Part shown: piece after piece, positions 1-64,000 of the stretch
Position numbering within the stretch: position 1 is the stretch's first letter
How the letters are laid out: each line of letters starts with the position of its first letter
Source of the DNA: Lepidurus packardi
Lineage: Eukaryota > Arthropoda > Branchiopoda > Notostraca > Triopsidae
Direction: 5' to 3'
NCBI GenBank assembly: GCA_023053545.1
Contig: JAKZAN010000235.1
Coordinates: 1-64,000 of the forward strand
Length of the DNA stretch: 64,000 bases
Made by a program: the position numbers and the translations under genes
Notes under the pieces: model-generated
The model's database searches: none
What the model saw: the letters and a program-made list of their open reading frames with translations, nothing else
Told to the model about the DNA's origin: nothing

Positions 1-1128
1 CCCTCTTACCCAAGTACTCGAGTCCTTCTGCGCCAGCCATGCACCAGCAATGTCTATGCGTAACAATACCCTCCCAATTAACAATCATGATCCCGAAATC
101 CGAAACCATATCTCTGCTTTGTAGTACAGAATGTGGCTGCGTTGATGCTTTCGAATCTCCTTCTGCTGCATCGGAATTTAACATACTGACATTGCCCAGC
201 TATGCTTTCTTTGTCGATGGCAAATATGTGACTCATATCGAGAGCCAAAGTGACAATGTATAGAGAGAACTCGCACAGCTCCTTAATCGCATCATGAATG
301 ACCGTGTGAAATATGTAGGGTCTGGGACTAATGATGTTGACTCCGCGATAGCAGTGGAAAAGCCGAGAGTGCTTTTCTACGCCCCTACAGACAATACCCA
401 ATCATATCCGATTCACTAGTTGTTGTTCAGGATCCTCGCTGCGAAACACACCAACACAGGTAATATCAACCATTTTACCATCTCTAACCTTCTTTGTACA
501 ACTGTTTGATTCTAAACTGTCTAAAGAGTTTGTAAACATCAACACACAACAAAAGGAGAACCAATAAACCAATATCCCGAGTCTTCGGATCGTCCTACCA
601 GGGTCTACTGGATTTTAATCAATCACATACAAAGGTGATATATCCGATATTCATTAAATGAGCAGCTGGATCGAGCTTACCCTTTCGCCCATACATTTCT
701 TTGATGAGCGTACCATGCGGACAGTATTTCTGAAGAATACGAATTCCCTTATGTTCATAAACCAGGAAAGAACTCCCCGCGAAAGCCATACTATTCATTC
801 AGTCATGCAGAATATCTGTAGTAGGGCCTCGTTCCCGCTCTTGTGTACTTAGGTGACAATTGCGAGTCCTTATTGGCAACAAATCCTAAAGTGGGCTGGC
901 CTTAAAAGATAAGATAAATAGTCAAAACTGTACTTACTGAACGTAGCCCAACGAAAATTGTTTAGGTATGAAGGTTCAAGCCTTGATGAAGCTACAGCTG
1001 AGTTTATGCTGGAGTTCGTAGCAGCATGGTAAAGAGGAGAGTTAAGCGCCATCGATTAGGATGATAAGAAATCCTCATCCACTGCTACGACAAAGTTGCA
1101 CAACTAAGCTTCTACCTAAGAACTCTGA
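1..1128 (+). CDS. PDI-like protein with thioredoxin-fold domains (5' end outside window)
   Basis: This looks like the C-terminal part of a protein disulfide isomerase family protein of the endoplasmic reticulum. Exons are 1-59, 125-459 and 527-1128; the introns (65 and 67 nt) both start GTA and end AG. The visible part holds about three thioredoxin-fold units. The first ends with the typical LPSYAFFVDGKYV strand, the second has NIPSLRIVLPGS, and the third ends with KLFRYEGSSLDEATAEF, like the end of a PDI b' domain. No CxxC active site is visible; where one would sit in the second unit the sequence is YAPTDNTQ. The protein ends in STEEL just before TGA, which resembles a degenerate ER-retention tail. 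The start lies to the left of the window. The assignment rests on fold-type pattern recognition rather than close identity. Confidence 0.55.
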
Positions 1129-1285
1129 TCTATCTTATTTAATGAGGAGAAAGGGATAAGAAAATGACTATATATATATGTGAAAAATAAAAGAAAAGAA
1201 AAAAACAAAATCAACTAATCGATTCTATGTTTGAAATTTAAAGAGAATAATAAATTAATTAAAATAAAGTAATGTATCAAATAGG

Positions 1286-2374
1286 TCATGTAGGATTGTG
1301 ATTAGCAGAAACTGGAAATACAAGCAGGAGATCTCTCAAGCACCCCATGACCAGGGTCTCGTCTTCACTTGAAACTAGGAGTCGTCGAGTTTCGGCGAGT
1401 AGTCCTGCATCCTACACCTTCATCCTCACCATCCTCTTAAATGCACCCCATAAACTCTTAATCTCCTGTCTTATCTATCCAGTCTACACCATCGGCATCT
1501 GCATGTCTACTAAGGCTTTTCGGATGGCTGCTACGAATTTCATAGTTTTTTCATGTGTCTTCTGTTCGGCCTGCTTGCGAATGATCAGCTACTTCAGCTA
1601 GTTCTTCAGGAATGAGATTTGTTCTTGGTCATTTTTTACGATCTCTTTCAACCTTGATACTTAGTCGGATATCCATTTCACGAGTTCATTGTGTGCGTCT
1701 TCAGGGTTGCTGTTGTTATGTGGAGTAACGATACCCGACTTATTTGTCTTTGATTTCTATGGTATCTTTTTCCTTCGGCTTTTCTGGTGCACCGGAGTCG
1801 CTAGTTGTAGTTTTTGTACCTGAACCAGCGCCTCTGCCTGCTGTGTCCCTAGCACTTGCACACGGCTCACCAGTTCTTTCTTCTCAGTTTGCAGCAGAGC
1901 TACCATCTTAGATAACTACGCAATTCTGTTCTGGTTCATGACTTACTTTTTCACGTACTCTAATACCTGTTTTTCCTGTATCTTCAGTTATCTTTAAAGA
2001 TTCTCGCTTTCCCTTTTGTTTGCTTATAGTTTTCCCTACAGTCTTTTTATGGTACTCTGGCATCCACACGCACAGTCAAAGCATGTGCAACACTTCGAAG
2101 CAGATAAGTGGTGAGATTTGGGTTGGATCTGCCGTGGCTGCCAGGTGTTATTAGCCATGAACTCGTGGGCCATCTTTTTCTTGATTCTACTATCTCGAGT
2201 CTATTTAGGTAGTGGCGTGGGTTGGTGGTAGTCTGTTCTTCGATGTTGAGACATAGGAGCATCACCGACACAGAGACTCCTCGATGAGCGTGGGTGATGA
2301 TGACGATGATGGTTATTGTCCACTTGCATGAAACTTTCGAATGCGGTGGCATAGAACTTGGAATAACTTTCCAT
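1286..2374 (-). CDS. Coiled-coil protein with a cysteine cluster, unknown function
   Basis: A single open exon of 362 codons from ATG at 2374 to TGA at 1286. I do not recognise the family. The N-terminal 80 residues are polar and His-rich. Around residues 100-112 there is a dense cysteine cluster, KCCTCFDCACGC, which could bind metal or be palmitoylated. From about residue 115 to 185 and again from about 220 to 275 the sequence is strongly heptad-like coiled coil rich in K, E and Q. Several Glu in the coils are TAG or TAA. It lies tail to tail with the PDI-like gene and is followed upstream by EFG1 on the same strand, 140 bases away. Nothing about regulation can be seen. Confidence 0.75.
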
Positions 2375-2514
2375 ACTTAGTGATCTGTTAATTTTTATAT
2401 ACATATCTGTACTAATAAAATACCATGAAGGAAATAAGGGTGAAAAGTGATCAGATAAAGTGTCGCAGTTTTTACTAACACCCTTTTTAGCCGATAATAA
2501 AAAATATGTATGTA

Positions 2515-3273
2515 TCAATTATCTTCTTCTTCTTCTCCTGCTTCTGCGTTATCTACTTGCTAGACTTACTCCTCTTCTCCAGATCCCTCTTCTTCTTCAT
2601 CTTATTCGTTCTCCATCACGAAGAAATCGTCCTTCTCGATTCTCTTATCCTTACGAGTCTCACCATGTTACCTAAATACTGCATTCTTCTGCTTTTCTTA
2701 TCGCGAGAATCTCTTCTCGATCGTCTCCATGATGTTGCTCTGGAACTTCAGGGCTTACTCTGAGAGCTCATTCGTAGGGAATAGAGACACATACTTGAGA
2801 CCCTTGGGGAAGTTCTTCACATACCTCAGCTTCTTATGCAGTTCATCTTTCTAGGCATCCAACTCCTCGAGAGGTCTGGTTTTAGCCTGCCTATCTTTGG
2901 TGTTCTTTGTCAACAACCTCTTGATCTTAGTTTCTTCAATCATCTTGATCTTGACATATTTGGAGTCAATGAAGTACTCTTTTCTTTTCTGCCTTTCATA
3001 GCTCTTCTTACGCTTCTCGATTTACTAACGAACCTCCAGTAGTTCTTTCTCCTTGATTTCTTTGACTTTGGGGTCAATCTTATCGTAGTGGACAAGTCTC
3101 TCGAGATCACGTTGTTTTTTGTGGAGTTGTTTGGACTCCGATGGCCCTTGGTTCTTGGACTGGTTGTTGTTCTTCTGGACTTGGTGGTACTGGTTGAGTT
3201 TGATCCTGTTGTAAGGGTTGAAGTTATTGATTTCAGGACGGGGTTTGTGTGTTTTCTTTGGCAACTCCGACAT
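2515..3273 (-). CDS. EFG1: rRNA-processing protein EFG1 family
   Basis: A 252-residue single-exon gene. EFG1 is a nucleolar protein needed for maturation of the small ribosomal subunit RNA. The central part shows the family pattern: a basic lead, then KKQRDLERLVHYDKIDP, a long charged helix with ERQKRKEYFIDSKYVKIKM, and the hallmark segment LRYVKNFPKGLKYVSLFP, which matches the family's LNYVxxFPKxEKYISLF. The C-terminal 35 residues are almost pure E/D, and many of those Glu are TAA/TAG codons. Size fits the yeast and animal members. The neighbouring unknown coiled-coil gene on the same strand starts 140 bases downstream of the stop. I am fairly sure of the family, less of the exact role in this organism. 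Confidence 0.8.
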
Positions 3274-3769
3274 GATGATGTAATATTGATATGGCTGGCG
3301 AAAAATATTATACGTATATTATGGAGAGTAAGGCGATAAAAAATAAGTAGTGTTGAAAGATAAAACCATTAAAAAACACAATCTTCAAGAAACACAATCA
3401 TCAAGTATACACACACATACATATACAACTCAAAGAGGGAAAGAGAAATGAAAAAATAGTATTATTAACTATATAAGCGATGAAAGCAAAACGAGAGGAA
3501 TCTCTACGCACATAACCATTACTAACCATTACAAAAATGATGATGTTAAGAAGAAGAAGAAGAAACAAATGAATCTATTTTTCTTTTGCCCTGAGGATCT
3601 TCATTTTTATTTATGTCATATTTTTTATGATCATCAAAAAATCTGATATTGTTCACGATAGCCTCCCCCCCCCCTGTTCCCCCCTGATCTCTGATATCTC
3701 TATAATCTCCTCCATATAACAAATCACAACAACAAAAACAAGCAAAATCATAAACTCACCAAAAAGATC
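3274..3769. other. AT-rich divergent spacer with C runs
   Basis: Spacer between divergently transcribed EFG1 and the V-ATPase c gene. It is AT-rich and contains no credible reading frame. It holds a run of ten C (3665-3674) and one of six C (3679-3684) about 90 bases before the V-ATPase start. Both core promoters should lie here, but no clear element can be named. Confidence 0.7.
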
Positions 3770-4322
3770 ATGACCACCACTCCTCCTCCTGAATCATTCT
3801 TCTTCGGCTTCATCGGTGTCGCCAGTGCCCTCATCTTCGCCAGTAACCCGCCCCATCCCTCAACACTTTCCAATTATATTTCATAGATCTGGGTGCTGCC
3901 TACGGAAGTGCCAAGGCCGGTGTGGGCATCTGCTCGATGGGTGTGTTGAAACCCGAACTAATCATGAAGTCAGTTGTGCCTGTGGTCATGGCTGGTATCT
4001 TGGGTATTTACGGTATGATCGTGGCCGTCATCATCGTCCAGAAGAGTAATCGAATCATTCTTAACATCCATTTCTTCAATCCAATTTAGTCAATGAGAAT
4101 AACTACAGCTACTACTCTGGCTATGCCCATCTGGCCTCCGGACTGTGCTGCGGTTTCAGCTCCCTGGCTGCAGGACTGTCCATCGGCATCGTGGGCGACG
4201 CAGGTGTGCGAGCAAATGCGCAACAGGAAAAGATCTTCGTGGGTATGATTCTGATTCTGATTTTCGGAGAAGCACTGGCACTGTATGGACTCATCGTGTC
4301 TCTGATCTTGTCTTCTTCATGA
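3770..4322 (+). CDS. ATP6V0C: V-type H+-ATPase proteolipid subunit c
   Basis: This is the 16-kDa proteolipid of the Vo ring that carries protons through the vacuolar ATPase. Exons are 3770-3842, 3887-4045 and 4090-4322; both introns are 44 nt, GTA to AG, and the joined exons give 154 codons, the usual size. Four hydrophobic segments are visible. The first pair contains [14 protein letters not shown] and the conserved [12 protein letters not shown]. The fourth contains the proton-carrying glutamate in [13 protein letters not shown], here written with an ordinary GAA codon. The loop [11 protein letters not shown] is also typical. The gene ends at TGA. It lies head to head with EFG1. The assignment is secure. 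Confidence 0.95.
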
Positions 4323-4782
4323 TCCAAAAGATTTGAGTCTTTCAATAGACTTCCATAAAACCCCACCATCCACATATTAGATATTGTATTTCATTAAGAT
4401 CGTCTTTTTTCTTTATCCATCGCTAAGACTGGTCAGGAATACAAAATTGCAACATCAACCAGGGCTGTGCCTTGCCTCTCACCAGTACCAGCATACTCCC
4501 CTCTTGATTAAAAACAGTCTTAACTCTTCCCCCCTAATGACCCCCACATTTCAATTGATGTGGTGGTATTTTTGATAGTTTAATGCTAACATAGACTCAA
4601 AAAACTAATGTATGTTAATTTGTGTATTTTTTTGAGGCGAGAGTTATTCGTAATTCTAAAAAGATAAGCAAGACCATTATCCACCCCAAAAAATATATAT
4701 ATATATTTACAACAGAAATGTGAGATAGTAGTTCATCAATACTGTTTAGAAGTAAAAGTGTGTCTGTCTCGCTACTCTTCAA
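4323..4782. other. Non-coding AT-rich spacer
   Basis: Between the V-ATPase c and importin alpha genes, same direction. AT-rich with an (AT) tract near 4690-4705. I see no gene or RNA in it; it should contain the 3' end signals of the first gene and the promoter of the second. Confidence 0.6.
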
Positions 4783-6369
4783 ATGCACTAATCTCCTACT
4801 AAATAATCGCCACCACATGCACCAGATACCAGTCCCGAGAATCCTCAGCTAGAAGAATGGCTCTCGGAAAAAAGACACGACTTTCATGTCTCGATCAGGA
4901 GGGATTCCAAGTAAAAGATGCTTAAGTTTAGAAGACAGAAACTATCCTAATGGCATGAAGAGAATATGCTACCTCAGAGTCTTCAAACCCTGATCGAAAC
5001 ACTTGTCCAGTTTGAGCTGAAGGATGTTGCCACCCAGTCCCCACAGATCTTGGCTATTCTCAATGATATGAAACGATTCCAGGCTGACTCTCTCGCTAAC
5101 TTTGTTATTGCTACTTTTCTCGAGCGCATTTCCTTCAGTTTGCTCCAGTACTGCACAGGAGTAGTGACTGCATTGGATCCTTCTTTGCGAAACCTATTGA
5201 ACCTGGCCAAAAGTTGTCTGATGAGCATGCTCTCCGCACAAGATGCTCTCGTCCTTCCTCTGCTGCCACTCCTCAGAAACATCCTGCATTATCCTTTCAT
5301 GTTCGAACTGTTCTACAATATCTCAGCCATCAACTGGCCAAAGGCCATCCCCTAAATCAAATATGAACTGACCATGATCATGCTTTCGAATGCTTATACC
5401 AACTAGTTACGGTTTGAGATGACGATCATTTGGATACACCAGCTTTTCATGGACCCCATATCGATGAACCAACAGTATCAGCTACAGGCTTCGTTGGAGA
5501 TGCTCAAATGGCTTAATCTGGCGATCATGCCTCCTTATCACGCTTTGGATTACTATGATGAGGAAACAGTAACAAGGACTTTGGCGATATTGAAGTTAGT
5601 CAGTGAGGAGTGTCATGCAGCTGCTCGATAAATGCTTCTGAACACGAGTCTTAGGGATAATCTTATTGAGAATAACGTGCTCCCGTTGTTCACAACACTG
5701 GGATCTCGCCAGGACTCCCAATCAAAATAGATAATAAAGCTTTGCCTTGGTCTTGCAGGGGAATGGTTCACTGCTTGTCCTTCTCTCTTCCAAAACAAAT
5801 CCCCTATTTAGTACACCAAGCAAATCATTTTGTTGTCTTTGAGAAGAGCTCTGTAGCATCATGAACAGGGAATCCAGTCTGTGGCTATAACTGTGTTATC
5901 CCGTGCTGCTTCCCTCGAGGGTTTCGTATCATAGTTCCTGAAACTCGGTATCGTGGACTTTCTCCTACGACTTGCAGTGCAGGGACCTCGAAAAAGCCTG
6001 ATTCGTAGAATATCAGGCATCACTCTGCTAACCCTCATCACACAATCCACTCCCCATTAGTGCATCGAGTTGCTCTCACACGGACTCTCCAATATAGTTT
6101 CAGACTTTATCCGGCGTGAAGACCCAGAATGCATCCTTCTGGCCTTAAACACCCTGGCTATGATCCTAAGAGTAATCCATCCTCGAGGTCAGGATTTGAT
6201 TGAAGATGACAAAACGATGAGAAGTCTTTACGACTAACTGATAGGACGGTACCAAGTGATGTCAGTCGTGGAACAACTGTGCAAGTACAAACAGGACAGT
6301 ATCAGTCTAGCAGCCACCAAAATACTAGAGGAATACGAGGAAAACGATTCGGATGAGACAAGCAACTGA
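4783..6369 (+). CDS. KPNA: Importin subunit alpha (karyopherin alpha)
   Basis: The adaptor that binds classical nuclear localisation signals and hands cargo to importin beta. A single exon of 528 codons, close to the usual 520-550. Near residues 30-60 there is an importin-beta-binding segment, EKRHDFHVSIRRDSKEKML followed by KFRRQK, with the expected arginine pattern. The rest is helical Armadillo-type repeat sequence, for example ALDPSLRNLLNLAKSCL and RRISGITLLTLITQS. The tail is acidic. Several Glu inside the repeats are TAA/TAG, so the gene appears shattered under the standard code. ATG 4783 was chosen because it is the first in-frame ATG and gives the full IBB domain. The repeats are diverged, so it may be one of several paralogues. 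Confidence 0.8.
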
Positions 6370-6528
6370 TCAAAAGTCTGAGTCTATATTTTTTTATATA
6401 ACAATAATACTAAAAAAAAGGGTCCTTATCATAAAAGCAAATACCTCGTGATACAATAAAACATCCTTTCTTTTCTAAAATTTATCTCTACTAACTATTT
6501 GTATTTCTCCAAAATAGATTCTAATCAC

Positions 6529-8169
6529 ATGAAGAAGAACCAGTTTATCTAGGGCTTCAGAGATCCTACCCCTATCCAGCCCCTCCATCATATTCTACTC
6601 TCAGATCTCAATGCTGATGGAGACAGCAAACTCATCATTTTTGAACAAGCCCTAAACTCTATCATCGCCTACAAAGGTGTCAATCGACTCTTTGAAAAGA
6701 GATTACCACAGCCCAACGTCTCAGCTCTGCTATGCTTCTATGACTAGATAACTACGCGCAACCCAACTCCTTGTATGGCAGTTGCTTCCGAAAATGGATT
6801 GTACATCTTTCGAGGACTCCAATAGTCCTTCAGACTTAAAGTAAGAGATCTTGATCCCGAACCGGAAGAACAGTAACTCTGGCTAAACTATCAATAGCAA
6901 CCTGATCAACTAGCACAGCAACTCATAAAACTATCGGAAAAGATACGGGTCACAGAGTCAGCACGCTACCTAATGGGCGCCACAACCCTCGCTCGCAAAC
7001 AATAACTCATCCACAAAGCTCTGACTGAGGGTATCACCGAAAAAGACTGTATCTGCAGCATCACCATCGTAAGGCCAGACTAAGTCAGCGTAGGCAATAT
7101 TGTTCTCATGACAGAGCTGCGCAGAATGTTTATTTTAGACTCCTTCGGACATAGTATACTCAAGGTCATCAATACGAGAACAACATCCCATCTTTCCTAC
7201 GCGTACGGCGAACTCAATAAGGCTTATTATATTGTGAGTTTGGCCCGCGAAAACCTAATCTCAGTCTATCAGGAAGGCAACGAGAAACATGTCAGTTTGG
7301 GAACTCGTACGATTTCTGCAGCATTCGATTTTCCTCTTCTCTATATAGTCTCAGCTGGTAAGCTGGTCTCCTGCTGGGATATCACGAAACTCCATAAAAA
7401 CTATTCTCTAAAGCTCGCTGCCCAACCCGAGAAGGCAGAAATGATCAAAACTCGGAGCTTCAAAGGCCTTATTTTGGGATTCCAGAACGAGATCAGAATC
7501 TACAATGAGAAACTGTTGGTATACCATTATACTCTGAAGGATACACTCCATAATGTGAAGTTCGGCACTTTCGGCAGGCAAGAAGGCTGTCTTCTGATTT
7601 TCTATCAGAACAGTGGGTTCGAGGTCAAGATTGTGCATCGACAATTCAATGGTAATCTGAAATATGAAAAATAGGGTGCTGACAAGGCCCGAGCAGTGGA
7701 AAACATTCCGATCCCCAAAAAGACCAACTTATTTGTCGCGGAGAGCGTACTGGAGTCTCAGAATTGTAGTTCCATGTATGCAGGTTATCAGAAAGACATG
7801 AGACTCTTAAAATGGATAAGTCTGAAATAGCAGTCAAAAGCCCTGCTTTCCAGTTCTGGGCTGAATGTCAAGATCAACTCGACGGTCCTGGGAATGGGAC
7901 CCAGTTATGTTCTCAGATTGGAGATCCAGAATACTGGACAGTAGAATCTGTTCGGTTTGCGTTTAGTCTTGAACTACGACACCAATATGTATGAGGTCGG
8001 GGTTTTTCCTGGGCGTCTGGAGATGCTGGTGCCAGACTACGCCTACCCAATCTAAATAATGGTAAAGAATATGAGCGAAGGAGGCCTAAGCGGGAGTATC
8101 CGGGTGTGCGTAGTAGCGGATAACGGGGAGTGTAAAGGAATCGGAGTGCAACTCCAAGGATTCGAATGA
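6529..8169 (+). CDS. BBS1: BBSome subunit BBS1
   Basis: BBS1 is the Arl6-binding subunit of the BBSome, the coat that moves membrane proteins into and out of cilia. A single exon of 546 codons (the human protein has 593). The N-terminal half has the seven-bladed propeller pattern: DLNADGDSKLIIFEQ in blade 1, CMAVASENGLYIFRGL, and QELWLNYQEQ, matching the family's EQDLW insertion. Later blades show AGKLVSCWDI and FGRQEGCLLIFYQNSGFEVKI, the conserved FGRyGREd..Li region. The C-terminal GAE domain is clear: LEIQNTGQENLFGLRLVLNY and VPDYAYPIEIMVKN. It starts 159 bases after the importin alpha stop. Conserved Glu are often TAG or TAA. Confidence is high. Confidence 0.93.
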
Positions 8170-8553
8170 AAAATAATAGAGATATAAAAACCCAAGGTGA
8201 ATGGAGCGACATATTTAAGAATCATTAAGAGTGGATGTTACTTTTTTTTAAAGTTGTAGAACATATACCCAATATTTTATGAGAAATATATGTATATACA
8301 AACCAATAATGAATGGGTAATTTTAGACAATACTAAAACAAGGGAGAGAGTTGTTTAGAGTAAGAGAAGAAGAAATTAAAACTAAGAATTGATAGAATAA
8401 TTAATTAATAATCGATCAATCAAACAATATATATACAGATTTGGAAACACAGTTCACAAACACTTCTATTCACATTTTCTATATTGTATTGCATATATTA
8501 TATATATATATATCTGGATATATTTTCCAAAATAAGAATCAGACACACACTAA
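8170..8553. other. Non-coding AT-rich spacer
   Basis: Between BBS1 and the next gene on the same strand. Very AT-rich, with an alternating AT tract around 8495-8515. No gene seen. Confidence 0.6.
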
Positions 8554-10348
8554 ATGACTGAATTAGTACTCGAATAGACCAATGAACAATACGCGTCTGC
8601 TACTGCCAAACTCGACTACCTCCACAACGAGAAGGAGCAACTCTCCAATACTATTCGATAGCTCACTGATAACTTCCTGGCTGCTAAAAAGATCATCATT
8701 GATCTGAGTAGGCTCATACGTATGACATCCATACCATAACACACACCAGCAATTTACCAATGCTTTTTCAGAAACCCAGACACCCTTCGAAAATCGGATG
8801 CAACTCTTCCCCGACATCGTCGCCAAACTCATGGCAATCAATGAATCTCAACATCACCGCAATGAACAGCTCACAGAACAGATGACTAAACTCAAATGCG
8901 CTCTCCTCCTGAAAGACCAGATCCAGGAACAAACAGAAAGCGATAACAGCTCCATAATGCAACAATATGAATAAAAGATACTGGAACTGCGCAGAGCCAT
9001 CCAGGACAAAGAGTACCTCATACAGTAAAAATAGAACATGAAGTCTTCCACAAATTGTAAACGTGAAAACTTTCTCGAACCGAAGCAGGAGACAATGCGT
9101 CTGTGTGCGGAGATCGAGGAACTCAAGTAGCTTAGTCGGAAACTGACCCTGGAGAACAATACGCTCAGGAAGAAGGTCTAAGGAATGAATAAGGAATTGA
9201 CTTAGGCAAATTTTAAGGTCAGTAAGTTCGAGGACCTCATCAAGAGTCCAGTGGCTATCTGGAGGCTCAGACATCTTTATCGGATGCAGAACCCTCGAGC
9301 ATCCAGCTGCGATACCACAGTTAGAAAGAATTCAAAGATGTACCCTCTTGACTCCCATCAGCACAACAATCGCCCATCTTTCCCCATCGTCATAAATGCA
9401 TAGTCCGTCTTTTCCAAGGAAGATTATAGTACTAGCAAAAGAAGACCAATGACCGGCCATTCACAGGCCATGCGGAATTATGCGACAACCAACTCCAGCA
9501 GTGCCTAAGGAGGAAACCCGAGAAATGACCCAGCAAGCTATCTCCGACAGCTCCTATTCAAATAGAAACGGACATGTTAGATCCTGAGCAAAGCCCTAAG
9601 CGAGATCACTTTAAACTACGCTGCGGTGTGCAACTCTAACAAACTCCTAGCATAGTCGAATGTCAATTACCAAACTAAACGAGCTAGGCTCCAGAACGAG
9701 CTGAATTATCTGAGAAACAAGAACAAATAGCTACTTGACATCATCACGCGCAAGAAGAAGGTCAGGTTCAGTCGATCCCTGTCACGTACAGGGGTATAAC
9801 GAGTATCCAAACAAATCAACCCCCCTGAAGGCCTTAAAGAAACAACAAAGAATAGCCAAAAAGCAGCACTGATTCAGTTCCTCAAGGAGATGAAGGAACA
9901 AATTTCCTAGAAGACTAAAAACATGACCAAAGTCATGAACCGTAGCTACATGGCAAGACTCCACGACAAACACAAGAAACCCAGACATTACTCGCATAGC
10001 TGTCCATTCGATTACGTATTTAAGGAGTAATAAGAGTAATCAGTTGAAGGATTCATCAAAAAACAGAAAGGCAAGCTTGGAAAATGGCTGTCAAAGAACA
10101 GCAACAACAATAACAACCTGGATAGTACTAGTAGACTGCGACACAACAGGTTCTAGGAGGATCCCAGAGACACGATGAATAATATTTCGGAAGACCAGCC
10201 TTTCCTGGCAGATTTCTCAGTGATCAAAGGAGGAGGCGGAAGCAGCAACAGCAAAGTAGTCGGGACCATCCTCTCCGACGACCTATTCAAGAAGAAAAAG
10301 ATCTCAGAGAGTTTCATGCAGATATCTGATGCTATGCTAAAGAACTGA
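8554..10348 (+). CDS. Coiled-coil protein, unknown function
   Basis: Exons 8554-8707 and 8772-10348 with a 64-nt intron (GTAGG to TTCAG), 576 codons. I do not recognise it. Residues 1-210 are a nearly continuous coiled coil (for example LRRAIQDKEYLIQEKENMK and AEIEELKELSRKLTLENN). A polar linker of about 100 residues follows, then a second helical segment near residues 310-400 (RARLQNELNYLRNKNKELLD) and a basic Ser/Asn-rich C-terminal part. A scaffold or cytoskeletal protein is a reasonable guess from composition only. Many Glu in the coils are TAG/TAA. Its 3' end faces the 3' end of the next gene at 200 bases distance. Confidence 0.75.
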
Positions 10349-10544
10349 AACCATCCAAAAACAAACATATAGGTATGCCCGCAGGGGACATACATTTATA
10401 TTTCGATATATCACTGTCAATCATTATTCTTGCACCGTTATTGCTATATCTTTCCTTCACTTCATCACTATTTTATTCATCAGTTCTTTTTTTGTTTTGC
10501 CTACTAGATTACGTATATTTCAAAGGCATATACTCGCCTCCCCT

Positions 10545-11835
10545 TCAACATCCTGGAAGTGTCGTTCTCCTCTATCCACAGATGCCCTGCAGTTTCTTCT
10601 TGATTCTGAATGACTGCTGCTTCATATTACGCTCCTGGAAACTCCGATACTCGTCCTAGAACTCCAGTCGGTTCTTGTTTATCCCCAAGTTGCGTTACAT
10701 TTGTTGGGCATACATCAGCTCGATATTCTACTCCCTGGTGCATGTAGGAACGTACATGTCTTCCTTCAGGATCTCCTATACGTTCAGATGTTTGTACAGC
10801 TTCTTGGCCTTCTTCCGAAGCTATTTCAGGATACCTCTGTTTTATTCCTAGATCATGACTTTACGCTTGCGAGCTGCCACCCCGCGTGCTAGTTGTTCTC
10901 TTTATCGCTGCGCCAATGTCTGCAGACTGTTGTTTGTGGAACTCTTGGCTGATGACTTTGGATAGAGCGAACTCATCAGCACATGGTTATTGCCGTTAGT
11001 GCCACTCGAGAAGGTCTGTCTGCCCAGGTCCCCAGACAGATGACTGAAGGGGTGGTTGAGTGCTTTGTGTTGGAAAGACTGGGATTTGGTGGATATGCTT
11101 CTTTCGAGCGCCGAAATCAGCGTGACTATTTAGTGAACACTAAAGGCATTCAAGTCGAGCTGTGAGCGGTACTTCCTGAGCACGTTTTTGCGATCCTCCT
11201 CAAGCTCAACAGCCACTCTCTCATCGAATCTCCTGACTCTCTCCCTGACCGTTTCGAGTATTTCACAGACTTTCGTACAGAAATGGTACACCAAACTTCC
11301 TAAGATCATAACTCATATCGAAAAAATGTATTATAGGCAGTAGATTTTAGATAACGGATATTGGATACGTTTTCAGCTCCACCGCCGTCAGGAATGATGT
11401 ATTAGAGTGTCTGATCTTGCCCTCGCACTCCTTCATGTTTGCTACTACCTTCATAAACTCAACCTCCGTGTCGACAGCACCCTCTTTGGGAGTCAGGGTG
11501 AGGTTATTGATGCTGGGGTAGCTTATCGTATTGCTGTCAGTACTGCTGATAGGGTTGAGGTTGACGCTGGTGTTGTGTATGGCGAGTGTGGCATACTGAG
11601 TGTTGTCTGGGAGTTAGCAGTTGTTGTTGCGATTATGATTGTGATTGTTAAGGATGGCAGCATTTCTTCTGGCAGCAACGAGGTGCTTGAGAAAGAGTTC
11701 CTCACGTTTTTTGAAAAGCTGTAGGTAGTCGGCTAGTTGCTATTCGAGAGTATCTGGAGTGTCGGGGTCAGAATCAAGACTTCGGAACTAGTTTCTGAGA
11801 CGTGCTTTATTAACCAAGTCGACCCTGATGTACAT
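10545..11835 (-). CDS. Unknown protein with helical charged C-terminus
   Basis: Exons 11369-11835 and 10545-11295, joined over a 73-nt intron (GTATCC to GGAAG), 405 codons. No family recognised. The first 65 residues are helical and charged (EQLADYLQLFKKREELFLKH). An Asn-rich stretch (LNNHNHNRNNN) and a Thr/Ser/Asn region follow to about residue 155. The part after the intron is again helical (CEILETVRERVRRFDERVAV). The last 130 residues are very basic and coiled-coil-like (QREREQLARGVAARKRKVM, RKKAKKLYKHLN). Such composition is common in cytoskeletal proteins but does not prove it. The two exons are in phase only with the acceptor chosen, which supports the intron call. Confidence 0.7.
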
Positions 11836-12156
11836 ATTATCTATGCAGTAATAATCGGAATATATAACTATATAATAATAAACGATCCACCCCTCCTACC
11901 TATACCTGATAAAATAATGGCAATCGAAAAATAGTGATGATTATCTTAGTTTTTACAGGAAAAGGAAAAAAGGAAAAAAAATATATCCTATATAGTCGTC
12001 TGTCCTGAAAATATAGAAGTATCAGATACACATGCATATACTGATATATTCATGCACATACCGATATGCATATACATTATTATCAACTACGACCCAAGGA
12101 TAAATTTTATCGCATTATATCCTCCCTTATATGATATATTATTCAATTAACTATAC
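11836..12156. other. Non-coding AT-rich spacer
   Basis: Spacer between two genes on the minus strand. Contains short near-repeats of the type ATACATATGCATATACTGATA around 12010-12075. No gene seen. Confidence 0.5.
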
Positions 12157-12650
12157 TCACCCTTTCTTAGACGTATCCTCAGATTACCTTTTCAGTCTCC
12201 GCAGTTCACTCTCATATTTCTATTTCTGTGCCAACATTTGTTTATCCCATAGTGCTTTTTCCTGCTGCAGGGACTCTGTCACTGCTCTTTTAGACGCGTA
12301 TCTGGCTGTCAAGTACACCAGTAACCCCAGACCGGCTACTCCTAGCACTCCGTAGATGGTCACGTTCCGTTTGACTTAGTCTACCTTCCTGCTGGGGTAG
12401 GTTACGGTATTGTAGGCCTTCTGGAGACCGGTTTCAGCGGCATCGGTGACTGCATTACCGATAGTTTCTGCAGCGGATTAGTTTTCTATAAGAAGAAATG
12501 CAAATATTTTTTAGTCGAATCGATACCATTGTTTTGGGTTGTTGTTTTAGTCTATTGTGTTTTGGGATTGTTGGTATTTTGGGAGGGATTCTCAGTCTTG
12601 TGTTTGGTGAGCTGTCTTTTGAAGGTAGACCACCATTCTTTGATATCCAT
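12157..12650 (-). CDS. Small single-pass membrane protein with cytosolic coiled coil
   Basis: Exons 12527-12650 and 12157-12485 joined over a 41-nt intron (GTATCG to TTATAG), 150 codons. The first 45 residues are polar (N, Q, T, K). An amphipathic stretch follows (AAETIGNAVTDAAETGLQKA), then one hydrophobic segment at about residues 84-101 (TIYGVLGVAGLGLLVYLTA), and a charged helical tail of about 50 residues ending SEDTSKKG. The amphipathic plus TM design recalls small organelle membrane proteins, but no family can be named. It sits between two larger genes on the same strand; spacing of 220 to 320 bases argues against co-transcription. Confidence 0.72.
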
Positions 12651-12872
12651 ATCTACTCTTGATATCTATGTTTTCCCTACTATATTCTGATTTATAGTAA
12701 TAGTTAATATTATATTTTTTCGGGATTTTGTGATCGGTATCGAAAAAATAACAGATATAAGATTAGATTGTTGCTTGGAAAAATGTGGATGGAAATATAG
12801 ATATACACCGACTGGCATAATTTATAATTAGTATATGTATATATTACAGACCCCACACCCCCTTATCTACAA

Positions 12873-14675
12873 TCATGGCAGAGTCACCACTTTAGACATT
12901 TTGCAGATACCCTCGTACAGCATCTTCGCTTATTCCAGGTCCCCTGATTCCAGGCATATCGTGTATTTCTACAGCCACACTCGCGATTCCCCCGTCTCCA
13001 GCATACCGTTCGGCTTTACTACTCCTTCATATCCTTCGCTAATAGTCCACTTCTGCAACCTCGAAACCCAGTCCCGAGGCACAGTTATGTACGATTCCTA
13101 TTCGCCCTTGGCCATTATCAATGTGTTATTCGCGAGGATACATTTCTCTGCCACTCTATTTCTGCCCTGGAGGATGTTGGGCCTGACCTTCACATAGAGA
13201 TACTGTGCAGAGCCTATATGGTTAAAATGTCCTAGTTCTAGTTTCTTTGCAGCATTTAACTATGAAAAACTGTACACATTTTCGGGTTTCAGTTCTCCCA
13301 ACCATTGAGAAATCTGTTTACTGGACATTCTCATCCGATTTAGTCTTCGATACTTAGCCAAACTAGTTTGTGGGGATGGGTCGGTGGAAGTACTAGAAGA
13401 AGGTGTGATGTTGGCTTTTTAGGGGTTCAGTAAATATGAAGCACTGCTCAGGAAGTAAACTGCAGGGTTGAACCTTGTCGCGAGGTAGTCCATGGGTATC
13501 TGGTGGTTGCGGGATGCCTGTTATAACTATCCGATACTCAAAAAACCTAGTTTACTCATTTCATCAAAACTGTTGAAAGGGTACTCAGGGGTATCCTTCG
13601 GAGCTTTAGGGCTCTTAGGATCGAAAGGAGTAAACTAGACGTAGATCCGATTACGCAGGAACGGGTTCAGATACTCTACGAATGTGTTTGCATACTTCAG
13701 AGCACTCTAGAAAATAGGGTCTTGGACGAATACCTGTTTGTAGAGGCCCTTGAGTTTGTAGTTAAGAATATCGGCATAGTCGAGCACATCGATGATATCT
13801 TCAGCTAGGATATGGTAGGACTTTCCTTTGATAAGACTGGTTTCCATCTAGCCTAAGAAGTCTTTCAGCTCGTCCATATGTTCAGACTCTTCTGGTCCCC
13901 GAACACAGTCTACTCCCAGTATTAAGTGTTTGACCTTTTCTGTTTTTGAAGCTATTTTTTTACTTTCCACAGGAAGGCAATGTCTCCAATTCTCTGAACA
14001 TATTTTCATGCAGAACAGCAGATTCTCTTTGGTCTATGGCGACTATATCAGCCATATCGCACTGCCGAGGCCTCGACCGGCACTGTAAGGCGTGATCTCT
14101 AAACCATATCTGGCATGGGTCTGCCCATAGTTCAGAGGCATTACATTTTTCTGTAACATTTCCCCGAACTCCGAATGGCTGAAGAGAGGAAACCATTCCG
14201 AAGTATTGAAGTCGTGCATGTCTTAGAGCATCTGATATTTCTGGAGAGAATCCTGGTGCAGATGTTTATCAAGAGGCTGAGATGTATGCCTGGTCCACTA
14301 GCTAATCGACGACATCAGGTTTTTAGTGAATAGTTTACTCAACTCCAAAGCTGCATGAGTGATTAGCACTTGTACGGTTTTGCTGCTGTTTCGATTTTTA
14401 CGGGTCACGAATGGCACTACTGCCAAGTCCTGGTATTCCGATACTAGGATGTAGTCGAGGTTGGATAAATCGAGAGCCAGCAGATGACTCAGGTCGAATC
14501 GTGGCTCTTATGTGAGGAGATAGGATGAGTGATCAGTTTTAGCATGGTGATTGGGTCTCTGGTAGTGCTGGAGAGTCTGGAGGGGAAGTTTTGAGGGTAT
14601 GAGGATCTTCCAAGACTGGAACTGTAGGAGATAGGCCTCGGAATGCTGCGTATGGCTTCCTTGAACTGCAATCAT
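12873..14675 (-). CDS. INTS9: Integrator complex subunit 9 (INTS9) homologue
   Basis: INTS9 is the catalytically inactive metallo-beta-lactamase/beta-CASP partner of the INTS11 endonuclease in the Integrator complex, which cleaves nascent snRNA and other Pol II transcripts. A single exon of 600 codons (human 658). The N-terminus MIAVQGSHTQHSEAYLLQF parallels the human start. ALDLSNLDYILVSEYQDL matches the family's IDLSTVDVILISNYH, with no HxHxDH zinc motif, as expected for an inactive member. Later LNYGQTHARYGLEITPYSAG with GLGSAIWLIESP matches human [27 protein letters not shown]. The C-terminal third is diverged. The stop is TGA. Other CPSF2/CPSF100-like inactive members are an alternative, but the N-terminal match favours INTS9. 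Confidence 0.78.
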
Positions 14676-14851
14676 TCTCTTATTATTATAATTATTACTA
14701 CTCTAATTATTTATGATATATAGATCTAAGATCTAAACTCCAAATATCATAGTCTGAGTAACAAAAAATATATAAAAAATATTAATCATCATCATCTTTA
14801 TACCCCGCAAAAAAAACAATACAATTCCTTTCTCATAGGGTTGTGATGGTA

Positions 14852-17800
14852 TCATTCGATTCTCCTGACTTGTTCCTAAATCGTATTGTAGAGTTTAGCA
14901 CTGTTGTACGAGATCTTCCCTGTGAACCTGCCACTCATCTCATACAGCGTGGTCAGCAGCTGGTTGGTTTCGTCCAGAGTCAGGGATTTGTCGATGAGTC
15001 CCAGGTTGGCTGCTTGTCCGAAGCTTGCCAAAAGAAGGACCTCCAGGAAATGCGAGCGATAGATTTATTCGAACTTGACCCAAACATTGCGGGAGTTCGA
15101 GGCAGTCAGTTTGTCGAAACAAGGGCCTGTCAGCAGGATTAGTCTTAGCAAGTAAATCGAATCATCTAAAAATATCAGATAATATAAAGTTAATAGCATT
15201 ATATGATAAGGAAATTCTACCCATTTCTAAGACTTATTCGTAGGCTCCATCCAGGTCCTATTTCTATACGTTAAACAGCACGAGCCTCCATCGATCTAAC
15301 AGGTTATGGTCCGTTTCTTGATCGGATTCACTTCGATTGCTATTCTTAGATTCCAATTTAGAAGGCTATTGACGTTATTTTTGTGGTGGTGGTATCTTCA
15401 CAAAGGCACTTTTAGGAGGTCTTGATATGAGTCTTTGGAACTTCTGGTCAGCAGGTACTTGAGGATCAGCTTGAGTCTTGGGTTGAGGTTCTGCAACCAC
15501 TTGTTTCTGAGGTTTGATGTCATTTCCACCCCACTTCGTGGTAAATGGATTTTTAGGTACCTCTTTGGGCTAGATTTTGCTAGGAATATAATCCTTCTTA
15601 ACTGTGTTACTAGTATTAGGTCTTATAGGTTAGCCAGACTATTCGTACTCCGACACTACTTCTTCTTAAATCTAATCATCGTTCACTTGGTCTCCTTAGT
15701 TCATACTTGAAAATCTATTTTCAGGACGTTTAGCCTCAGGAGCAGGGTCGGGTCTTTGGGCGACCTGGGATACTTTGGTTGGGGGACTGGCATTGACTCC
15801 TCTCCTTTCTCTGGCCTTCGCTAACTCAATTTTCAGGGATTCATCAAGTTGTTGTTCCATAGCCATCTGCTTACTGTTAGACAGAGAAAGTGAATTAGTG
15901 AGTTCCATGTAGTTCTTTTATTGTAACTGGACTTTCGAGTCATCTATCTTTCTGGATTTCATGATACTGCTATTGGAAGGTTTCGCAAATTTCCCAGCCA
16001 ATTCTTTGATGCGAGAAGATGACCCATTTTTGTTAGTGTCTTGTTAGGCTGGGATGGATTGGTTATCAGGATTATTGGTAACTCCTGCTTTGTTATTACG
16101 CTCAGATGATGACTTTATTGAAGGCTGGCTCTGATCAAGGCTGTTGCTGTTACTTTCTAATCTGATGTTGGACGACTGTCTTTTCTATTCCTTTATTTAT
16201 CGGACTTGCATGTAATCTCCTTCCATTATACGGCTGTTGAGCTCGTTGAGATTCGCAGAATCTTGGAAATCCCTGGATTCTAGGATTCCACCGAGATTTG
16301 AAGAGACATTGGAGATATTCTATCGCATGAGTTCGGCCAGCTATTCTTTGGTCATTAACTATTGTTGTGGCTGTTGGTTGTTGAAGACTGGTCCAGCCGG
16401 CGAGGTCTGTGGTCTTTGCGCAGGCTGATGTTCTTCAGGGCCAATTTAGTCGTGCATCTGTGTGAAGTTCTGATGGAAATTCGAGATGTTTTTCGATTTG
16501 TTATTATGATTATCGTTGCTGCTATGATTTTTATTGTAATTATTATTATCCTTCTTATCCTTATTATTATCCTTATTATCATTATTATTATGACTATGCT
16601 TTTGCTATTGTTAATGATAATGATTTCTTAGGGGGGGCTGTTGCAGTCGGGAGGTAGGCATCTTTTAAGGTACCTTTTATGACTGCTTTTATAGGTTTTT
16701 GGGATTTGGCTGGAAACTCATATTGAATTCAGGACGGGGGCGTGCGGCTGCTGGGTTCGCCTCCTGGGCCCCCTGCTATTCTTATTATACGAATTCGTCT
16801 TCATCTATATGTTAGGAGCGTCTAGCCTATTCTTGCCGCAAGGGCGGACGGCCAGCCACAGGCTGTACAGGGTTGAATGTCTTTGTAGTCTAGTATGGCT
16901 TCTGTACGAGTACTGGTGTCTTAGAAAATCTGTCGGGCGTGCTCCTCCTTGCCTATTTCTCAGTCTGCACATATTTTTTTAGTTCCTTCAAGTGATCTTC
17001 GTATGTCTTGCCCTTCTTCGGGGGAGAGTGATCGAGTTTGCCGACCTGCCCACCTCCGATACCGGTACCTTTTTTGACAAAATTATGGGCTCTGTTCTGA
17101 GGCCCCCACCCTCGTCCTTTGGTCAGCTCGGACAGATCCTACTTCATGAACTTAAGTTCCTACTCCCACTTCTCTCTACTTTTTCTGCGATTGTCTTCCC
17201 GTTACTTTGAATTAGAAGATTCCTTTTTGATTTTCTGGCGCATTTCATTTAGAGACTATGAGGAGTTTTTGGAATTATTTGGGATTAGATTTCATGGGTT
17301 TTTACCATTAGTTTGTAGGGGGATTTTGGTCTATCTTGTCCTCCTTGGTCGGGTAATGGCTCGACTTCGAGACCCAGGATCTTCCGCCAGCCCCGCATCG
17401 CAGACTGAGCTGCTCTTTGCACCTGTATCAGCCTGTTTTTGGAGACTTGTTCAAGAGTAGCCAAGATGTCCTGCGGTCTCAACATTTTTATATAAGCATC
17501 ATTGCCATCGATCATCTTCGCCACTTTTTCCAACATGTTGCATACTGCTACTCTCGACTAAGCTCCATAAATTAATATATGGGTATAGAATCAGATGGCT
17601 TTTATATTTTTACCATATAGGCATTATAGTGCATCCCTGATTTCTGGGAGTTGTTGCTCTGGTCGCCTAGGAAATTGGTTAGTTTGTTGATGAACTGTAA
17701 GAATTTGTTATCGAAGAACGCCAGTCCGCTGATATCCAAACACACCGAAATCGCAGACATTATCTAGTGAAACTCTGGGTTGATCTTCAGGAATACGAAA

Positions 17801-18635
17801 AGCAGCTATTTTTCTATTCTTTTGAGTATTTCGTAGGTTTTATCGTTGTTCCAGTACTCAACGAGCTATTTAATACACACAGCTGCTGTTGATTGACTGA
17901 TACGGTCCATTCCGGTAGTCATTATAGCTGAATGCAATACAATATAATTTTTAGGATGGGTTAGTTTATTTACATGCTAAGGGCAGAAAAACAAGCGATA
18001 GCCTATTTTCCATGGTTTATTTCGACAGACAAGAGGAGTCGAGATCGATGAGAGCCCGGGCACATGCTTATTGCACTGTTAACGAGGTATCCAGAAAGTA
18101 ACTATGTATGATTTCAACGATTCTGAATGCAGTCTTGAGCAGCGAAGGAGGTTTATCGATAGGATCCACTAGCTAAGTTTTGAACTTCTGGCAAATTTTA
18201 GCAATAACCAGCACCTCATTTTCCCGTGTTGCGCTGCTGGAGACACTCTTATTGACTCCTTTGAGCAGACTAAGATAAATACGTAGGGTCTCCTGATTTG
18301 CATAGTTTTCGATGAGTTTGCTGAGTTCATTCATTGCCTATCCAGGGTTTCAAAAAGAGTGAGTTAGGGGGATAATGACTAATGAGATATATCGGTAGTA
18401 CCATTTCGCGGGTATCTGTATGACTGATCTTCTCGAAAGCAGATGCGAACTTGGTTCTGAGTCCGAAAACAGATATTTCCATTTCATCGTTGCTGGTTTT
18501 GCGATCTCGGATCCTCTATTTTGATTTAGATGATGTTTTGGCTGGCTGTTCTGCTGGGGGTAATATTTTTTGTTGGAAGTTCTTTTCGTCGAGACTATCG
18601 GCATATGGATCTTGTTGTTGTTCTACCTTGGCCAT
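14852..18635 (-). CDS. TOG/ARM-type microtubule-binding protein with long disordered middle
   Basis: Six exons (18402-18635, 17974-18337, 17614-17927, 17306-17557, 15221-17255, 14852-15165) separated by introns of 64, 46, 56, 50 and 55 nt, all GTA to AG; the sum is exactly 1171 codons. Residues about 40-400 are alpha-solenoid HEAT/TOG-like repeats, with phrases such as FGLRTKFASAFEKISHTD, ACARALIDLDSS and LVEYWNNDKTYEILKRIEK. The following 600 residues are charged and disordered, including an Asn/Asp/Lys/His tract near 16510-16620 built from AAT/GAT/AAG codons and several Q-rich stretches. The last 110 residues fold again (ILLTGPCFDKLTASNSRNVW). Single N-terminal TOG-type arrays occur in CLASP, XMAP215, TOGARAM and ciliate relatives; I cannot tell which. 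Confidence 0.78.
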
Positions 18636-19212
18636 GGATGGTTACTATGTTATTTCTGGTTGTAGTCCTTGCTGCTTATTATTATTATTCGGGTTATTTG
18701 TTTCTTTCCTTCTTTTGTTATATTTATTATTTTTAAATAATGATGAGGGATTGGGGGTTCTTTGTTATTTTTTGTTTGTCTATGTTTATTGATTAATTTT
18801 TGGCTGAGCTTTGATTATTTTCGTAACTTATTCAGAGTATTTTAGGGGGGACTTCGGGGATATGGGTATAACGATATACACCTATGAATTAATTTTCAAG
18901 TTAGTCTAATCTCTCTTTTTTAATAATTTTTGATGATGACGAAGAAAAAAAACACAAATAGAGAGTTACTTTCTATTGTTTCTCAATTATAATCTATTAT
19001 AAAATAATAAAAGAAATCATAGAGAGAGAGAGATCTCTTAATAATTGAGAAAACAGTTAAAACAAAAAAATATAATTATACCTTTGTAAGTCAAAAAACA
19101 TTCAGAAGAGTGTTTTATAAAATGTATGCACATAGAATCAAGTATTCACTTATCTTTAAAAGATATAAACATTGATTCTCCCCAAATAACAAAAAACACA
19201 CACGATCACAAC
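18636..19212. other. Divergent AT-rich spacer
   Basis: Spacer between the divergently transcribed TOG-protein gene and PRPF6. It carries a TTATTATTATTATT tract near 18678, a T-rich block, and a GAGAGAGAGAGAG tract near 19021. No convincing gene. Both promoters should be here. Confidence 0.6.
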
Positions 19213-21912
19213 ATGGAAGAGAGATGGGAAGGTTTTAAAAAACCCAACTTCGGAAACCCACCTCCTGGCTACATTGCAGGACTCGGCAGAGGGGCCACGG
19301 GTTTCATTACCAGGAGTGACATCGGGCCTGCGAAAATGGCAGAGAATCCTTTCATCAAAGCAGCTGCTCCCCCCAGCGATGACCCTGCAGAGTATCTAGA
19401 CTCCAAATACGATGAGTGGCTCGGCTACAGTGCCCCGCTCTTCTCCCTCGGCAAACTAGATGATGAGGATAGATAGGCAGAGGAGGCCTACAATTTCGTG
19501 GATAAGCGGATGGACGGTCGTCGTAAATAACAACGTGAACAACTCATCAAAGAGGAACTCAAGAAACTCAATGCCACCAAAAAGGCAATATCTGATCAAT
19601 ACAGCGACCTGAAAAGAGATCTGGCCAAAGTGAGTTACGAGGACTGGCTTAAAATCCCAGAATCCTCAGACTCATCCCTCAAGAGACAGAAGAAGGAGAA
19701 ATATGTACCCGTGCCTGATGCTATGATCGCCAGCATGATCCAGAATTCGAAACCGATGGCTTCGGAAGTAGGGATGGGAGCAGGGGAAAGTATCAATGAT
19801 TTGGGCGAAGCGAGATAAATACTATTGAAGTCTAAACTAGACAGGGCCAGTAATGATGTGGGAAGGCAGACTGTCGTGGACAAAACAGGATACTTAACGA
19901 GTCTGAGCAGCTTCAGGATCAACGATTAGAGTTACTTAGGCGATCTTAAAAAAGCACGTCTGCTTCTAAAGTCAGCGATATCGGCCAATCCTAAAAACCC
20001 TGAGACGTGGATATCAGCGGCCAGGGTCTAGTAACTCGATGGAAAGTTCCAGCAGGCCAGAGACATCATGCAACAAGCAATAGAGCATTGTAGCCATCAC
20101 GAGGATATCTGGATATAGGCTGCTAGGTTGTAGCGACCTGAACTCTTAAAGGGTATTCTTCTGAAAGCATTGAGTAGACTTCCCAAAAGTGACAAATTAT
20201 GGTTGACGGCTGCAAGCAAAGAGACCGACATCGACACAAAAAAGAAAGTATTGAGAAAAGGACTAGAACATATCCCCCAATCAGTGAAGCTTTGGAAGAA
20301 CTTAATTGAGTCGGAAGAGCAGTCTTAGGCAAAGAATCTCCTGTACAAGGCAGTTGAATGTCTCCCTAAAGAAATAGATTTGTGGATTGCTCTGGCCAAG
20401 CTGGAAACCTACGAGAATGCAAAAGCAGTGCTGAACAAAGCCCGTAAGAGCAACCCACTTGACTTGCAGATCTGGATCGCTGCTGCTAAGCTAGAAGAGA
20501 CACAGAGTTCAGAAAAACATCTCATTTTGGATCGGATTTAAATCATTCTGGCCAAAGCACAACAAGTCCTGCATAAGAATGGCAGCACCCTTAAAAGAGA
20601 CGACTGGCTCGAGGAGGCTGTAGTCTGTGAGAAGTCAGAAAACATTATCACTTGTCAGATTATAGTTAAAATCAGTCTTTCGATGGGGATTGAAGCCGCA
20701 GAACTCGAAAATGTCTTGAATAAAGACTGCAACAGCTTGGCTGAGGAAGGTCTCATCTATACTCCCCGGTTTCTATACTACTACGGAATCTAAAAACTGG
20801 GCAGCAAGGCTTTGATCGAAAAAGCACTTGAATTCTAGAGAAACGCGCGTGCTTCCAGTAAAGAGAAAGCTTAGGATTCTTTTTACGACAAAATCCTTGA
20901 ACTTGCTGTTAAAAAGTGCAGCCAATAAGAGGGCTTCTGGATGTTGATGATTGATAAGCTTATCAAAGAGAAATAGTATGAGTAAGCCATTAAACTCCTG
21001 AATAGGGCGGAGTCTATGATGACCAACAAAGAAGCGATTCTCCTCAAAAAGGTCGAAATCTACAGGATATTGGGTGATTAACAACAGGCTTAACAGTTAT
21101 TGGAGTAAGGCATGAAACTATACCCCAAAAGAACGTGGATCTAGGCAGCCAATTACTATATCCAGAAGAAGGATTATAATCGGTCATGGAGTATATGTCA
21201 AGAACTCTACAAAAAAGCAAGGGACGAAGAAGTCTTCATGTTGGCCTTCCAACTTCAGAACAGGATCGGTACTTATGAGACAGCCAGAATCATTCTTGAG
21301 AATGCTATCGAGAAATACGATCAGTCTGTTAAACTGTGGTTGACTTTTGCAGAATTCGAAATCAAGAGAGGGTTCCCTGCTAAAGCAAGGACTTTGCTCG
21401 AAAAAGCAAGAGTGAGAATACCTAAGAACCCCGAACTCCATTAAGCTAATGTTCGGTTAGAGCTAACTTCGAATAACCCTAAAGGTGCTTCATTTATGCT
21501 TTCCAAGGCCTTAGTTGAGTGTCCGAAGAATGGCAAACTCTGGGCTCTGGCCATATAGATGGAGCCCGGAATGAAGAGAGCTAAATAAGCAATGTAAGCA
21601 TGTCCGGAAGATCCTTACGTGACTTTGGCAGTAGCAAAGCTATTCTGGAAGTAAAGAAAACTGGAAAAAGCCAAAAAGTGGTTTGAGAAAGCTTTAGTGC
21701 ACGGTCCAACAAATGGAGACTGCTGGGCATATTTCTACAGGTTCATATTGTAGGCCGAGCCTGCCCATGCCGGTATCGTTCTGGCGAAACTGAAAACAGT
21801 GAGTATGAGCTAGGGTCGAATCTGGGGATAATATTTCCGAGATCAATAGGGGAACGAGTAGAACTTACAAAGAGTATTAGAGCATATCAATGAAGAATTA
21901 GCGAGACTCTGA
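19213..21912 (+). CDS. PRPF6: Pre-mRNA-processing factor 6 (U5 snRNP, Prp6/PRPF6)
   Basis: PRPF6 bridges U5 and U4/U6 in the tri-snRNP of the spliceosome. A single exon of 899 codons (human 941). The N-terminal Prp1 region is almost textbook: [20 protein letters not shown], then [36 protein letters not shown] and IPESSD. The HAT repeats follow ([58 protein letters not shown]) and run to the end ([21 protein letters not shown]). Human counterparts align almost without gaps, and the TAA/TAG codons fall mainly on Glu positions such as WIEAARL. The start ATG 19213 begins with MEERWEGF. Assignment is secure. Confidence 0.97.
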
Positions 21913-22111
21913 AGAAGACTTGTATTTACATATATTATTTTTGTTATTTTGGAATGATCGTGATATGGTGCATTAAAATTCCCAAGTTTATAAAAGAGAG
22001 AGAAGGAGGGGGGTTAAGTTTTGTGGGATTTGTATTCGATATTTTTTAATATCATATATACATTTTGTTGTCCTCAAACTATATCACCAGATCAGTGTGT
22101 CATACATAACA

Positions 22112-22618
22112 ATGAAAACAGCCTAGAACCCGGCTCCCAGTATCTTCGAGACCTATGCTTTGTCTGATACCGAGTTATTCCATCGCCAGCAACGCGAAAA
22201 TGATCCCGAACAGATCGACTAGATCGATGAACTCTAGATTTTTGACATGATCCGCAACATAAATGATCCCGAATACCCTCTGACTCTCGAACAGCTAAAC
22301 GTCGTCAACATCTCTCGCTGCCACATTCACTCGGAAACTGCAACCGTCAGAGTCACCCCAACCATCCCCCATTGTTCAATGGCCCAGCTTATTGGTCTCA
22401 TGGTCAAGACTAAATTGCGTAGGAGTCTGCCGACCAGAATTAAAGTGAATGTTATCATCACGGAGGGGACACATGTGAATGAGAACGACATAAACAAGCA
22501 ACTTCGTGATAAATAGCGGGTTGCTGCTGCACTCGAGAACAACAGTATTGTGAGGGTGATCAGGAAAGGAGTTGTGAATACCGACAGACTACCCGAATTT
22601 TTCAAGGATCTCATATGA
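22112..22618 (+). CDS. CIAO2B: Cytosolic Fe-S assembly targeting factor CIAO2/MIP18
   Basis: This DUF59-family protein delivers iron-sulfur clusters to apo-proteins together with CIAO1 and MMS19. A single exon of 168 codons, the normal length. The conserved core is complete: [20 protein letters not shown], the reactive-cysteine motif [46 protein letters not shown] and then [10 protein letters not shown]. The E of DKERV is a TAG at 22514-22516 directly after a CAA-coded conserved Gln in NKQL, which makes this gene one of the cleanest proofs of the genetic code. It follows PRPF6 at 199 bases on the same strand. Confidence 0.96.
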
Positions 22619-22919
22619 GGCGTTGAGGAGAAATCCCCATCTACTCTTTGAATGACTCTATAAAAAAATAATGAGACTCTTTGCCCTATCGCATTTTATC
22701 TAATCAAGATAATGATTGAGCCGATCCTTTATATATAATATATATATTGCACGTCCATCTTATAGTCCAAACCAGTGTTTTGTTAGTTACTTCATTATTT
22801 TATTTAGTTAATATTTTATTGCCAATAACATAGGGGCTTGTCTCTCAAGTAATCATTTTTTGTCAATATTTACACAGAGAGGAAGCATAGGGACTCATCA
22901 TCAAACCAGTGATCACACC
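22619..22919. other. Non-coding AT-rich spacer
   Basis: Spacer between CIAO2 and the next gene on the same strand; contains a TATATAATATATATATTG block near 22730-22748. The frame of the following gene stays open into it but has no ATG. Confidence 0.5.
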
Positions 22920-23936
22920 ATGTATAACAATAAACATAATATGGGGGATTCGGCGCAGGAGGTGTTCGTGACTCCCATCCCCACAGCTCCGACAACTCCA
23001 AGCAATCGGCTGCGGAGTGCTAAAGCTCCCTCAAGACTCACCACTACCAATAAAAAACTGTTCTTCGACCAGACCCTACGTTCTAATAAGCTCAAAACAG
23101 AAGTCCTCAACGAGCATCAGCTCTTCAGCAAGATATCCGAACTTATGAACAAGATTGAAGCCAGTGCCCCAGACATCCCTGAAGGGATTTTCTCACAAAA
23201 CCTAGCCTTCAATCTCTCATCTAAGAATAGATTTAGACCAGTTTCAAAATCATCTGATACCAGGAAATCCAGGCTAGCCAATCATGCGAAAAAAATCAGT
23301 GATCCTGTCTAAACCTTCAAGCCAGAACCTATCGAACCTCTGAACCCAACAACAACGCAAGTCCTAGACATCACAATTCAGTCTACCTAACCTACTGCCA
23401 AGCAGCTCGAAGACGGTCTAGCTCGCACAGTAAAAGGCATCAATAATAGCTGGGTGATTCCTGCCCGAATCCCATGCTCCGAAAATATCTACACCTACCC
23501 CATATTCTAAAAACTGAGAGGCGAGCGACCCTTTAGTGCTACCTCCACATTTTACAGAGACAGTACCTACTCTAAAACCAACAAAAGTAAGACCACAAAG
23601 CCCAACGTTCTGAAATGGACAAAAACATCTCTAAACACCAAGAAACTCACGCAAAAGGGTTTACTCTAGATATAAGGAATCAACGCAATGAGCAAAGGAA
23701 CAGGCTGCACAATGAAATAGATCCATCAGAAACGGATACTCATGCGATCACCATGCAGCATGACCAGCACTGCTGAACCTAGTTGCTTTGGGGTTAGAAA
23801 TAGCGTGTCATATAACCACAGAAAGGGACTGATAAGTTCTGGAAAGAAGAAAAGGAACCCTGGAGGGAGTCTGGTGGGTTCGGGAGAACATAGTTCGGAT
23901 CTTATGTTTTCTAAAAGAATCTATCTAGGATTTTGA
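22920..23936 (+). CDS. Basic, Ser/Thr/Lys-rich protein of unknown function
   Basis: A single exon of 338 codons. No family recognised. After a Pro/Thr-rich lead (VFVTPIPTAPTTPSNRL) there is one helical segment near residues 60-95 (VLNEHQLFSKISELMNKIE). The rest is polar, basic and low in hydrophobics, with repeated short K/R/T/S clusters (TYSKTNKSKTTKPNVLKW, GKKKRNPGGS). It looks largely disordered, as many ciliary or nucleic-acid-binding accessory proteins do. ATG 22920 was taken because it is the first ATG of the open frame; a second at 22947 (MGDS) is possible. TAA/TAG codons are few but present. Confidence 0.65.
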
Positions 23937-24269
23937 ATTGGTATATTGTTAGAGTCGCACAAGTATTCCTACCATATTTATATATCTTAACAATCTACCC
24001 AGAAAGATAGCAATCCATGTTCATGTATCGACAAAAACAACATCACGTCTTTGTTTATTTTTTGTTATAAGGCTTCGCACTAGACTTTTTTCATTTTTAT
24101 TTTATTTTAATTATTTTTTTTATTTTTTTATATAAGCTTTGTTTGCTGTATTTTACTTATCCAGACAGCTATGAAGATGTAAGCAAGTTTTGTATAAAAG
24201 CAATCCATTGATAAATATATATATATACACTAGTAAACAAAAAAGAAAGAGAAGGCCAAAGGAGGGAAA
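23937..24269. other. Non-coding T-rich spacer
   Basis: Spacer between two plus-strand genes. Contains a very T-rich block (24055-24135) and a TATATATATATA tract near 24215. No gene seen. Confidence 0.6.
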
Positions 24270-25711
24270 ATGCAGATCATATAAAACCCCATACAGCATA
24301 AGAATGCGATAGTTCAAGCATACTCCGACCCCACTGTACTTCGTCCCTACGAAGAACTCTTGTTTATTCTTGACTCTAAAGTAACCTAAAACAATCTCAA
24401 TATTCCTCCCGTCATCAATCAATCCTCCATGAACTCTCAAAGTGCGTCAACCACAAATGTGATCGTAATGTCTCCCGCGAACTCTTCACCCAATCCATGA
24501 CCCCTCAGAGTCTCTCTAGCATCGAACGTATGACTGAGAAGTATGTTTAGAACCTCGAAACCACCCGCATCTGTACCTAGCGCGAAGAGATCAAACTCAA
24601 CAATCTGCATATCCGCCAGAGATAGATTTAACAATAATCCAAAAAGACAATAGCAGTACCCACAGTTTTCCTCACACTTTACCACGCTACAATCCATTCA
24701 CACTTCTCGCAAGTTCCCATATTCTCCTACAAAATCGATCCGTCTCCCATCCCTTAAACTACGATCGTCAATGAACTACACCCCATATTGAATGATAGCT
24801 ATACCTTTGAGCTACCTGATGATCGGTTCGATATTGTGTTCTTCGAATCTGGTGTACAAATCTATCGCTGGAGCTTCACAGGGTATGATAAAAAAAGTGG
24901 TCAGGAGTATCCCTACAATATCCGAGCGGAGGGAATCTAAGTGGGTCTCAAAATCAAATACTTAAACCGTGAGCAATAACTGAGAGAAGGTTCTGTGAAG
25001 ATAGTCGAGGACATCCAAGCTGCTCAGAGGATGAAGAGTAATGCTAGCGATGCCTATACCAAACTTAGAAGATTCTAGCCTTTCTGTCTTGGACAGATGC
25101 CCCCTGAGCCTGCAGTAGTGGTGGCGAGTGTCACTGAAACTGGAACTTTATTTAGTTTCACTTCATTGCTCATCAGAGGAGTCCCCTGCCTCGGCAAACA
25201 TGTGAGAAACTACTATTACGGTTGCATCATGCTGTGTCTTCTAGAGATGTTAGCTTCACTATATATCGCCTTGCCGCTGATCAACGTATAAAAACAGCCA
25301 TTATTTCGATCTTTTCATTGCTATAAACATACATTTTGTGTAGTTAGTGCCGATATTTTACAGTTTGTTCTTGATGCATAGCAGAGAGACAATACAGATC
25401 GGCATCCGGCTCTGGACTGTGTTTCTCTTCTCGGTTCTCGTGATCGTGAATAATGTCTTCGGAGCATTCCTGAATCTCGGACCCATTCCTGATCCATCAT
25501 TACGGTCACTCCTATTCGTAGACATCGTGGCAGAAGTAATATAAAGAAATCCCAACTCCCAACGATATACCTTTATCTATTTAATATTATTTTTTAGGTT
25601 ATTTGCCTGTTTCTGCTCTGGATGACTGTGATTAGAAAAGTGTAGTTTGAGAGCCAAATCGAAGAACTGCTGTAGAGAAAAACTATAGTCAATACTTATG
25701 ACTCTATCTGA
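24270..25711 (+). CDS. Multi-pass membrane protein with large soluble N-terminal domain
   Basis: Four exons (24270-24380, 24443-25285, 25344-25535, 25598-25711) with introns of 62, 58 and 62 nt, all in phase 0 and GTA to AG; 419 codons. Residues 1-300 are soluble: a helical charged part (ENLETTRICTEREEIKLNN) and then what reads like a beta-rich domain (YTFELPDDRFDIVFFESGVQ, RWSFTGYDKKSGQEYPYNI). The last 120 residues contain about four hydrophobic segments (GCIMLCLLEMLASLYIALPLI, FYSLFLM, LWTVFLFSVLVIVNNVF, VICLFLLWMTVI) and a short charged tail. The introns fall within or between the membrane segments. I recognise no family. A channel or receptor-like role is conceivable but not shown. Confidence 0.7.
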
Positions 25712-26152
25712 TTGGAATATAGGATGATTGATATACTGTGTCTTGTAATTATGGGTATTATTGGGTATTTCTTTTAAGTTTACTGTTTATTTTGTGGTTT
25801 TTCATTATTGACTGCAGGCAGACTAACCGTGTGTTATGATAAACACAATTCCAATCGAATATCCTCCTAATCATCATCCTTCCCCTTGTTCGTCCCCCGT
25901 CAATATCAAAAATCCACCTAGGAAATATCTATATTTTTTACTTCTCAACTGTTTCATAAAAAACAATAAAATCACCGCACAAAAAACAATCATATTAACA
26001 GCATTCCCCTCCCACAAAAAATACTCATGATTGATTCTACTAACAATAAAATTATCCCAATATCTCAACGAAACATCTATATTCATATATATATACTTAT
26101 TAATAACACACTAAAAAATACATATTCATTCATACAGACATACACACAGAAA
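25712..26152. other. Non-coding AT-rich spacer
   Basis: Spacer between two plus-strand genes, AT-rich. No gene or RNA recognised. Confidence 0.6.
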
Positions 26153-27238
26153 ATGAGTTTCGTCAAACAAGTCTGCGATGGTTATAGCAAGAACACCCTC
26201 ATCGGCAACTGGAACTAGGAAAAACAATATCCCTCCCAACCCTTTAGAGACAATCTTGCAAAAGCTGCCAGACCCATATAAGTAGACATCGCCACACAGC
26301 AAGATGGCAAAGGGTTCCAACGACCACTCCCTCGACTCGAAAGAAGAACCAAATGGGACACTAAAAACCTCATCCCCGATGACGGATTCGTAAGAAACCA
26401 AAAGCATCAATTGTTACACAATATTTATTTCATAATGTAAATCCTAACAGAGAGAGTACAAATCCCGCTCCCAACTTGACTACCCACATGGGCAAATAGA
26501 ATCCTACATGAAAGCCATCCATAAACCCCTGGACAAAAATATTGATCCCTCAAAGGCCACACCCTTCCACCCTAGCACCGAACACAAGAATGCAGCATAT
26601 GATTATAAGATGCTGACCATCGGTAACATCAAGCAACAGGAGAATGCGAACCAGAATGACAGAGAAGTACCCATGAACAAAACTGGGTTCAGGTCGACTT
26701 TCCAAATACACGATGGCAACCAGAAGAAGCTATTCGCCGAGACCACCTACGGACAGAGTTATGCGACGGGTTGGAGGAACCAGAGCTCAGTAAGTGAGTT
26801 CAACAAGACTGCCCATGATATCGCGAGAGACACGCGTACCCGGAATGAAAGACCAGCTGGTAGCTTCAGCCAAGTGAAGAACGAAGCTGTGAAGCTGATC
26901 ACTACGATGTACTGCGAAAACAAAAAGCAAAGTAATCACTCAATTTTTACGACCAAAAATCTAATAAAACATACTTATCAGGTTCCGATATTAAGTAAGA
27001 CACGAGTGTTCAAAGAAGCTGGCTGCCTTTCCGAGACAGGTCCCTAACCCATGGCATGGGCAAGACAGCCACCCAATTCGCGTTCGGGAGACCCAATACT
27101 AACGATATCCAGACGAACACTAATATGAACATCGGAGTGCACAACCTCCACCCCAAATAGGTGAGTACCGGTTTCTACAGACACGTGCGCCAGGAGGATG
27201 TGACAATCCAGCACAACAAACCATTTTCCCAAAAATGA
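26153..27238 (+). CDS. Candidate axonemal (microtubule inner) protein with GNW-EE motif; one apparent frame break
   Basis: Exons about 26153-26390, 26451-26931 and 26982-27238, introns of 60 and 50 nt. The N-terminus SKNTLIGNWNEEKQYPSQPF resembles the VLxGNWxEE motif seen in the ciliary protein CFAP107, and the protein is polar with short Y/P/W-rich phrases (QSYATGWRNQSS, STGFYRHVRQEDV), a style common in proteins lining axonemal doublets. The first Glu of the motif is TAG. Reading from the ATG, the frame must shift once near 26338-26345 (around a GAAAAG stretch) to reach the frame RRTKWDTKNLIPDDGF that joins exon 2 in phase. This may be a sequencing or assembly error, a missed tiny intron, or a real shift. 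Function is inferred from weak motif likeness only. Confidence 0.55.
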
Positions 27239-27419
27239 GCTTTCCCTCAGTCGATTAATATACACATATATTGGAGCAGATCTCTGTTGTTTTTATTACC
27301 CAAATCTTTTTATTTTATTCTTTCCTAAGAATCATCAACTGTTCTTTTGGATTCACAATTAGAGTAAAAATGAATAACAAGAATTATGGTCATCATTGCA
27401 TCCATCATCTGAATTATCA

Positions 27420-28622
27420 TCATTGTATCTTCCAGTTGAAGAGTTACTTTATAGCTAGCAGCCAGACCATGTAGGGAAGTAGTAGAGGAACCAGACACAA
27501 CATTTTAAGAGGGGTTGCCAACATCACACCCCACATATGGGTCATCACTACCTATTAATGGCCGCGCATCAGGTCTGTAATGTTTAGACTACCCAGCCCC
27601 AAAGACTCGTATGACAGCACTTTCCTAACCCTCTTCGAACCTGTACGATCTTTGATACTTAGCTCTACTTCAGAAATAGAATTGTTATTGTGTGCTCGAT
27701 TGATCTCGATGAAGCCATAGTTGGAGTCAACGAATCTATCATCAGATGTACTATAGGTATGAGGGAAGAACTCACGCACAAAGGTATCCGCAGCCATGGT
27801 GTGGTCTGCTGCTGAAAAACTCAGACCACTTGAAGTTATTTCGTTGAGACCCTCTCTTGCGCCGATCTATCCAAAATGCACATCTCCTGACATCATGACT
27901 GCATGGATAGCATACTTCTTTAATAGTCTATACATACGGGTTCTGGATTCAGGAGCCCATTTCTCAGTGATAGGCCTGTCATCGTATATGAACTGTACTC
28001 CTGAACCAATCAGGAATAAGTCCCCTGGCTTGTTTTTCTGAAATTTTCCCTACAGCCAATCCCAGTCAGTCTCGTCTAAAGTATGATTTTTGGTCCTATG
28101 TGAGCGTATGTCTATAAGCAGGAGATGCACGTCATCAGCCACTTGGATATACTGGCTAATGCTGTCAGGAATTTCAGGTTTTATTGCGAACTCCTCAGTG
28201 AATATCTTAAAGATCGAGCTCTTCTGCGGGTTATTAGCCCCTCCATTGTTCATATTAAAGTCGTGGTCGTCCCACACCACCCTGAGCTTTGTGCCAGCGT
28301 TGATAAGACTTTGCATTTCAGGGGAATAGAGGTTCATCCTGATTTTTCTGCGGATCTCGCTTTGATTGAGTTCAGGCTGCCACTTGCTGGGGTATCCGAG
28401 TTTGTCGATATAGGCGAAATCCCCCAATACCACAAAGTAATCAGGTGTGTCTTTTTGGATCGTGGTGAACATGGTGAGTGGGTGTGACTCGAAGAACCTG
28501 TTGCATGAGCCGAAGGCAATCCTGATATTCTTTTTGCTCAACTATTGTGTTTTTTAGATCTCGGCAGAAGCTACTAGCAGAACCAAAAAAGCGATAAAAC
28601 TGGGTATGGCAGCCATTTTCAT
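27420..28622 (-). CDS. Secreted/membrane PhoD-like metallophosphatase
   Basis: A 400-codon single exon encoding an extracytoplasmic metal-dependent phosphoesterase of the PhoD/alkaline-phosphatase-D type. A signal peptide is obvious (MKMAAIPSFIAFLVLLVASA). Motifs in order: IAFGSCNR, YFVVLGDFAYIDK, RVVWDDHDFNMNNGG, HLLLIDIRSHR and MSGDVHFGEIG, which together give the Asp, Asn and His ligands of the metal site. The E of GDVHFGEI is a TAG at 27867-27869. The C-terminus has a hydrophobic segment (LVPLLLPYMVWLLAI), so the enzyme may be membrane-anchored. ATG 28622 is used; 28616 is also possible. It is followed at its 5' side by a gene on the same strand ending 134 bases away. Confidence 0.88.
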
Positions 28623-28756
28623 TAGTTTTGGATTAGCCTCAATATCAATCTATCTAAAACATTATACATATATCGTAAGAAAAACCAATATACACACATG
28701 TGTATGGTGACAGTAATAGAAACTAAAAAGAAATAAAAATTTGTATTATCCTATCA

Positions 28757-30055
28757 TCATTTATGGACATCAGCGATAAGGATATCGAGTCTTTGTCGGA
28801 TTTGTCGACTTTATGCCTCAAGTTCTAGCTCCCACTGACCAAGAGATCCAGCATGCTGCCGTACTTTCTAGTCGAGTGAACTGAGTCTCTGCGCGTAGCC
28901 TTCCACTATTGGTTCCACTTTTTGGTTTTTGAGCTGGTTTCCCAAACTAAACACATCCAGTAGCTTGTCTTCGAGTTTCCTCATCTCCACCAAATACTTC
29001 TTACGTAGTCCACTAATATCTTGTTTAAGACTGTGCCACCGATCCTCCAAGTATCTCACTTGTGTTTCTGCCAACTTGAGGTCTTCTAAATTAGAGGGCA
29101 ACCAAGTACCCATGAATGATTTCATTTTGTCTATTTTCTGGGACAACCGACCATGTCTGTGATCCAAATGTGCCTGCTGCTAGGTATGGAAACGGTCCAA
29201 TTCATCAAGAAATACTCCTTCCTCAGCCACCCCCACCCACAAACTCTGTTCCTCTACCGTTCTCACAAGACTTTCTTCCCGAACCAACTACCCATACTTC
29301 AAGGATATCGCTTCTTTCCGTTTCTTGTCATGTCTGTCTCATTAAAAAACTCGAACTAGCCCTTTACCAAAAATGAATCATCAATCTGATATGAATGGTT
29401 ACATGTATTCGAGTTAACAGCGTAGGGTGCCCAGATGATGGTACGCTTTGTTGATGTTTGCTCTGTACTTCGTCAAAGCACTGGCTATCTGTTTGTTTAG
29501 TAATTACTAGAGTGGCTTTTTCTGGTTTGCGGCTGTCTCTTCGAAGCATTGCTCCAGTGCCGACTGCATCTATTTTTTGCTGGATTCAGTCTTCTGGTTT
29601 ACAGACTTGAATAGGGCTTCGCCCTCATCATTGATGAGTTTCTCGCGATAGTTTTTACACTCTGCGAGTTTGGCTTCTAAGTCGCGGTTGAAGTTGCGGA
29701 TCTGCGTGAGGCTGGAGTTAATGGTTTTGAAATTTCTCTAGACTGGGTTGTTAGGTGTGCCTATCACGCCAGACACACTCAAGGAAAACTCCTGCTCGAC
29801 TTTCTGGCATGCTTTGCCTGCCTAGAAGAGGCTATTGTTGAGAGATTTGACTGACTGTTCTGTCTTGCGAACAAGGGGTAGAGCATCCAAGAGCTGGACG
29901 AGTTCTGCCAACTGGTGCTGGTTTTGGGAGAGACCATTGAGTTGGGTTTCAAGAGTGGTCACTCTTTGTTGAGTATCATCAGAAAGAAGCGGATGGGACC
30001 TCGATTGGGCCTTTATTGTGAGGGAGGGTTGTTCGGAATGCCTATCACGATACAT
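28757..30055 (-). CDS. Long coiled-coil protein, unknown function
   Basis: Exons 29403-30055 and 28757-29333, intron 69 nt (GTAACC to GACAG), 409 codons. Not recognised. Nearly the whole length is helical coiled coil: QQRVTTLETQLNGLSQNQH near residue 30, LTQIRNFNRDLEAKLAEC near 120, then after the intron TEQQAHLDHRHGRLSQKID and LRKKYLVEMRKLEDKLLDV. In the centre a more hydrophobic phrase, QSLWVGVAEEGVFLDELDRF, breaks the coil and may be a specific contact site. Spectrin-like or kinetochore/nucleoporin-like helical bundles would look similar. Several coil Glu are TAA/TAG. Confidence 0.72.
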
Positions 30056-30236
30056 TTTTTATCTAAATATATATTTTTTTATTTTAAAATGATCAGAGTA
30101 ATTTGAAAAATAAATAAAATCGTATTAAATAATGAAAAGTAAATCTAGATAGATGATGTTTGGTTTGGGAAAAAAGGGGGGGGATTAGATAGAGAGGGGT
30201 GTCTATACATATGAGAGTATCTGAGAGGATCATCTG

Positions 30237-31061
30237 TCACATTTTACTATGGTTGTCCAGTGCTTATCTCTTGATCCTATAGGGCGAACTATAGACATCT
30301 ACAGGTTCTCTATTTTTGATGACAGGCCTTGCCAAAAACATCTTCCTTGCCTCCTCCAAACTCCAAGCAACAATATTCCCCTCATTCTATGATTTCTCTT
30401 TTTCCGATTCGAAGTTCATGTTCTGGTTTCCGAAAGAAGGTGAACTATCCCACGCATTCACAATCATCTACTACTACTTATCTTGGCTGTTGTGCTTCTG
30501 ATTTTCATCTCCTTCTCCCTTCCCTTCCTCATCTTCATCGTCATTATCAAACAGCAATATCTTGTTATCCTATGAATGTCTGTCGGATTCTAATCTTTAG
30601 AACAGTCTCCTTGATTTTGGGTTTTCCTCTGAACAGTGCTATAACTCGTAATATAAGGCATCCTGGCTGGTTTGACTCATCCGATTGACTTAGAGCAGTC
30701 TCTGATTGATACTCTATATACTCTGGTGTTTCGGACATGACTGATAACCCAGAAGCATTGCATTGGAGGATGTCCTCACATCTTATTGTGTTTCTTCCTC
30801 AGTCGTCAATGTTTCTGGACGATGATGTCTTTTGGGAGTAAAGTTATGATGATTATGGTAGGATGTATCCCGAGTAGTCGTCCTGAGGAAAATGGGAGGA
30901 TACTTGACAGGCAGGGATTGCTTGGATTGCGAATGGTAATTATGGTTGGTGATGGTAGCAGGGACAGGGGCTGATGCTTTGCGGACAGTGGGGATGAGGT
31001 CTTAGACGATGAGGATCTAGGGTTTGGTTTGGGATCTGTTTTTATTATGATTAATGAACAT
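30237..31061 (-). CDS. Unknown acidic/basic low-complexity protein
   Basis: A single exon of 274 codons, ATG 31061 to TGA 30237. No family recognised. The first 20 residues include a hydrophobic strand PEILIVEDLIPTV; its ILIVEDL is reminiscent of the first strand of response-regulator receivers, but nothing else of that fold follows. Residues 30-90 are basic and rich in N, H, Y, P and T. Residues 165-200 are strongly acidic (FDNDDEDEEGKGEGDENQ). The C-terminal 60 residues look folded (IVAWSLEEARKMFLARPVI, DVYSSPYRIKREA). The opposite strand is also open in places but has worse composition. Confidence 0.6.
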
Positions 31062-31399
31062 AATAAACAATGAGTCAATTAAAAATTATCAGAACAATAA
31101 TGCAAATAATAATGCTCTTCCCAAAAATATGTGTGTTGTGTGTATGTGTGTAGATGATTATTTTTTCTCATTATAAATTTATCTGTTTTTTTATCATCAT
31201 TAGATTTAGCTATTGTCTATGGAGGTTGATGATATTAAGTCGGCAAAGTTTTAAACTATCTGGAATGTACTTTTTTTATTAAAATCCTGAATTCAGTTGC
31301 CCTTTTTTTGAAATGTCTTGTTCTGGTTTTCTGTCATTCCTGTTTATATTGTCGCTAGACACTCTAATTCTCACCTTCCTTTGTCCAGTAATATTTTTA
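31062..31399. other. Non-coding AT-rich spacer
   Basis: Spacer between two minus-strand genes; a short GTGTGTTGTGTGTATGTGTGT stretch lies at 31131-31152. No gene seen. Confidence 0.55.
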
Positions 31400-32068
31400 T
31401 CAATTTCTGGTGGTGTGTCGGGATATCGCCCTTGCTACCGATTCTTTGTTAACTCTCAGATTCATTTTCCTGGGCTTAAGAGTATTGCTCTTCATTATCT
31501 TCGATGAGGATATCGTGGTTGCATTAAAAGTATCACTGTCCTCCCAAATGCGTAGAACAGGCTGCGGAGCAGTATACCTCAGTAGAATCTGATGCAGCTT
31601 AGTTTTATCCACCTTAAAATGCATTTTTTTCGGTTTTGGTGTATATCCAATGTCTCTGTTATTTGTATGTTCGTACAAATTTAGAGTCGGGAACAGGCTA
31701 TTTGCCTGGAGCATAGTATCGTTGAGTAATCTGTAGGGGCTATTATTGGCGCAAAGTATAGTAAAACCCCCGGAGCCCCTGAAAGTAGCCCTACTCTTCA
31801 ATGTTTTGAAGGACTTGTAGAAGGAGTTCTTGCTTGAAGACATATCGCTGCTGATGTTGAGACTGAGTTATTCGTCTTCCGATTCGGAGTGGTCTAGATA
31901 GGGATAGGAGTTCCTGTAGGGCGAGTAAGGATGTGGGGAGGATGATAATGGGGATTCCTGGAGAGTGGAAGTGGACTCGGACGAATAGGCTGCGAGGATG
32001 CGTCGTATGGAATCTTTGCTAACTCGGAAATGGAATGACTTGGGTGTCAGTTTCGGATGATGGAGCAT
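31400..32068 (-). CDS. Protein with three copies of a PKxxxxKVxK repeat
   Basis: A single exon of 222 codons. I do not know this family. It contains three copies of a 20-21-residue unit: PKSFHFRVSKDSIRRILAAY near residue 9, PKKMHFKVDKTKLHQILLRY near 145, and PRKMNLRVNKESVARAISRH near 199. The consensus is P-[KR]-x-[MF]-[HN]-[FL]-[KR]-V-x-K-[DTE]-x-[ILV]-x-x-[IA]-[IL]. Between the first two copies there is a Ser/Pro/Tyr-rich linker with an acidic patch (HSESEDEELS) and a small globular-looking part (GGFTILCANNSPYRLL). The unit looks like a short strand followed by an amphipathic helix, which suits a repeated peptide ligand for one partner. Confidence 0.7.
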
Positions 32069-32364
32069 GATGATGTGATATTATTTTTAGTTTTCTAATG
32101 TTTGTATATTATATTTCAATTTTTTTAATAAAGAAAATGACTGATAGGTTGGGGTTTTTTTAGTACAATAACAATAATAGAAGTTACTGTTAAGAAAATA
32201 AAGAGAAAATATAAATACTATATATATAGTATGATATTTATTTTCTGTATTTCGTATATAATGGTTGGTATATCTTTTTTTTATTATTTTTGATGGATTG
32301 TCACTTTTGTAGACTATAGTGAGGGAGTGAGTGAGGGTGAGTGAGTGGGTTATCCCTTTCTTAC

Positions 32365-33621
32365 TCAGAAAGCAGAATAGATTTACCACCGGTGCTGGAT
32401 ATTGTCTCTCTTCTACTACTTATTCATACTCTTCGAACTCTACCACTCCACCACGGAACCCGATCCTTCCCTTTCTTCCATCATCCCCATCTTCTGGCTG
32501 CTTTCCAAAGAAACCATCACTCCCATATCCGATTTGTACATATCCTCATAGCATTGCATTTCTCGGGCCGTGTGACATGCTAGATACTATTGCTGGTTTT
32601 TATTCTTCAGTTGGGTATTCGTGCGTCGATGACCATATTAGCGATGTTTGCTGGCACCAGCTTTAGGGTCGGATGGGGCTGCTAACTATTCTTTACTGGC
32701 GATAGGCAGGGGTGCAGGGTTATCAACAGGGTTCTTCTTGATAGGGGTTAAGAGAACTTGTTGTTTTGCGATAATTTTGGCAGGATTAAGTTTATCCAAT
32801 AGATAAGAATTTTCTCTCCGAAGATACTTAGTCAGTTCGTATTCCTCTTCGAGTTTCAGAGTCAGTTTGAAGTTGCTATACTGTTTGGAGATGATCACCT
32901 GGATCTCGTCCTGAAGATCGAACTCCCCGTCCTTCAGTATCTCAGCGTAGTCGACGTAGGTTTTCTTGGCCAGCTTGGGCGCAAGATAGCCATCGTCGAG
33001 TATGGTGTTCTCAGGCCCCGAGGTATTCAGGAAGAACCAGTAGTTCTCCTTCTTGTTTGTTAGCTGTTCGACGTAGTCAATCGTGAACTCAATGTTCCTT
33101 GCGGTGTTGTTGATATCCTTGTGCTCTTTTGTGAGTTGTTTGAGTTATTTGGTAAGAAGGGCATTGAAGAGTTTGAGCTCCTCGAAATCTTTGAGATACT
33201 TATCCAGGTACAACAGATTATCCCTGCCCTTCTCAGTCAACCTGGATCTTTCGAACTCCTCTGCTGACATATGATCGGGTTTGCGTTTGCGGGGGTGTCG
33301 CATCCCGTGGTAGTTTTGCTATTTGTCGGATACCAATCTTCGCTGTTCCTGGATTTTCTATTCGTATTCCTGGAGTCTTTCCTTGCGGAGGTTGACTTCT
33401 TCGCTGGTGATCTGCTGGGTGATGAGTAGGTTGAGCCTGATGTCTTCGTACTGCTGGTAGGCTTGGACGGACTAAGTGAGGATGGCGTGCATTTGGGAGA
33501 TGCAGTTCTGCTGTTTGGGGTTGCTGTGGAGGGAGAGTGCTTCGAGGTTGAGGTTGATGAGGGTGTAGAAGTCCTGGACTTCTTCGTTGAGTTATTTGAT
33601 TGCGGTTTCGAGTGCGGCCAT
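32365..33621 (-). CDS. Coiled-coil protein of unknown function (3' end uncertain)
   Basis: From ATG 33621 the frame is open for 418 codons to TGA at 32365. The first 310 residues are clearly coding: helical coiled coil (VNLRKERLQEYEEKIQEQRR, LKLFNALLTKELKQLTKEHK) with a folded-looking middle (ENYWFFLNTSGPENTILDDG, TYVDYAEILKDGEFDLQDEI). A motif RHPRKRKPDHMSAEEFERSR may be a basic signal. After about residue 310 the composition becomes poor in this frame, while another frame (about 32303-32560) reads GYVQIGYGSDGFFGKQPEDG and EFEEYEEVVEERQYPAPVVN, which looks more coding. A short 3' intron that I could not place with confidence may join them. Treat 32600-33621 as firm and the end as open. Confidence 0.68.
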
Positions 33622-33940
33622 GGATTGTTATGACATACCTTTCTTCACTCTGTTTATGCTGGTTATAAATATTTATATATATATGTTTTCTGTGTTTATT
33701 TTTTGTTTATTTTCTTTTCTTTTCCTTTTCTATTTTTTGTTTGTTTTATTCCTTTTTTTAGTATTCTCATGATAAAGTCTTTTCGTAATATTATTTCATG
33801 GATTTGTGTAGATCTGTATTATATAGTTTTTGCAGTAGCCATTTGGAATAATATTCCGAACTAATCAAATCACACCCATTTGTTGTGATTACGTTTTTCA
33901 TCTCAATATCCATATCTGTCTCTGCAACTTCATTTTATTA

Positions 33941-34189
33941 TCAACTATCATACACTTAAGAATATTCCTCAGCTAGTTTTAATCGTTTCTCATTCTTCTT
34001 TGCATCTCTCCGATCCCTAGTCGATGGCATTACGTCGTCTCTTTCATCATCTCTTTCTGTACACTTTCTTACCCTTTTTAATCGATATTGTATCACTTGC
34101 ATTAGCTCTTCGAATTTCACGTTACTCTTCTCCTTTTTCTCGGTTTTCCTAAGACCTCCTTGATTATCGGGTTGGAAAAAATCCAACAC
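33941..34189 (-). CDS. Possible exon or small gene of charged protein
   Basis: An open frame with strongly coding-like, charged composition (FFQPDNQGGLRKTEKKEKSN, VIQYRLKRVRKCTERDDERD, KKNEKRLKLAEEYSE) ending in TGA at 33941. No ATG lies at its 5' side in this frame before a plus-strand reading frame takes over, so it may be the last exon of a gene whose first exon I cannot place (an ATG in another frame at about 34234, MFDMIDR, is a candidate). It is weak evidence and might instead be a broken gene. Confidence 0.3.
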
Positions 34190-34312
34190 TTTTTACAACA
34201 AAATATAATATATTTCGAAATTCTGTCTATCATATCGAACATGCTCTCGATTCAGCTATTCCACCCCCAGATGACCCGCTGATCTATCATTCCACCACCA
34301 TATCCAATCCGA

Positions 34313-34939
34313 ATGCTACCATTTAAATAGCAGATCTATACAGAAAAACCACAAAACTCTAAAATATTGTATTTCGGCTCAGCCAACCCCACGGGATATG
34401 ATCACAATTGTGATTTCGATGGATTGATTCGGAGGCCCAATCGACCCTTTTCTACAATTCGGGAGACGTACAAACATCTTTTTAACAAAAAATATAATCT
34501 GAGACAGTCCCTCGAACAGCTTAATCTCTTTTTATAGTTAGTTTTACACTCCCAATAAAAATCATATACATACCTCCCATTTCTCTAAAGTTTTCATTCC
34601 TTGATTCCACAACCATTAACACACAACTATTAAAAAACCTAATCTGCCCTTCTTTCGTTTATTACTGCATCATTATTCTAAAGTCATAAAAAAGCATCTT
34701 GTTTCATCTTGTCTGTGACTAACACACACAGAGATACCAATCCACTACGCAATTCCAAAGAATAATGCATCGGAAACACAAAAACCGATTTGCAACAAAC
34801 TCAATAGTCGCAGTATTAATTATAATAGAGCTAACTCCCTATTGAGTTGATCTTGCTGCCGACTTAAAGAACAGATAAGGATCGATAGCAAAAATTGATT
34901 ATGAGTGTCTATTTGAATGCAAAAATCAAAGAATAGTGA
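34313..34939 (+). CDS. Possible gene, first 85 codons plausible
   Basis: From ATG 34313 the frame stays open for 208 codons. The first 85 look coding (TEKPQNSKILYFGSANPTGY, FDGLIRRPNRPFSTIRETYK, NLRQSLEQLNLFLE). From about 34565 the DNA becomes AT-rich and the protein composition poor, so the gene probably ends or splices there, or the open stretch is chance. Its reverse strand is also open. Low confidence. Confidence 0.28.
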
Positions 34940-34994
34940 AGTAAAGAAGTAAAGTGCAATAGAAAATACATATATAACTGAACAGCCTCTGAGC

Positions 34995-35276
34995 ATGTCC
35001 TCTGAACAAAGCATCGTGCATGTTGAACTTGTTCCTGCACAGACCTGCGACCATGCTGAGTTTTACCCCAAACGTATCACCTAACTGACCAAACAGACTG
35101 TGTACCTAAAATATCATACACAAGCCTATTTCTCAGATGAAGATACTGGATAGGTTGCGCGGATTCCTGTTTATCCGCTTGTATCCTTGCTGTTTGGAAA
35201 CTTTGATAGCGAGTTCACAGTTAATCAATCTGATTTTGTCCTTTATAAGCTCCATGTCATTAGGTTGGGACTCTGA
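34995..35276 (+). CDS. Small protein, convergent and overlapping with its neighbour
   Basis: A 93-codon frame with balanced, coding-like composition (IVHVELVPAQTCDHAEFYPK, AYFSDEDTGEVARIPVYPLV, FTVNQSDFVLYKLHVIRLG). Its last 140 bases lie antisense to the 3' end of the minus-strand gene that stops at 35133. It could be the first exon of a longer gene, a genuine short gene, or a shadow. The GC rise at 34995-35130, outside the neighbouring gene, is the main argument that something is encoded here. Confidence 0.4.
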
Positions 35277-36332
35277 ATGGCTATTATTATTACTGCTGCA
35301 ACTAGTGAAATAGATTCTACTCGGCTGTTGCTTCGGTCTTACGAATTGAAACCGTGGTTACTGCGGTGGTTAGTGGTGAGGGTTCTGTCCAGTTTTTTGG
35401 GTAAGGGATAGACTGCGCTTCTTGTTGACAGTTAATGGTGCGAATCGACTATTTTTGTATTCCTCAACGCATTTCAGGCGAGAACTAACCAGCAATTCCT
35501 GGATGCTGCCTGGGTATTCTGGATTACAGTCGGTTTTGTCAGTACTCGCAAACCTGCACAAACCTGCCAAATAGGAGCTATTCGCCGATTAGCGATCATG
35601 AACACTGCTGCTCTAACAGGGAAACTGTGTAGTTGTCGTGCTTCGCAATCTTTTATCGATGACTACCGATCTTGAGAATCGATAGGAATGGCTCGAAGGG
35701 CTGTTATCATAAATCTGGTTCATGGTCTTGGGGCGTACGGTAGTGCTATTAGTGATTTTGGGGGCTGTTTCGCATAGAGCCACACTGTTTTGTTTCTATA
35801 AACCCAAGGTGACTAAATGCTAATCTGTATGCTCTCTGAACCTGCTGTACCAGGACTCCCGATATTACTATATTGCCCTTTTTAGTTAGGTGTTTTTTGT
35901 CAGCATCGACCTTAGCAGTCGGTCCTGACCTTACCGGAACAAGTGGGCTCTATTTTTACGGAGTTATGATGCCTACTAAAAAGACAGTCTTGTAGGGAGA
36001 GATTGTGTTTCGAGGTCAGGAATCACATTTTTAAGGGATCGTGTGAAAGTTGCCAAGCTGTAGATAAGTAGAAGATTAGACTGTCTCGTTCTGGATAGTA
36101 ATCCATCAGCGTTGCTATTAGAACTATAAGGAATAAAGGGATTCTGAGGAGGCGGAGTAGGAGGGACTAAAGGAATAGATTGGTTTTGGGCGTAGTTATT
36201 ATTATTATAATTATTGATGATGTTGAATCGTGGAGGCAACTCCCTGACCCTGCATGAGTGACTCTGTGGACGGATGTCGAGATTATTGGTATGATGATGA
36301 TTTTATTGTGACTGAATCTATGTGTAGTGCAT
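35133..36332 (-). CDS. Unknown protein with Pro/Asn-rich N-terminus
   Basis: A single exon of 399 codons from ATG 36332 to TGA 35133. Not recognised. Residues 35-75 are Asn/Tyr and then Pro-rich (NIINNYNNNNYAQNQ, PLVPPTPPPQNPF). Residues 80-160 look helical and folded (SNLLLIYSLATFTRSLKNVI, LKRAIEEYRESWYSRFREH). The middle is Ser/Thr-rich and the last 40 residues form a basic helix (LIKDKIRLINCELAIKVSKQ). Its 3' end overlaps a possible small gene on the other strand. Many Glu are TAA/TAG. Confidence 0.65.
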
Positions 36333-36793
36333 GTGATAGCTGTGTGTGTGTGTGTGTGTGTGTATTTGCTATTTATTTTTTGTGGGAAAGTGTGGAAAAT
36401 AATATACATACAATAATGTATACACTTATTTAGGGCATAGCTTTTGGGTATAGTAGTATTGTTATTTTTTTATTGTGATAGATTGGTAGAGGATTAACAA
36501 AAAACCTAGTCAATAAAAAGAATAAAAAAAGATGAAATTAGTATCACATCCTGAAAGATTGGGAAAAAGATAGGAGATAATTATGAAGAAAACTTATACA
36601 CATGTATGTATATATATTATTTATAAAAAATAAGAGTATTAGCTCAAAAGTAACGCAATCTGAAGTTTAAATAACCCTATATAGACTATCCAAGTACCCC
36701 CCTTAATTTGGGCATTCCAGTCTCTAATAACACTTATCACATTTTCCCATACATCCGCACTTAGAAACAATATACTAATTCTCAGAACACACC
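36333..36793. other. Divergent AT-rich spacer
   Basis: Spacer between divergently transcribed genes. Contains a (TG)n microsatellite and AT-rich sequence; no gene seen. Both promoters should be here. Confidence 0.6.
36341..36363. repeat. (TG)n microsatellite
   Basis: An uninterrupted dinucleotide repeat of about eleven TG units, just upstream of the minus-strand start at 36332. Confidence 0.95.
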
Positions 36794-38932
36794 ATGTCCA
36801 TCTAAGAAATAGAAACACCTCTTCATAATGATGATTTGCCTGAGAACGCCAATACTCTCAAGGACTAACTCGATGGTTTTATGGCTGAAAACGGATCTTA
36901 TTCCATGGGTTCATTCCCTTCGAATCCATCCCTCCCTGCCAAATCGACATAAAATATTGTTTCTCTCGCCGAGGAATTGAATGCCTAATATGGCAAAAAC
37001 TAGGAGGAATAGTCACAAGCAGCAGCAAACACTTCTCCTAAACAATAACCAAAGGGTGGCTAATAGCAACAAAAAGACGAACAGAATTCGAATCAGAATT
37101 CGGAGATTCCTTGCGATCATAACAATACCGAAACAACCACTATGAACACTGAATAAGGCATCCAGGAGGAGAGTCCTCAAAGGAATGATGAAAACAACCC
37201 TCCGTAAACGATTAATGAAGGGAATCCTTAACCCCCTTCATTCAATAGCAGTGAAACAGTGGTTCAAGCCCATCAGAATAGAGAAGCGTATAGCAAGAAA
37301 ATACCATAGATATTGAATACAAAGGATTCTACTCCCAATGAAGTGGTTCAGCAGGTTCATGTAGAATAGTCTGTATAGAATAATCGAACACGGACTTTCC
37401 CTCAGGAATAGACCCGAGGTATCGAATCCTTCATGAAACGACAACTCGAAGGAGCGACAGACCTCATCAATAAGACCAAAGAGAAGCTAACTAAAATAAC
37501 GAAAAACGAGACAGATATCGCTTAAGCAATGACTCAGACAAAAATTGCATACTCCCGCAAAAAATAAAACTATACCCTTCTCAAGGAATGGGACCAGAGA
37601 CGTGCAGAATCCCTAGGACTGCACAAAAGCCTAATATAATAACTGCAAAAGGAGACAGATAATAATATCAAGAGTTCATTGGACAACCTCGACATCTATA
37701 CTAGTTTCTTCAGGTAAAAAGTAAAGCAGTAGGAGAAGTACTCGGCACACCCCATCATCAATACGCGGTTCCTGACTCAGAACAACGATGTGAGCAAGAA
37801 CATCTACATCAACTGCAGTGTCCTTCTGAACTCGCTCAGCGATTAGAATATGGAGAGATGCAAGAAATCCCAGACCTTCGCACAGTTCATCAAGAAGAAT
37901 ATCATCAATGACCTCATCTAGGATCATCTTAAAAAAAGTACCACCCTCATCTTTACAGCCTAATTTCCCTTTATTTATTCAAAACACAGCTCAAGTTGAA
38001 CTCTTGAAGATCCGATAGAAAATAAGTAGCCTCAAGTCTGCACTCCAGAAATCTAATGCTGACACCGAACAGAAAACTGTAGAACTAGCCACCCGATTTA
38101 ACTAGGCAACCCAGCAACAACAACAAAGCGACTCCAGGAATCCTGTAGATTTCTACCAGCACCAACTAGCTTTTCTCAGGAAATCTGCTGAGCAGACTAA
38201 TCTACAGAAGAAACTGGGGCTTCTCATCGCAGAGTACCTGGATAGTGCCATGAAAGAGTAAGCCCTGAGATCGCAGGTACTAAAAAAAGCTATCAACCTG
38301 TACACTGGTGCTCTTAAAGATACTTACGGGATCTAGATTGACAAATAAGCTCTGGAACAGCTGCATAAACAGGACGAGGCTCGTTTCATTCCCGAGTATT
38401 ACGCTGTTGAAGAGTTACTGAACTCACGGACCCTCTACTTCATCAAATAGAAACTCAACATCCTGGATAAAGAGTTGACTTTCACATAACTCAACTCATT
38501 TCTGCAATCGTAATAAAACACACACACATAATTCAAAATTCACTGCTGTTTACTACTTTTTATAGGTTCGGATCTATCACATTCGATAGTCGGTTGTTAA
38601 TGCTGAAGGATTACCCTGTCATGCAAGAACTGGGGAGGGATAGGACACAGCCGTGCACTCTTAGAGTTACGGTCGACCGATATCTGCACCTCACTTACTG
38701 TTCCCTTGAAGACGAGTCCTATCCGGCTCCCAACTAGTCCTTACGAGTTGACCGGCTCCTCGAAATCACTAAATCTGGGGAATGCAGTGTGGAGATCCGA
38801 AAGAAGGAAGAGAAAAAAGGGATGATGGGGTATTGGATGCGGTAACAGAAAACCGAACCCGTCCTGATGGTGAGATTCGGGAAGAAAGATACGATGGAGG
38901 AGTTCCTACTCTTCATGCAGAGTCTTGTCTGA
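36794..38932 (+). CDS. Coiled-coil protein with C-terminal PH-like domain
   Basis: Exons 36794-37937, 37990-38509 and 38566-38932, introns of 52 and 56 nt (GTACC to ACAG, GTAAT to ATAG), exactly 676 codons. The first 190 residues are acidic, N/Q-rich and disordered. Residues about 210-330 are a coiled coil (NKTKEKLTKITKNETDIAEA) followed by a helical region (SLDNLDIYTSFFREKVKQEE) that resembles a BAR/F-BAR-type bundle. A second coil covers residues 380-550. The last 120 residues read like a pleckstrin-homology domain: short strands RVTVDRYLHLTY, LRVDRLLEITKSGECSVEIR, VLMVRFGKKDTMEEFLLFMQ. A membrane-binding, cytoskeleton-linked adaptor would fit, but this is inference from architecture. Confidence 0.72.
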
Positions 38933-39108
38933 TCATCGGTCCACTTCCTGATGTTGTATATATATAGCAGTAGACTGGGGGTTTGTTTTTTTCCAACAAC
39001 TAAGAAAAAATAAATAATATTTTTTGAATAATCTATCTTGCCATCGATAATAATATTGATATATATTTGAAAAAATAATAATAAACACACGCCAAGACTA
39101 TACGGAAC

Positions 39109-39744
39109 ATGACAACATCCGAGTCAACTGCCCAGCCCTTCAACTTCCAACTAACAACTATAATCATGGTTTTCGTTGCAGCCCTCTTCTCCACATGTCT
39201 CTGCGAACTCGTCATGTGGTTCTTCGTCTACCGCAAAGAAGACTACAGGCTTCTCAAGAGTAATCACTATCATATCATCATCATCATCGCAATAATGCAC
39301 ATCTAAAATCCCACTACAGACGAAATCGAAAGACTCAACAAGAAAGTAGAGAAAAAACGCAACATCCATGTCATCCAGACCCAGAACAAAACCCATGAGA
39401 AGAAACTCAACGCAGTAGAGACGCAACTCAAAAGTCTCAACCAAGAGATGACAGGCAAGTCGATGAAGTTCAACCTCCTGATCGGGCTGTTCATGCTGGT
39501 GTTCATCAACTTCGTGGGAGGACAGTTCCAAGGTCAGATAGTGGCTAAACTCCCTTTCACTCCGTTCTCGATGATCCAGGGCATCACACACAGGAACATC
39601 CCTGGCGATGACTTTACCGACGCGTCGTATCTGTTCTTCTACATAACATCGGCCTTCCTGTTCAGGTCGAACGTCAAGAAGATATTCGGATTCGAGCCTC
39701 CCGTAAGTGCAGTATCGATGTTCGAGGCTCCGAAACAGAACTGA
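39109..39744 (+). CDS. TMCO1: TMCO1/EMC3-superfamily ER membrane protein
   Basis: TMCO1 is an ER protein of the Oxa1 superfamily, described as a calcium-load-activated channel and as part of the multipass translocon. Exons 39109-39259 and 39320-39744 with a 60-nt intron; 191 codons against 188 in human. Three hydrophobic segments flank a long coiled coil, as in the family: TTIIMVFVAALFSTCLCELV, then WFFVYRKEDYRLLK, the helix RLNKKVEKKRNIHVIQ, LLIGLFMLVFINFVGG, and the nearly invariant VAKLPFTPFSMIQGITHRNI with GDDFTDASYLFFYI. The final KKIFGFEPP matches KKILGLAPS. The identification is secure. Confidence 0.95.
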
Positions 39745-41098
39745 TCTGTCCCTATACTGATGTATATGATATTTGAATTGCGATAGTGGTCAATGGGATG
39801 GATAAAGGTCAAAAGTCAAGAGAATGATTGAGTAATTATTGATGATGAAATACCAATGTAGGCGTAGAGGTAATCTTGAGTTTATCGATTATATCAAAAA
39901 TAATTATTCTGTATTGAACATATAAGCATAGCCAAAAAACAACTTAAGAGGCATATCCTGTAAAATTATACACCGAAAACCATAAGGAGATTACGTATTA
40001 AAAAAGATATGCTCTTTTATCCTTTTCTGATGTGACATACTATGCATATCCCATATCGCAATAACAGAACAACAACGCATTCTGCGGATGTCTTTGGGGG
40101 GAACTCACACTCTCTCGAAACACAATAAATAATGGGGATACCTGTATATTCTAGAATATCCCACCTCTTTGATATCTTCTCCCTTCAGCAGTATTATTGT
40201 TTGCTAAAGTAAAAGAAAATGGGAAATAGGCTGACTAAATTTATTCATCATCCATTATTAATAGGAGAATGGTTCTGTTAGATCATGGTCCCTATCCCTT
40301 GCACATATCCTAACGACATTTTATTGGAGCTCACTTTAATACTGGGTATTGGAGTTGTATCTAAATGACCATGGGTAACTCAGGGTTTCAAAAGAGATAG
40401 AAGATAACAAAACCAACCAGAAAGACGCGGACCATAAAGTGTCTAAGTATAGAAGGATCGTACGTAACAAACAAACCCAAACGGCCCTCCCAATAATGAC
40501 CACCTCATAAATTCAATAACCAGAATATTCTAGTACATGAAAATCATTAAAACATCATCATCATTATAATAATAATAATAATATTACATATAAATATATA
40601 CACATGCCAATAAAAAAAGACACTAAAAATAAATAATGAAAAAATAATAACAATATCTTATTATTGGTTTGTTGAGATGTTCCATGGAGATCTTTAATAA
40701 CAAAAACAAAATACAATATAACAGAAACCACCAATTAGTCATAATAATACAACGACGGCACAGCTTGCCAATCATCATTGGGTTGGTTTGTAGATGCGTG
40801 TTTTGCGAGTCCAAACCTATGGTCTATACCTTTTGGCTGTCCAGGGGATTTTTCCCAACACATCCTCCCTCCAGTTTCCTAAAACGGTTACCCTATTGCC
40901 TCGACAATGCCCAAACCCACCAAATAAAAAAATAGCCATACTACTAACAACTACCCATCCAATAATCCCTCCACCACCGTCCCACCACTGCCAAATTATA
41001 TATATATACATTAATAATCGAGATACCTCTATTATATATAATATCGCATCGCCAAAAATTAAAGAAAATAAAAGAAAAATCAATTCCAAAGAACATCA
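39745..41098. other. Large non-coding spacer, no gene recognised
   Basis: 1354 bases without a convincing gene. 39745-40790 has stops in all frames and AT-rich sequence. 40790-40990 is richer in GC and Pro-coding-like (PPSSFLKRL, HPIIPPPPSHH in different frames) but has no consistent frame, start or splice pattern. No tRNA arms or snRNA boxes recognised. Confidence 0.55.
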
Positions 41099-41854
41099 AT
41101 GAACACTTCACCTCACTCAGATTTCATACCTCGTCGCGATACCTTTTTTGAACTTGATGAACTCTCCACTGCTCTCCTCTCTAATAGACCATCTCATTCT
41201 CTAAGGTTCATATGCTCTTTCCCTGAAATACCTCTCCCCAATGAGCCTATCTGCAGGGGGGGCAATGAAAAGCTGTTCTCGGAACTTGATGGGCTGGCCT
41301 TCAATGGGCCTTGTCCCAACCTGGAGATGGATGAATACTTGCCTGTACAGGTGTTTAGGGAAGCCGAAGAGTCCAATGTTCCGAATATTCCAAGCCATTC
41401 CCATCTCTCGCCCAACAGTACAGACGCTGAGGAAGTCCCACAGGCTTAGAAATCCATCGTCGAGACTGAGAAGCCCCCCAAAAAGGTAGGAGGGGGATGC
41501 AGCTGCAAGAAAACCGGGTGTCTCAAGATGTACTGCGAATGTTTCGCTAACGGGCTCATCTGCACTTAAGAGTGTAGCTGTTGCAATTGCTCAAACTTCG
41601 AGCACAACCATGATGTCCGATAAAAAGCCAGGCAAGTAGCAGAACAACGTCATCGGCAGGCATATTACAACCCTCTTGACGGAGGTATCAAAAAAAGGTG
41701 CCACTGCAAGAAGACACAGTGCCAGAAAAAGTACTGCGAATGTTTCAATAGTGGGGTTCCTTGTAACGAGCTATGCAAGTGTGAAGATTGTGAAAATGGG
41801 AGTTGCAACAGCCATCATTAAAAGAAGAGAAGCTACGAACCCATAGCGACTGAG
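41099..41854 (+). CDS. CRC-domain (tesmin/TSO1-like CXC) DNA-binding protein
   Basis: A 251-codon single exon. Tesmin/TSO1/LIN54 proteins bind DNA at CHR-type sites through two cysteine-rich CXC repeats and regulate cell-cycle genes. Both repeats are present: CSCKKTGCLKMYCECFANG then CTEECSCCNC (residues about 130-165), and CHCKKTQCQKKYCECFNSG then CNELCKCEDC (about 195-225). The spacer between them is short and lacks the RNPxAFxPK phrase of animal and plant proteins; instead it reads AYYNPLDGGIKK. The N-terminal half is Ser/Pro-rich and acidic. The Glu of CTEEC is partly TAA. LIN54-like relatives in ciliates are candidates. The DNA-binding call is firm, target sites unknown. Confidence 0.9.
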
Positions 41855-42193
41855 TCACTGATGCACTGACTGGACTGACTGGAAACCTGATTTTTTCTGA
41901 TTAATTTCTTTCTTACTGCCAATACATATACCCAAATATTTATTAATATAATACTCCAATAAATAAAAAAAATAAAAGAATCTGTACCAAAAAATGATTG
42001 TTAACAATCCTGACCAGAGAGAGAGAGTATCCAAACATATTTGGCATATCTATTGCTAAAACCCTGTTTTTAGTCTTTGATATCGATACTTGTATAAATA
42101 TACCATATATTAGGAGTTCAATTGTGATTAGTGTGTGTAGATATATATAAACAACACTCCATATTCTGACACTATTATGTGTGTTAAAACTGA
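41855..42193. other. Convergent AT-rich spacer
   Basis: Spacer between the 3' ends of the CRC-protein gene and the rhomboid-like gene. AT-rich with a GAGAGAGAGAG tract near 42017. No gene seen. Confidence 0.55.
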
Positions 42194-43063
42194 TCAGAAG
42201 ATATTAGCGTTGGGAGTAGAACTGGTTGATGCACTTGGTCCTGTCATGAATATGAAGTAGAGTTCCGCCAAGACCAGTCCGCAGAACACTATTACAAAAC
42301 CTACTCGTAATCCTATTTAGCAAGCACCGTCAGAGATGGTTTTCGCGAAACCACTCAGCAATATCCCAGCTACCAAGCCCCCGAGAAGGCTCTTTTCGCT
42401 TACGCTGGTGCATACTATAAAGATGATCATGAGTAGGAATCCCCAGATCATGAGTGATACGAGGGTATTCCAGCGTATTAATTGGTTTGTAGCGCTCAAG
42501 GCTCGGTGGTTGATTATATGGTACCCGAAACAGCACCCGATTAGACAGAGGATGCCTGCATAAGGACCGACGAATATAGATTCTGTGTCGTGACCCAGAC
42601 AGGTCTAGGTCATGTTCCCGAAAATGCCTCCGAGTAGGAAAACTAAAACTGTCATCAAGGGACCAAAGGAGTATTCAGCTCTGGTGCTCGCGAACAGCAT
42701 TCCTCCTATGCTTGCGAAAACTGCCAGCAGATTCTCTTGCAGGAAAATGCCGACCAGCCATCTATCTACTTAGTAATTGTTTATGATGAGCTACCTCATC
42801 GGGGCCCGCATCCAGACTAGATCTTCTGCGTATAATTCTAACAGCGAAAGTGACTGCCGAGAAATATTCCCCTATATTAGGATCAGTTCTATGATGAATG
42901 TCAAGGCGAAGAGACAGCTCAGGTAAACACTGATGGAATTTATCTGAATCAGCGGGCAACAGGTTAGAGTAAGCATTTAGACGAAGGTTTCATGCCGTGG
43001 GTTGGGAACCAAAGTACATCCACTCAGGAAAGGCACACGATTTTTCTGGCATATTTCGAACAT
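42194..43063 (-). CDS. Rhomboid-like membrane protein, predicted inactive
   Basis: A 289-codon single exon with six to seven hydrophobic segments in the order of a rhomboid. After the first TM (LSCLFALTFIIELILI) there is WMRAPMRELIINNYEVDRWL, at the place of the W-R loop, then LQENLLAVFASIGGMLF and RAEYSFGP, corresponding to the HN...E..YG region. In active proteases TM4 carries GASG with the catalytic serine; here it is VGPYAGILCLIG, so the serine is Tyr and a proline precedes it, as in iRhoms (GPxG). TM6 reads LLGGLVAGILL without the catalytic histidine. It is therefore probably a pseudoprotease in ER or Golgi traffic, though distant relationship to derlins or other rhomboid-like families is possible. 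Confidence 0.68.
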
Positions 43064-43463
43064 CTAGGGACTGACTGGAGGGGACGAGGAGACGACATAA
43101 TCGAAACTGGCGATAAAAAGTGCATCACTGACAGAGTTGGCTTCCTGTGCCTGTTGCGAGGGAGGGTAGTGCAGAGAGTGGGGAGATTGGACTTAGTTTT
43201 AGTGAGCATCAGTCATATGGATTTATGTATTAAATTTCGAATTCAATAATAATGTTATTGTCCATCATAATGAATTATGGGGGGTAGCTCTATAGAAAAA
43301 TATGGAAGTTTGTAGCTGGGTTCAGAAATCAATAAAACAAAACCCATTAAATACTATTCTAGTCAGAGTATATTTAGAAAAGGGATCCTAGAATCAATAG
43401 AAACTAAAGATTTGTATTTAGTGTCTTGAGGGCAGTATACTTCGTTCAGGATCTTGAAGTGTT
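43064..43463. other. Non-coding spacer
   Basis: Between two minus-strand genes. 43100-43210 is GC-richer than usual and open on the minus strand upstream of the rhomboid-like start (phrases such as MHFLSPVSIMSSPRPLQS), so the rhomboid-like gene could have a further 5' exon; otherwise nothing recognised. Confidence 0.4.
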
Positions 43464-44525
43464 TCAGATATGCTGGGTATTAAAGATATAGTCCCAGAAA
43501 GGGTTGGTCACACCGAACCCTCGTCCGGAGTCTTTGAAATGGTGTTTTAAGTGCCATTTCTTCATGAAGCACAATGGTCCAAAACTAGTTTCCCAGCCAA
43601 AATGAAAATAGTAATGTAATGCATCGTAGGCAGTCAAAGCCATCAGAAGTCCAAACCCGAATCCGAGTGCAGGGGGGAATCCTAGTATCCGAGTTACGAA
43701 CACATCGAGTAAGATCTCCACGATGACCACTTTCAGCATGCCAAGTGCCACTGTCAGTTCGTTATGAGGAAAAGCATGGTGAATACCATGAGCATCTACG
43801 ATTTTTCTAACAACTGAAGGGTTTAGTTGTTCTGCTTTCATAACAAGTTCTGGATGGAGTACGAATCGATGGAAATAGTACTAGATGAGGGTCCAGACGA
43901 CCACACCCAAGAGCATGCAACCAGTGAAGCACGTAATTGAAGATGCTGTTACAAAAGCCCCCGAATAGATTGCTCTGGCGAGTATAAAGACCAGCATCAG
44001 GGAACATTGGAACATGTTTGTCCAGAAGTCCTTCATTCTGTATTTGTCCTGAACTGGATCTTCATGGAGGATTAAGGGTTTGCCTTTGTTGCTCTTCATC
44101 AACTTCGGGAATTTTAGAAATGTGGAGAGAGACTCCATGTCGAAGCCCTCAACCTGTGGCAGGATGGGTTTTGTGAAGTCCAACGCATTTTTCATTTTTA
44201 TGTGTTTTAAGTAGTCTTTGTTTTCTGATATCTCCTGCTAAATATCATCAGATGATGTGGTAGAAGACTGATCCGACTGATGATTATTAGCTTTCCTTCT
44301 GCCTATGGCGTGATCAAGCACAAACAGCCTCGCATTCAGACTATGTTCAGTATTCTCGAACGGTTTTCGCAAGTCCTGATGCCGATAATTATCAAGCATC
44401 CCATTACCTCCGGGATGATTGAAGTTGGTTAGGTCTAGTACGAGATCTCCAAAGTATACAACTTTGCGAGAGTCTAAGGCTTCGATCTATCGTGAAGTGA
44501 GTTATGTGAGGGAGCCTGAGGCCAT
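43464..44525 (-). CDS. FA2H: Fatty acid 2-hydroxylase with cytochrome b5 domain
   Basis: This ER enzyme hydroxylates the alpha carbon of fatty acids destined for sphingolipids. A 353-codon single exon (human 372). Residues 25-85 form a cytochrome b5 domain with both heme-ligand motifs, NFNHPGG and TEHSLNA. The C-terminal hydroxylase domain has TM segments (SLMLVFILARAIYSGAFV, GCMLLGVVVWTLIEYYF) and the di-iron histidine boxes: HRFVLH, HGIHHAFPH, HYYFHF and HLKHHFKD. The E of LIEYYFHR, invariant in the family, is a TAG at 43881-43883. Domain order is as in Scs7/FA2H. The assignment is secure. Confidence 0.94.
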
Positions 44526-45017
44526 TGACCTGATAAAGTATATAAACTCAATAATCAGGGCAAATCTGTCATCATTAATCCTATTTCTTAACCTTTAAAG
44601 GTCGTCCGATTTTTCTGATATCTTTAGGATATAGATTTATGAAAGGGGTCAGGAAAAAAAGAAGAAGAATGCGCAATCACACCTATACTAACCCTGACAA
44701 CAACAATACTGTCCTTAACCGACCCCATTCCCACACACGAGATGGATCAACAATGTGTGCCAATCTACATCTTTATCGATAACTATCTATCTTCAAATAT
44801 TTTATGGAGTACCAAGGTGTTGTGTTTATCAAACTTACAACAAAATGTAGTCTAAAAATTATCGTCCCTTAATACTCCGCCCCCCATCAGATTATACATA
44901 CAAAACTCAAAGATCGACTAAGAAGGGGGAGGTCTAAAGTCAATAAAAAATTATGCACATAACGATAATTCAGAACAAAGAGTATCTAAGTAAATATATA
45001 CACATTTTCTGTTACGG
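44526..45017. other. Non-coding spacer
   Basis: AT-rich stretch upstream of the FA2H start and before the GC-rich foldable island. No reading frame with coding character. Confidence 0.6.
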
Positions 45018-45113
45018 TTACTCGACGGATATCCGTTGCCGGCAACCGTGACTACTGTCTGTCGAGTAGATCCTGTGTAAGTCTACCCCGCCGAAGCACA
45101 ACCCCAGGATCTA
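45018..45113. ncRNA. Candidate structured RNA, unknown class
   Basis: A GC-rich island inside about 1 kb of AT-rich non-coding DNA. Two consecutive long-range stems can be drawn: TACTCGAC (45019-45026) with GTCGAGTA (45061-45068), and AGATCCTG (45068-45075) with CAGGATCT (45105-45112). Inside the first stem sit two perfect palindromes, CGGATATCCG (45026-45035) and GTTGCCGGCAAC (45035-45046). No reading frame covers the island. I compared it by eye with U1, U2, U4, U5, U6, SRP, RNase P and telomerase RNA landmarks and found no convincing match. Strand is not determined. A regulatory DNA palindrome cluster is the alternative. Confidence 0.4.
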
Positions 45114-45537
45114 TCTATTGTATACTCATATCTGCGTAGAACACTATGCATAAAAAATGTTTTACCCCCTTGTCCAGAGTACTAAATAAAATATAACCAA
45201 AAAAAATAATGCCCAACCGTCGAAGAACAATAAGGAACTATCTTTAATTTATTTATTTATACACATTCAAAAAACGTTTCAGAAGAAAAAATCCGAGGGT
45301 TTTTTCTCTCTTTCTCTCTCTCTTATTATCAATGAAACACACAACCATAAATCCAATAAAATGATTGTTTTAATCCTATAAACATTAAATTACAAAGCTA
45401 AAAAAATAGAGAGAAAGGCATAAAAACCATAGCCAAAAGTACCATAATAAAAAACATCAAAAACAATAAACTACTATCTCTCCGTCTTCCCACAGACTAC
45501 ACACTTCGAAACCCTATCACTACTACAAAACCCTATC

Positions 45538-45771
45538 ATGAAACAGACCAAACCCCAAGTCCAAAGATCACAGTATATTCTGGGCATCCGCAACGGCAGA
45601 GTCTACAGGATATTCCTCGATGATCTCAAGTCTATCAAGATGAGGAACGCCAAACCCAGACCTCCGGTGCCTCAGTTCTTCCAAAACAAAGAACAAACCC
45701 CTGAGACTTCGGAAGCCTAGTCAGAAACTGAGATTGACTTCGTCAATTACGGGATCATCGAAACGTGTTGA
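45538..45771 (+). CDS. Small basic protein, unknown function
   Basis: A 77-codon frame from ATG 45538 to TGA 45771 with good composition: ILGIRNGRVYRIFLDDLKSI, a basic Pro-rich middle (MRNAKPRPPVPQFF) and an acidic end (PETSEAESETEIDFVNYG). It might be a first exon joined to a later exon near 45937, but no standard GTA donor is present, so the short form is reported. Function unknown. Confidence 0.5.
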
Positions 45772-45801
45772 GAACTAAAAACTCCAAAAGGCCAGACTTC
45801 G

Positions 45802-45851
45802 ACAGGATTTTTTTTAATCCTGTTAAAAAATCACAAAAATTCTTTTGTGAT
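45802..45851. repeat. Two adjacent perfect hairpins
   Basis: ACAGGATT (45802-45809) pairs with AATCCTGT (45816-45823) around six T. Only six bases later ATCACAAAA (45830-45838) pairs perfectly with TTTTGTGAT (45843-45851) around ATTC. They lie 30 bases after the stop of the 77-codon gene and could act in 3' end formation or mark a small RNA. Confidence 0.6.
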
Positions 45852-45937
45852 GGAATTTATTATCCAATTTTTATATACAAAACTCTAAACTGCTTTTTTT
45901 TATTCAATCGTTCTATGTTTGCATACTCTGTAAAGGT

Positions 45938-46087
45938 ATGGTGTTTGTCTCGACTACCGACAGTAAGTTGTGGTTGTGGATGGGAGTCCCGAAGCTGCCT
46001 CTTATTGAGGAGTTATTAGTGTATTTACAAGATATTCATGTAGTGGGAAGTTTCTCTTTTTCTTTTGATTTTTTTACAGCAGTGTGA
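45938..46087 (+). CDS. Possible short gene or exon
   Basis: A 49-codon frame from ATG 45938 (VFVSTTDSKLWLWMGVPKLP, IEELLVYLQDIHVVGSF) to TGA 46087; the frame is open upstream to 45853. The first 80 bases are GC-richer than the surroundings. It may be an exon of the preceding small gene. Weak. Confidence 0.25.
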   Translation: MVFVSTTDSKLWLWMGVPKLPLIEELLVYLQDIHVVGSFSFSFDFFTAV

Positions 46088-46693
46088 CGATAGTTTGCTG
46101 CTAGGCTATTTTTTAAAATAAACTCTCGAAAAAACTAGGGAAAAACCCTGATGCATGGTCCTTAAAACACACACACATACGTGCACATATAATTTATGTG
46201 TGGACGAAACACAAATCAGCAGCGATAGTATAGGAATTGAGCCTAACACATAAAGATAATACAAACCCCTCTCTTCCATGTATATATATTTTTCTGTTAT
46301 ATGTTTTATGCAAGAGAAAAAATATATAGCAAGAACATACATTGTTTGTTCATTTTCTGGGTGGGTAGTATGGAACATCAGAAGAAGTTGCATTTTTAAA
46401 TAGAAATGCAGTTATTAGGTTTAAGGGTATGAAGCCTGTAGAAACGATGGATGGGTGGATAGGGGTCAGGTCCAGAGTGTTGAGGGTGGGTGTCTCAGTA
46501 CAGACAGCACACTAAAAGATGAACTGAGTGGCCCCAATGAACAATGGCCCTCCCCCAAGAGAAATAGAAACCAAACCCCATCCCAATAAACACTAATTTA
46601 AATAATAATAGGATTCATAATTATAACAATCGATAAAAGACTAGCTAAGTTTGCCTAGCACACACCAGACACACACGATAATAAAAATAGTCT
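46088..46693. other. Non-coding spacer
   Basis: AT-rich and without a coding frame; contains an ACACACACACATACGTGCACA stretch near 46168 and a GC-richer patch at 46440-46560 that I cannot assign. Confidence 0.5.
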
Positions 46694-47461
46694 ATGCCTC
46701 CAAAGTCCAAGAAAGAGCAGGAAGAAGAAGCCAAGAGACTCGAAGAGGAAAGAAAAAGGAAGGAGGAGTAGGAAATGCTGCTTGAGATAGAACGCAAAAA
46801 ATATGCAAGCGAACCCATCCCAGAGACTGGGCTTGTTCTCCCCTTCACTGCTCTTTTCCTTCAGGAGTTCCCGAACAAACCTATTGCCTTCGCCCATTAA
46901 CACACCCGCAAGTATCTGGAGACTGCCTACCCGACCATCGCAACCGTGACCCCCGCCCAGTACTCTACAGTGACTCATCAGATACTGCAAACCCTCAGAT
47001 TCTGCATCCTTCGGCTTGACCTCAAGAATAAAGACCAAAAAACAGTGCGAAAGACGTAAGAGGAGGCAAGAGTTATCCTGGGCATCTTCATTAGAGTTCT
47101 GGCAAATAACAATCGAAATCTCAATGGGGACTCTGTCTCATAGGCCAAAACCCAAACCAACGATAGGTAGCTTCTTCAGCAGCTGGTTCTTAAACACACA
47201 AGCGATTGCCAGGGGGCTAAAAAGATACTGAGCAGGGGTACAGTGTAGAAAGTGCTAAAGTTCATGGATAGGGGGTACTTCGGCCATTTCAATTTAGTGA
47301 ATGGCTGGCTGCAACTGTAAAAGCGGGAGTAGACGGTGAGCAGTACAGTGTATGTGGATCGACCAACTGTGGTGTGGAATGATTTGACTGCAAAATTCAC
47401 TGATCTCTCAGTAAAAGATCCAGTTCCTGCAGGCTAGGTGAAAACTGAACATACGGGATGA
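46694..47461 (+). CDS. Unknown protein with charged N-terminal helix
   Basis: A 255-codon single exon. Residues 1-45 are a single charged helix (KKEQEEEAKRLEEERKRKEE). The rest looks like a compact helical domain: LVLPFTALFLQEFPNKPIAF, TPAQYSTVTHQILQTLRFCI, RKTEEEARVILGIFIRVL and, near the end, YVDRPTVVWNDLTAKFTD. No family recognised. Many Glu, including those of the N-terminal helix, are TAG or TAA. Its 3' end faces that of the TTLL gene 234 bases away. Confidence 0.72.
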
Positions 47462-47695
47462 AAAGATTTAATGATAATATTCCTTGTGAGGCATCAGATA
47501 CTGGTCAATACAAAAGAAAATATTGTTACATGTTTTTATTTATAGAAATACGCCTTTATTTGACGATTTGTAGTGTGTGTTTGGTTACTGTTGTCATGAT
47601 CGGATCTCCTTCTCGGCAGATCACTCCGGGTCCCCACAAGCCATAATAAAATATCAGTTATATCAATTATATCAATTATTATTATCTATCAATCA

Positions 47696-50047
47696 TCATT
47701 CGATGGGTAGGTCGCTCTGGTACAACTTTATATTCTTCTTCTCGGCTTCTTCATCGCTCTCCTCCTCTTACTCCTCTTCCTCGATGTTGTAGATGTCCAC
47801 ACTCGGTGCATTCGTTAGCAGAGCCTTCAATTATTTGCCCTCTTCTAGTTCATCGAATACTAGCTAGAAACGATTGTTCTATAGAGGGTTCTCAGGGAAC
47901 GCGTGTTTGTTTGAAACACGGTATCCCGCGTTGTTGCTGCCGTTGAGCACTGATTAGCCTGGTGGCGGGAATATGCAGTCCAGAGTCAACCTATAATGTT
48001 TCAGACATGGATAATTAAGAAGGGATGATTTGAAGGTTTTCATACCTGAATGCATTTTCAACCATCGAGGGTATAACGCGACCCAGGAGTGGAGAACTGA
48101 GCTCCAGACACGGATTCGTGTTGGCTTCGATCAACCACACTTTGAAGTTCTAGTCGATCATGAAGTCTAGCCCGAAGATTTCGAATGAAAACTACTTCTT
48201 CTCGGGGTCTATTTTGGTGTAGACAGCCTTAATAGAATCCGTAGCCAACTTCTTCATATCAGGATAAGCTGTTGACCAGAACTTGTACTTGGGCTCCTGT
48301 GTGTCCAGATACCTCTGGAACTATGCAAACGATACTTTGTTCCCAGGTTCGTAACGCCCGTACTCTTCACACTTCTTCTGCACGGCGTCATTCGTAAGAT
48401 GAATCATTTTGTTCGCCAGGTTTTTGAAATTGAACTCCTTACAAGCTGTCCTGATGTATCCCTCCTGGAACCAGTACCCTTTGCATACCCCGTTCAAGCT
48501 CGTCACGCAGATGTATGTCCTGATATCGAATTTGCGCTTGTGGTACAGGAATGGCATAATGTACTCCTGTAGAATGTGGGTGCGAGGTCGGCCCATGGAG
48601 TCTTGGGTATCTTTGCTGATGAGCTATTTAATTTCCTCTAGAGTCTCAGAGACATTGATCCCGGTTCCTCTGTTAGTGTTTTATCCGGGTTTGACAAGCC
48701 ATACGTTGCGCTTTTTGGTCCTTTTATTCTGCTGGAACTGAGGTTTCTTAGCATCAGCATCTATCTGATCCTTCTTTTGTTGATAGTACTACAGAAACTT
48801 AGCAAACTCCTTCCCTTCGAGATCTTCGACATGGAAGGTCACAGGAATGTAGTCAAAGGGGTTGATTTTTCTCATTTCGTAGTACGTCCGCATGTTGTAG
48901 AAGAGGGCTTTCTTGTTGCTGAGATGGAAGTTACTCTATAAGTGATTATGGCTCCTGATATTTTGGGGATTTTATAGGGTGCGGGATCTCGCACGCTTGA
49001 TCGGCTTTAGTCCTCCTTCTTCACTCAAAGCCCCCAGAGCTTTAAGAGCCTTAAGATCCTTCTGACTGAATACTCTTCGCAGATTCTGATAGTTGAGCCA
49101 AGACTTAGGATTCGCCAGTACAGCAGAATCTCTCTTGTTGTTAATAGCCACTGCAGGAGCAGATTTCTCCATCATCTCAACTGATTCTTTAATTGTACTG
49201 TTTCCCTGCAGGATACTTTTATTGGAACTGCCCAATTCCTTTGGTTTCGAAGATCCTCTCTTTTGAGTTTTCACTAATAAAAACATAATAGAAATTACAT
49301 AAAATCATGCTAGGTTGAGAAATGTGATTTTTTTTGTGAGTTACCTGCTCTGATAAGTACGTCTCGGTTGTTAACGCTCTGGCTTCGGCTGAAGGTTCGA
49401 TTTTTTTATTATACTTCATGGAAGCTACTCGTGTTCTGGAGCTGAGGAGGTTCTGGTGCATCTCGGTCCAGTTCGAATCCTGATGTCTCATCGTCCCAGA
49501 ATGCTTCTGCAGTTGATTTAACACTTTTGTAAGTCGATAGGATCTCGTTCTGACGGAGCTGCGTCCACACGAAGTTTATGCTAGAATCTAAAGGATTTTC
49601 AGTAACCGTCCACCACGGCCTATTTTTAAGTAGGTTCTTTATTAATAGACTATTGTTGCCTTTGCCTACATATGCTGTGTAGGTCCTCGACGTTTCTAGA
49701 GAGTGCGGTAAGTAGACCAGTCCGTTCGATATGTTGATATAATTAAGGAAGTCGCGATATTGCCGATATCGCATTTGGAGACCTGAGTTGATGTTGGGAG
49801 TGGATAGGATGAGTGCTTTCTTCCGATCCTGGGGATTGATGATATGGAGTTTTGGTTTTTGGAAAATGTGGATAGAATTGGCGTCATGCTGATCTTTTTC
49901 TGTGGGTTTGCGAATGACCGAACTCGACGTAGGGGTGTTATCGGTAGCGTCATCCTGTGTCTTCTTGAGCGGGGGGAACTTGGTGAAGGAGATTTGCTTC
50001 AAACTATCTAGTTATGCGTATCGAGGAATGATCCTTTGAGGGATCAT
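47696..50047 (-). CDS. Tubulin tyrosine ligase-like (TTLL) enzyme
   Basis: TTLL proteins are ATP-grasp ligases that add glutamate, glycine or tyrosine to tubulin. Exons 49345-50047, 48046-49273 and 47696-47990 with introns of 71 and 55 nt sum exactly to 742 codons. Motifs in order: RPWWTVTENPLDSSINFVWT, VWLVKPGENTNRGTGI, YIMPFLYHKRKFDIRTYICV, NKMIHLTNDAVQKK, and EIFGLDFMIDENFKVWLIEA with NTNPCLE. In two of these the key Glu are TAA (48681-48683) and TAG (48150-48152). The tail is acidic. The open frame continues upstream of ATG 50047 to about 50146 with good coding character but no ATG, while an ATG near 50153 is in another frame, so the true 5' end is uncertain. Substrate type cannot be told. 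Confidence 0.9.
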
Positions 50048-50610
50048 CAAGGAGGTGAAGGAATGGTATGAAAAAGATGGAGGATACTCTGATAGGGAGG
50101 TTCTTATTTGTTGGATGGCCTGTGCCTCGGCTCAGTCTCACGACGACTTTCCATTTCTTTTTCGATCCGTAGGTGTCTGACAAAGAATGATAATGAATAG
50201 AGTGTATTTTGGGACTTGGCAGAATTATAATATATCAATTGATTATTTGGACAATTTTAAATTATAATCTAAAAAAATATCCCATTAACACACACATTCG
50301 ACAGATAATTACTTAGTTATTTGAATATATTTGAAGTACTATGGTTATTTGGGGATTATGTTTCTTTCTACTTCTCAAAAAATGACAGATGTAGAATAAG
50401 AACACCGTATCTTCAGTCATGTGTTAGATCACTCAGGAATTTATACCATTTTTTTGGATTAATTTATATCATCCTTCATCACTACGTTCTCGATATCCCA
50501 TAACCCATATATTTATATATTTTTCTCAGATTTTCCTTTTTTTTTTTTGTTCTAAAAACGATGATTCTACTTTCCATCATCATCATCATCATCTCTATTT
50601 TTCAAAAGAA
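50048..50610. other. Spacer, partly possible 5' coding of the TTLL gene
   Basis: 50048-50150 reads on the minus strand as AEAQAIQQIRTSLSEYPPSF in frame with the TTLL gene but lacks a start. The rest (50160-50610) is AT-rich with a T11 run and CAT repeats near 50577-50592; no gene seen. Confidence 0.45.
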
Positions 50611-52272
50611 TCATAGACCTCGATATTTATTGTTTAGGAATGATAGTCCATTTCCACCTTGTTGCCATTCTACGTTGTTGGTGTTCACGCTTCCGCTCAA
50701 ACCTTGGCTTACTGTTCCACTGTACACGTTCGTGTTTCCCTCACCCAAGTTTGTGTTCAGGCCGCCCAAACCTGTTCCACTGGTCATGGGACCAAGTCCC
50801 GAGATACCTGTGTAGTTAGTCTGTGGGCTAATCGAAGTGTAGTTTGGGGTGTAATGGCTCGCAGAAGAGTAGTCTGTGTAGGTTGAGGCAAGACCATTCG
50901 ATCCCATGATAGTAGGGTTAAAGGTTGTGAAGTTCGATGAAGGGGTATATTGGGCAGTGGGAACGGATTGGAAAGAAGTGGCCCCAGATGAGGAACCACC
51001 ATAGTTAAACTTGATCTGAGGAGCCCCTAGGAGCTGTCCTCCTGTGAAATTCTGGGGTGCTTGGTAGGTGTGGGCTGCTGGTTGGTAATGTGTCTGATGA
51101 GCCGTAACTGTATTAAAAGTGGGTTGATTCACTGGATACATCGTAGTTGAAGGCAGGACAGTAGCGTTGTTGATGGTCGTTGTTGTGACTTGGTTAAGTT
51201 TACTTGCAGAAGGAACTCTCACGAGGGCTGGTCCCGTTACAATATTTGCATTGATTCTGCTAGCAGAAGGAACCCTTACGAGAGTAGGGCCTTGTTGGAA
51301 CGTAGTCCCTGCGACTTGGGCATAGTTATTAATTTTGCTCGCCGAAGAAGCTCTGATCATGGTAGCAGGGGCGGGAATGCTAGGCTGGGGGAACAGGTTG
51401 TCCAGAGAGTTGTTCACATTTGTGTTATGGGTAGTAACAGTCGTGACTTGCTGGGTAGTGGCTTGCTGAACTTGTGGTCTTGAGGTATTAGAGTTTTGAT
51501 GAGTGAGGACTGGCGCCGGAGGATGGGCGATAGCATTTTTCTTACCATAGTCAGTACGTGACATGTCGATGTGATTAGGGACTTGGATATGGTTGTCAGT
51601 GCTGTACGAGTCAATCAGGGACTGACCAATCATGAAGTCGAGATAACCCTGAGCGTTGACTCTGGAAGTAAAGGCAGCAGGGAAATGTCCGTTTTCAGTG
51701 TGGTACTCGACCATGTCGAAAATGTTCTTGACCATATCCACTTCATCAGTTCTTCCATTAACCGGAACCATACTTTCGTTATCGGGGTGATTAAGTGCAA
51801 AATTAGGGTTCAACCAAGATCGTACTTCTCCTTGGGGAGTGAACCCAACCATATCATCAGTGACATCCAGAGGACCATATTTCCGATGGATTTCTTTGAA
51901 AGCCATCAAAGAACCCTTGAGCACATAAAGTCCTTCGGGGAAACTGAACTGGGGCACTGTGGATAACCTCTAAGGGAGGTATTCGGTAACGATTTTAGCA
52001 GTTCTATCGCCACCGCAGAACCCTCCACTGTGCTCCTGGATCTCGGCTCCCTCGGTTCTGACCAACCCAATATTGTTAGTTCTCCTGTAGTTGTAGATAT
52101 CGAGTTCTTCTGTTGGTTTGAGGTTGGATGAGAAGGGTACAAGATATTCTTCTCCGAGCCTGCCATCGGTGACGTTCTTAACGATGTTGGACATGCGGTT
52201 GGTCCTCTGAACGACCTGCCAGTCATTCCCGAGACTATTCTGTTTGGCAACGTTTGGGTTAGATGCTCCCAT
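50611..52272 (-). CDS. Protein with N-terminal MGASNP and VRxPSAS repeats, unknown family
   Basis: A 553-codon single exon. Residues 1-210 look folded and specific (MGASNPNVAKQNSL, GGFCGGDRTAKIVTEYLP, FPEGLYVLKGSLMAFKEIHR, YGPLDVTDDMVGFTPQGEVR). Gly at position 2 followed by a small residue at 6 would suit N-myristoylation after Met removal. The second half is low-complexity T/S/N/Q/G/Y with three copies of a short unit: MIRASSASKINNYAQ, LVRVPSASRINANIV, LVRVPSASKLNQVTT. These resemble repeated phosphorylation or docking sites. The DNA of this part uses almost no TAA/TAG because there is little Glu. The N-terminal domain is not recognised; a cortex or membrane-skeleton role is a guess from style. 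Confidence 0.75.
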
Positions 52273-52982
52273 ATGATCCGTGTGTATGTGTTTTATTGAG
52301 ATGTGTCTGTGATATTTTTTAATTATTACTAACAGTGTCCAATTAGATATGTGTGTTAGTTTTTGTAATGGGTCGATTGAACATATTTTTTGAAGAGGAA
52401 AAGATATCTTGTGCTATTTCTCAATATGGACATTTCATCATCAGATCCGATGCATGTGGGTCATCGGCAACCAGGTGTTCACCATATCCTCCTAGTTCTA
52501 CTTCGAATATTAACGAAAGACAAACAGAAAAGTTAACCCCTTTACTTCCATTCCCATAATAATGAAGTTGTATATTTTCCACAAACACGATGTATACCTC
52601 TGAACATCCTGAACATCAGTTATAGTTTTTTATGGATGATGTCTGTGGTATGTATAAAAAATCACTACGCAATCCAGTGATATAAATTGTATATATGCAT
52701 GGGCTGGGTGCTTCATAAAAGTGGCGACTCAACACACCCTACTCCCTCTTCCCGTTCCTGTCTATAGCATATGCACTTGATAACTTTATAAAAATGTATG
52801 TAATTAGACAAAACCTTGATAAAATAATGAATGATTGCCTTAGCTTTAAGCAGCCCTCATATACATTAAAAGAAACCAACCTCAATTAGTAAACAAAGGA
52901 AAAAATGTATGTGTTTTGTTAGTCTATAAAAAATCCCTCCATTTTTCAATCATGCCTACCAATTGCACGACCCAGTCCTCCA
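52273..52982. other. Non-coding spacer
   Basis: AT-rich spacer between two minus-strand genes. Short open frames exist but without coding character; no RNA motif recognised. Confidence 0.55.
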
Positions 52983-54380
52983 TCAATAGTTATACCTGTT
53001 CTGCCACTCCTAGCTTAATGATCTCAATCCCTACCCTGTGTTTAAGGATTGATGCGATGGCCCGACCTTCTCAGATTACTGATCTGGCGATTTAGCCTTC
53101 GCCATCCCAATTACTAATTGCCTGTTATACTTTCTCACTGCCGATCTTAGAAATACCACTAGGAAATAAGCCACCAGTATTGATACTAGGGCCCAGGACC
53201 ACCAGTTAGACGATCCCAAGGTCGAGTCAACTGCAGATGGTTCTGGAGTTGTTGTTGTTGTTCGAGTTTATCCATATGGTAATCTTTTTAGATTATTTGT
53301 ATTTTATACAGTTGTTCTCCTTTTCTCAGCTTCTTCCTTCGTATCTTGTCCTGCGAGTGAGAAGACCAAGTTATTATCAACATAGATTTTGGTTTCCTTG
53401 GAAATGTTGTTGTATGTGACAATGCGTGTCTCAAAAGGTTTGAAAGCAAAGTACTCCCCCTGGGATTTATTTTCGGCGTTCAGAATATTTATATAGGCAA
53501 CATAATCTGTCGAGTGTGGGTTGACCAGATTGATAGTGACATAAGCTGTCTGATCGGCAGCTAGGATATTGTAATCCAACACGGACGCAATTACTTTTTG
53601 TTATTGGCTGTATATTTATGTGTCCTATTTACTCGTGTTCAAGAAGGTGACCTTTATGGAAAAGGGTCTATCGATACTCGAGATCAGAAGGTTGTTCTTG
53701 AAATCCGCGAACTGGAAGGATTATAGAGGGAAGATTTTGTAAGATTCTAGTGTGGGCTCAGTTTGGCAGTCGCAGCTATTATCTTTTAGGACACTGTATT
53801 CTGAGCAGATGCCTGTGACATAGGTCGAGGGAATTCGGAAGATGTTGTGAATTAGAGGGTTTTAGGAGCTCTCGTAAAAGATGACATCCCCTTGGAATCC
53901 CGAGACGGCAGTGATAATATCTTTTGTACGATTTCGCACAATTTATACTCTAATTTGCTCATTCACAAAGCCCGCTTCCGTGATCTAGATCTATTGTTGA
54001 TTTTACTTTAGACCCGCATCAGCCATGAAAAGGGTTGCCTGAAGTGAGTATCTTGAACTGCCTTTCCCGATTCCGAAAGATTCATAGGTAGAAGTAGATA
54101 GGCTGTAGATCGATCCATCGGGACAGCACAGCTCATTCGAGGCATTCTGGCAGGAGGCATAGTTACTAGAGGTGCGAGACTGACGGAGCAGGGTAGACTG
54201 GGGTTCTATGATGTTTTCAACGAAATATGCAGGGTTTGAGAATTTGACTGTAAGATCGAGATCATGGCTTCTGAGTTGATAGTATTAGTGAGCCAAGATT
54301 TACTGGGAAGTGAGGACAATTTCAGTCTGGTAGGTTGAGATTCGAAGTATCATCAAAGAGAAGAAGATAAAGATAAGCAT
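52983..54380 (-). CDS. Type I membrane protein with large beta-rich ectodomain
   Basis: A 465-codon single exon. A signal peptide (MLIFIFFSLMILRIS) is followed by about 380 residues of ectodomain and one TM segment near residue 395 (NWWSWALVSILVAYFLVVFL) with a basic, Ser-rich cytosolic tail of about 50. The ectodomain has few cysteines but includes ASCQNASNELCCPDG and VLKDNSCDCQTE, and its membrane-proximal part looks like an immunoglobulin-like beta sandwich (AYVTINLVNPHSTDYVAYIN, GEYFAFKPFETRIVTYNNIS). N-glycosylation sites are frequent. The overall plan recalls the gamete fusogen HAP2/GCS1, but the diagnostic HAP2 core is not recognisable by eye, so the family remains open. Confidence 0.7.
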
Positions 54381-55207
54381 GGAAAGAGATTCGCGGAAAA
54401 GAATAAAAGACTTTATGTGTCGTGTGTGTTGTGTGTGTTTCTGTTGGGTGTGTGCTGTGTTAACTTATTTACAAATATATATGTTTATATATATATTTTT
54501 GTGGATCTTTGCTCACAAGATTATAAAGGATTGACAAATCATTAAAAAGTGTATAAAATATACTATTTTTTTCTCCACTTTGGTCGTAAGTATTGCTATC
54601 ATTGTTCTCCCTTTCATTTTTTGCGGTAGATATTCAACAAGGATGTTTTGCTTTGAGTTATTATTAATAGGATGATTAGCAAGTATAAATTCCTATACTT
54701 TGTCTTTTTTTATGATTTATTGGGGGGTGTCCTCCCAAAAATGTTAAATTACTTATCTATACATCATAAAGCAACAGTAATATCGGAGTCTGCTACACTC
54801 TAAATGTATTCAGGATGTTCAGTTTATGACTTGAAACTAGATTAACCGTGGGGCCTTGCAATTCAGTCTACCCAGGAGCTAGATTAGCTTCTATCTGTCT
54901 ACTCTTTGTGAGATGACTACTATTTTCCAATAGCGACTTCCTTACATTTCCTCCAGATTGGGAGATTATCCGTATTATATTGTACAATGGGCGAGGATAT
55001 CCCAACTATAGGAGATATGCAAGAAAGTACTGCAAGGTAAAAACAAACAGAAAATATCTATATGGTTAGATTTGTATAAGAATCGATGGGATGGTATTTT
55101 ATTTTGACTAAACCATGAATAAATAAAATATGCCTATATTTAAATGTTAATGAAGACATATATACACACCTGAGACGGTTTAGTTTGATTTATAGTGTTA
55201 AGATATA

Positions 55208-55225
55208 CCCCCCCCCCCCCCCCCT
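55208..55225. repeat. Poly-C run of 18
   Basis: Eighteen consecutive C in otherwise AT-rich DNA (followed by TCTCTC). The longest homopolymer of C or G in the window; it could be a real slippage tract or an assembly artefact. Confidence 0.9.
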
Positions 55226-55584
55226 CTCTTTATATTATATTACTTTTGCTTATAAACTAATGTAATATTTTACTGGAATAGTTCAGTCCAGAATTATACA
55301 TTAATACACATCAAACGCATATCCTCTGATATATATATACACCAATAATTATAATAATAATTATAATAATAATCATATTAAATTAAAGAAAGAACTTCAA
55401 ATCCTCTACCAAACACCCATCAACAACAACCCAAGAAGGCAGGTAGAAACATCCTCAGCATTCCTGCTACTACCTACTTCTTCGGGGTTTGTTACACTAG
55501 ATGGGCCCAGTATTCGTTCCCTAGCTTCACTTGATTGATTCTTGAGGGAGATCCAATATTGGGATACTCAATTGTTCAGCAATA

Positions 55585-55812
55585 TCATTCTGCTCTAGTA
55601 CATCGGAGCAGGAAAATTAACTGATCAGACATCCGAACCTCTATCCCTCCCCTCTCAGTTTTGTCAAGGAGGCACCAAGTGCATATATGCGGTATAAGAA
55701 TATCGGACATTATGTTCACTTCGGTTTCACGGATTCTGTTAACCATGTTTAGATCCACGGTATATGCATTGTCCCTTTGATCATAAATAAGGATAATTAA
55801 ACCAATTGTCAT
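55585..55812 (-). CDS. Possible 75-residue protein
   Basis: ATG to TGA frame with fair composition (LNMVNRIRETEVNIMSDILI, CLLDKTERGGIEVRMSDQLI). It ends 45 bases upstream of the RP2 gene's own 3' boundary on the same strand, an unusual order for a separate gene. No TAA/TAG codons inside. Weak evidence. Confidence 0.22.
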   Translation of the reverse strand: MTIGLIILIYDQRDNAYTVDLNMVNRIRETEVNIMSDILIPHICTWCLLDKTERGGIEVRMSDQLIFLLRCTRAE

Positions 55813-55856
55813 AAAAAGGACTCATCATAACCAAATACATAACATATATGTATATA

Positions 55857-57179
55857 TCAATGTTAGTCCCTAAAGGTTGGGAACACGACCGGCGTCAACC
55901 TTGAGACTATACCTTTCTCGTCCACAACCGCGTAATAGTCATCGAATTCACCAGCCTCGAATCTTTGGATCGCGTTCTGGTCGGTATCAGTATTAGAAAT
56001 CTTGATGCACAATAGTGCATCATTTGCACGACAGTCAGGGTACTGGGATTCAAGGATAGAGAAAGCATCGGTTGGAAGCTTTCCTTTGTAGGCTCTGGTC
56101 AGCCAGAGCTTGTTTTAAACCAGGAAATTGGCAAGCTTGATTTATCTTTCGGAATGGGAACCTTCTTTGTTGAAAATGTAGATGCTTTCTGTTTCGGCTG
56201 TGAAAGGGAGATCTCCAAGGATGCACGGCACAGAGGCATTAGCATGTTCAAGACCGGCCTCCTTGAGTGCCCTGTCCCATTCAGGCTCGTAAGACATCTA
56301 TCTTTTGAGTTCAAAATGCTTCTCTCCAGCTTTCTTCGTGAAGTCATGAATCTCAGACCAGTGGTTATTCCAAATATCGATTTTGGATTTCTTGAACTGA
56401 TCTAGGAGTTGGGGGTATCCTAGATTCTGGGGATATGTTGTGAACACGATATTGTTGGAACTCTCGATGACCGGCTGGCTGTTGCAGTACAATGAGAACT
56501 CGCAATCGAAGCAGTCTCTGATTCGGAACTGTTTGGTAATGCCGATCATTTTGATGTTCTTGCAGTCTCTTAGGAAAACGGTGCTCTCACAGGGTGCACA
56601 GAATATGAAGCAGTCCGAACACTTATCCACGTACACATTGGCACTGATATCGAAAATGAAAAATACGCAGCCCTCGCAGCTATCGATATTGAACTGTTGC
56701 TGTTTGATGCTGTCGATGTTTTTGACTTTGAATGCGTCCTTCTCCTTCAAGAACCTATAGTTGTTGGGGTCCACGTTTTTCTTCTGGAAGGAGTAGACCT
56801 TCTTTTATTTGGGAGGCTCGGAAACAGAGTTGGGAGTAACAGTAGTCGAAGGCACTGTGCTGTGTTACTTCTGTTGTTGTATTTGTGGCTCATTGACCGA
56901 AGGTTCTGGATTGAAGTTGGTAAGACTGGTCTGGTTGGGCAGGACTGTTTATAGTTTGGTCTGGGAGTTGTAGTGTTGTTCAGAATGTATGATGGATTAT
57001 TTCTAGGGTTCTTGGGAGAGGGGAGGTTGTTCTGATGGGGTTTTGTGGGGTTGGGGCTGTGTCTGTTTTTTGTCGGATGCGGGGGTGTCGATACTTTCTT
57101 CGATCTCGAAGGTCTCTTCGTGGAGATCGTAGGATGGGTGTTTCTATTTGCGTTTAGGACAGGGACAAATACTACCCAT
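55857..57179 (-). CDS. RP2: RP2 (XRP2) family, TBCC-domain ciliary GAP
   Basis: RP2 is the GTPase-activating protein for Arl3 that releases lipidated cargo in cilia. A 440-codon single exon. It starts MGSICPCPKRK, a Gly2 plus Cys pattern for N-myristoyl and palmitoyl anchoring, like human MGCFFSKRRK. A disordered linker of about 120 residues follows. The TBCC/C-CAP beta helix then shows VFFIFDISANVYVDKCSDCF, STVFLRDCKNIKM, the catalytic-arginine region QFRIRDCFDCEFSLYCNSQP, and the signature PVIESSNNIVF with SKIDIWNNHWSEIHDFTKK, all matching RP2. The C-terminal 130 residues replace the NDK-like domain of human RP2 with an unrecognised domain (EPEWDRALKEAGLEHANAS). Confidence 0.9.
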
Positions 57180-57516
57180 TATACTGTGCGTGTGTGTGGG
57201 TTGGGATTGGTTCAAATATTTTATACTTTAGTTATAGAAATCCAAAGTATGCTCTTCTTGAATGAATGAATGAATATTCAAATATATAATGATGACCGAT
57301 GCTGAGATACTCGTTTGGGGTTACTATTATTTTTAAAAATATATATAAAAGGTCAAGAATCACTAATTTTCATCCGATTTCCTATTCTTTTTTCATTTTT
57401 TTCTACTGTCTTTGGAATCATCTTCACTTCTTTTATATATCTCATTCACCTTATTCATATTCCTTATATCTGATTGTTTTCCTCTCTATCTTTTTTTATC
57501 TTTAGACGATAATCCC
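57180..57516. other. Non-coding AT-rich spacer
   Basis: Spacer between two minus-strand genes with a GAATGAATGAATGAAT tract near 57260. No gene seen. Confidence 0.55.
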
Positions 57517-58038
57517 TCAAAATTCAGTTGGACTGACATTCCCACTTGAACTGTTTTTCTGTTTCTTTCTTATTACCACTGCCACAACCCCTAATATCAA
57601 GATCGTTATCAACACTCCTACGGAGCCCACCATCATCACCCCGTATACCCAGACATAGCACTTCAGGTAAGCCCATTGCGGCTAGATGCTCCAGTATTGT
57701 AGTTTGTACTATTCATTATTGATAAGCACCACAGCATATATCCACAACCCCATATGGTACAGCAAGAACAGTATGATGGCTACGCCTTCGATGTTGGAAG
57801 CTTTGAGTTTTGAAGTTGCATTGTTTTTGGGCTGGCAGAGGGTGAAGGCCCACATTCCGGCAGTTTTGAAGAGGATCTAGACTGCAGCACCGACGAGGAC
57901 TACAGTCGTGAAAGTAGCGAAGAGAGAGTTGGGAATAGGATAGGTGCGGATGATGAGAGTTATTATGAGGGTAGAGATCTCGACAAGGAATATGGGGGAT
58001 TTGCGGTTATAGATGAAAGTGAGGGCATCAGTGTCCAT
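57517..58038 (-). CDS. Four-TM membrane protein, unknown family
   Basis: A 173-codon single exon with four hydrophobic segments: IFLVEISTLIITLIIRTY, LFATFTTVVLVGAAVEILF, GVAIILLFLLYHMGLWIYAV and VWVYGVMMVGSVGVLITILIL, a basic tail, and an aromatic-rich loop (EYKLQYWSIEPQWAYLKCY) between TM3 and TM4. The design is tetraspan-like (MARVEL or claudin-type size), but there is no CCG or W-GLW signature. Unknown role. Confidence 0.75.
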
Positions 58039-58323
58039 CCTCTTAAAATATATATATCTATCTATGTATATTGTAAGTATAAATTTCTTAGGTAAGGCGA
58101 TGGATGCTGGACAAACCTTTTATATTTTTTTGTTAATTAGTAAAAAATATATAAATCGGGAAACTAAAAATAAAATAACTGTGTTTTTTTAACTTTTTTA
58201 TGAGTTTTCCTGCAGTCTCTTTGAGTCTAGTATATAGAACACACTCTCACCTGAGCTTTTGTCAAATATCATATACATCACATCTATAGCAACATCGTCC
58301 GATACTTATCCTACTGGTGCTGC

Positions 58324-58968
58324 TCAAGATTCAGGCACTTCGATTTCGGAGGCGAGTTTTCTTTGGATCACCTAAGAAATCAGATCCGTGCAGCTCAACA
58401 GCATTCCCAACATCTTCTGCAGTTGACCCGCATTCACTCCTCCTTTTGTCCTCAGATGCAGAACTCTCTTAGATTTACGTAGATTCACGACCTCCACCAG
58501 AGCCTGCACTTTATCGTTCATGTGTGGGTTTAACTTAAAATCTCCATTCTCCAGCATACCTATGATGCACCCCGAAAATAGATCTTTCAGAGCCAACCCT
58601 GCAACTGCACAGCTGTAGCACAACAGGTTCACGATTTCGCTGAACAAGTCATGTCCTGATTGCAGGACTTCAAAAGTGAACTCTATGCTGGACTTTGGGT
58701 AGTTTTCCAGGACTAAACATTGCTTGATAATGGTTTTAATCGCATCTGCTTGGAGTGCTGGGAATGCTTCGCCAGGGTTGCTAGTAGAAGAGTTGACGAC
58801 GAGTCTGATGAGAGGATCACGGCCTGAGTACTTGCTGTCGAGGATGGGGCCAGTGACACTGCATATGATTTTGGATAGATCTGATTAGTAGCAACAGCGT
58901 GCATTGGCGGTCGTGCCTTTTTCGAGTTGGTAAAGGACGAAGGGAGGGATGTTGAGTTGATTGTTCAT
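58324..58968 (-). CDS. RNase PH-fold exosome core subunit (RRP46/MTR3-like)
   Basis: A 214-codon single exon of the size of RRP46/EXOSC5. The eukaryotic exosome ring has six such subunits that thread RNA to RRP44. Typical RNase PH features: a first domain strand pattern ending ICSVTGPILDSKYSGRDPLI, a hydrophobic helix pair AIKTIIKQCLVLENYPKSSI with the family's conserved YP, FTFEVLQSGHDLFSEIVNLL and SCAVAGLALKDLFSGCIIG, where active bacterial RNase PH has AGIPxxD. Catalytic residues are not retained, as in most eukaryotic members. RRP46 and MTR3 are both possible. Confidence 0.72.
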
Positions 58969-59425
58969 GTTATGTTTATGGATTTGTTAATAAGAAAAAA
59001 TATCAAAATTTATACATAATAGAATTGTGCTGCTGATGATAATGTGATTGCGATGTTCGTCAATACATGCATGGGTAGACATCTCGAGAGCAGCATTATG
59101 GTTCATGTCAATCTAGGATAATAATTAGACACTCTTTATTATATGTGTGTGTGTATTCTGTTTTTTAGTTTGTTGAAGATCTTCAAGCTACCTACCTGTT
59201 GTATATAGATATAGCACATATATTTTCTTATCGAATCAAGAGAAAGAACTGATCATATCCGGCCTGCCATCCGAATTAGAGAGTATCTGCCAATGACTAC
59301 CATCTTTAAAAAACAATAAATATTGATTAAAAATAACCAATACTATCCACACTAACTCTCTAATATATATTCAATAACTACTCTCTCAAGCTCAAGCAAG
59401 AACCATACAACATACTATTCTATCG
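58969..59425. other. Divergent AT-rich spacer
   Basis: Spacer between the divergently transcribed exosome-subunit and E1-like genes. Contains a TGTGTGTGTGT stretch near 59143. No gene seen. Confidence 0.55.
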
Positions 59426-60388
59426 ATGATATAACGCAGTGATCTAGATACGCGATTCGTTGGCACACCTTTCGACAGACAGGTCCGGATCGCAGACTGG
59501 AACCAGTAGACTCTTCAGAACCAAACTGTCCTCTGCCTCGGTGCTGGCGGTCTCGGGTCAGTTGTTATCCTCAGTCTCCTCAGACTCGGTGTCGGCAAAA
59601 TCATCATCGTAGACTACGACAAAGTGGATAATCACAACCTCAACCGCCAGCTGATGTACTCGATCAAGGACGTAGGCAAGCCTAAGGTCGAGTCTTGTAT
59701 TAAGAATGCTGAGTTCCATAAAGTAGACCCTAAGACCGAAATCATCGGGTTCGATGGTTGCGCACTGACTAACTGGGCCAAAATTGTGGAGTTCGCCCAG
59801 AGCAGCAACTTCATTTTCAATATGATAGACTTCGGAGATTGGTTTGATGCTGCAGTACAGTCCTTGGGCCTGGCCCTCAAGATCCCAGTTGTACAGGGCG
59901 GTACTTTCTCTCTCTCTTTAACAGTGGACTATTTCTCACCCACTGGACAACCTTGTTACTACTGCCTCACGGACGATATCCGGAAAGATACCAATACTTA
60001 TACCAAAATCAGTCCTGAGGTCATCCTGCAGCAGAAATAAATCAGGAGCCTCCTCCCGAAGAACAACAACCCTATCGGTCGATCGTCGGTAGCAGTTTGC
60101 ACGATGTGTGGTGAGTTCATGATATCCCAGTACCTCAACTTCCTGTTTTTCCATGACCAGAAAGCTGTTCCGACTCAAAGACTGATCTTCTACACGAACT
60201 CTTTCGAAGTGGTCAATTTCCCATTGGAGCCTGAACCTGGATGTCCTGCTTGTTCTAAGAAGAGTGAAGTGGCGACGACTGAATAAACCGAGATCGTTAA
60301 AGTGAATACTGAAGACAAACCCAGCGATAGCAATGATGTAGTGGTAACCTAGGATCACAAGACCAATAACGACGCATTGGTAGGTTGA
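59426..60388 (+). CDS. E1-like ubiquitin-fold-activating/adenylyltransferase (ThiF/MoeB/UBA family)
   Basis: A 320-codon single exon of the E1-like superfamily, which adenylates the C-terminus of ubiquitin-like or sulfur-carrier proteins. It begins PFDRQVRIADWNQETL, followed by the nucleotide-binding loop VLCLGAGGLGSVV and the metal/ATP motif IIVDYDKVDNHNLNRQLMYS with the conserved D...N..RQ. Two zinc-binding CxxC pairs frame the C-terminal half: CYYC near residue 180 and CPAC near 273. VAVCTMCGEFM is at the position of the catalytic-cysteine loop. The E of WNQETL is TAG at 59507-59509. MOCS3-like and UBA5-like identities both remain possible; no rhodanese domain is present. Confidence 0.82.
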
Positions 60389-60634
60389 GAACAAATGAAT
60401 AAACCTTTAATAAAATCTTCATTGACAAAAGCCATAAGTCTATATAAAGCCTGATAAAAACATAAATGTGTGTGTGTGACCTTTTGTAATGAAGAATAAT
60501 ATATATTTATCCATATTTCCTTATATAATAAATTATTTTCTACACTTTTTATTTTTTAATTTTGTTTTATATTATACAAACCCGATATATATATGTATTT
60601 ATTATTATTTTTTGCATCATTATTTTATTTTGTC

Positions 60635-63106
60635 TCAATTCAAAACCGGATAACAAGTCTTCACGGGTTCTCCTTTGTAGATGCATTTGAACAGTCCCGT
60701 ATTGCCTCGACTGTTTTTCTTCCGATTGTCCACCATCACTTTAACAGTATCCTAGAGTACCATCTTCACGAGTTTCCTGGTGATCGCTGTTGAGTAATCC
60801 ATAGAAGGACTTGAGTTGATTTCGATCAGCCAAGGGTTCAGTTTTTAGTCGATCATGAAATCGTAGCCGAAGAGTTCCATTGTATTTTTTCTGCCTGTCA
60901 CTTGATCCTAGGTGCTCTTGCAACTGTAGATGATGATATCTTTGATCTTCTTCTGGATCTGGGCCCAGAGGGGGTTCCCATCAGAGTCATTCCCGAGGTA
61001 GTTTGAGAGTTCAGCCATGCTCCACATATTGCCTTCGATCTCGGACTTGTGGAACTCTTTGGAGTGTTTCTGGATGGCGTTGTTCGTCAGATGCATGAAC
61101 TTGTTGTTCACATTATCCATGTTGTACTCCTCTGCGCAGAAACGCAGGTAGCATTCCTCATAGAACCATATTTTGGGCGGGTTGTAATCTTCGACCAGGA
61201 CCCATTGGCGGATATCGAATTTCCTGTTCAGGATTGTCAGGGGGTTTTCGATATACTTCTGGACTACGTACTGGACATCTTTGCCTGTGGTGTGGTCTAG
61301 AATTTCATTCAGTTTGACGATGCACTTTATGCCTCTGCCCCGAGACAAGTAGTTGGGTTTGACGATCCATATGTTTCGGCACCCAGTCATGTGGTATTGT
61401 GGGTCTTTCTTTTAGAGTCTCTTCAAAACCTATTTGACTCTTTCGAGAAGTGGTGTTTCCTTGTTGTCCGTCCTTTTCGCGAGTTTATCGAGCAGGGTGT
61501 CTATAGCCTTGGAGTCCACCTTGGTAGTCAGAATTTGCCATTCCTCAGGAGTGCAGATACAATATGTTTTATTTGCCTAAGAATGTTATAGAGATTGGAT
61601 GGGATATATAGATTGATTTTGTGTTACGAGATTGTCCACGATGGTAGGCAGATCTAGGAGTTTCCTCTCAATAATCTGCAGGCTCAGGAGTACTTTGTAC
61701 TCAGTTTTTTCGTAGGAGGTTGGGTTCAATGCATAGGTTTTCAGCAGACTCTCGCAGAATGTAAACTTATAGTTCTCCAAGAAGTTCTCGAAGTCCCCCA
61801 GATCTGCAAGATCAAAGCATCTTGGGAAGTACCGGTCGATATCGGCTCCTTCGTTGTAGATGATAGTACGAAGGGACTTGCATATCCCGTACTTGCTTGT
61901 TAAGCATTGGTTGTTATTGAAATGGTTCACTAGCTGTTTAGGTTACAGGGCTTCGAACTCGATGTCGTTAATTTTGGTTGTCCACTTCAGATCGAATAGT
62001 CTTGAGTACTTGTCAGGATTCTCGACCCAGCCGCGATCTAGTAGGGCATTACGAAGATCTCGGTAGCCTCCTTTGACGATGAAGACTTTACCATTCACGC
62101 CCATGTTCTTCTTCCAGCCCTCTAGATCTCGGAACCTCTCTTTCTTATCAGTCCTATCATCATCGTCCTCCTCGGATGAGGATTAATCCTTCTTCTTTTT
62201 GCTTACTACCTCTTTGAGTCTGTTGGGTTTGTAGTTTAATGCCTTCAGCTGCTCGCTCGTCGATGGGTTATGCCTCTATCTGTATTTATAACGACCTTTT
62301 AGCTTTGCGTTTTTGAGGAGTTTCTCATACCATTCATATTGGGTAGACAAAGTCTTTTTTTGTGGTATCGTGCTGAGTACCTTGATATTGGTGGGATCGT
62401 TGATCTGTCTCATGAACTCCTCCTTTTCCCCGCATGCCGCGATGACACTGACAGGAGAATACCTAAAATAAGCCTCTATTTTCTGCCAGTCTATCTCGGC
62501 ATATTGCGCCTATTGCTGGTTTTTGGAATTGGTATCTCTCATCAAACGGGGTATCTCTCGGGCGATACCTTTCTGCATATCCTTCCTCAGAGTTGTCCTT
62601 TTCGAGGATTACTTAGTGTTTGCAGGTATTCTTTTCACACTGGCAATGCTTTCGTGATGCTGGTAGTTGTTCTGATTAGTGGGGGTATTGTCTGCAACCA
62701 TCTCGTCCTACTCTGGTCTCTCGAGCATGGTTAGTCTGCGCTAGATGTTATTATACTATCTCTTTCCCACCGAAAAGTTCTGATGCCGAAGATGGCTGGT
62801 GTTGAGGAGCGTGCCTCCTGCGGCCTACCTGCCACAGTTATAGATTTTATTGAATCCCCTGGGATTTAAAGATTTGAGTCGTTGGGTGCTGCGGGGCTCA
62901 TTGGAGTTGCTGGAACCAGATTTAGGGCGTTCAGGTGGCTGGGAATTAGGGGCGGGGTTCTGGGGACCGGTGGCAATATTGTTTCTGAGGTTGCTGATCT
63001 GATTTTCTTACTATTCTAGTTTCGATTTGTAGTTTTCTTTATCAGGGAACCCGAATTTCTATTGGATGGTGATTTTGACGCCTTCGAGACCTTTGAAAGA
63101 CTTCAT
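60635..63106 (-). CDS. TTLL3: TTLL3/8-type tubulin glycylase
   Basis: An 823-codon single exon for a ligase that starts glycine side chains on axonemal tubulin. After a disordered N-terminal 150 residues it shows the TTLL3 hallmarks: [20 protein letters not shown] with [45 protein letters not shown] and RYFPRCFDL. The ATP-grasp part follows: [75 protein letters not shown] and [18 protein letters not shown], the last typical of glycylases. An acidic linker ([12 protein letters not shown]) lies near residue 265. The Glu of FMIDE is TAA (60845-60847). The gene is intron-free. Its TTLL3-type motifs separate it clearly from the TTLL at 47.7-50 kb. Confidence 0.93.
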
Positions 63107-64000
63107 GTTGTTGTTGTGAATACGTGGGGACTGACTGGTTTTTCAAGGGCAGAGAGTGAGTAACGAGTTATTGCCGTGTATTTAGGAATATTGATGTGTC
63201 AAAAAATAGTAAAGTCAATATTTTTGTTATTTTTGAAATAACTCATATCTCTCTTGACCTTTTTCCCCCAACTTGTGATTAGATATATTTATAGTGTTTT
63301 TTGAAACTCAAAAAAACATTAGGGGTTTTTTCAAATGGTTTTGTTTAAAAATGTATGTATGTAGATGTTCGGAATCGTTCACTAGATTTATCGAGATTCT
63401 ACTCATCTAGTACTCCAAGGGTCTCTAACTGAACGCACCGGAATCAGAGGCACAGCCAGCCCCCTTTATTCTCCTGTTCAATCTATCCCCTGCCCCAATT
63501 TCGATGCATACCCAGATTCTAACTTCTCATCATGCCAAACTGGATTCGTTTGAATAAATCCAGCCCATATGTGTTTTTTTGTCGATAATATCAATTAGGG
63601 GAAATCTTTCTTTTTTTAAATAGTCAAAAATCGAGCACTGCTTTAACTAGATACTCTCAAGAATTGAGCAGTTCTAACTAATGATTGATAATGAATGTAT
63701 GAGTGAAAAATCCAAAAGACGATTGAATACGTAAAAAGGTACTCAATCTGTCTTAGTTTTCATGGATTTCAATTTTCTCAATTTTGTTTTTCGCTGTAGC
63801 ATTGATCAGATAGCTATGGCTTGAGCTACCCAACCTAATATACAGCGGTAAAGCATAGATATACTCCAGCAATCGACTATTTAGCTGCCTACCAATGTTT
63901 TTTACTGTTCAATTCCTTGGGAAATAATCATCATTAATAATGTAGAAGAAGAAGAAGGGTTTCTGGAGTCTGTGCCATGTATGTGTGTCTGCGTGTGTTC
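63107..64000. other. Spacer at the right edge
   Basis: Mostly AT-rich. It holds one possible short gene (listed separately); 63560-64000 shows no coding frame. A GAAGAAGAAGAAG tract lies near 63944. Confidence 0.5.
63365..63553 (+). CDS. Possible 62-residue protein or first exon
   Basis: ATG to TGA frame in a locally GC-rich patch, with coding-like composition (IYRDSTHLVLQGSLTERTGI, ASPLYSPVQSIPCPNFDAYP). It includes one TAG read as Glu. It may be the first exon of a gene continuing to the right. Divergent to the TTLL3-like gene. Confidence 0.35.

Follow-up and report, generated by a model that had tools for sequence, protein, structure and literature searches.

The 64,000-nucleotide window, the whole stretch of contig JAKZAN010000235.1 that was analysed, raises the question of which amino acid its genes specify at in-frame TAA and TAG. 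A sequence-only reading had proposed that both codons encode glutamate, that TGA is the only stop, and that this is the nuclear code of peritrich ciliates. We are confident that the window belongs to a macronuclear contig and that its source, an oligohymenophorean ciliate and most likely a peritrich, translates by NCBI table 30 with UGA as the sole stop codon. This glutamate code for UAA and UAG (UAR) has been described before in peritrichs, the bell animalcules among them.

Open frames and codon counts in the window

All seven sites that had been located by coordinate as UAR-encoded glutamates were TAA or TAG on the correct strand (five TAG and two TAA). Reading through both codons, as proposed, gave TGA-only open frames of up to 990 codons, 17 of them at least 400 codons long. 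In 30 first-order Markov simulations, the longest frame averaged 376 codons (maximum 543) and the number of frames of at least 400 codons averaged 0.5 (maximum 3). Of the 140 listed frames, 20 were searched with Pfam. Ten genes with a Pfam match contained 60 TAA and 72 TAG among 5,358 codons, so that UAR made up 2.5% of their codons. Standard glutamate codons were still in use, with 318 GAA/GAG in the same ten genes; UAR would therefore account for 29% of glutamate codons. All six of the gene frames printed ended in TGA, which is by construction because TGA was set as the stop when the frames were cut. The gene with a metallo-beta-lactamase fold is presumably CPSF/INTS-like.

Table 1. Genes and single codons considered in the window.
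Feature	Positions	Strand	Details
BBS1 gene	6448..8169	+	5 TAA, 7 TAG; TGA end; BBS1 alignment reaches residue 559 of 573
Metallo-beta-lactamase-fold gene	12873..14855	-	5 TAA, 12 TAG; Lactamase_B_6 28.4 bits (cut-off 27)
PRPF6/Prp6 splicing factor gene	18976..21912	+	978 codons; 19 TAA, 15 TAG; TGA end; PRP1_N 141.7 bits; 35 homologues in a single continuous alignment of 864 columns
TAG in PRPF6	20029..20031	+	Column Glu probability 0.99
TAG at WI[E]AARL of PRPF6	20116..20118	+	Profile Glu 0.74
CIAO2/MIP18 gene	21890..22618	+	1 TAA, 5 TAG; TGA end; galla-2 and FAM96A matches down to 1.6e-38
TAG at DK[E]RV of CIAO2	22514..22516	+	
PhoD-like gene	27420..28760	-	5 TAA, 5 TAG; 31.8 bits (cut-off 27)
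FA2H/Scs7-like gene	43464..44525	-	
TAG at LI[E]YYFHR of FA2H-like gene	43881..43883	-	Opposite Glu in yeast Scs7 (two chains, one protein)
TTLL family gene	47892..49286	-	3 TAA, 7 TAG; TTL 166.8 bits
TAA at KPG[E]N of TTLL gene	48681..48683	-	Glu probability 0.99
TBCC-domain gene	55857..57356	-	11 TAA, 4 TAG; 116.8 bits
E1/ThiF-like gene	59426..60388	+	3 TAA, 2 TAG; TGA end
TTLL3-like gene	60635..63106	-	7 TAA, 12 TAG; TGA end; TTL 250 bits

The residue at TAA and TAG

Four codes were contrasted on the ten genes by summing 13 Pfam domain scores, which exclude the remaining overlapping TPR/HAT and ATP-grasp families in these proteins. The totals, given as the residues for TAA/TAG, were 1259.1 bits for Glu/Glu, 1255.4 for Lys/Glu, 1254.3 for Gln/Gln, and 1204.2 for Tyr/Tyr. 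The tyrosine code of the Mesodinium type was thus rejected, being 54.9 bits worse. Pfam scores alone do not separate glutamate from glutamine. Glutamine was ahead in 6 of the 13 scores, and the gap of +4.8 bits for glutamate turned into +0.8 bits for glutamine (1214.5 vs 1213.7) when the overlapping family TPR_19 took the place of TPR_14. Because the choice among overlapping TPR families decides the order, Pfam was dropped as a judge between the two residues.

Each codon was tested separately against deep profiles, built from all 35 listed homologues for PRPF6 and, among the matches listed, from 120 of 969 for TTLL and 120 of 2,184 for dynein. Only alignment positions of posterior class 9 or * were kept (one earlier pass also kept class 8). 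In the PRPF6 and TTLL genes of the window, TAA scored 10.4 nats for glutamate, 0.8 for lysine, and -6.3 for glutamine (19 sites), with glutamate first in 4,153 of 5,000 bootstraps. TAG scored 23.9 nats for glutamate and -7.3 for glutamine (23 sites), with glutamate first in 4,996 of 5,000.

Among the glutamates that the sequence-only reading had called invariant, KPG[E]N of the TTLL gene was borne out as such by the homologues, and glutamate was also favoured at WI[E]AARL of PRPF6. In the aligned part of CIAO2, which has three TAG sites, residues 116 and 209 were opposite glutamate in all three alignments listed, and residue 111 was opposite proline in galla-2. The final glutamate of DFMIDE is not family-invariant, since its profile probability was only 0.33 in both TTLL genes, and a TAG at 60910 was opposite a Tyr/Phe column. 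The WNQ[E]TL site of the E1-like gene was weaker than claimed: the residue is glutamate in E. coli MoeB and lysine in yeast E1 chains (three of the four alignments listed). At the PhoD-like site (27867), the claimed glutamate was not favoured, as Pfam placed tyrosine (33.1 bits) and glutamine (32.1) slightly above glutamate (31.8), and no relative with a solved structure was found for this site.

A larger sample was provided by the dynein heavy chains of 12 further small contigs in this assembly. The count covers 19 of the 30 loci cut together with loci L074-L076; C297 and C94, two more small contigs with matches, were left out. For TAA, glutamate scored 43.1 nats, glutamine -21.7, and lysine -70.2 (87 sites), and glutamate came first in 1,999 of 2,000 bootstraps. 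For TAG, glutamate scored 24.4, aspartate -19.6, and glutamine -32.1 (54 sites), with glutamate first in 1,987 of 2,000. All 61 sense codons were correctly recovered in the same test. Among columns in which a single residue reached at least 0.8, TAA fell on 13 Glu, 2 Asp, and no Gln or Lys columns, and TAG on 10 Glu, 2 Asp, 1 Lys, and no Gln columns. At 0.6 or more, TAA fell on 18 Glu and 3 Asp columns and once each on five other residues (total 26), and TAG on 10 Glu and 3 Asp columns and once each on five others, including one Gln (total 18). UAR was about as frequent at conserved glutamate columns as GAR (odds ratios 0.79 to 0.96, z at least -1.04), ruling out avoidance of UAR at these sites. 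The claim that TAA and TAG both encode glutamate therefore holds for each codon in the window and in the dyneins, with glutamine and lysine clearly behind in the large dynein sample.

The split code described for Oligohymenophorea sp. PL0344 in PMC10553269, with UAA as lysine and UAG as glutamate, is very unlikely here, even though PL0344 falls in the same ciliate class. PRPF6 alone pointed to it, as TAA there scored 7.0 nats for lysine, slightly over 5.8 for glutamate (14 sites). In PRPF6 and TTLL together, glutamate led lysine by 9.6 nats, with lysine still first in 795 of 5,000 bootstraps. The dynein sample, with its strongly negative lysine score and no TAA in conserved lysine columns against 13 in glutamate columns, removed the suggestion. 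We give still less credence to NCBI table 6, in which both codons encode glutamine. It is the commonest ciliate code, used by Paramecium and Tetrahymena as stated in passages of PMC10553269 and PMC11687900, and glutamine was the commonest residue at 8 of the 87 TAA and 6 of the 54 TAG dynein sites. However, it fell below glutamate by 64.8 nats for TAA and 56.5 nats for TAG, and no UAR codon occupied a glutamine column at 0.8 or more, whereas CAA/CAG codons of these genes occupied 84. That UAR codons are true stops in pseudogenes or assembly artefacts is hardly credible even for an assembly that is a mixture of organisms, given UAR at 0.9% of the aligned dynein codons and at the frequency found in the window against no TGA in 15,552 aligned ciliate dynein codons, its near-GAR frequency at conserved glutamates, and the absence of this pattern from the standard-code genes of the large chromosomes.

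Source organism and decoding

Six large chromosomes of the 108.6 Mb assembly appear to belong to a standard-code animal, with ciliate DNA alongside. The identical run on these animal-like chromosomes gave no TAA, one TAG, and two TGA in 3,059 codons, which looks standard. A search for Col_cuticle_N, with a nematode as candidate for the animal, gave no match, and the control genomes were equally without one. Codon usage in the window correlated at 0.89 with the ciliate dyneins and at 0.70 with those of the animal.

The dynein of contig C130 grouped with Paramecium and Pseudocohnilembus (SH-aLRT 100) in a quick tree of 33 rows with no named peritrich, which places the ciliate among the oligohymenophoreans. 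Of the proposed peritrich nuclear code, the code itself is supported by the profile scores; the tree reaches the oligohymenophoreans, and peritrich rank would follow from the code combined with this class-level placement. An oligohymenophorean outside the peritrichs that reassigned UAR to glutamate independently is unlikely; if true, capture by glutamate would be recurrent, as opposed to the single event published. Arrays of CCCCAA stand at the starts of the small contigs C73 and C74, which probably belong to the recoded ciliate; no CCCCAA pair occurred in any of the 84 loci cut, one of which covers the final 2.2 kb of C301.

With UAA and UAG as ordinary glutamate codons alongside GAA and GAG and UGA as the only stop, we infer that UAR would be decoded by a glutamate-accepting tRNA whose UUA anticodon pairs with UAA and, through wobble, with UAG, probably alongside a second tRNA with a CUA anticodon. 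The eRF1 would have lost termination at UAR and kept recognition of UGA. Strict patterns for UUA- or CUA-anticodon tRNAs found none on the small contigs, where the control pattern for tRNA-Glu(UUC) was also blank, its 13 matches lying on C1-C5 only, so that the absence carries no weight. The strict-pattern matches on small contigs were three tRNAs, one Lys(UUU) and two Arg(UCU), that presumably belong to the ciliate, a further Arg(UCU) tRNA on C42, and two matches in which ARAGORN sees no tRNA. Another suppressor-tRNA pattern proved too loose, matching 354 and 281 places compared with 126 and 135 for its control, and the 100 places listed all lay on C1-C4. A search of the small contigs with PF03463 and PF03464 found no ciliate eRF1 and only pelota (C219). 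Complete tRNA and eRF1 sets of such a genome would test the route from a glutamine code to a glutamate code.

Comparison with known codes

The code matches NCBI table 30, labelled 'peritrich nuclei: TAA=E, TAG=E' in the genetic-code tool. It resembles that of the peritrichs Campanella umbellaria and Carchesium polypinum in UAA and UAG as glutamate, UGA as stop, retention of GAA/GAG, and an oligohymenophorean source, and no difference was found apart from the material, which is genomic contigs here and transcriptomes there. UAR is likewise reported as glutamate in Vorticella and Opisthonecta. In the portions of the literature drawn on here, peritrichs are the only group reported with both codons as glutamate, and the earlier basis for Campanella and Carchesium is given as transcriptomes; our results confirm the glutamate code codon by codon from genomic DNA. 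Pipelines that assume the standard or the glutamine code would mistranslate these contigs.

Table 6 shares UAR as sense codons and UGA as the sole stop, and differs in the residue, which is glutamine in Paramecium and Tetrahymena and glutamate here. The code of PL0344 is alike in UAG as glutamate, UGA as the sole stop, and ciliate class. It differs in UAA, which encodes glutamate in this ciliate and lysine in PL0344, and the GC content differs as well, at 41% in the window and 30.6% for the PL0344 genome as stated in PMC10553269. Telling UAA from UAG matters because this related lineage splits the two codons.

Residues at UAR codons in the window genes

The Pfam search of 20 open frames in the window yielded matches in 11, one of these only below the cut-off, and the matched genes included PRPF6, CIAO2, an FA2H-like gene, two TTLLs, TBCC, an E1-like gene, and BBS1. 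As the sequence-only reading had proposed, genes run through in-frame TAA and TAG. Frames ended by TGA only were far longer than in first-order simulations. The frame at 50611-52272 on the reverse strand spans 553 codons and holds a single UAR (UAA or UAG); it matched nothing in Pfam and had no relative among solved structures.

Homologues were sought with UAR set to X, lest any reading be favoured, and profiles were made from them; log-odds (in nats) were then summed per codon over confidently aligned columns only. For PRPF6 (35 homologues) and TTLL (120 of 969) together, TAA scored 10.4 for Glu, 0.8 for Lys, and -6.3 for Gln (n = 19), and TAG scored 23.9 for Glu, -3.4 for Asp, and -7.3 for Gln (n = 23). 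This sample is small but usable, since 58 of 61 sense codons were assigned correctly (CGA, GTA, and TGC were wrong). In PRPF6 by itself, TAA scored Lys slightly above Glu, which matters because in the ciliate PL0344 UAA is reported to mean Lys and UAG to mean Glu (PMC10553269). The pooled scores of the window give Glu by themselves, apart from the dyneins described below.

Pfam scores did not decide the residue. When 13 domain scores from ten window genes were summed under four readings (UAA residue/UAG residue), the totals were 1259.1 bits for Glu/Glu, 1255.4 for Lys/Glu, 1254.3 for Gln/Gln, and 1204.2 for Tyr/Tyr, barely differing, Tyr apart; replacing TPR_14 with the overlapping TPR_19 gave 1213.7, 1212.5, and 1214.5 bits for the first three, thus putting Gln/Gln ahead by 0.8 bits. 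Alignments to solved structures agreed with Glu in FA2H (two chains of yeast Scs7). In CIAO2 they agreed at two of the three TAG sites that could be aligned, and in the E1-like gene they were mixed. BBS1 was also mixed, with Glu clear at one site and most others at variable columns. In the pelota gene of contig C219, one TAG aligned to Glu in the 5lzw chain, which we take to be mammalian, and to Arg in the 3mca chain, presumably of fission yeast; the remaining UARs aligned to Asp, Gly, Ser, Pro, or a gap.

Dynein heavy chains of the small contigs

Dynein heavy chains from 12 small contigs were scored against 120 of 2,184 homologues. TAA (n = 87) scored 43.1 for Glu, -21.7 for Gln, -27.2 for Asp, and -70.2 for Lys, and TAG (n = 54) scored 24.4 for Glu, -19.6 for Asp, -32.1 for Gln, and -47.5 for Lys. 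The standard residue was recovered for 61/61 sense codons, and TGA was absent from all 15,552 codons. The same test on large-chromosome dyneins found no TAA, one TAG, and two TGA among 3,059 codons, with 60/61 sense codons correct. Glu was the best-scoring residue for UAA and for UAG, in the pooled window genes and in the dyneins alike.

Site by site, the commonest residue was Glu at 39 of 87 dynein TAA sites (Gln 8, Lys 6) and at 20 of 54 TAG sites (Gln 6, Lys 4). Columns with one residue at or above 0.8 were Glu 13, Asp 2, and Gln 0 for TAA, and Glu 10, Asp 2, Lys 1, and Gln 0 for TAG. At or above 0.6, the residue was neither Glu nor Asp in 5/26 TAA and 5/18 TAG columns, one of the latter being Gln. 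UAR and GAR (GAA or GAG) occurred about equally often at conserved Glu columns, so within the dynein sample UAR is used like any ordinary Glu codon.

The UAR share of Glu codons was 0.29 in the ten window genes and ranged among dyneins from 0.01 (contig C322) to 0.28 (C220), with dynein contigs C322, C130, C328, and C275 contrasting with C220, C193, and C325. Reassigned codons of PL0344 are reported to be rarer in highly expressed genes (PMC10553269).

Contigs of the assembly and telomere repeats

The assembly holds 344 contigs (108.6 Mb), the window being contig C224. Contigs C1-C6 are 10.7-14.0 Mb each. Because their genes were matched exon by exon and a pelota exon on C5 was closer to the 5lzw chain (122.8 bits) than to 3mca (79.9 bits), they are probably chromosomes of an animal. 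The assembly apparently combines the macronuclear genome of a ciliate with that of this standard-code animal, which would have six chromosomes (10.7-14 Mb). Synonymous codon use in the window correlated at 0.89 with small-contig dyneins and at 0.70 with C1-C6 dyneins, and its third-position GC (0.54) equalled that of the former, which suggests that the window and the small contigs come from one organism. On the large chromosome C4, dynein matches at 7116297 and 7137267, 21 kb apart, had equal scores. Contigs C42 and C52 carry close tRNA clusters and may be bacterial.

Among CCCCAA matches listed in contig order, one imperfect match on C5 was followed by arrays on C73 and C74.

CCCCAA arrays on two contigs
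Feature	Contig	Position	Evidence
CCCCAA array	C73	start	pattern search
CCCCAA array	C73	~142.45-142.66 kb	pattern search
CCCCAA array	C74	start	pattern search
CCCCAA array	C74	~95068-95199, internal to 139.8 kb contig	pattern search

The search matched at least 100 places, its reversed-pattern control matched the same repeat and was hence uninformative, and the loci cut out for analysis held no CCCCAA repeat; we therefore only infer that the C73 and C74 telomeres belong with the recoded contigs. No telomere was found at the window start. The array inside C74 may point to an alternative end or to a join within the contig.

Affinity of the ciliate and known codes

When 33 dyneins were put into a quick maximum-likelihood tree, the one from contig C130 grouped with Paramecium and Pseudocohnilembus (SH-aLRT 100), which places its source among the oligohymenophoreans. 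By analogy with other ciliates, UAR would be decoded by Glu tRNAs with UUA and CUA anticodons, and eRF1 would be confined to UGA. A pattern search, insensitive according to its control, gave no match to such tRNAs, and a profile search of the small contigs found no ciliate eRF1.

Peritrich genomes are available (PMC12411067); the text of that source cites work on stop-codon use in three peritrichs and does not contain the terms genetic code, tRNA, or telomere, with 'codon' appearing only within that cited reference. UAR is reported as Glu in Campanella and Carchesium (PMC10553269), whose codes are predicted in PMC4967479, in Vorticella and Opisthonecta (PMC4695839), and in peritrichs generally (PMC11687900), and this assignment is described as having arisen once, in Peritrichia (PMC10553269). 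Given these reports, the oligohymenophorean placement of the dynein, and the peritrich name borne by NCBI table 30, the ciliate is likely a peritrich, and the UAR = Glu code itself is already known.
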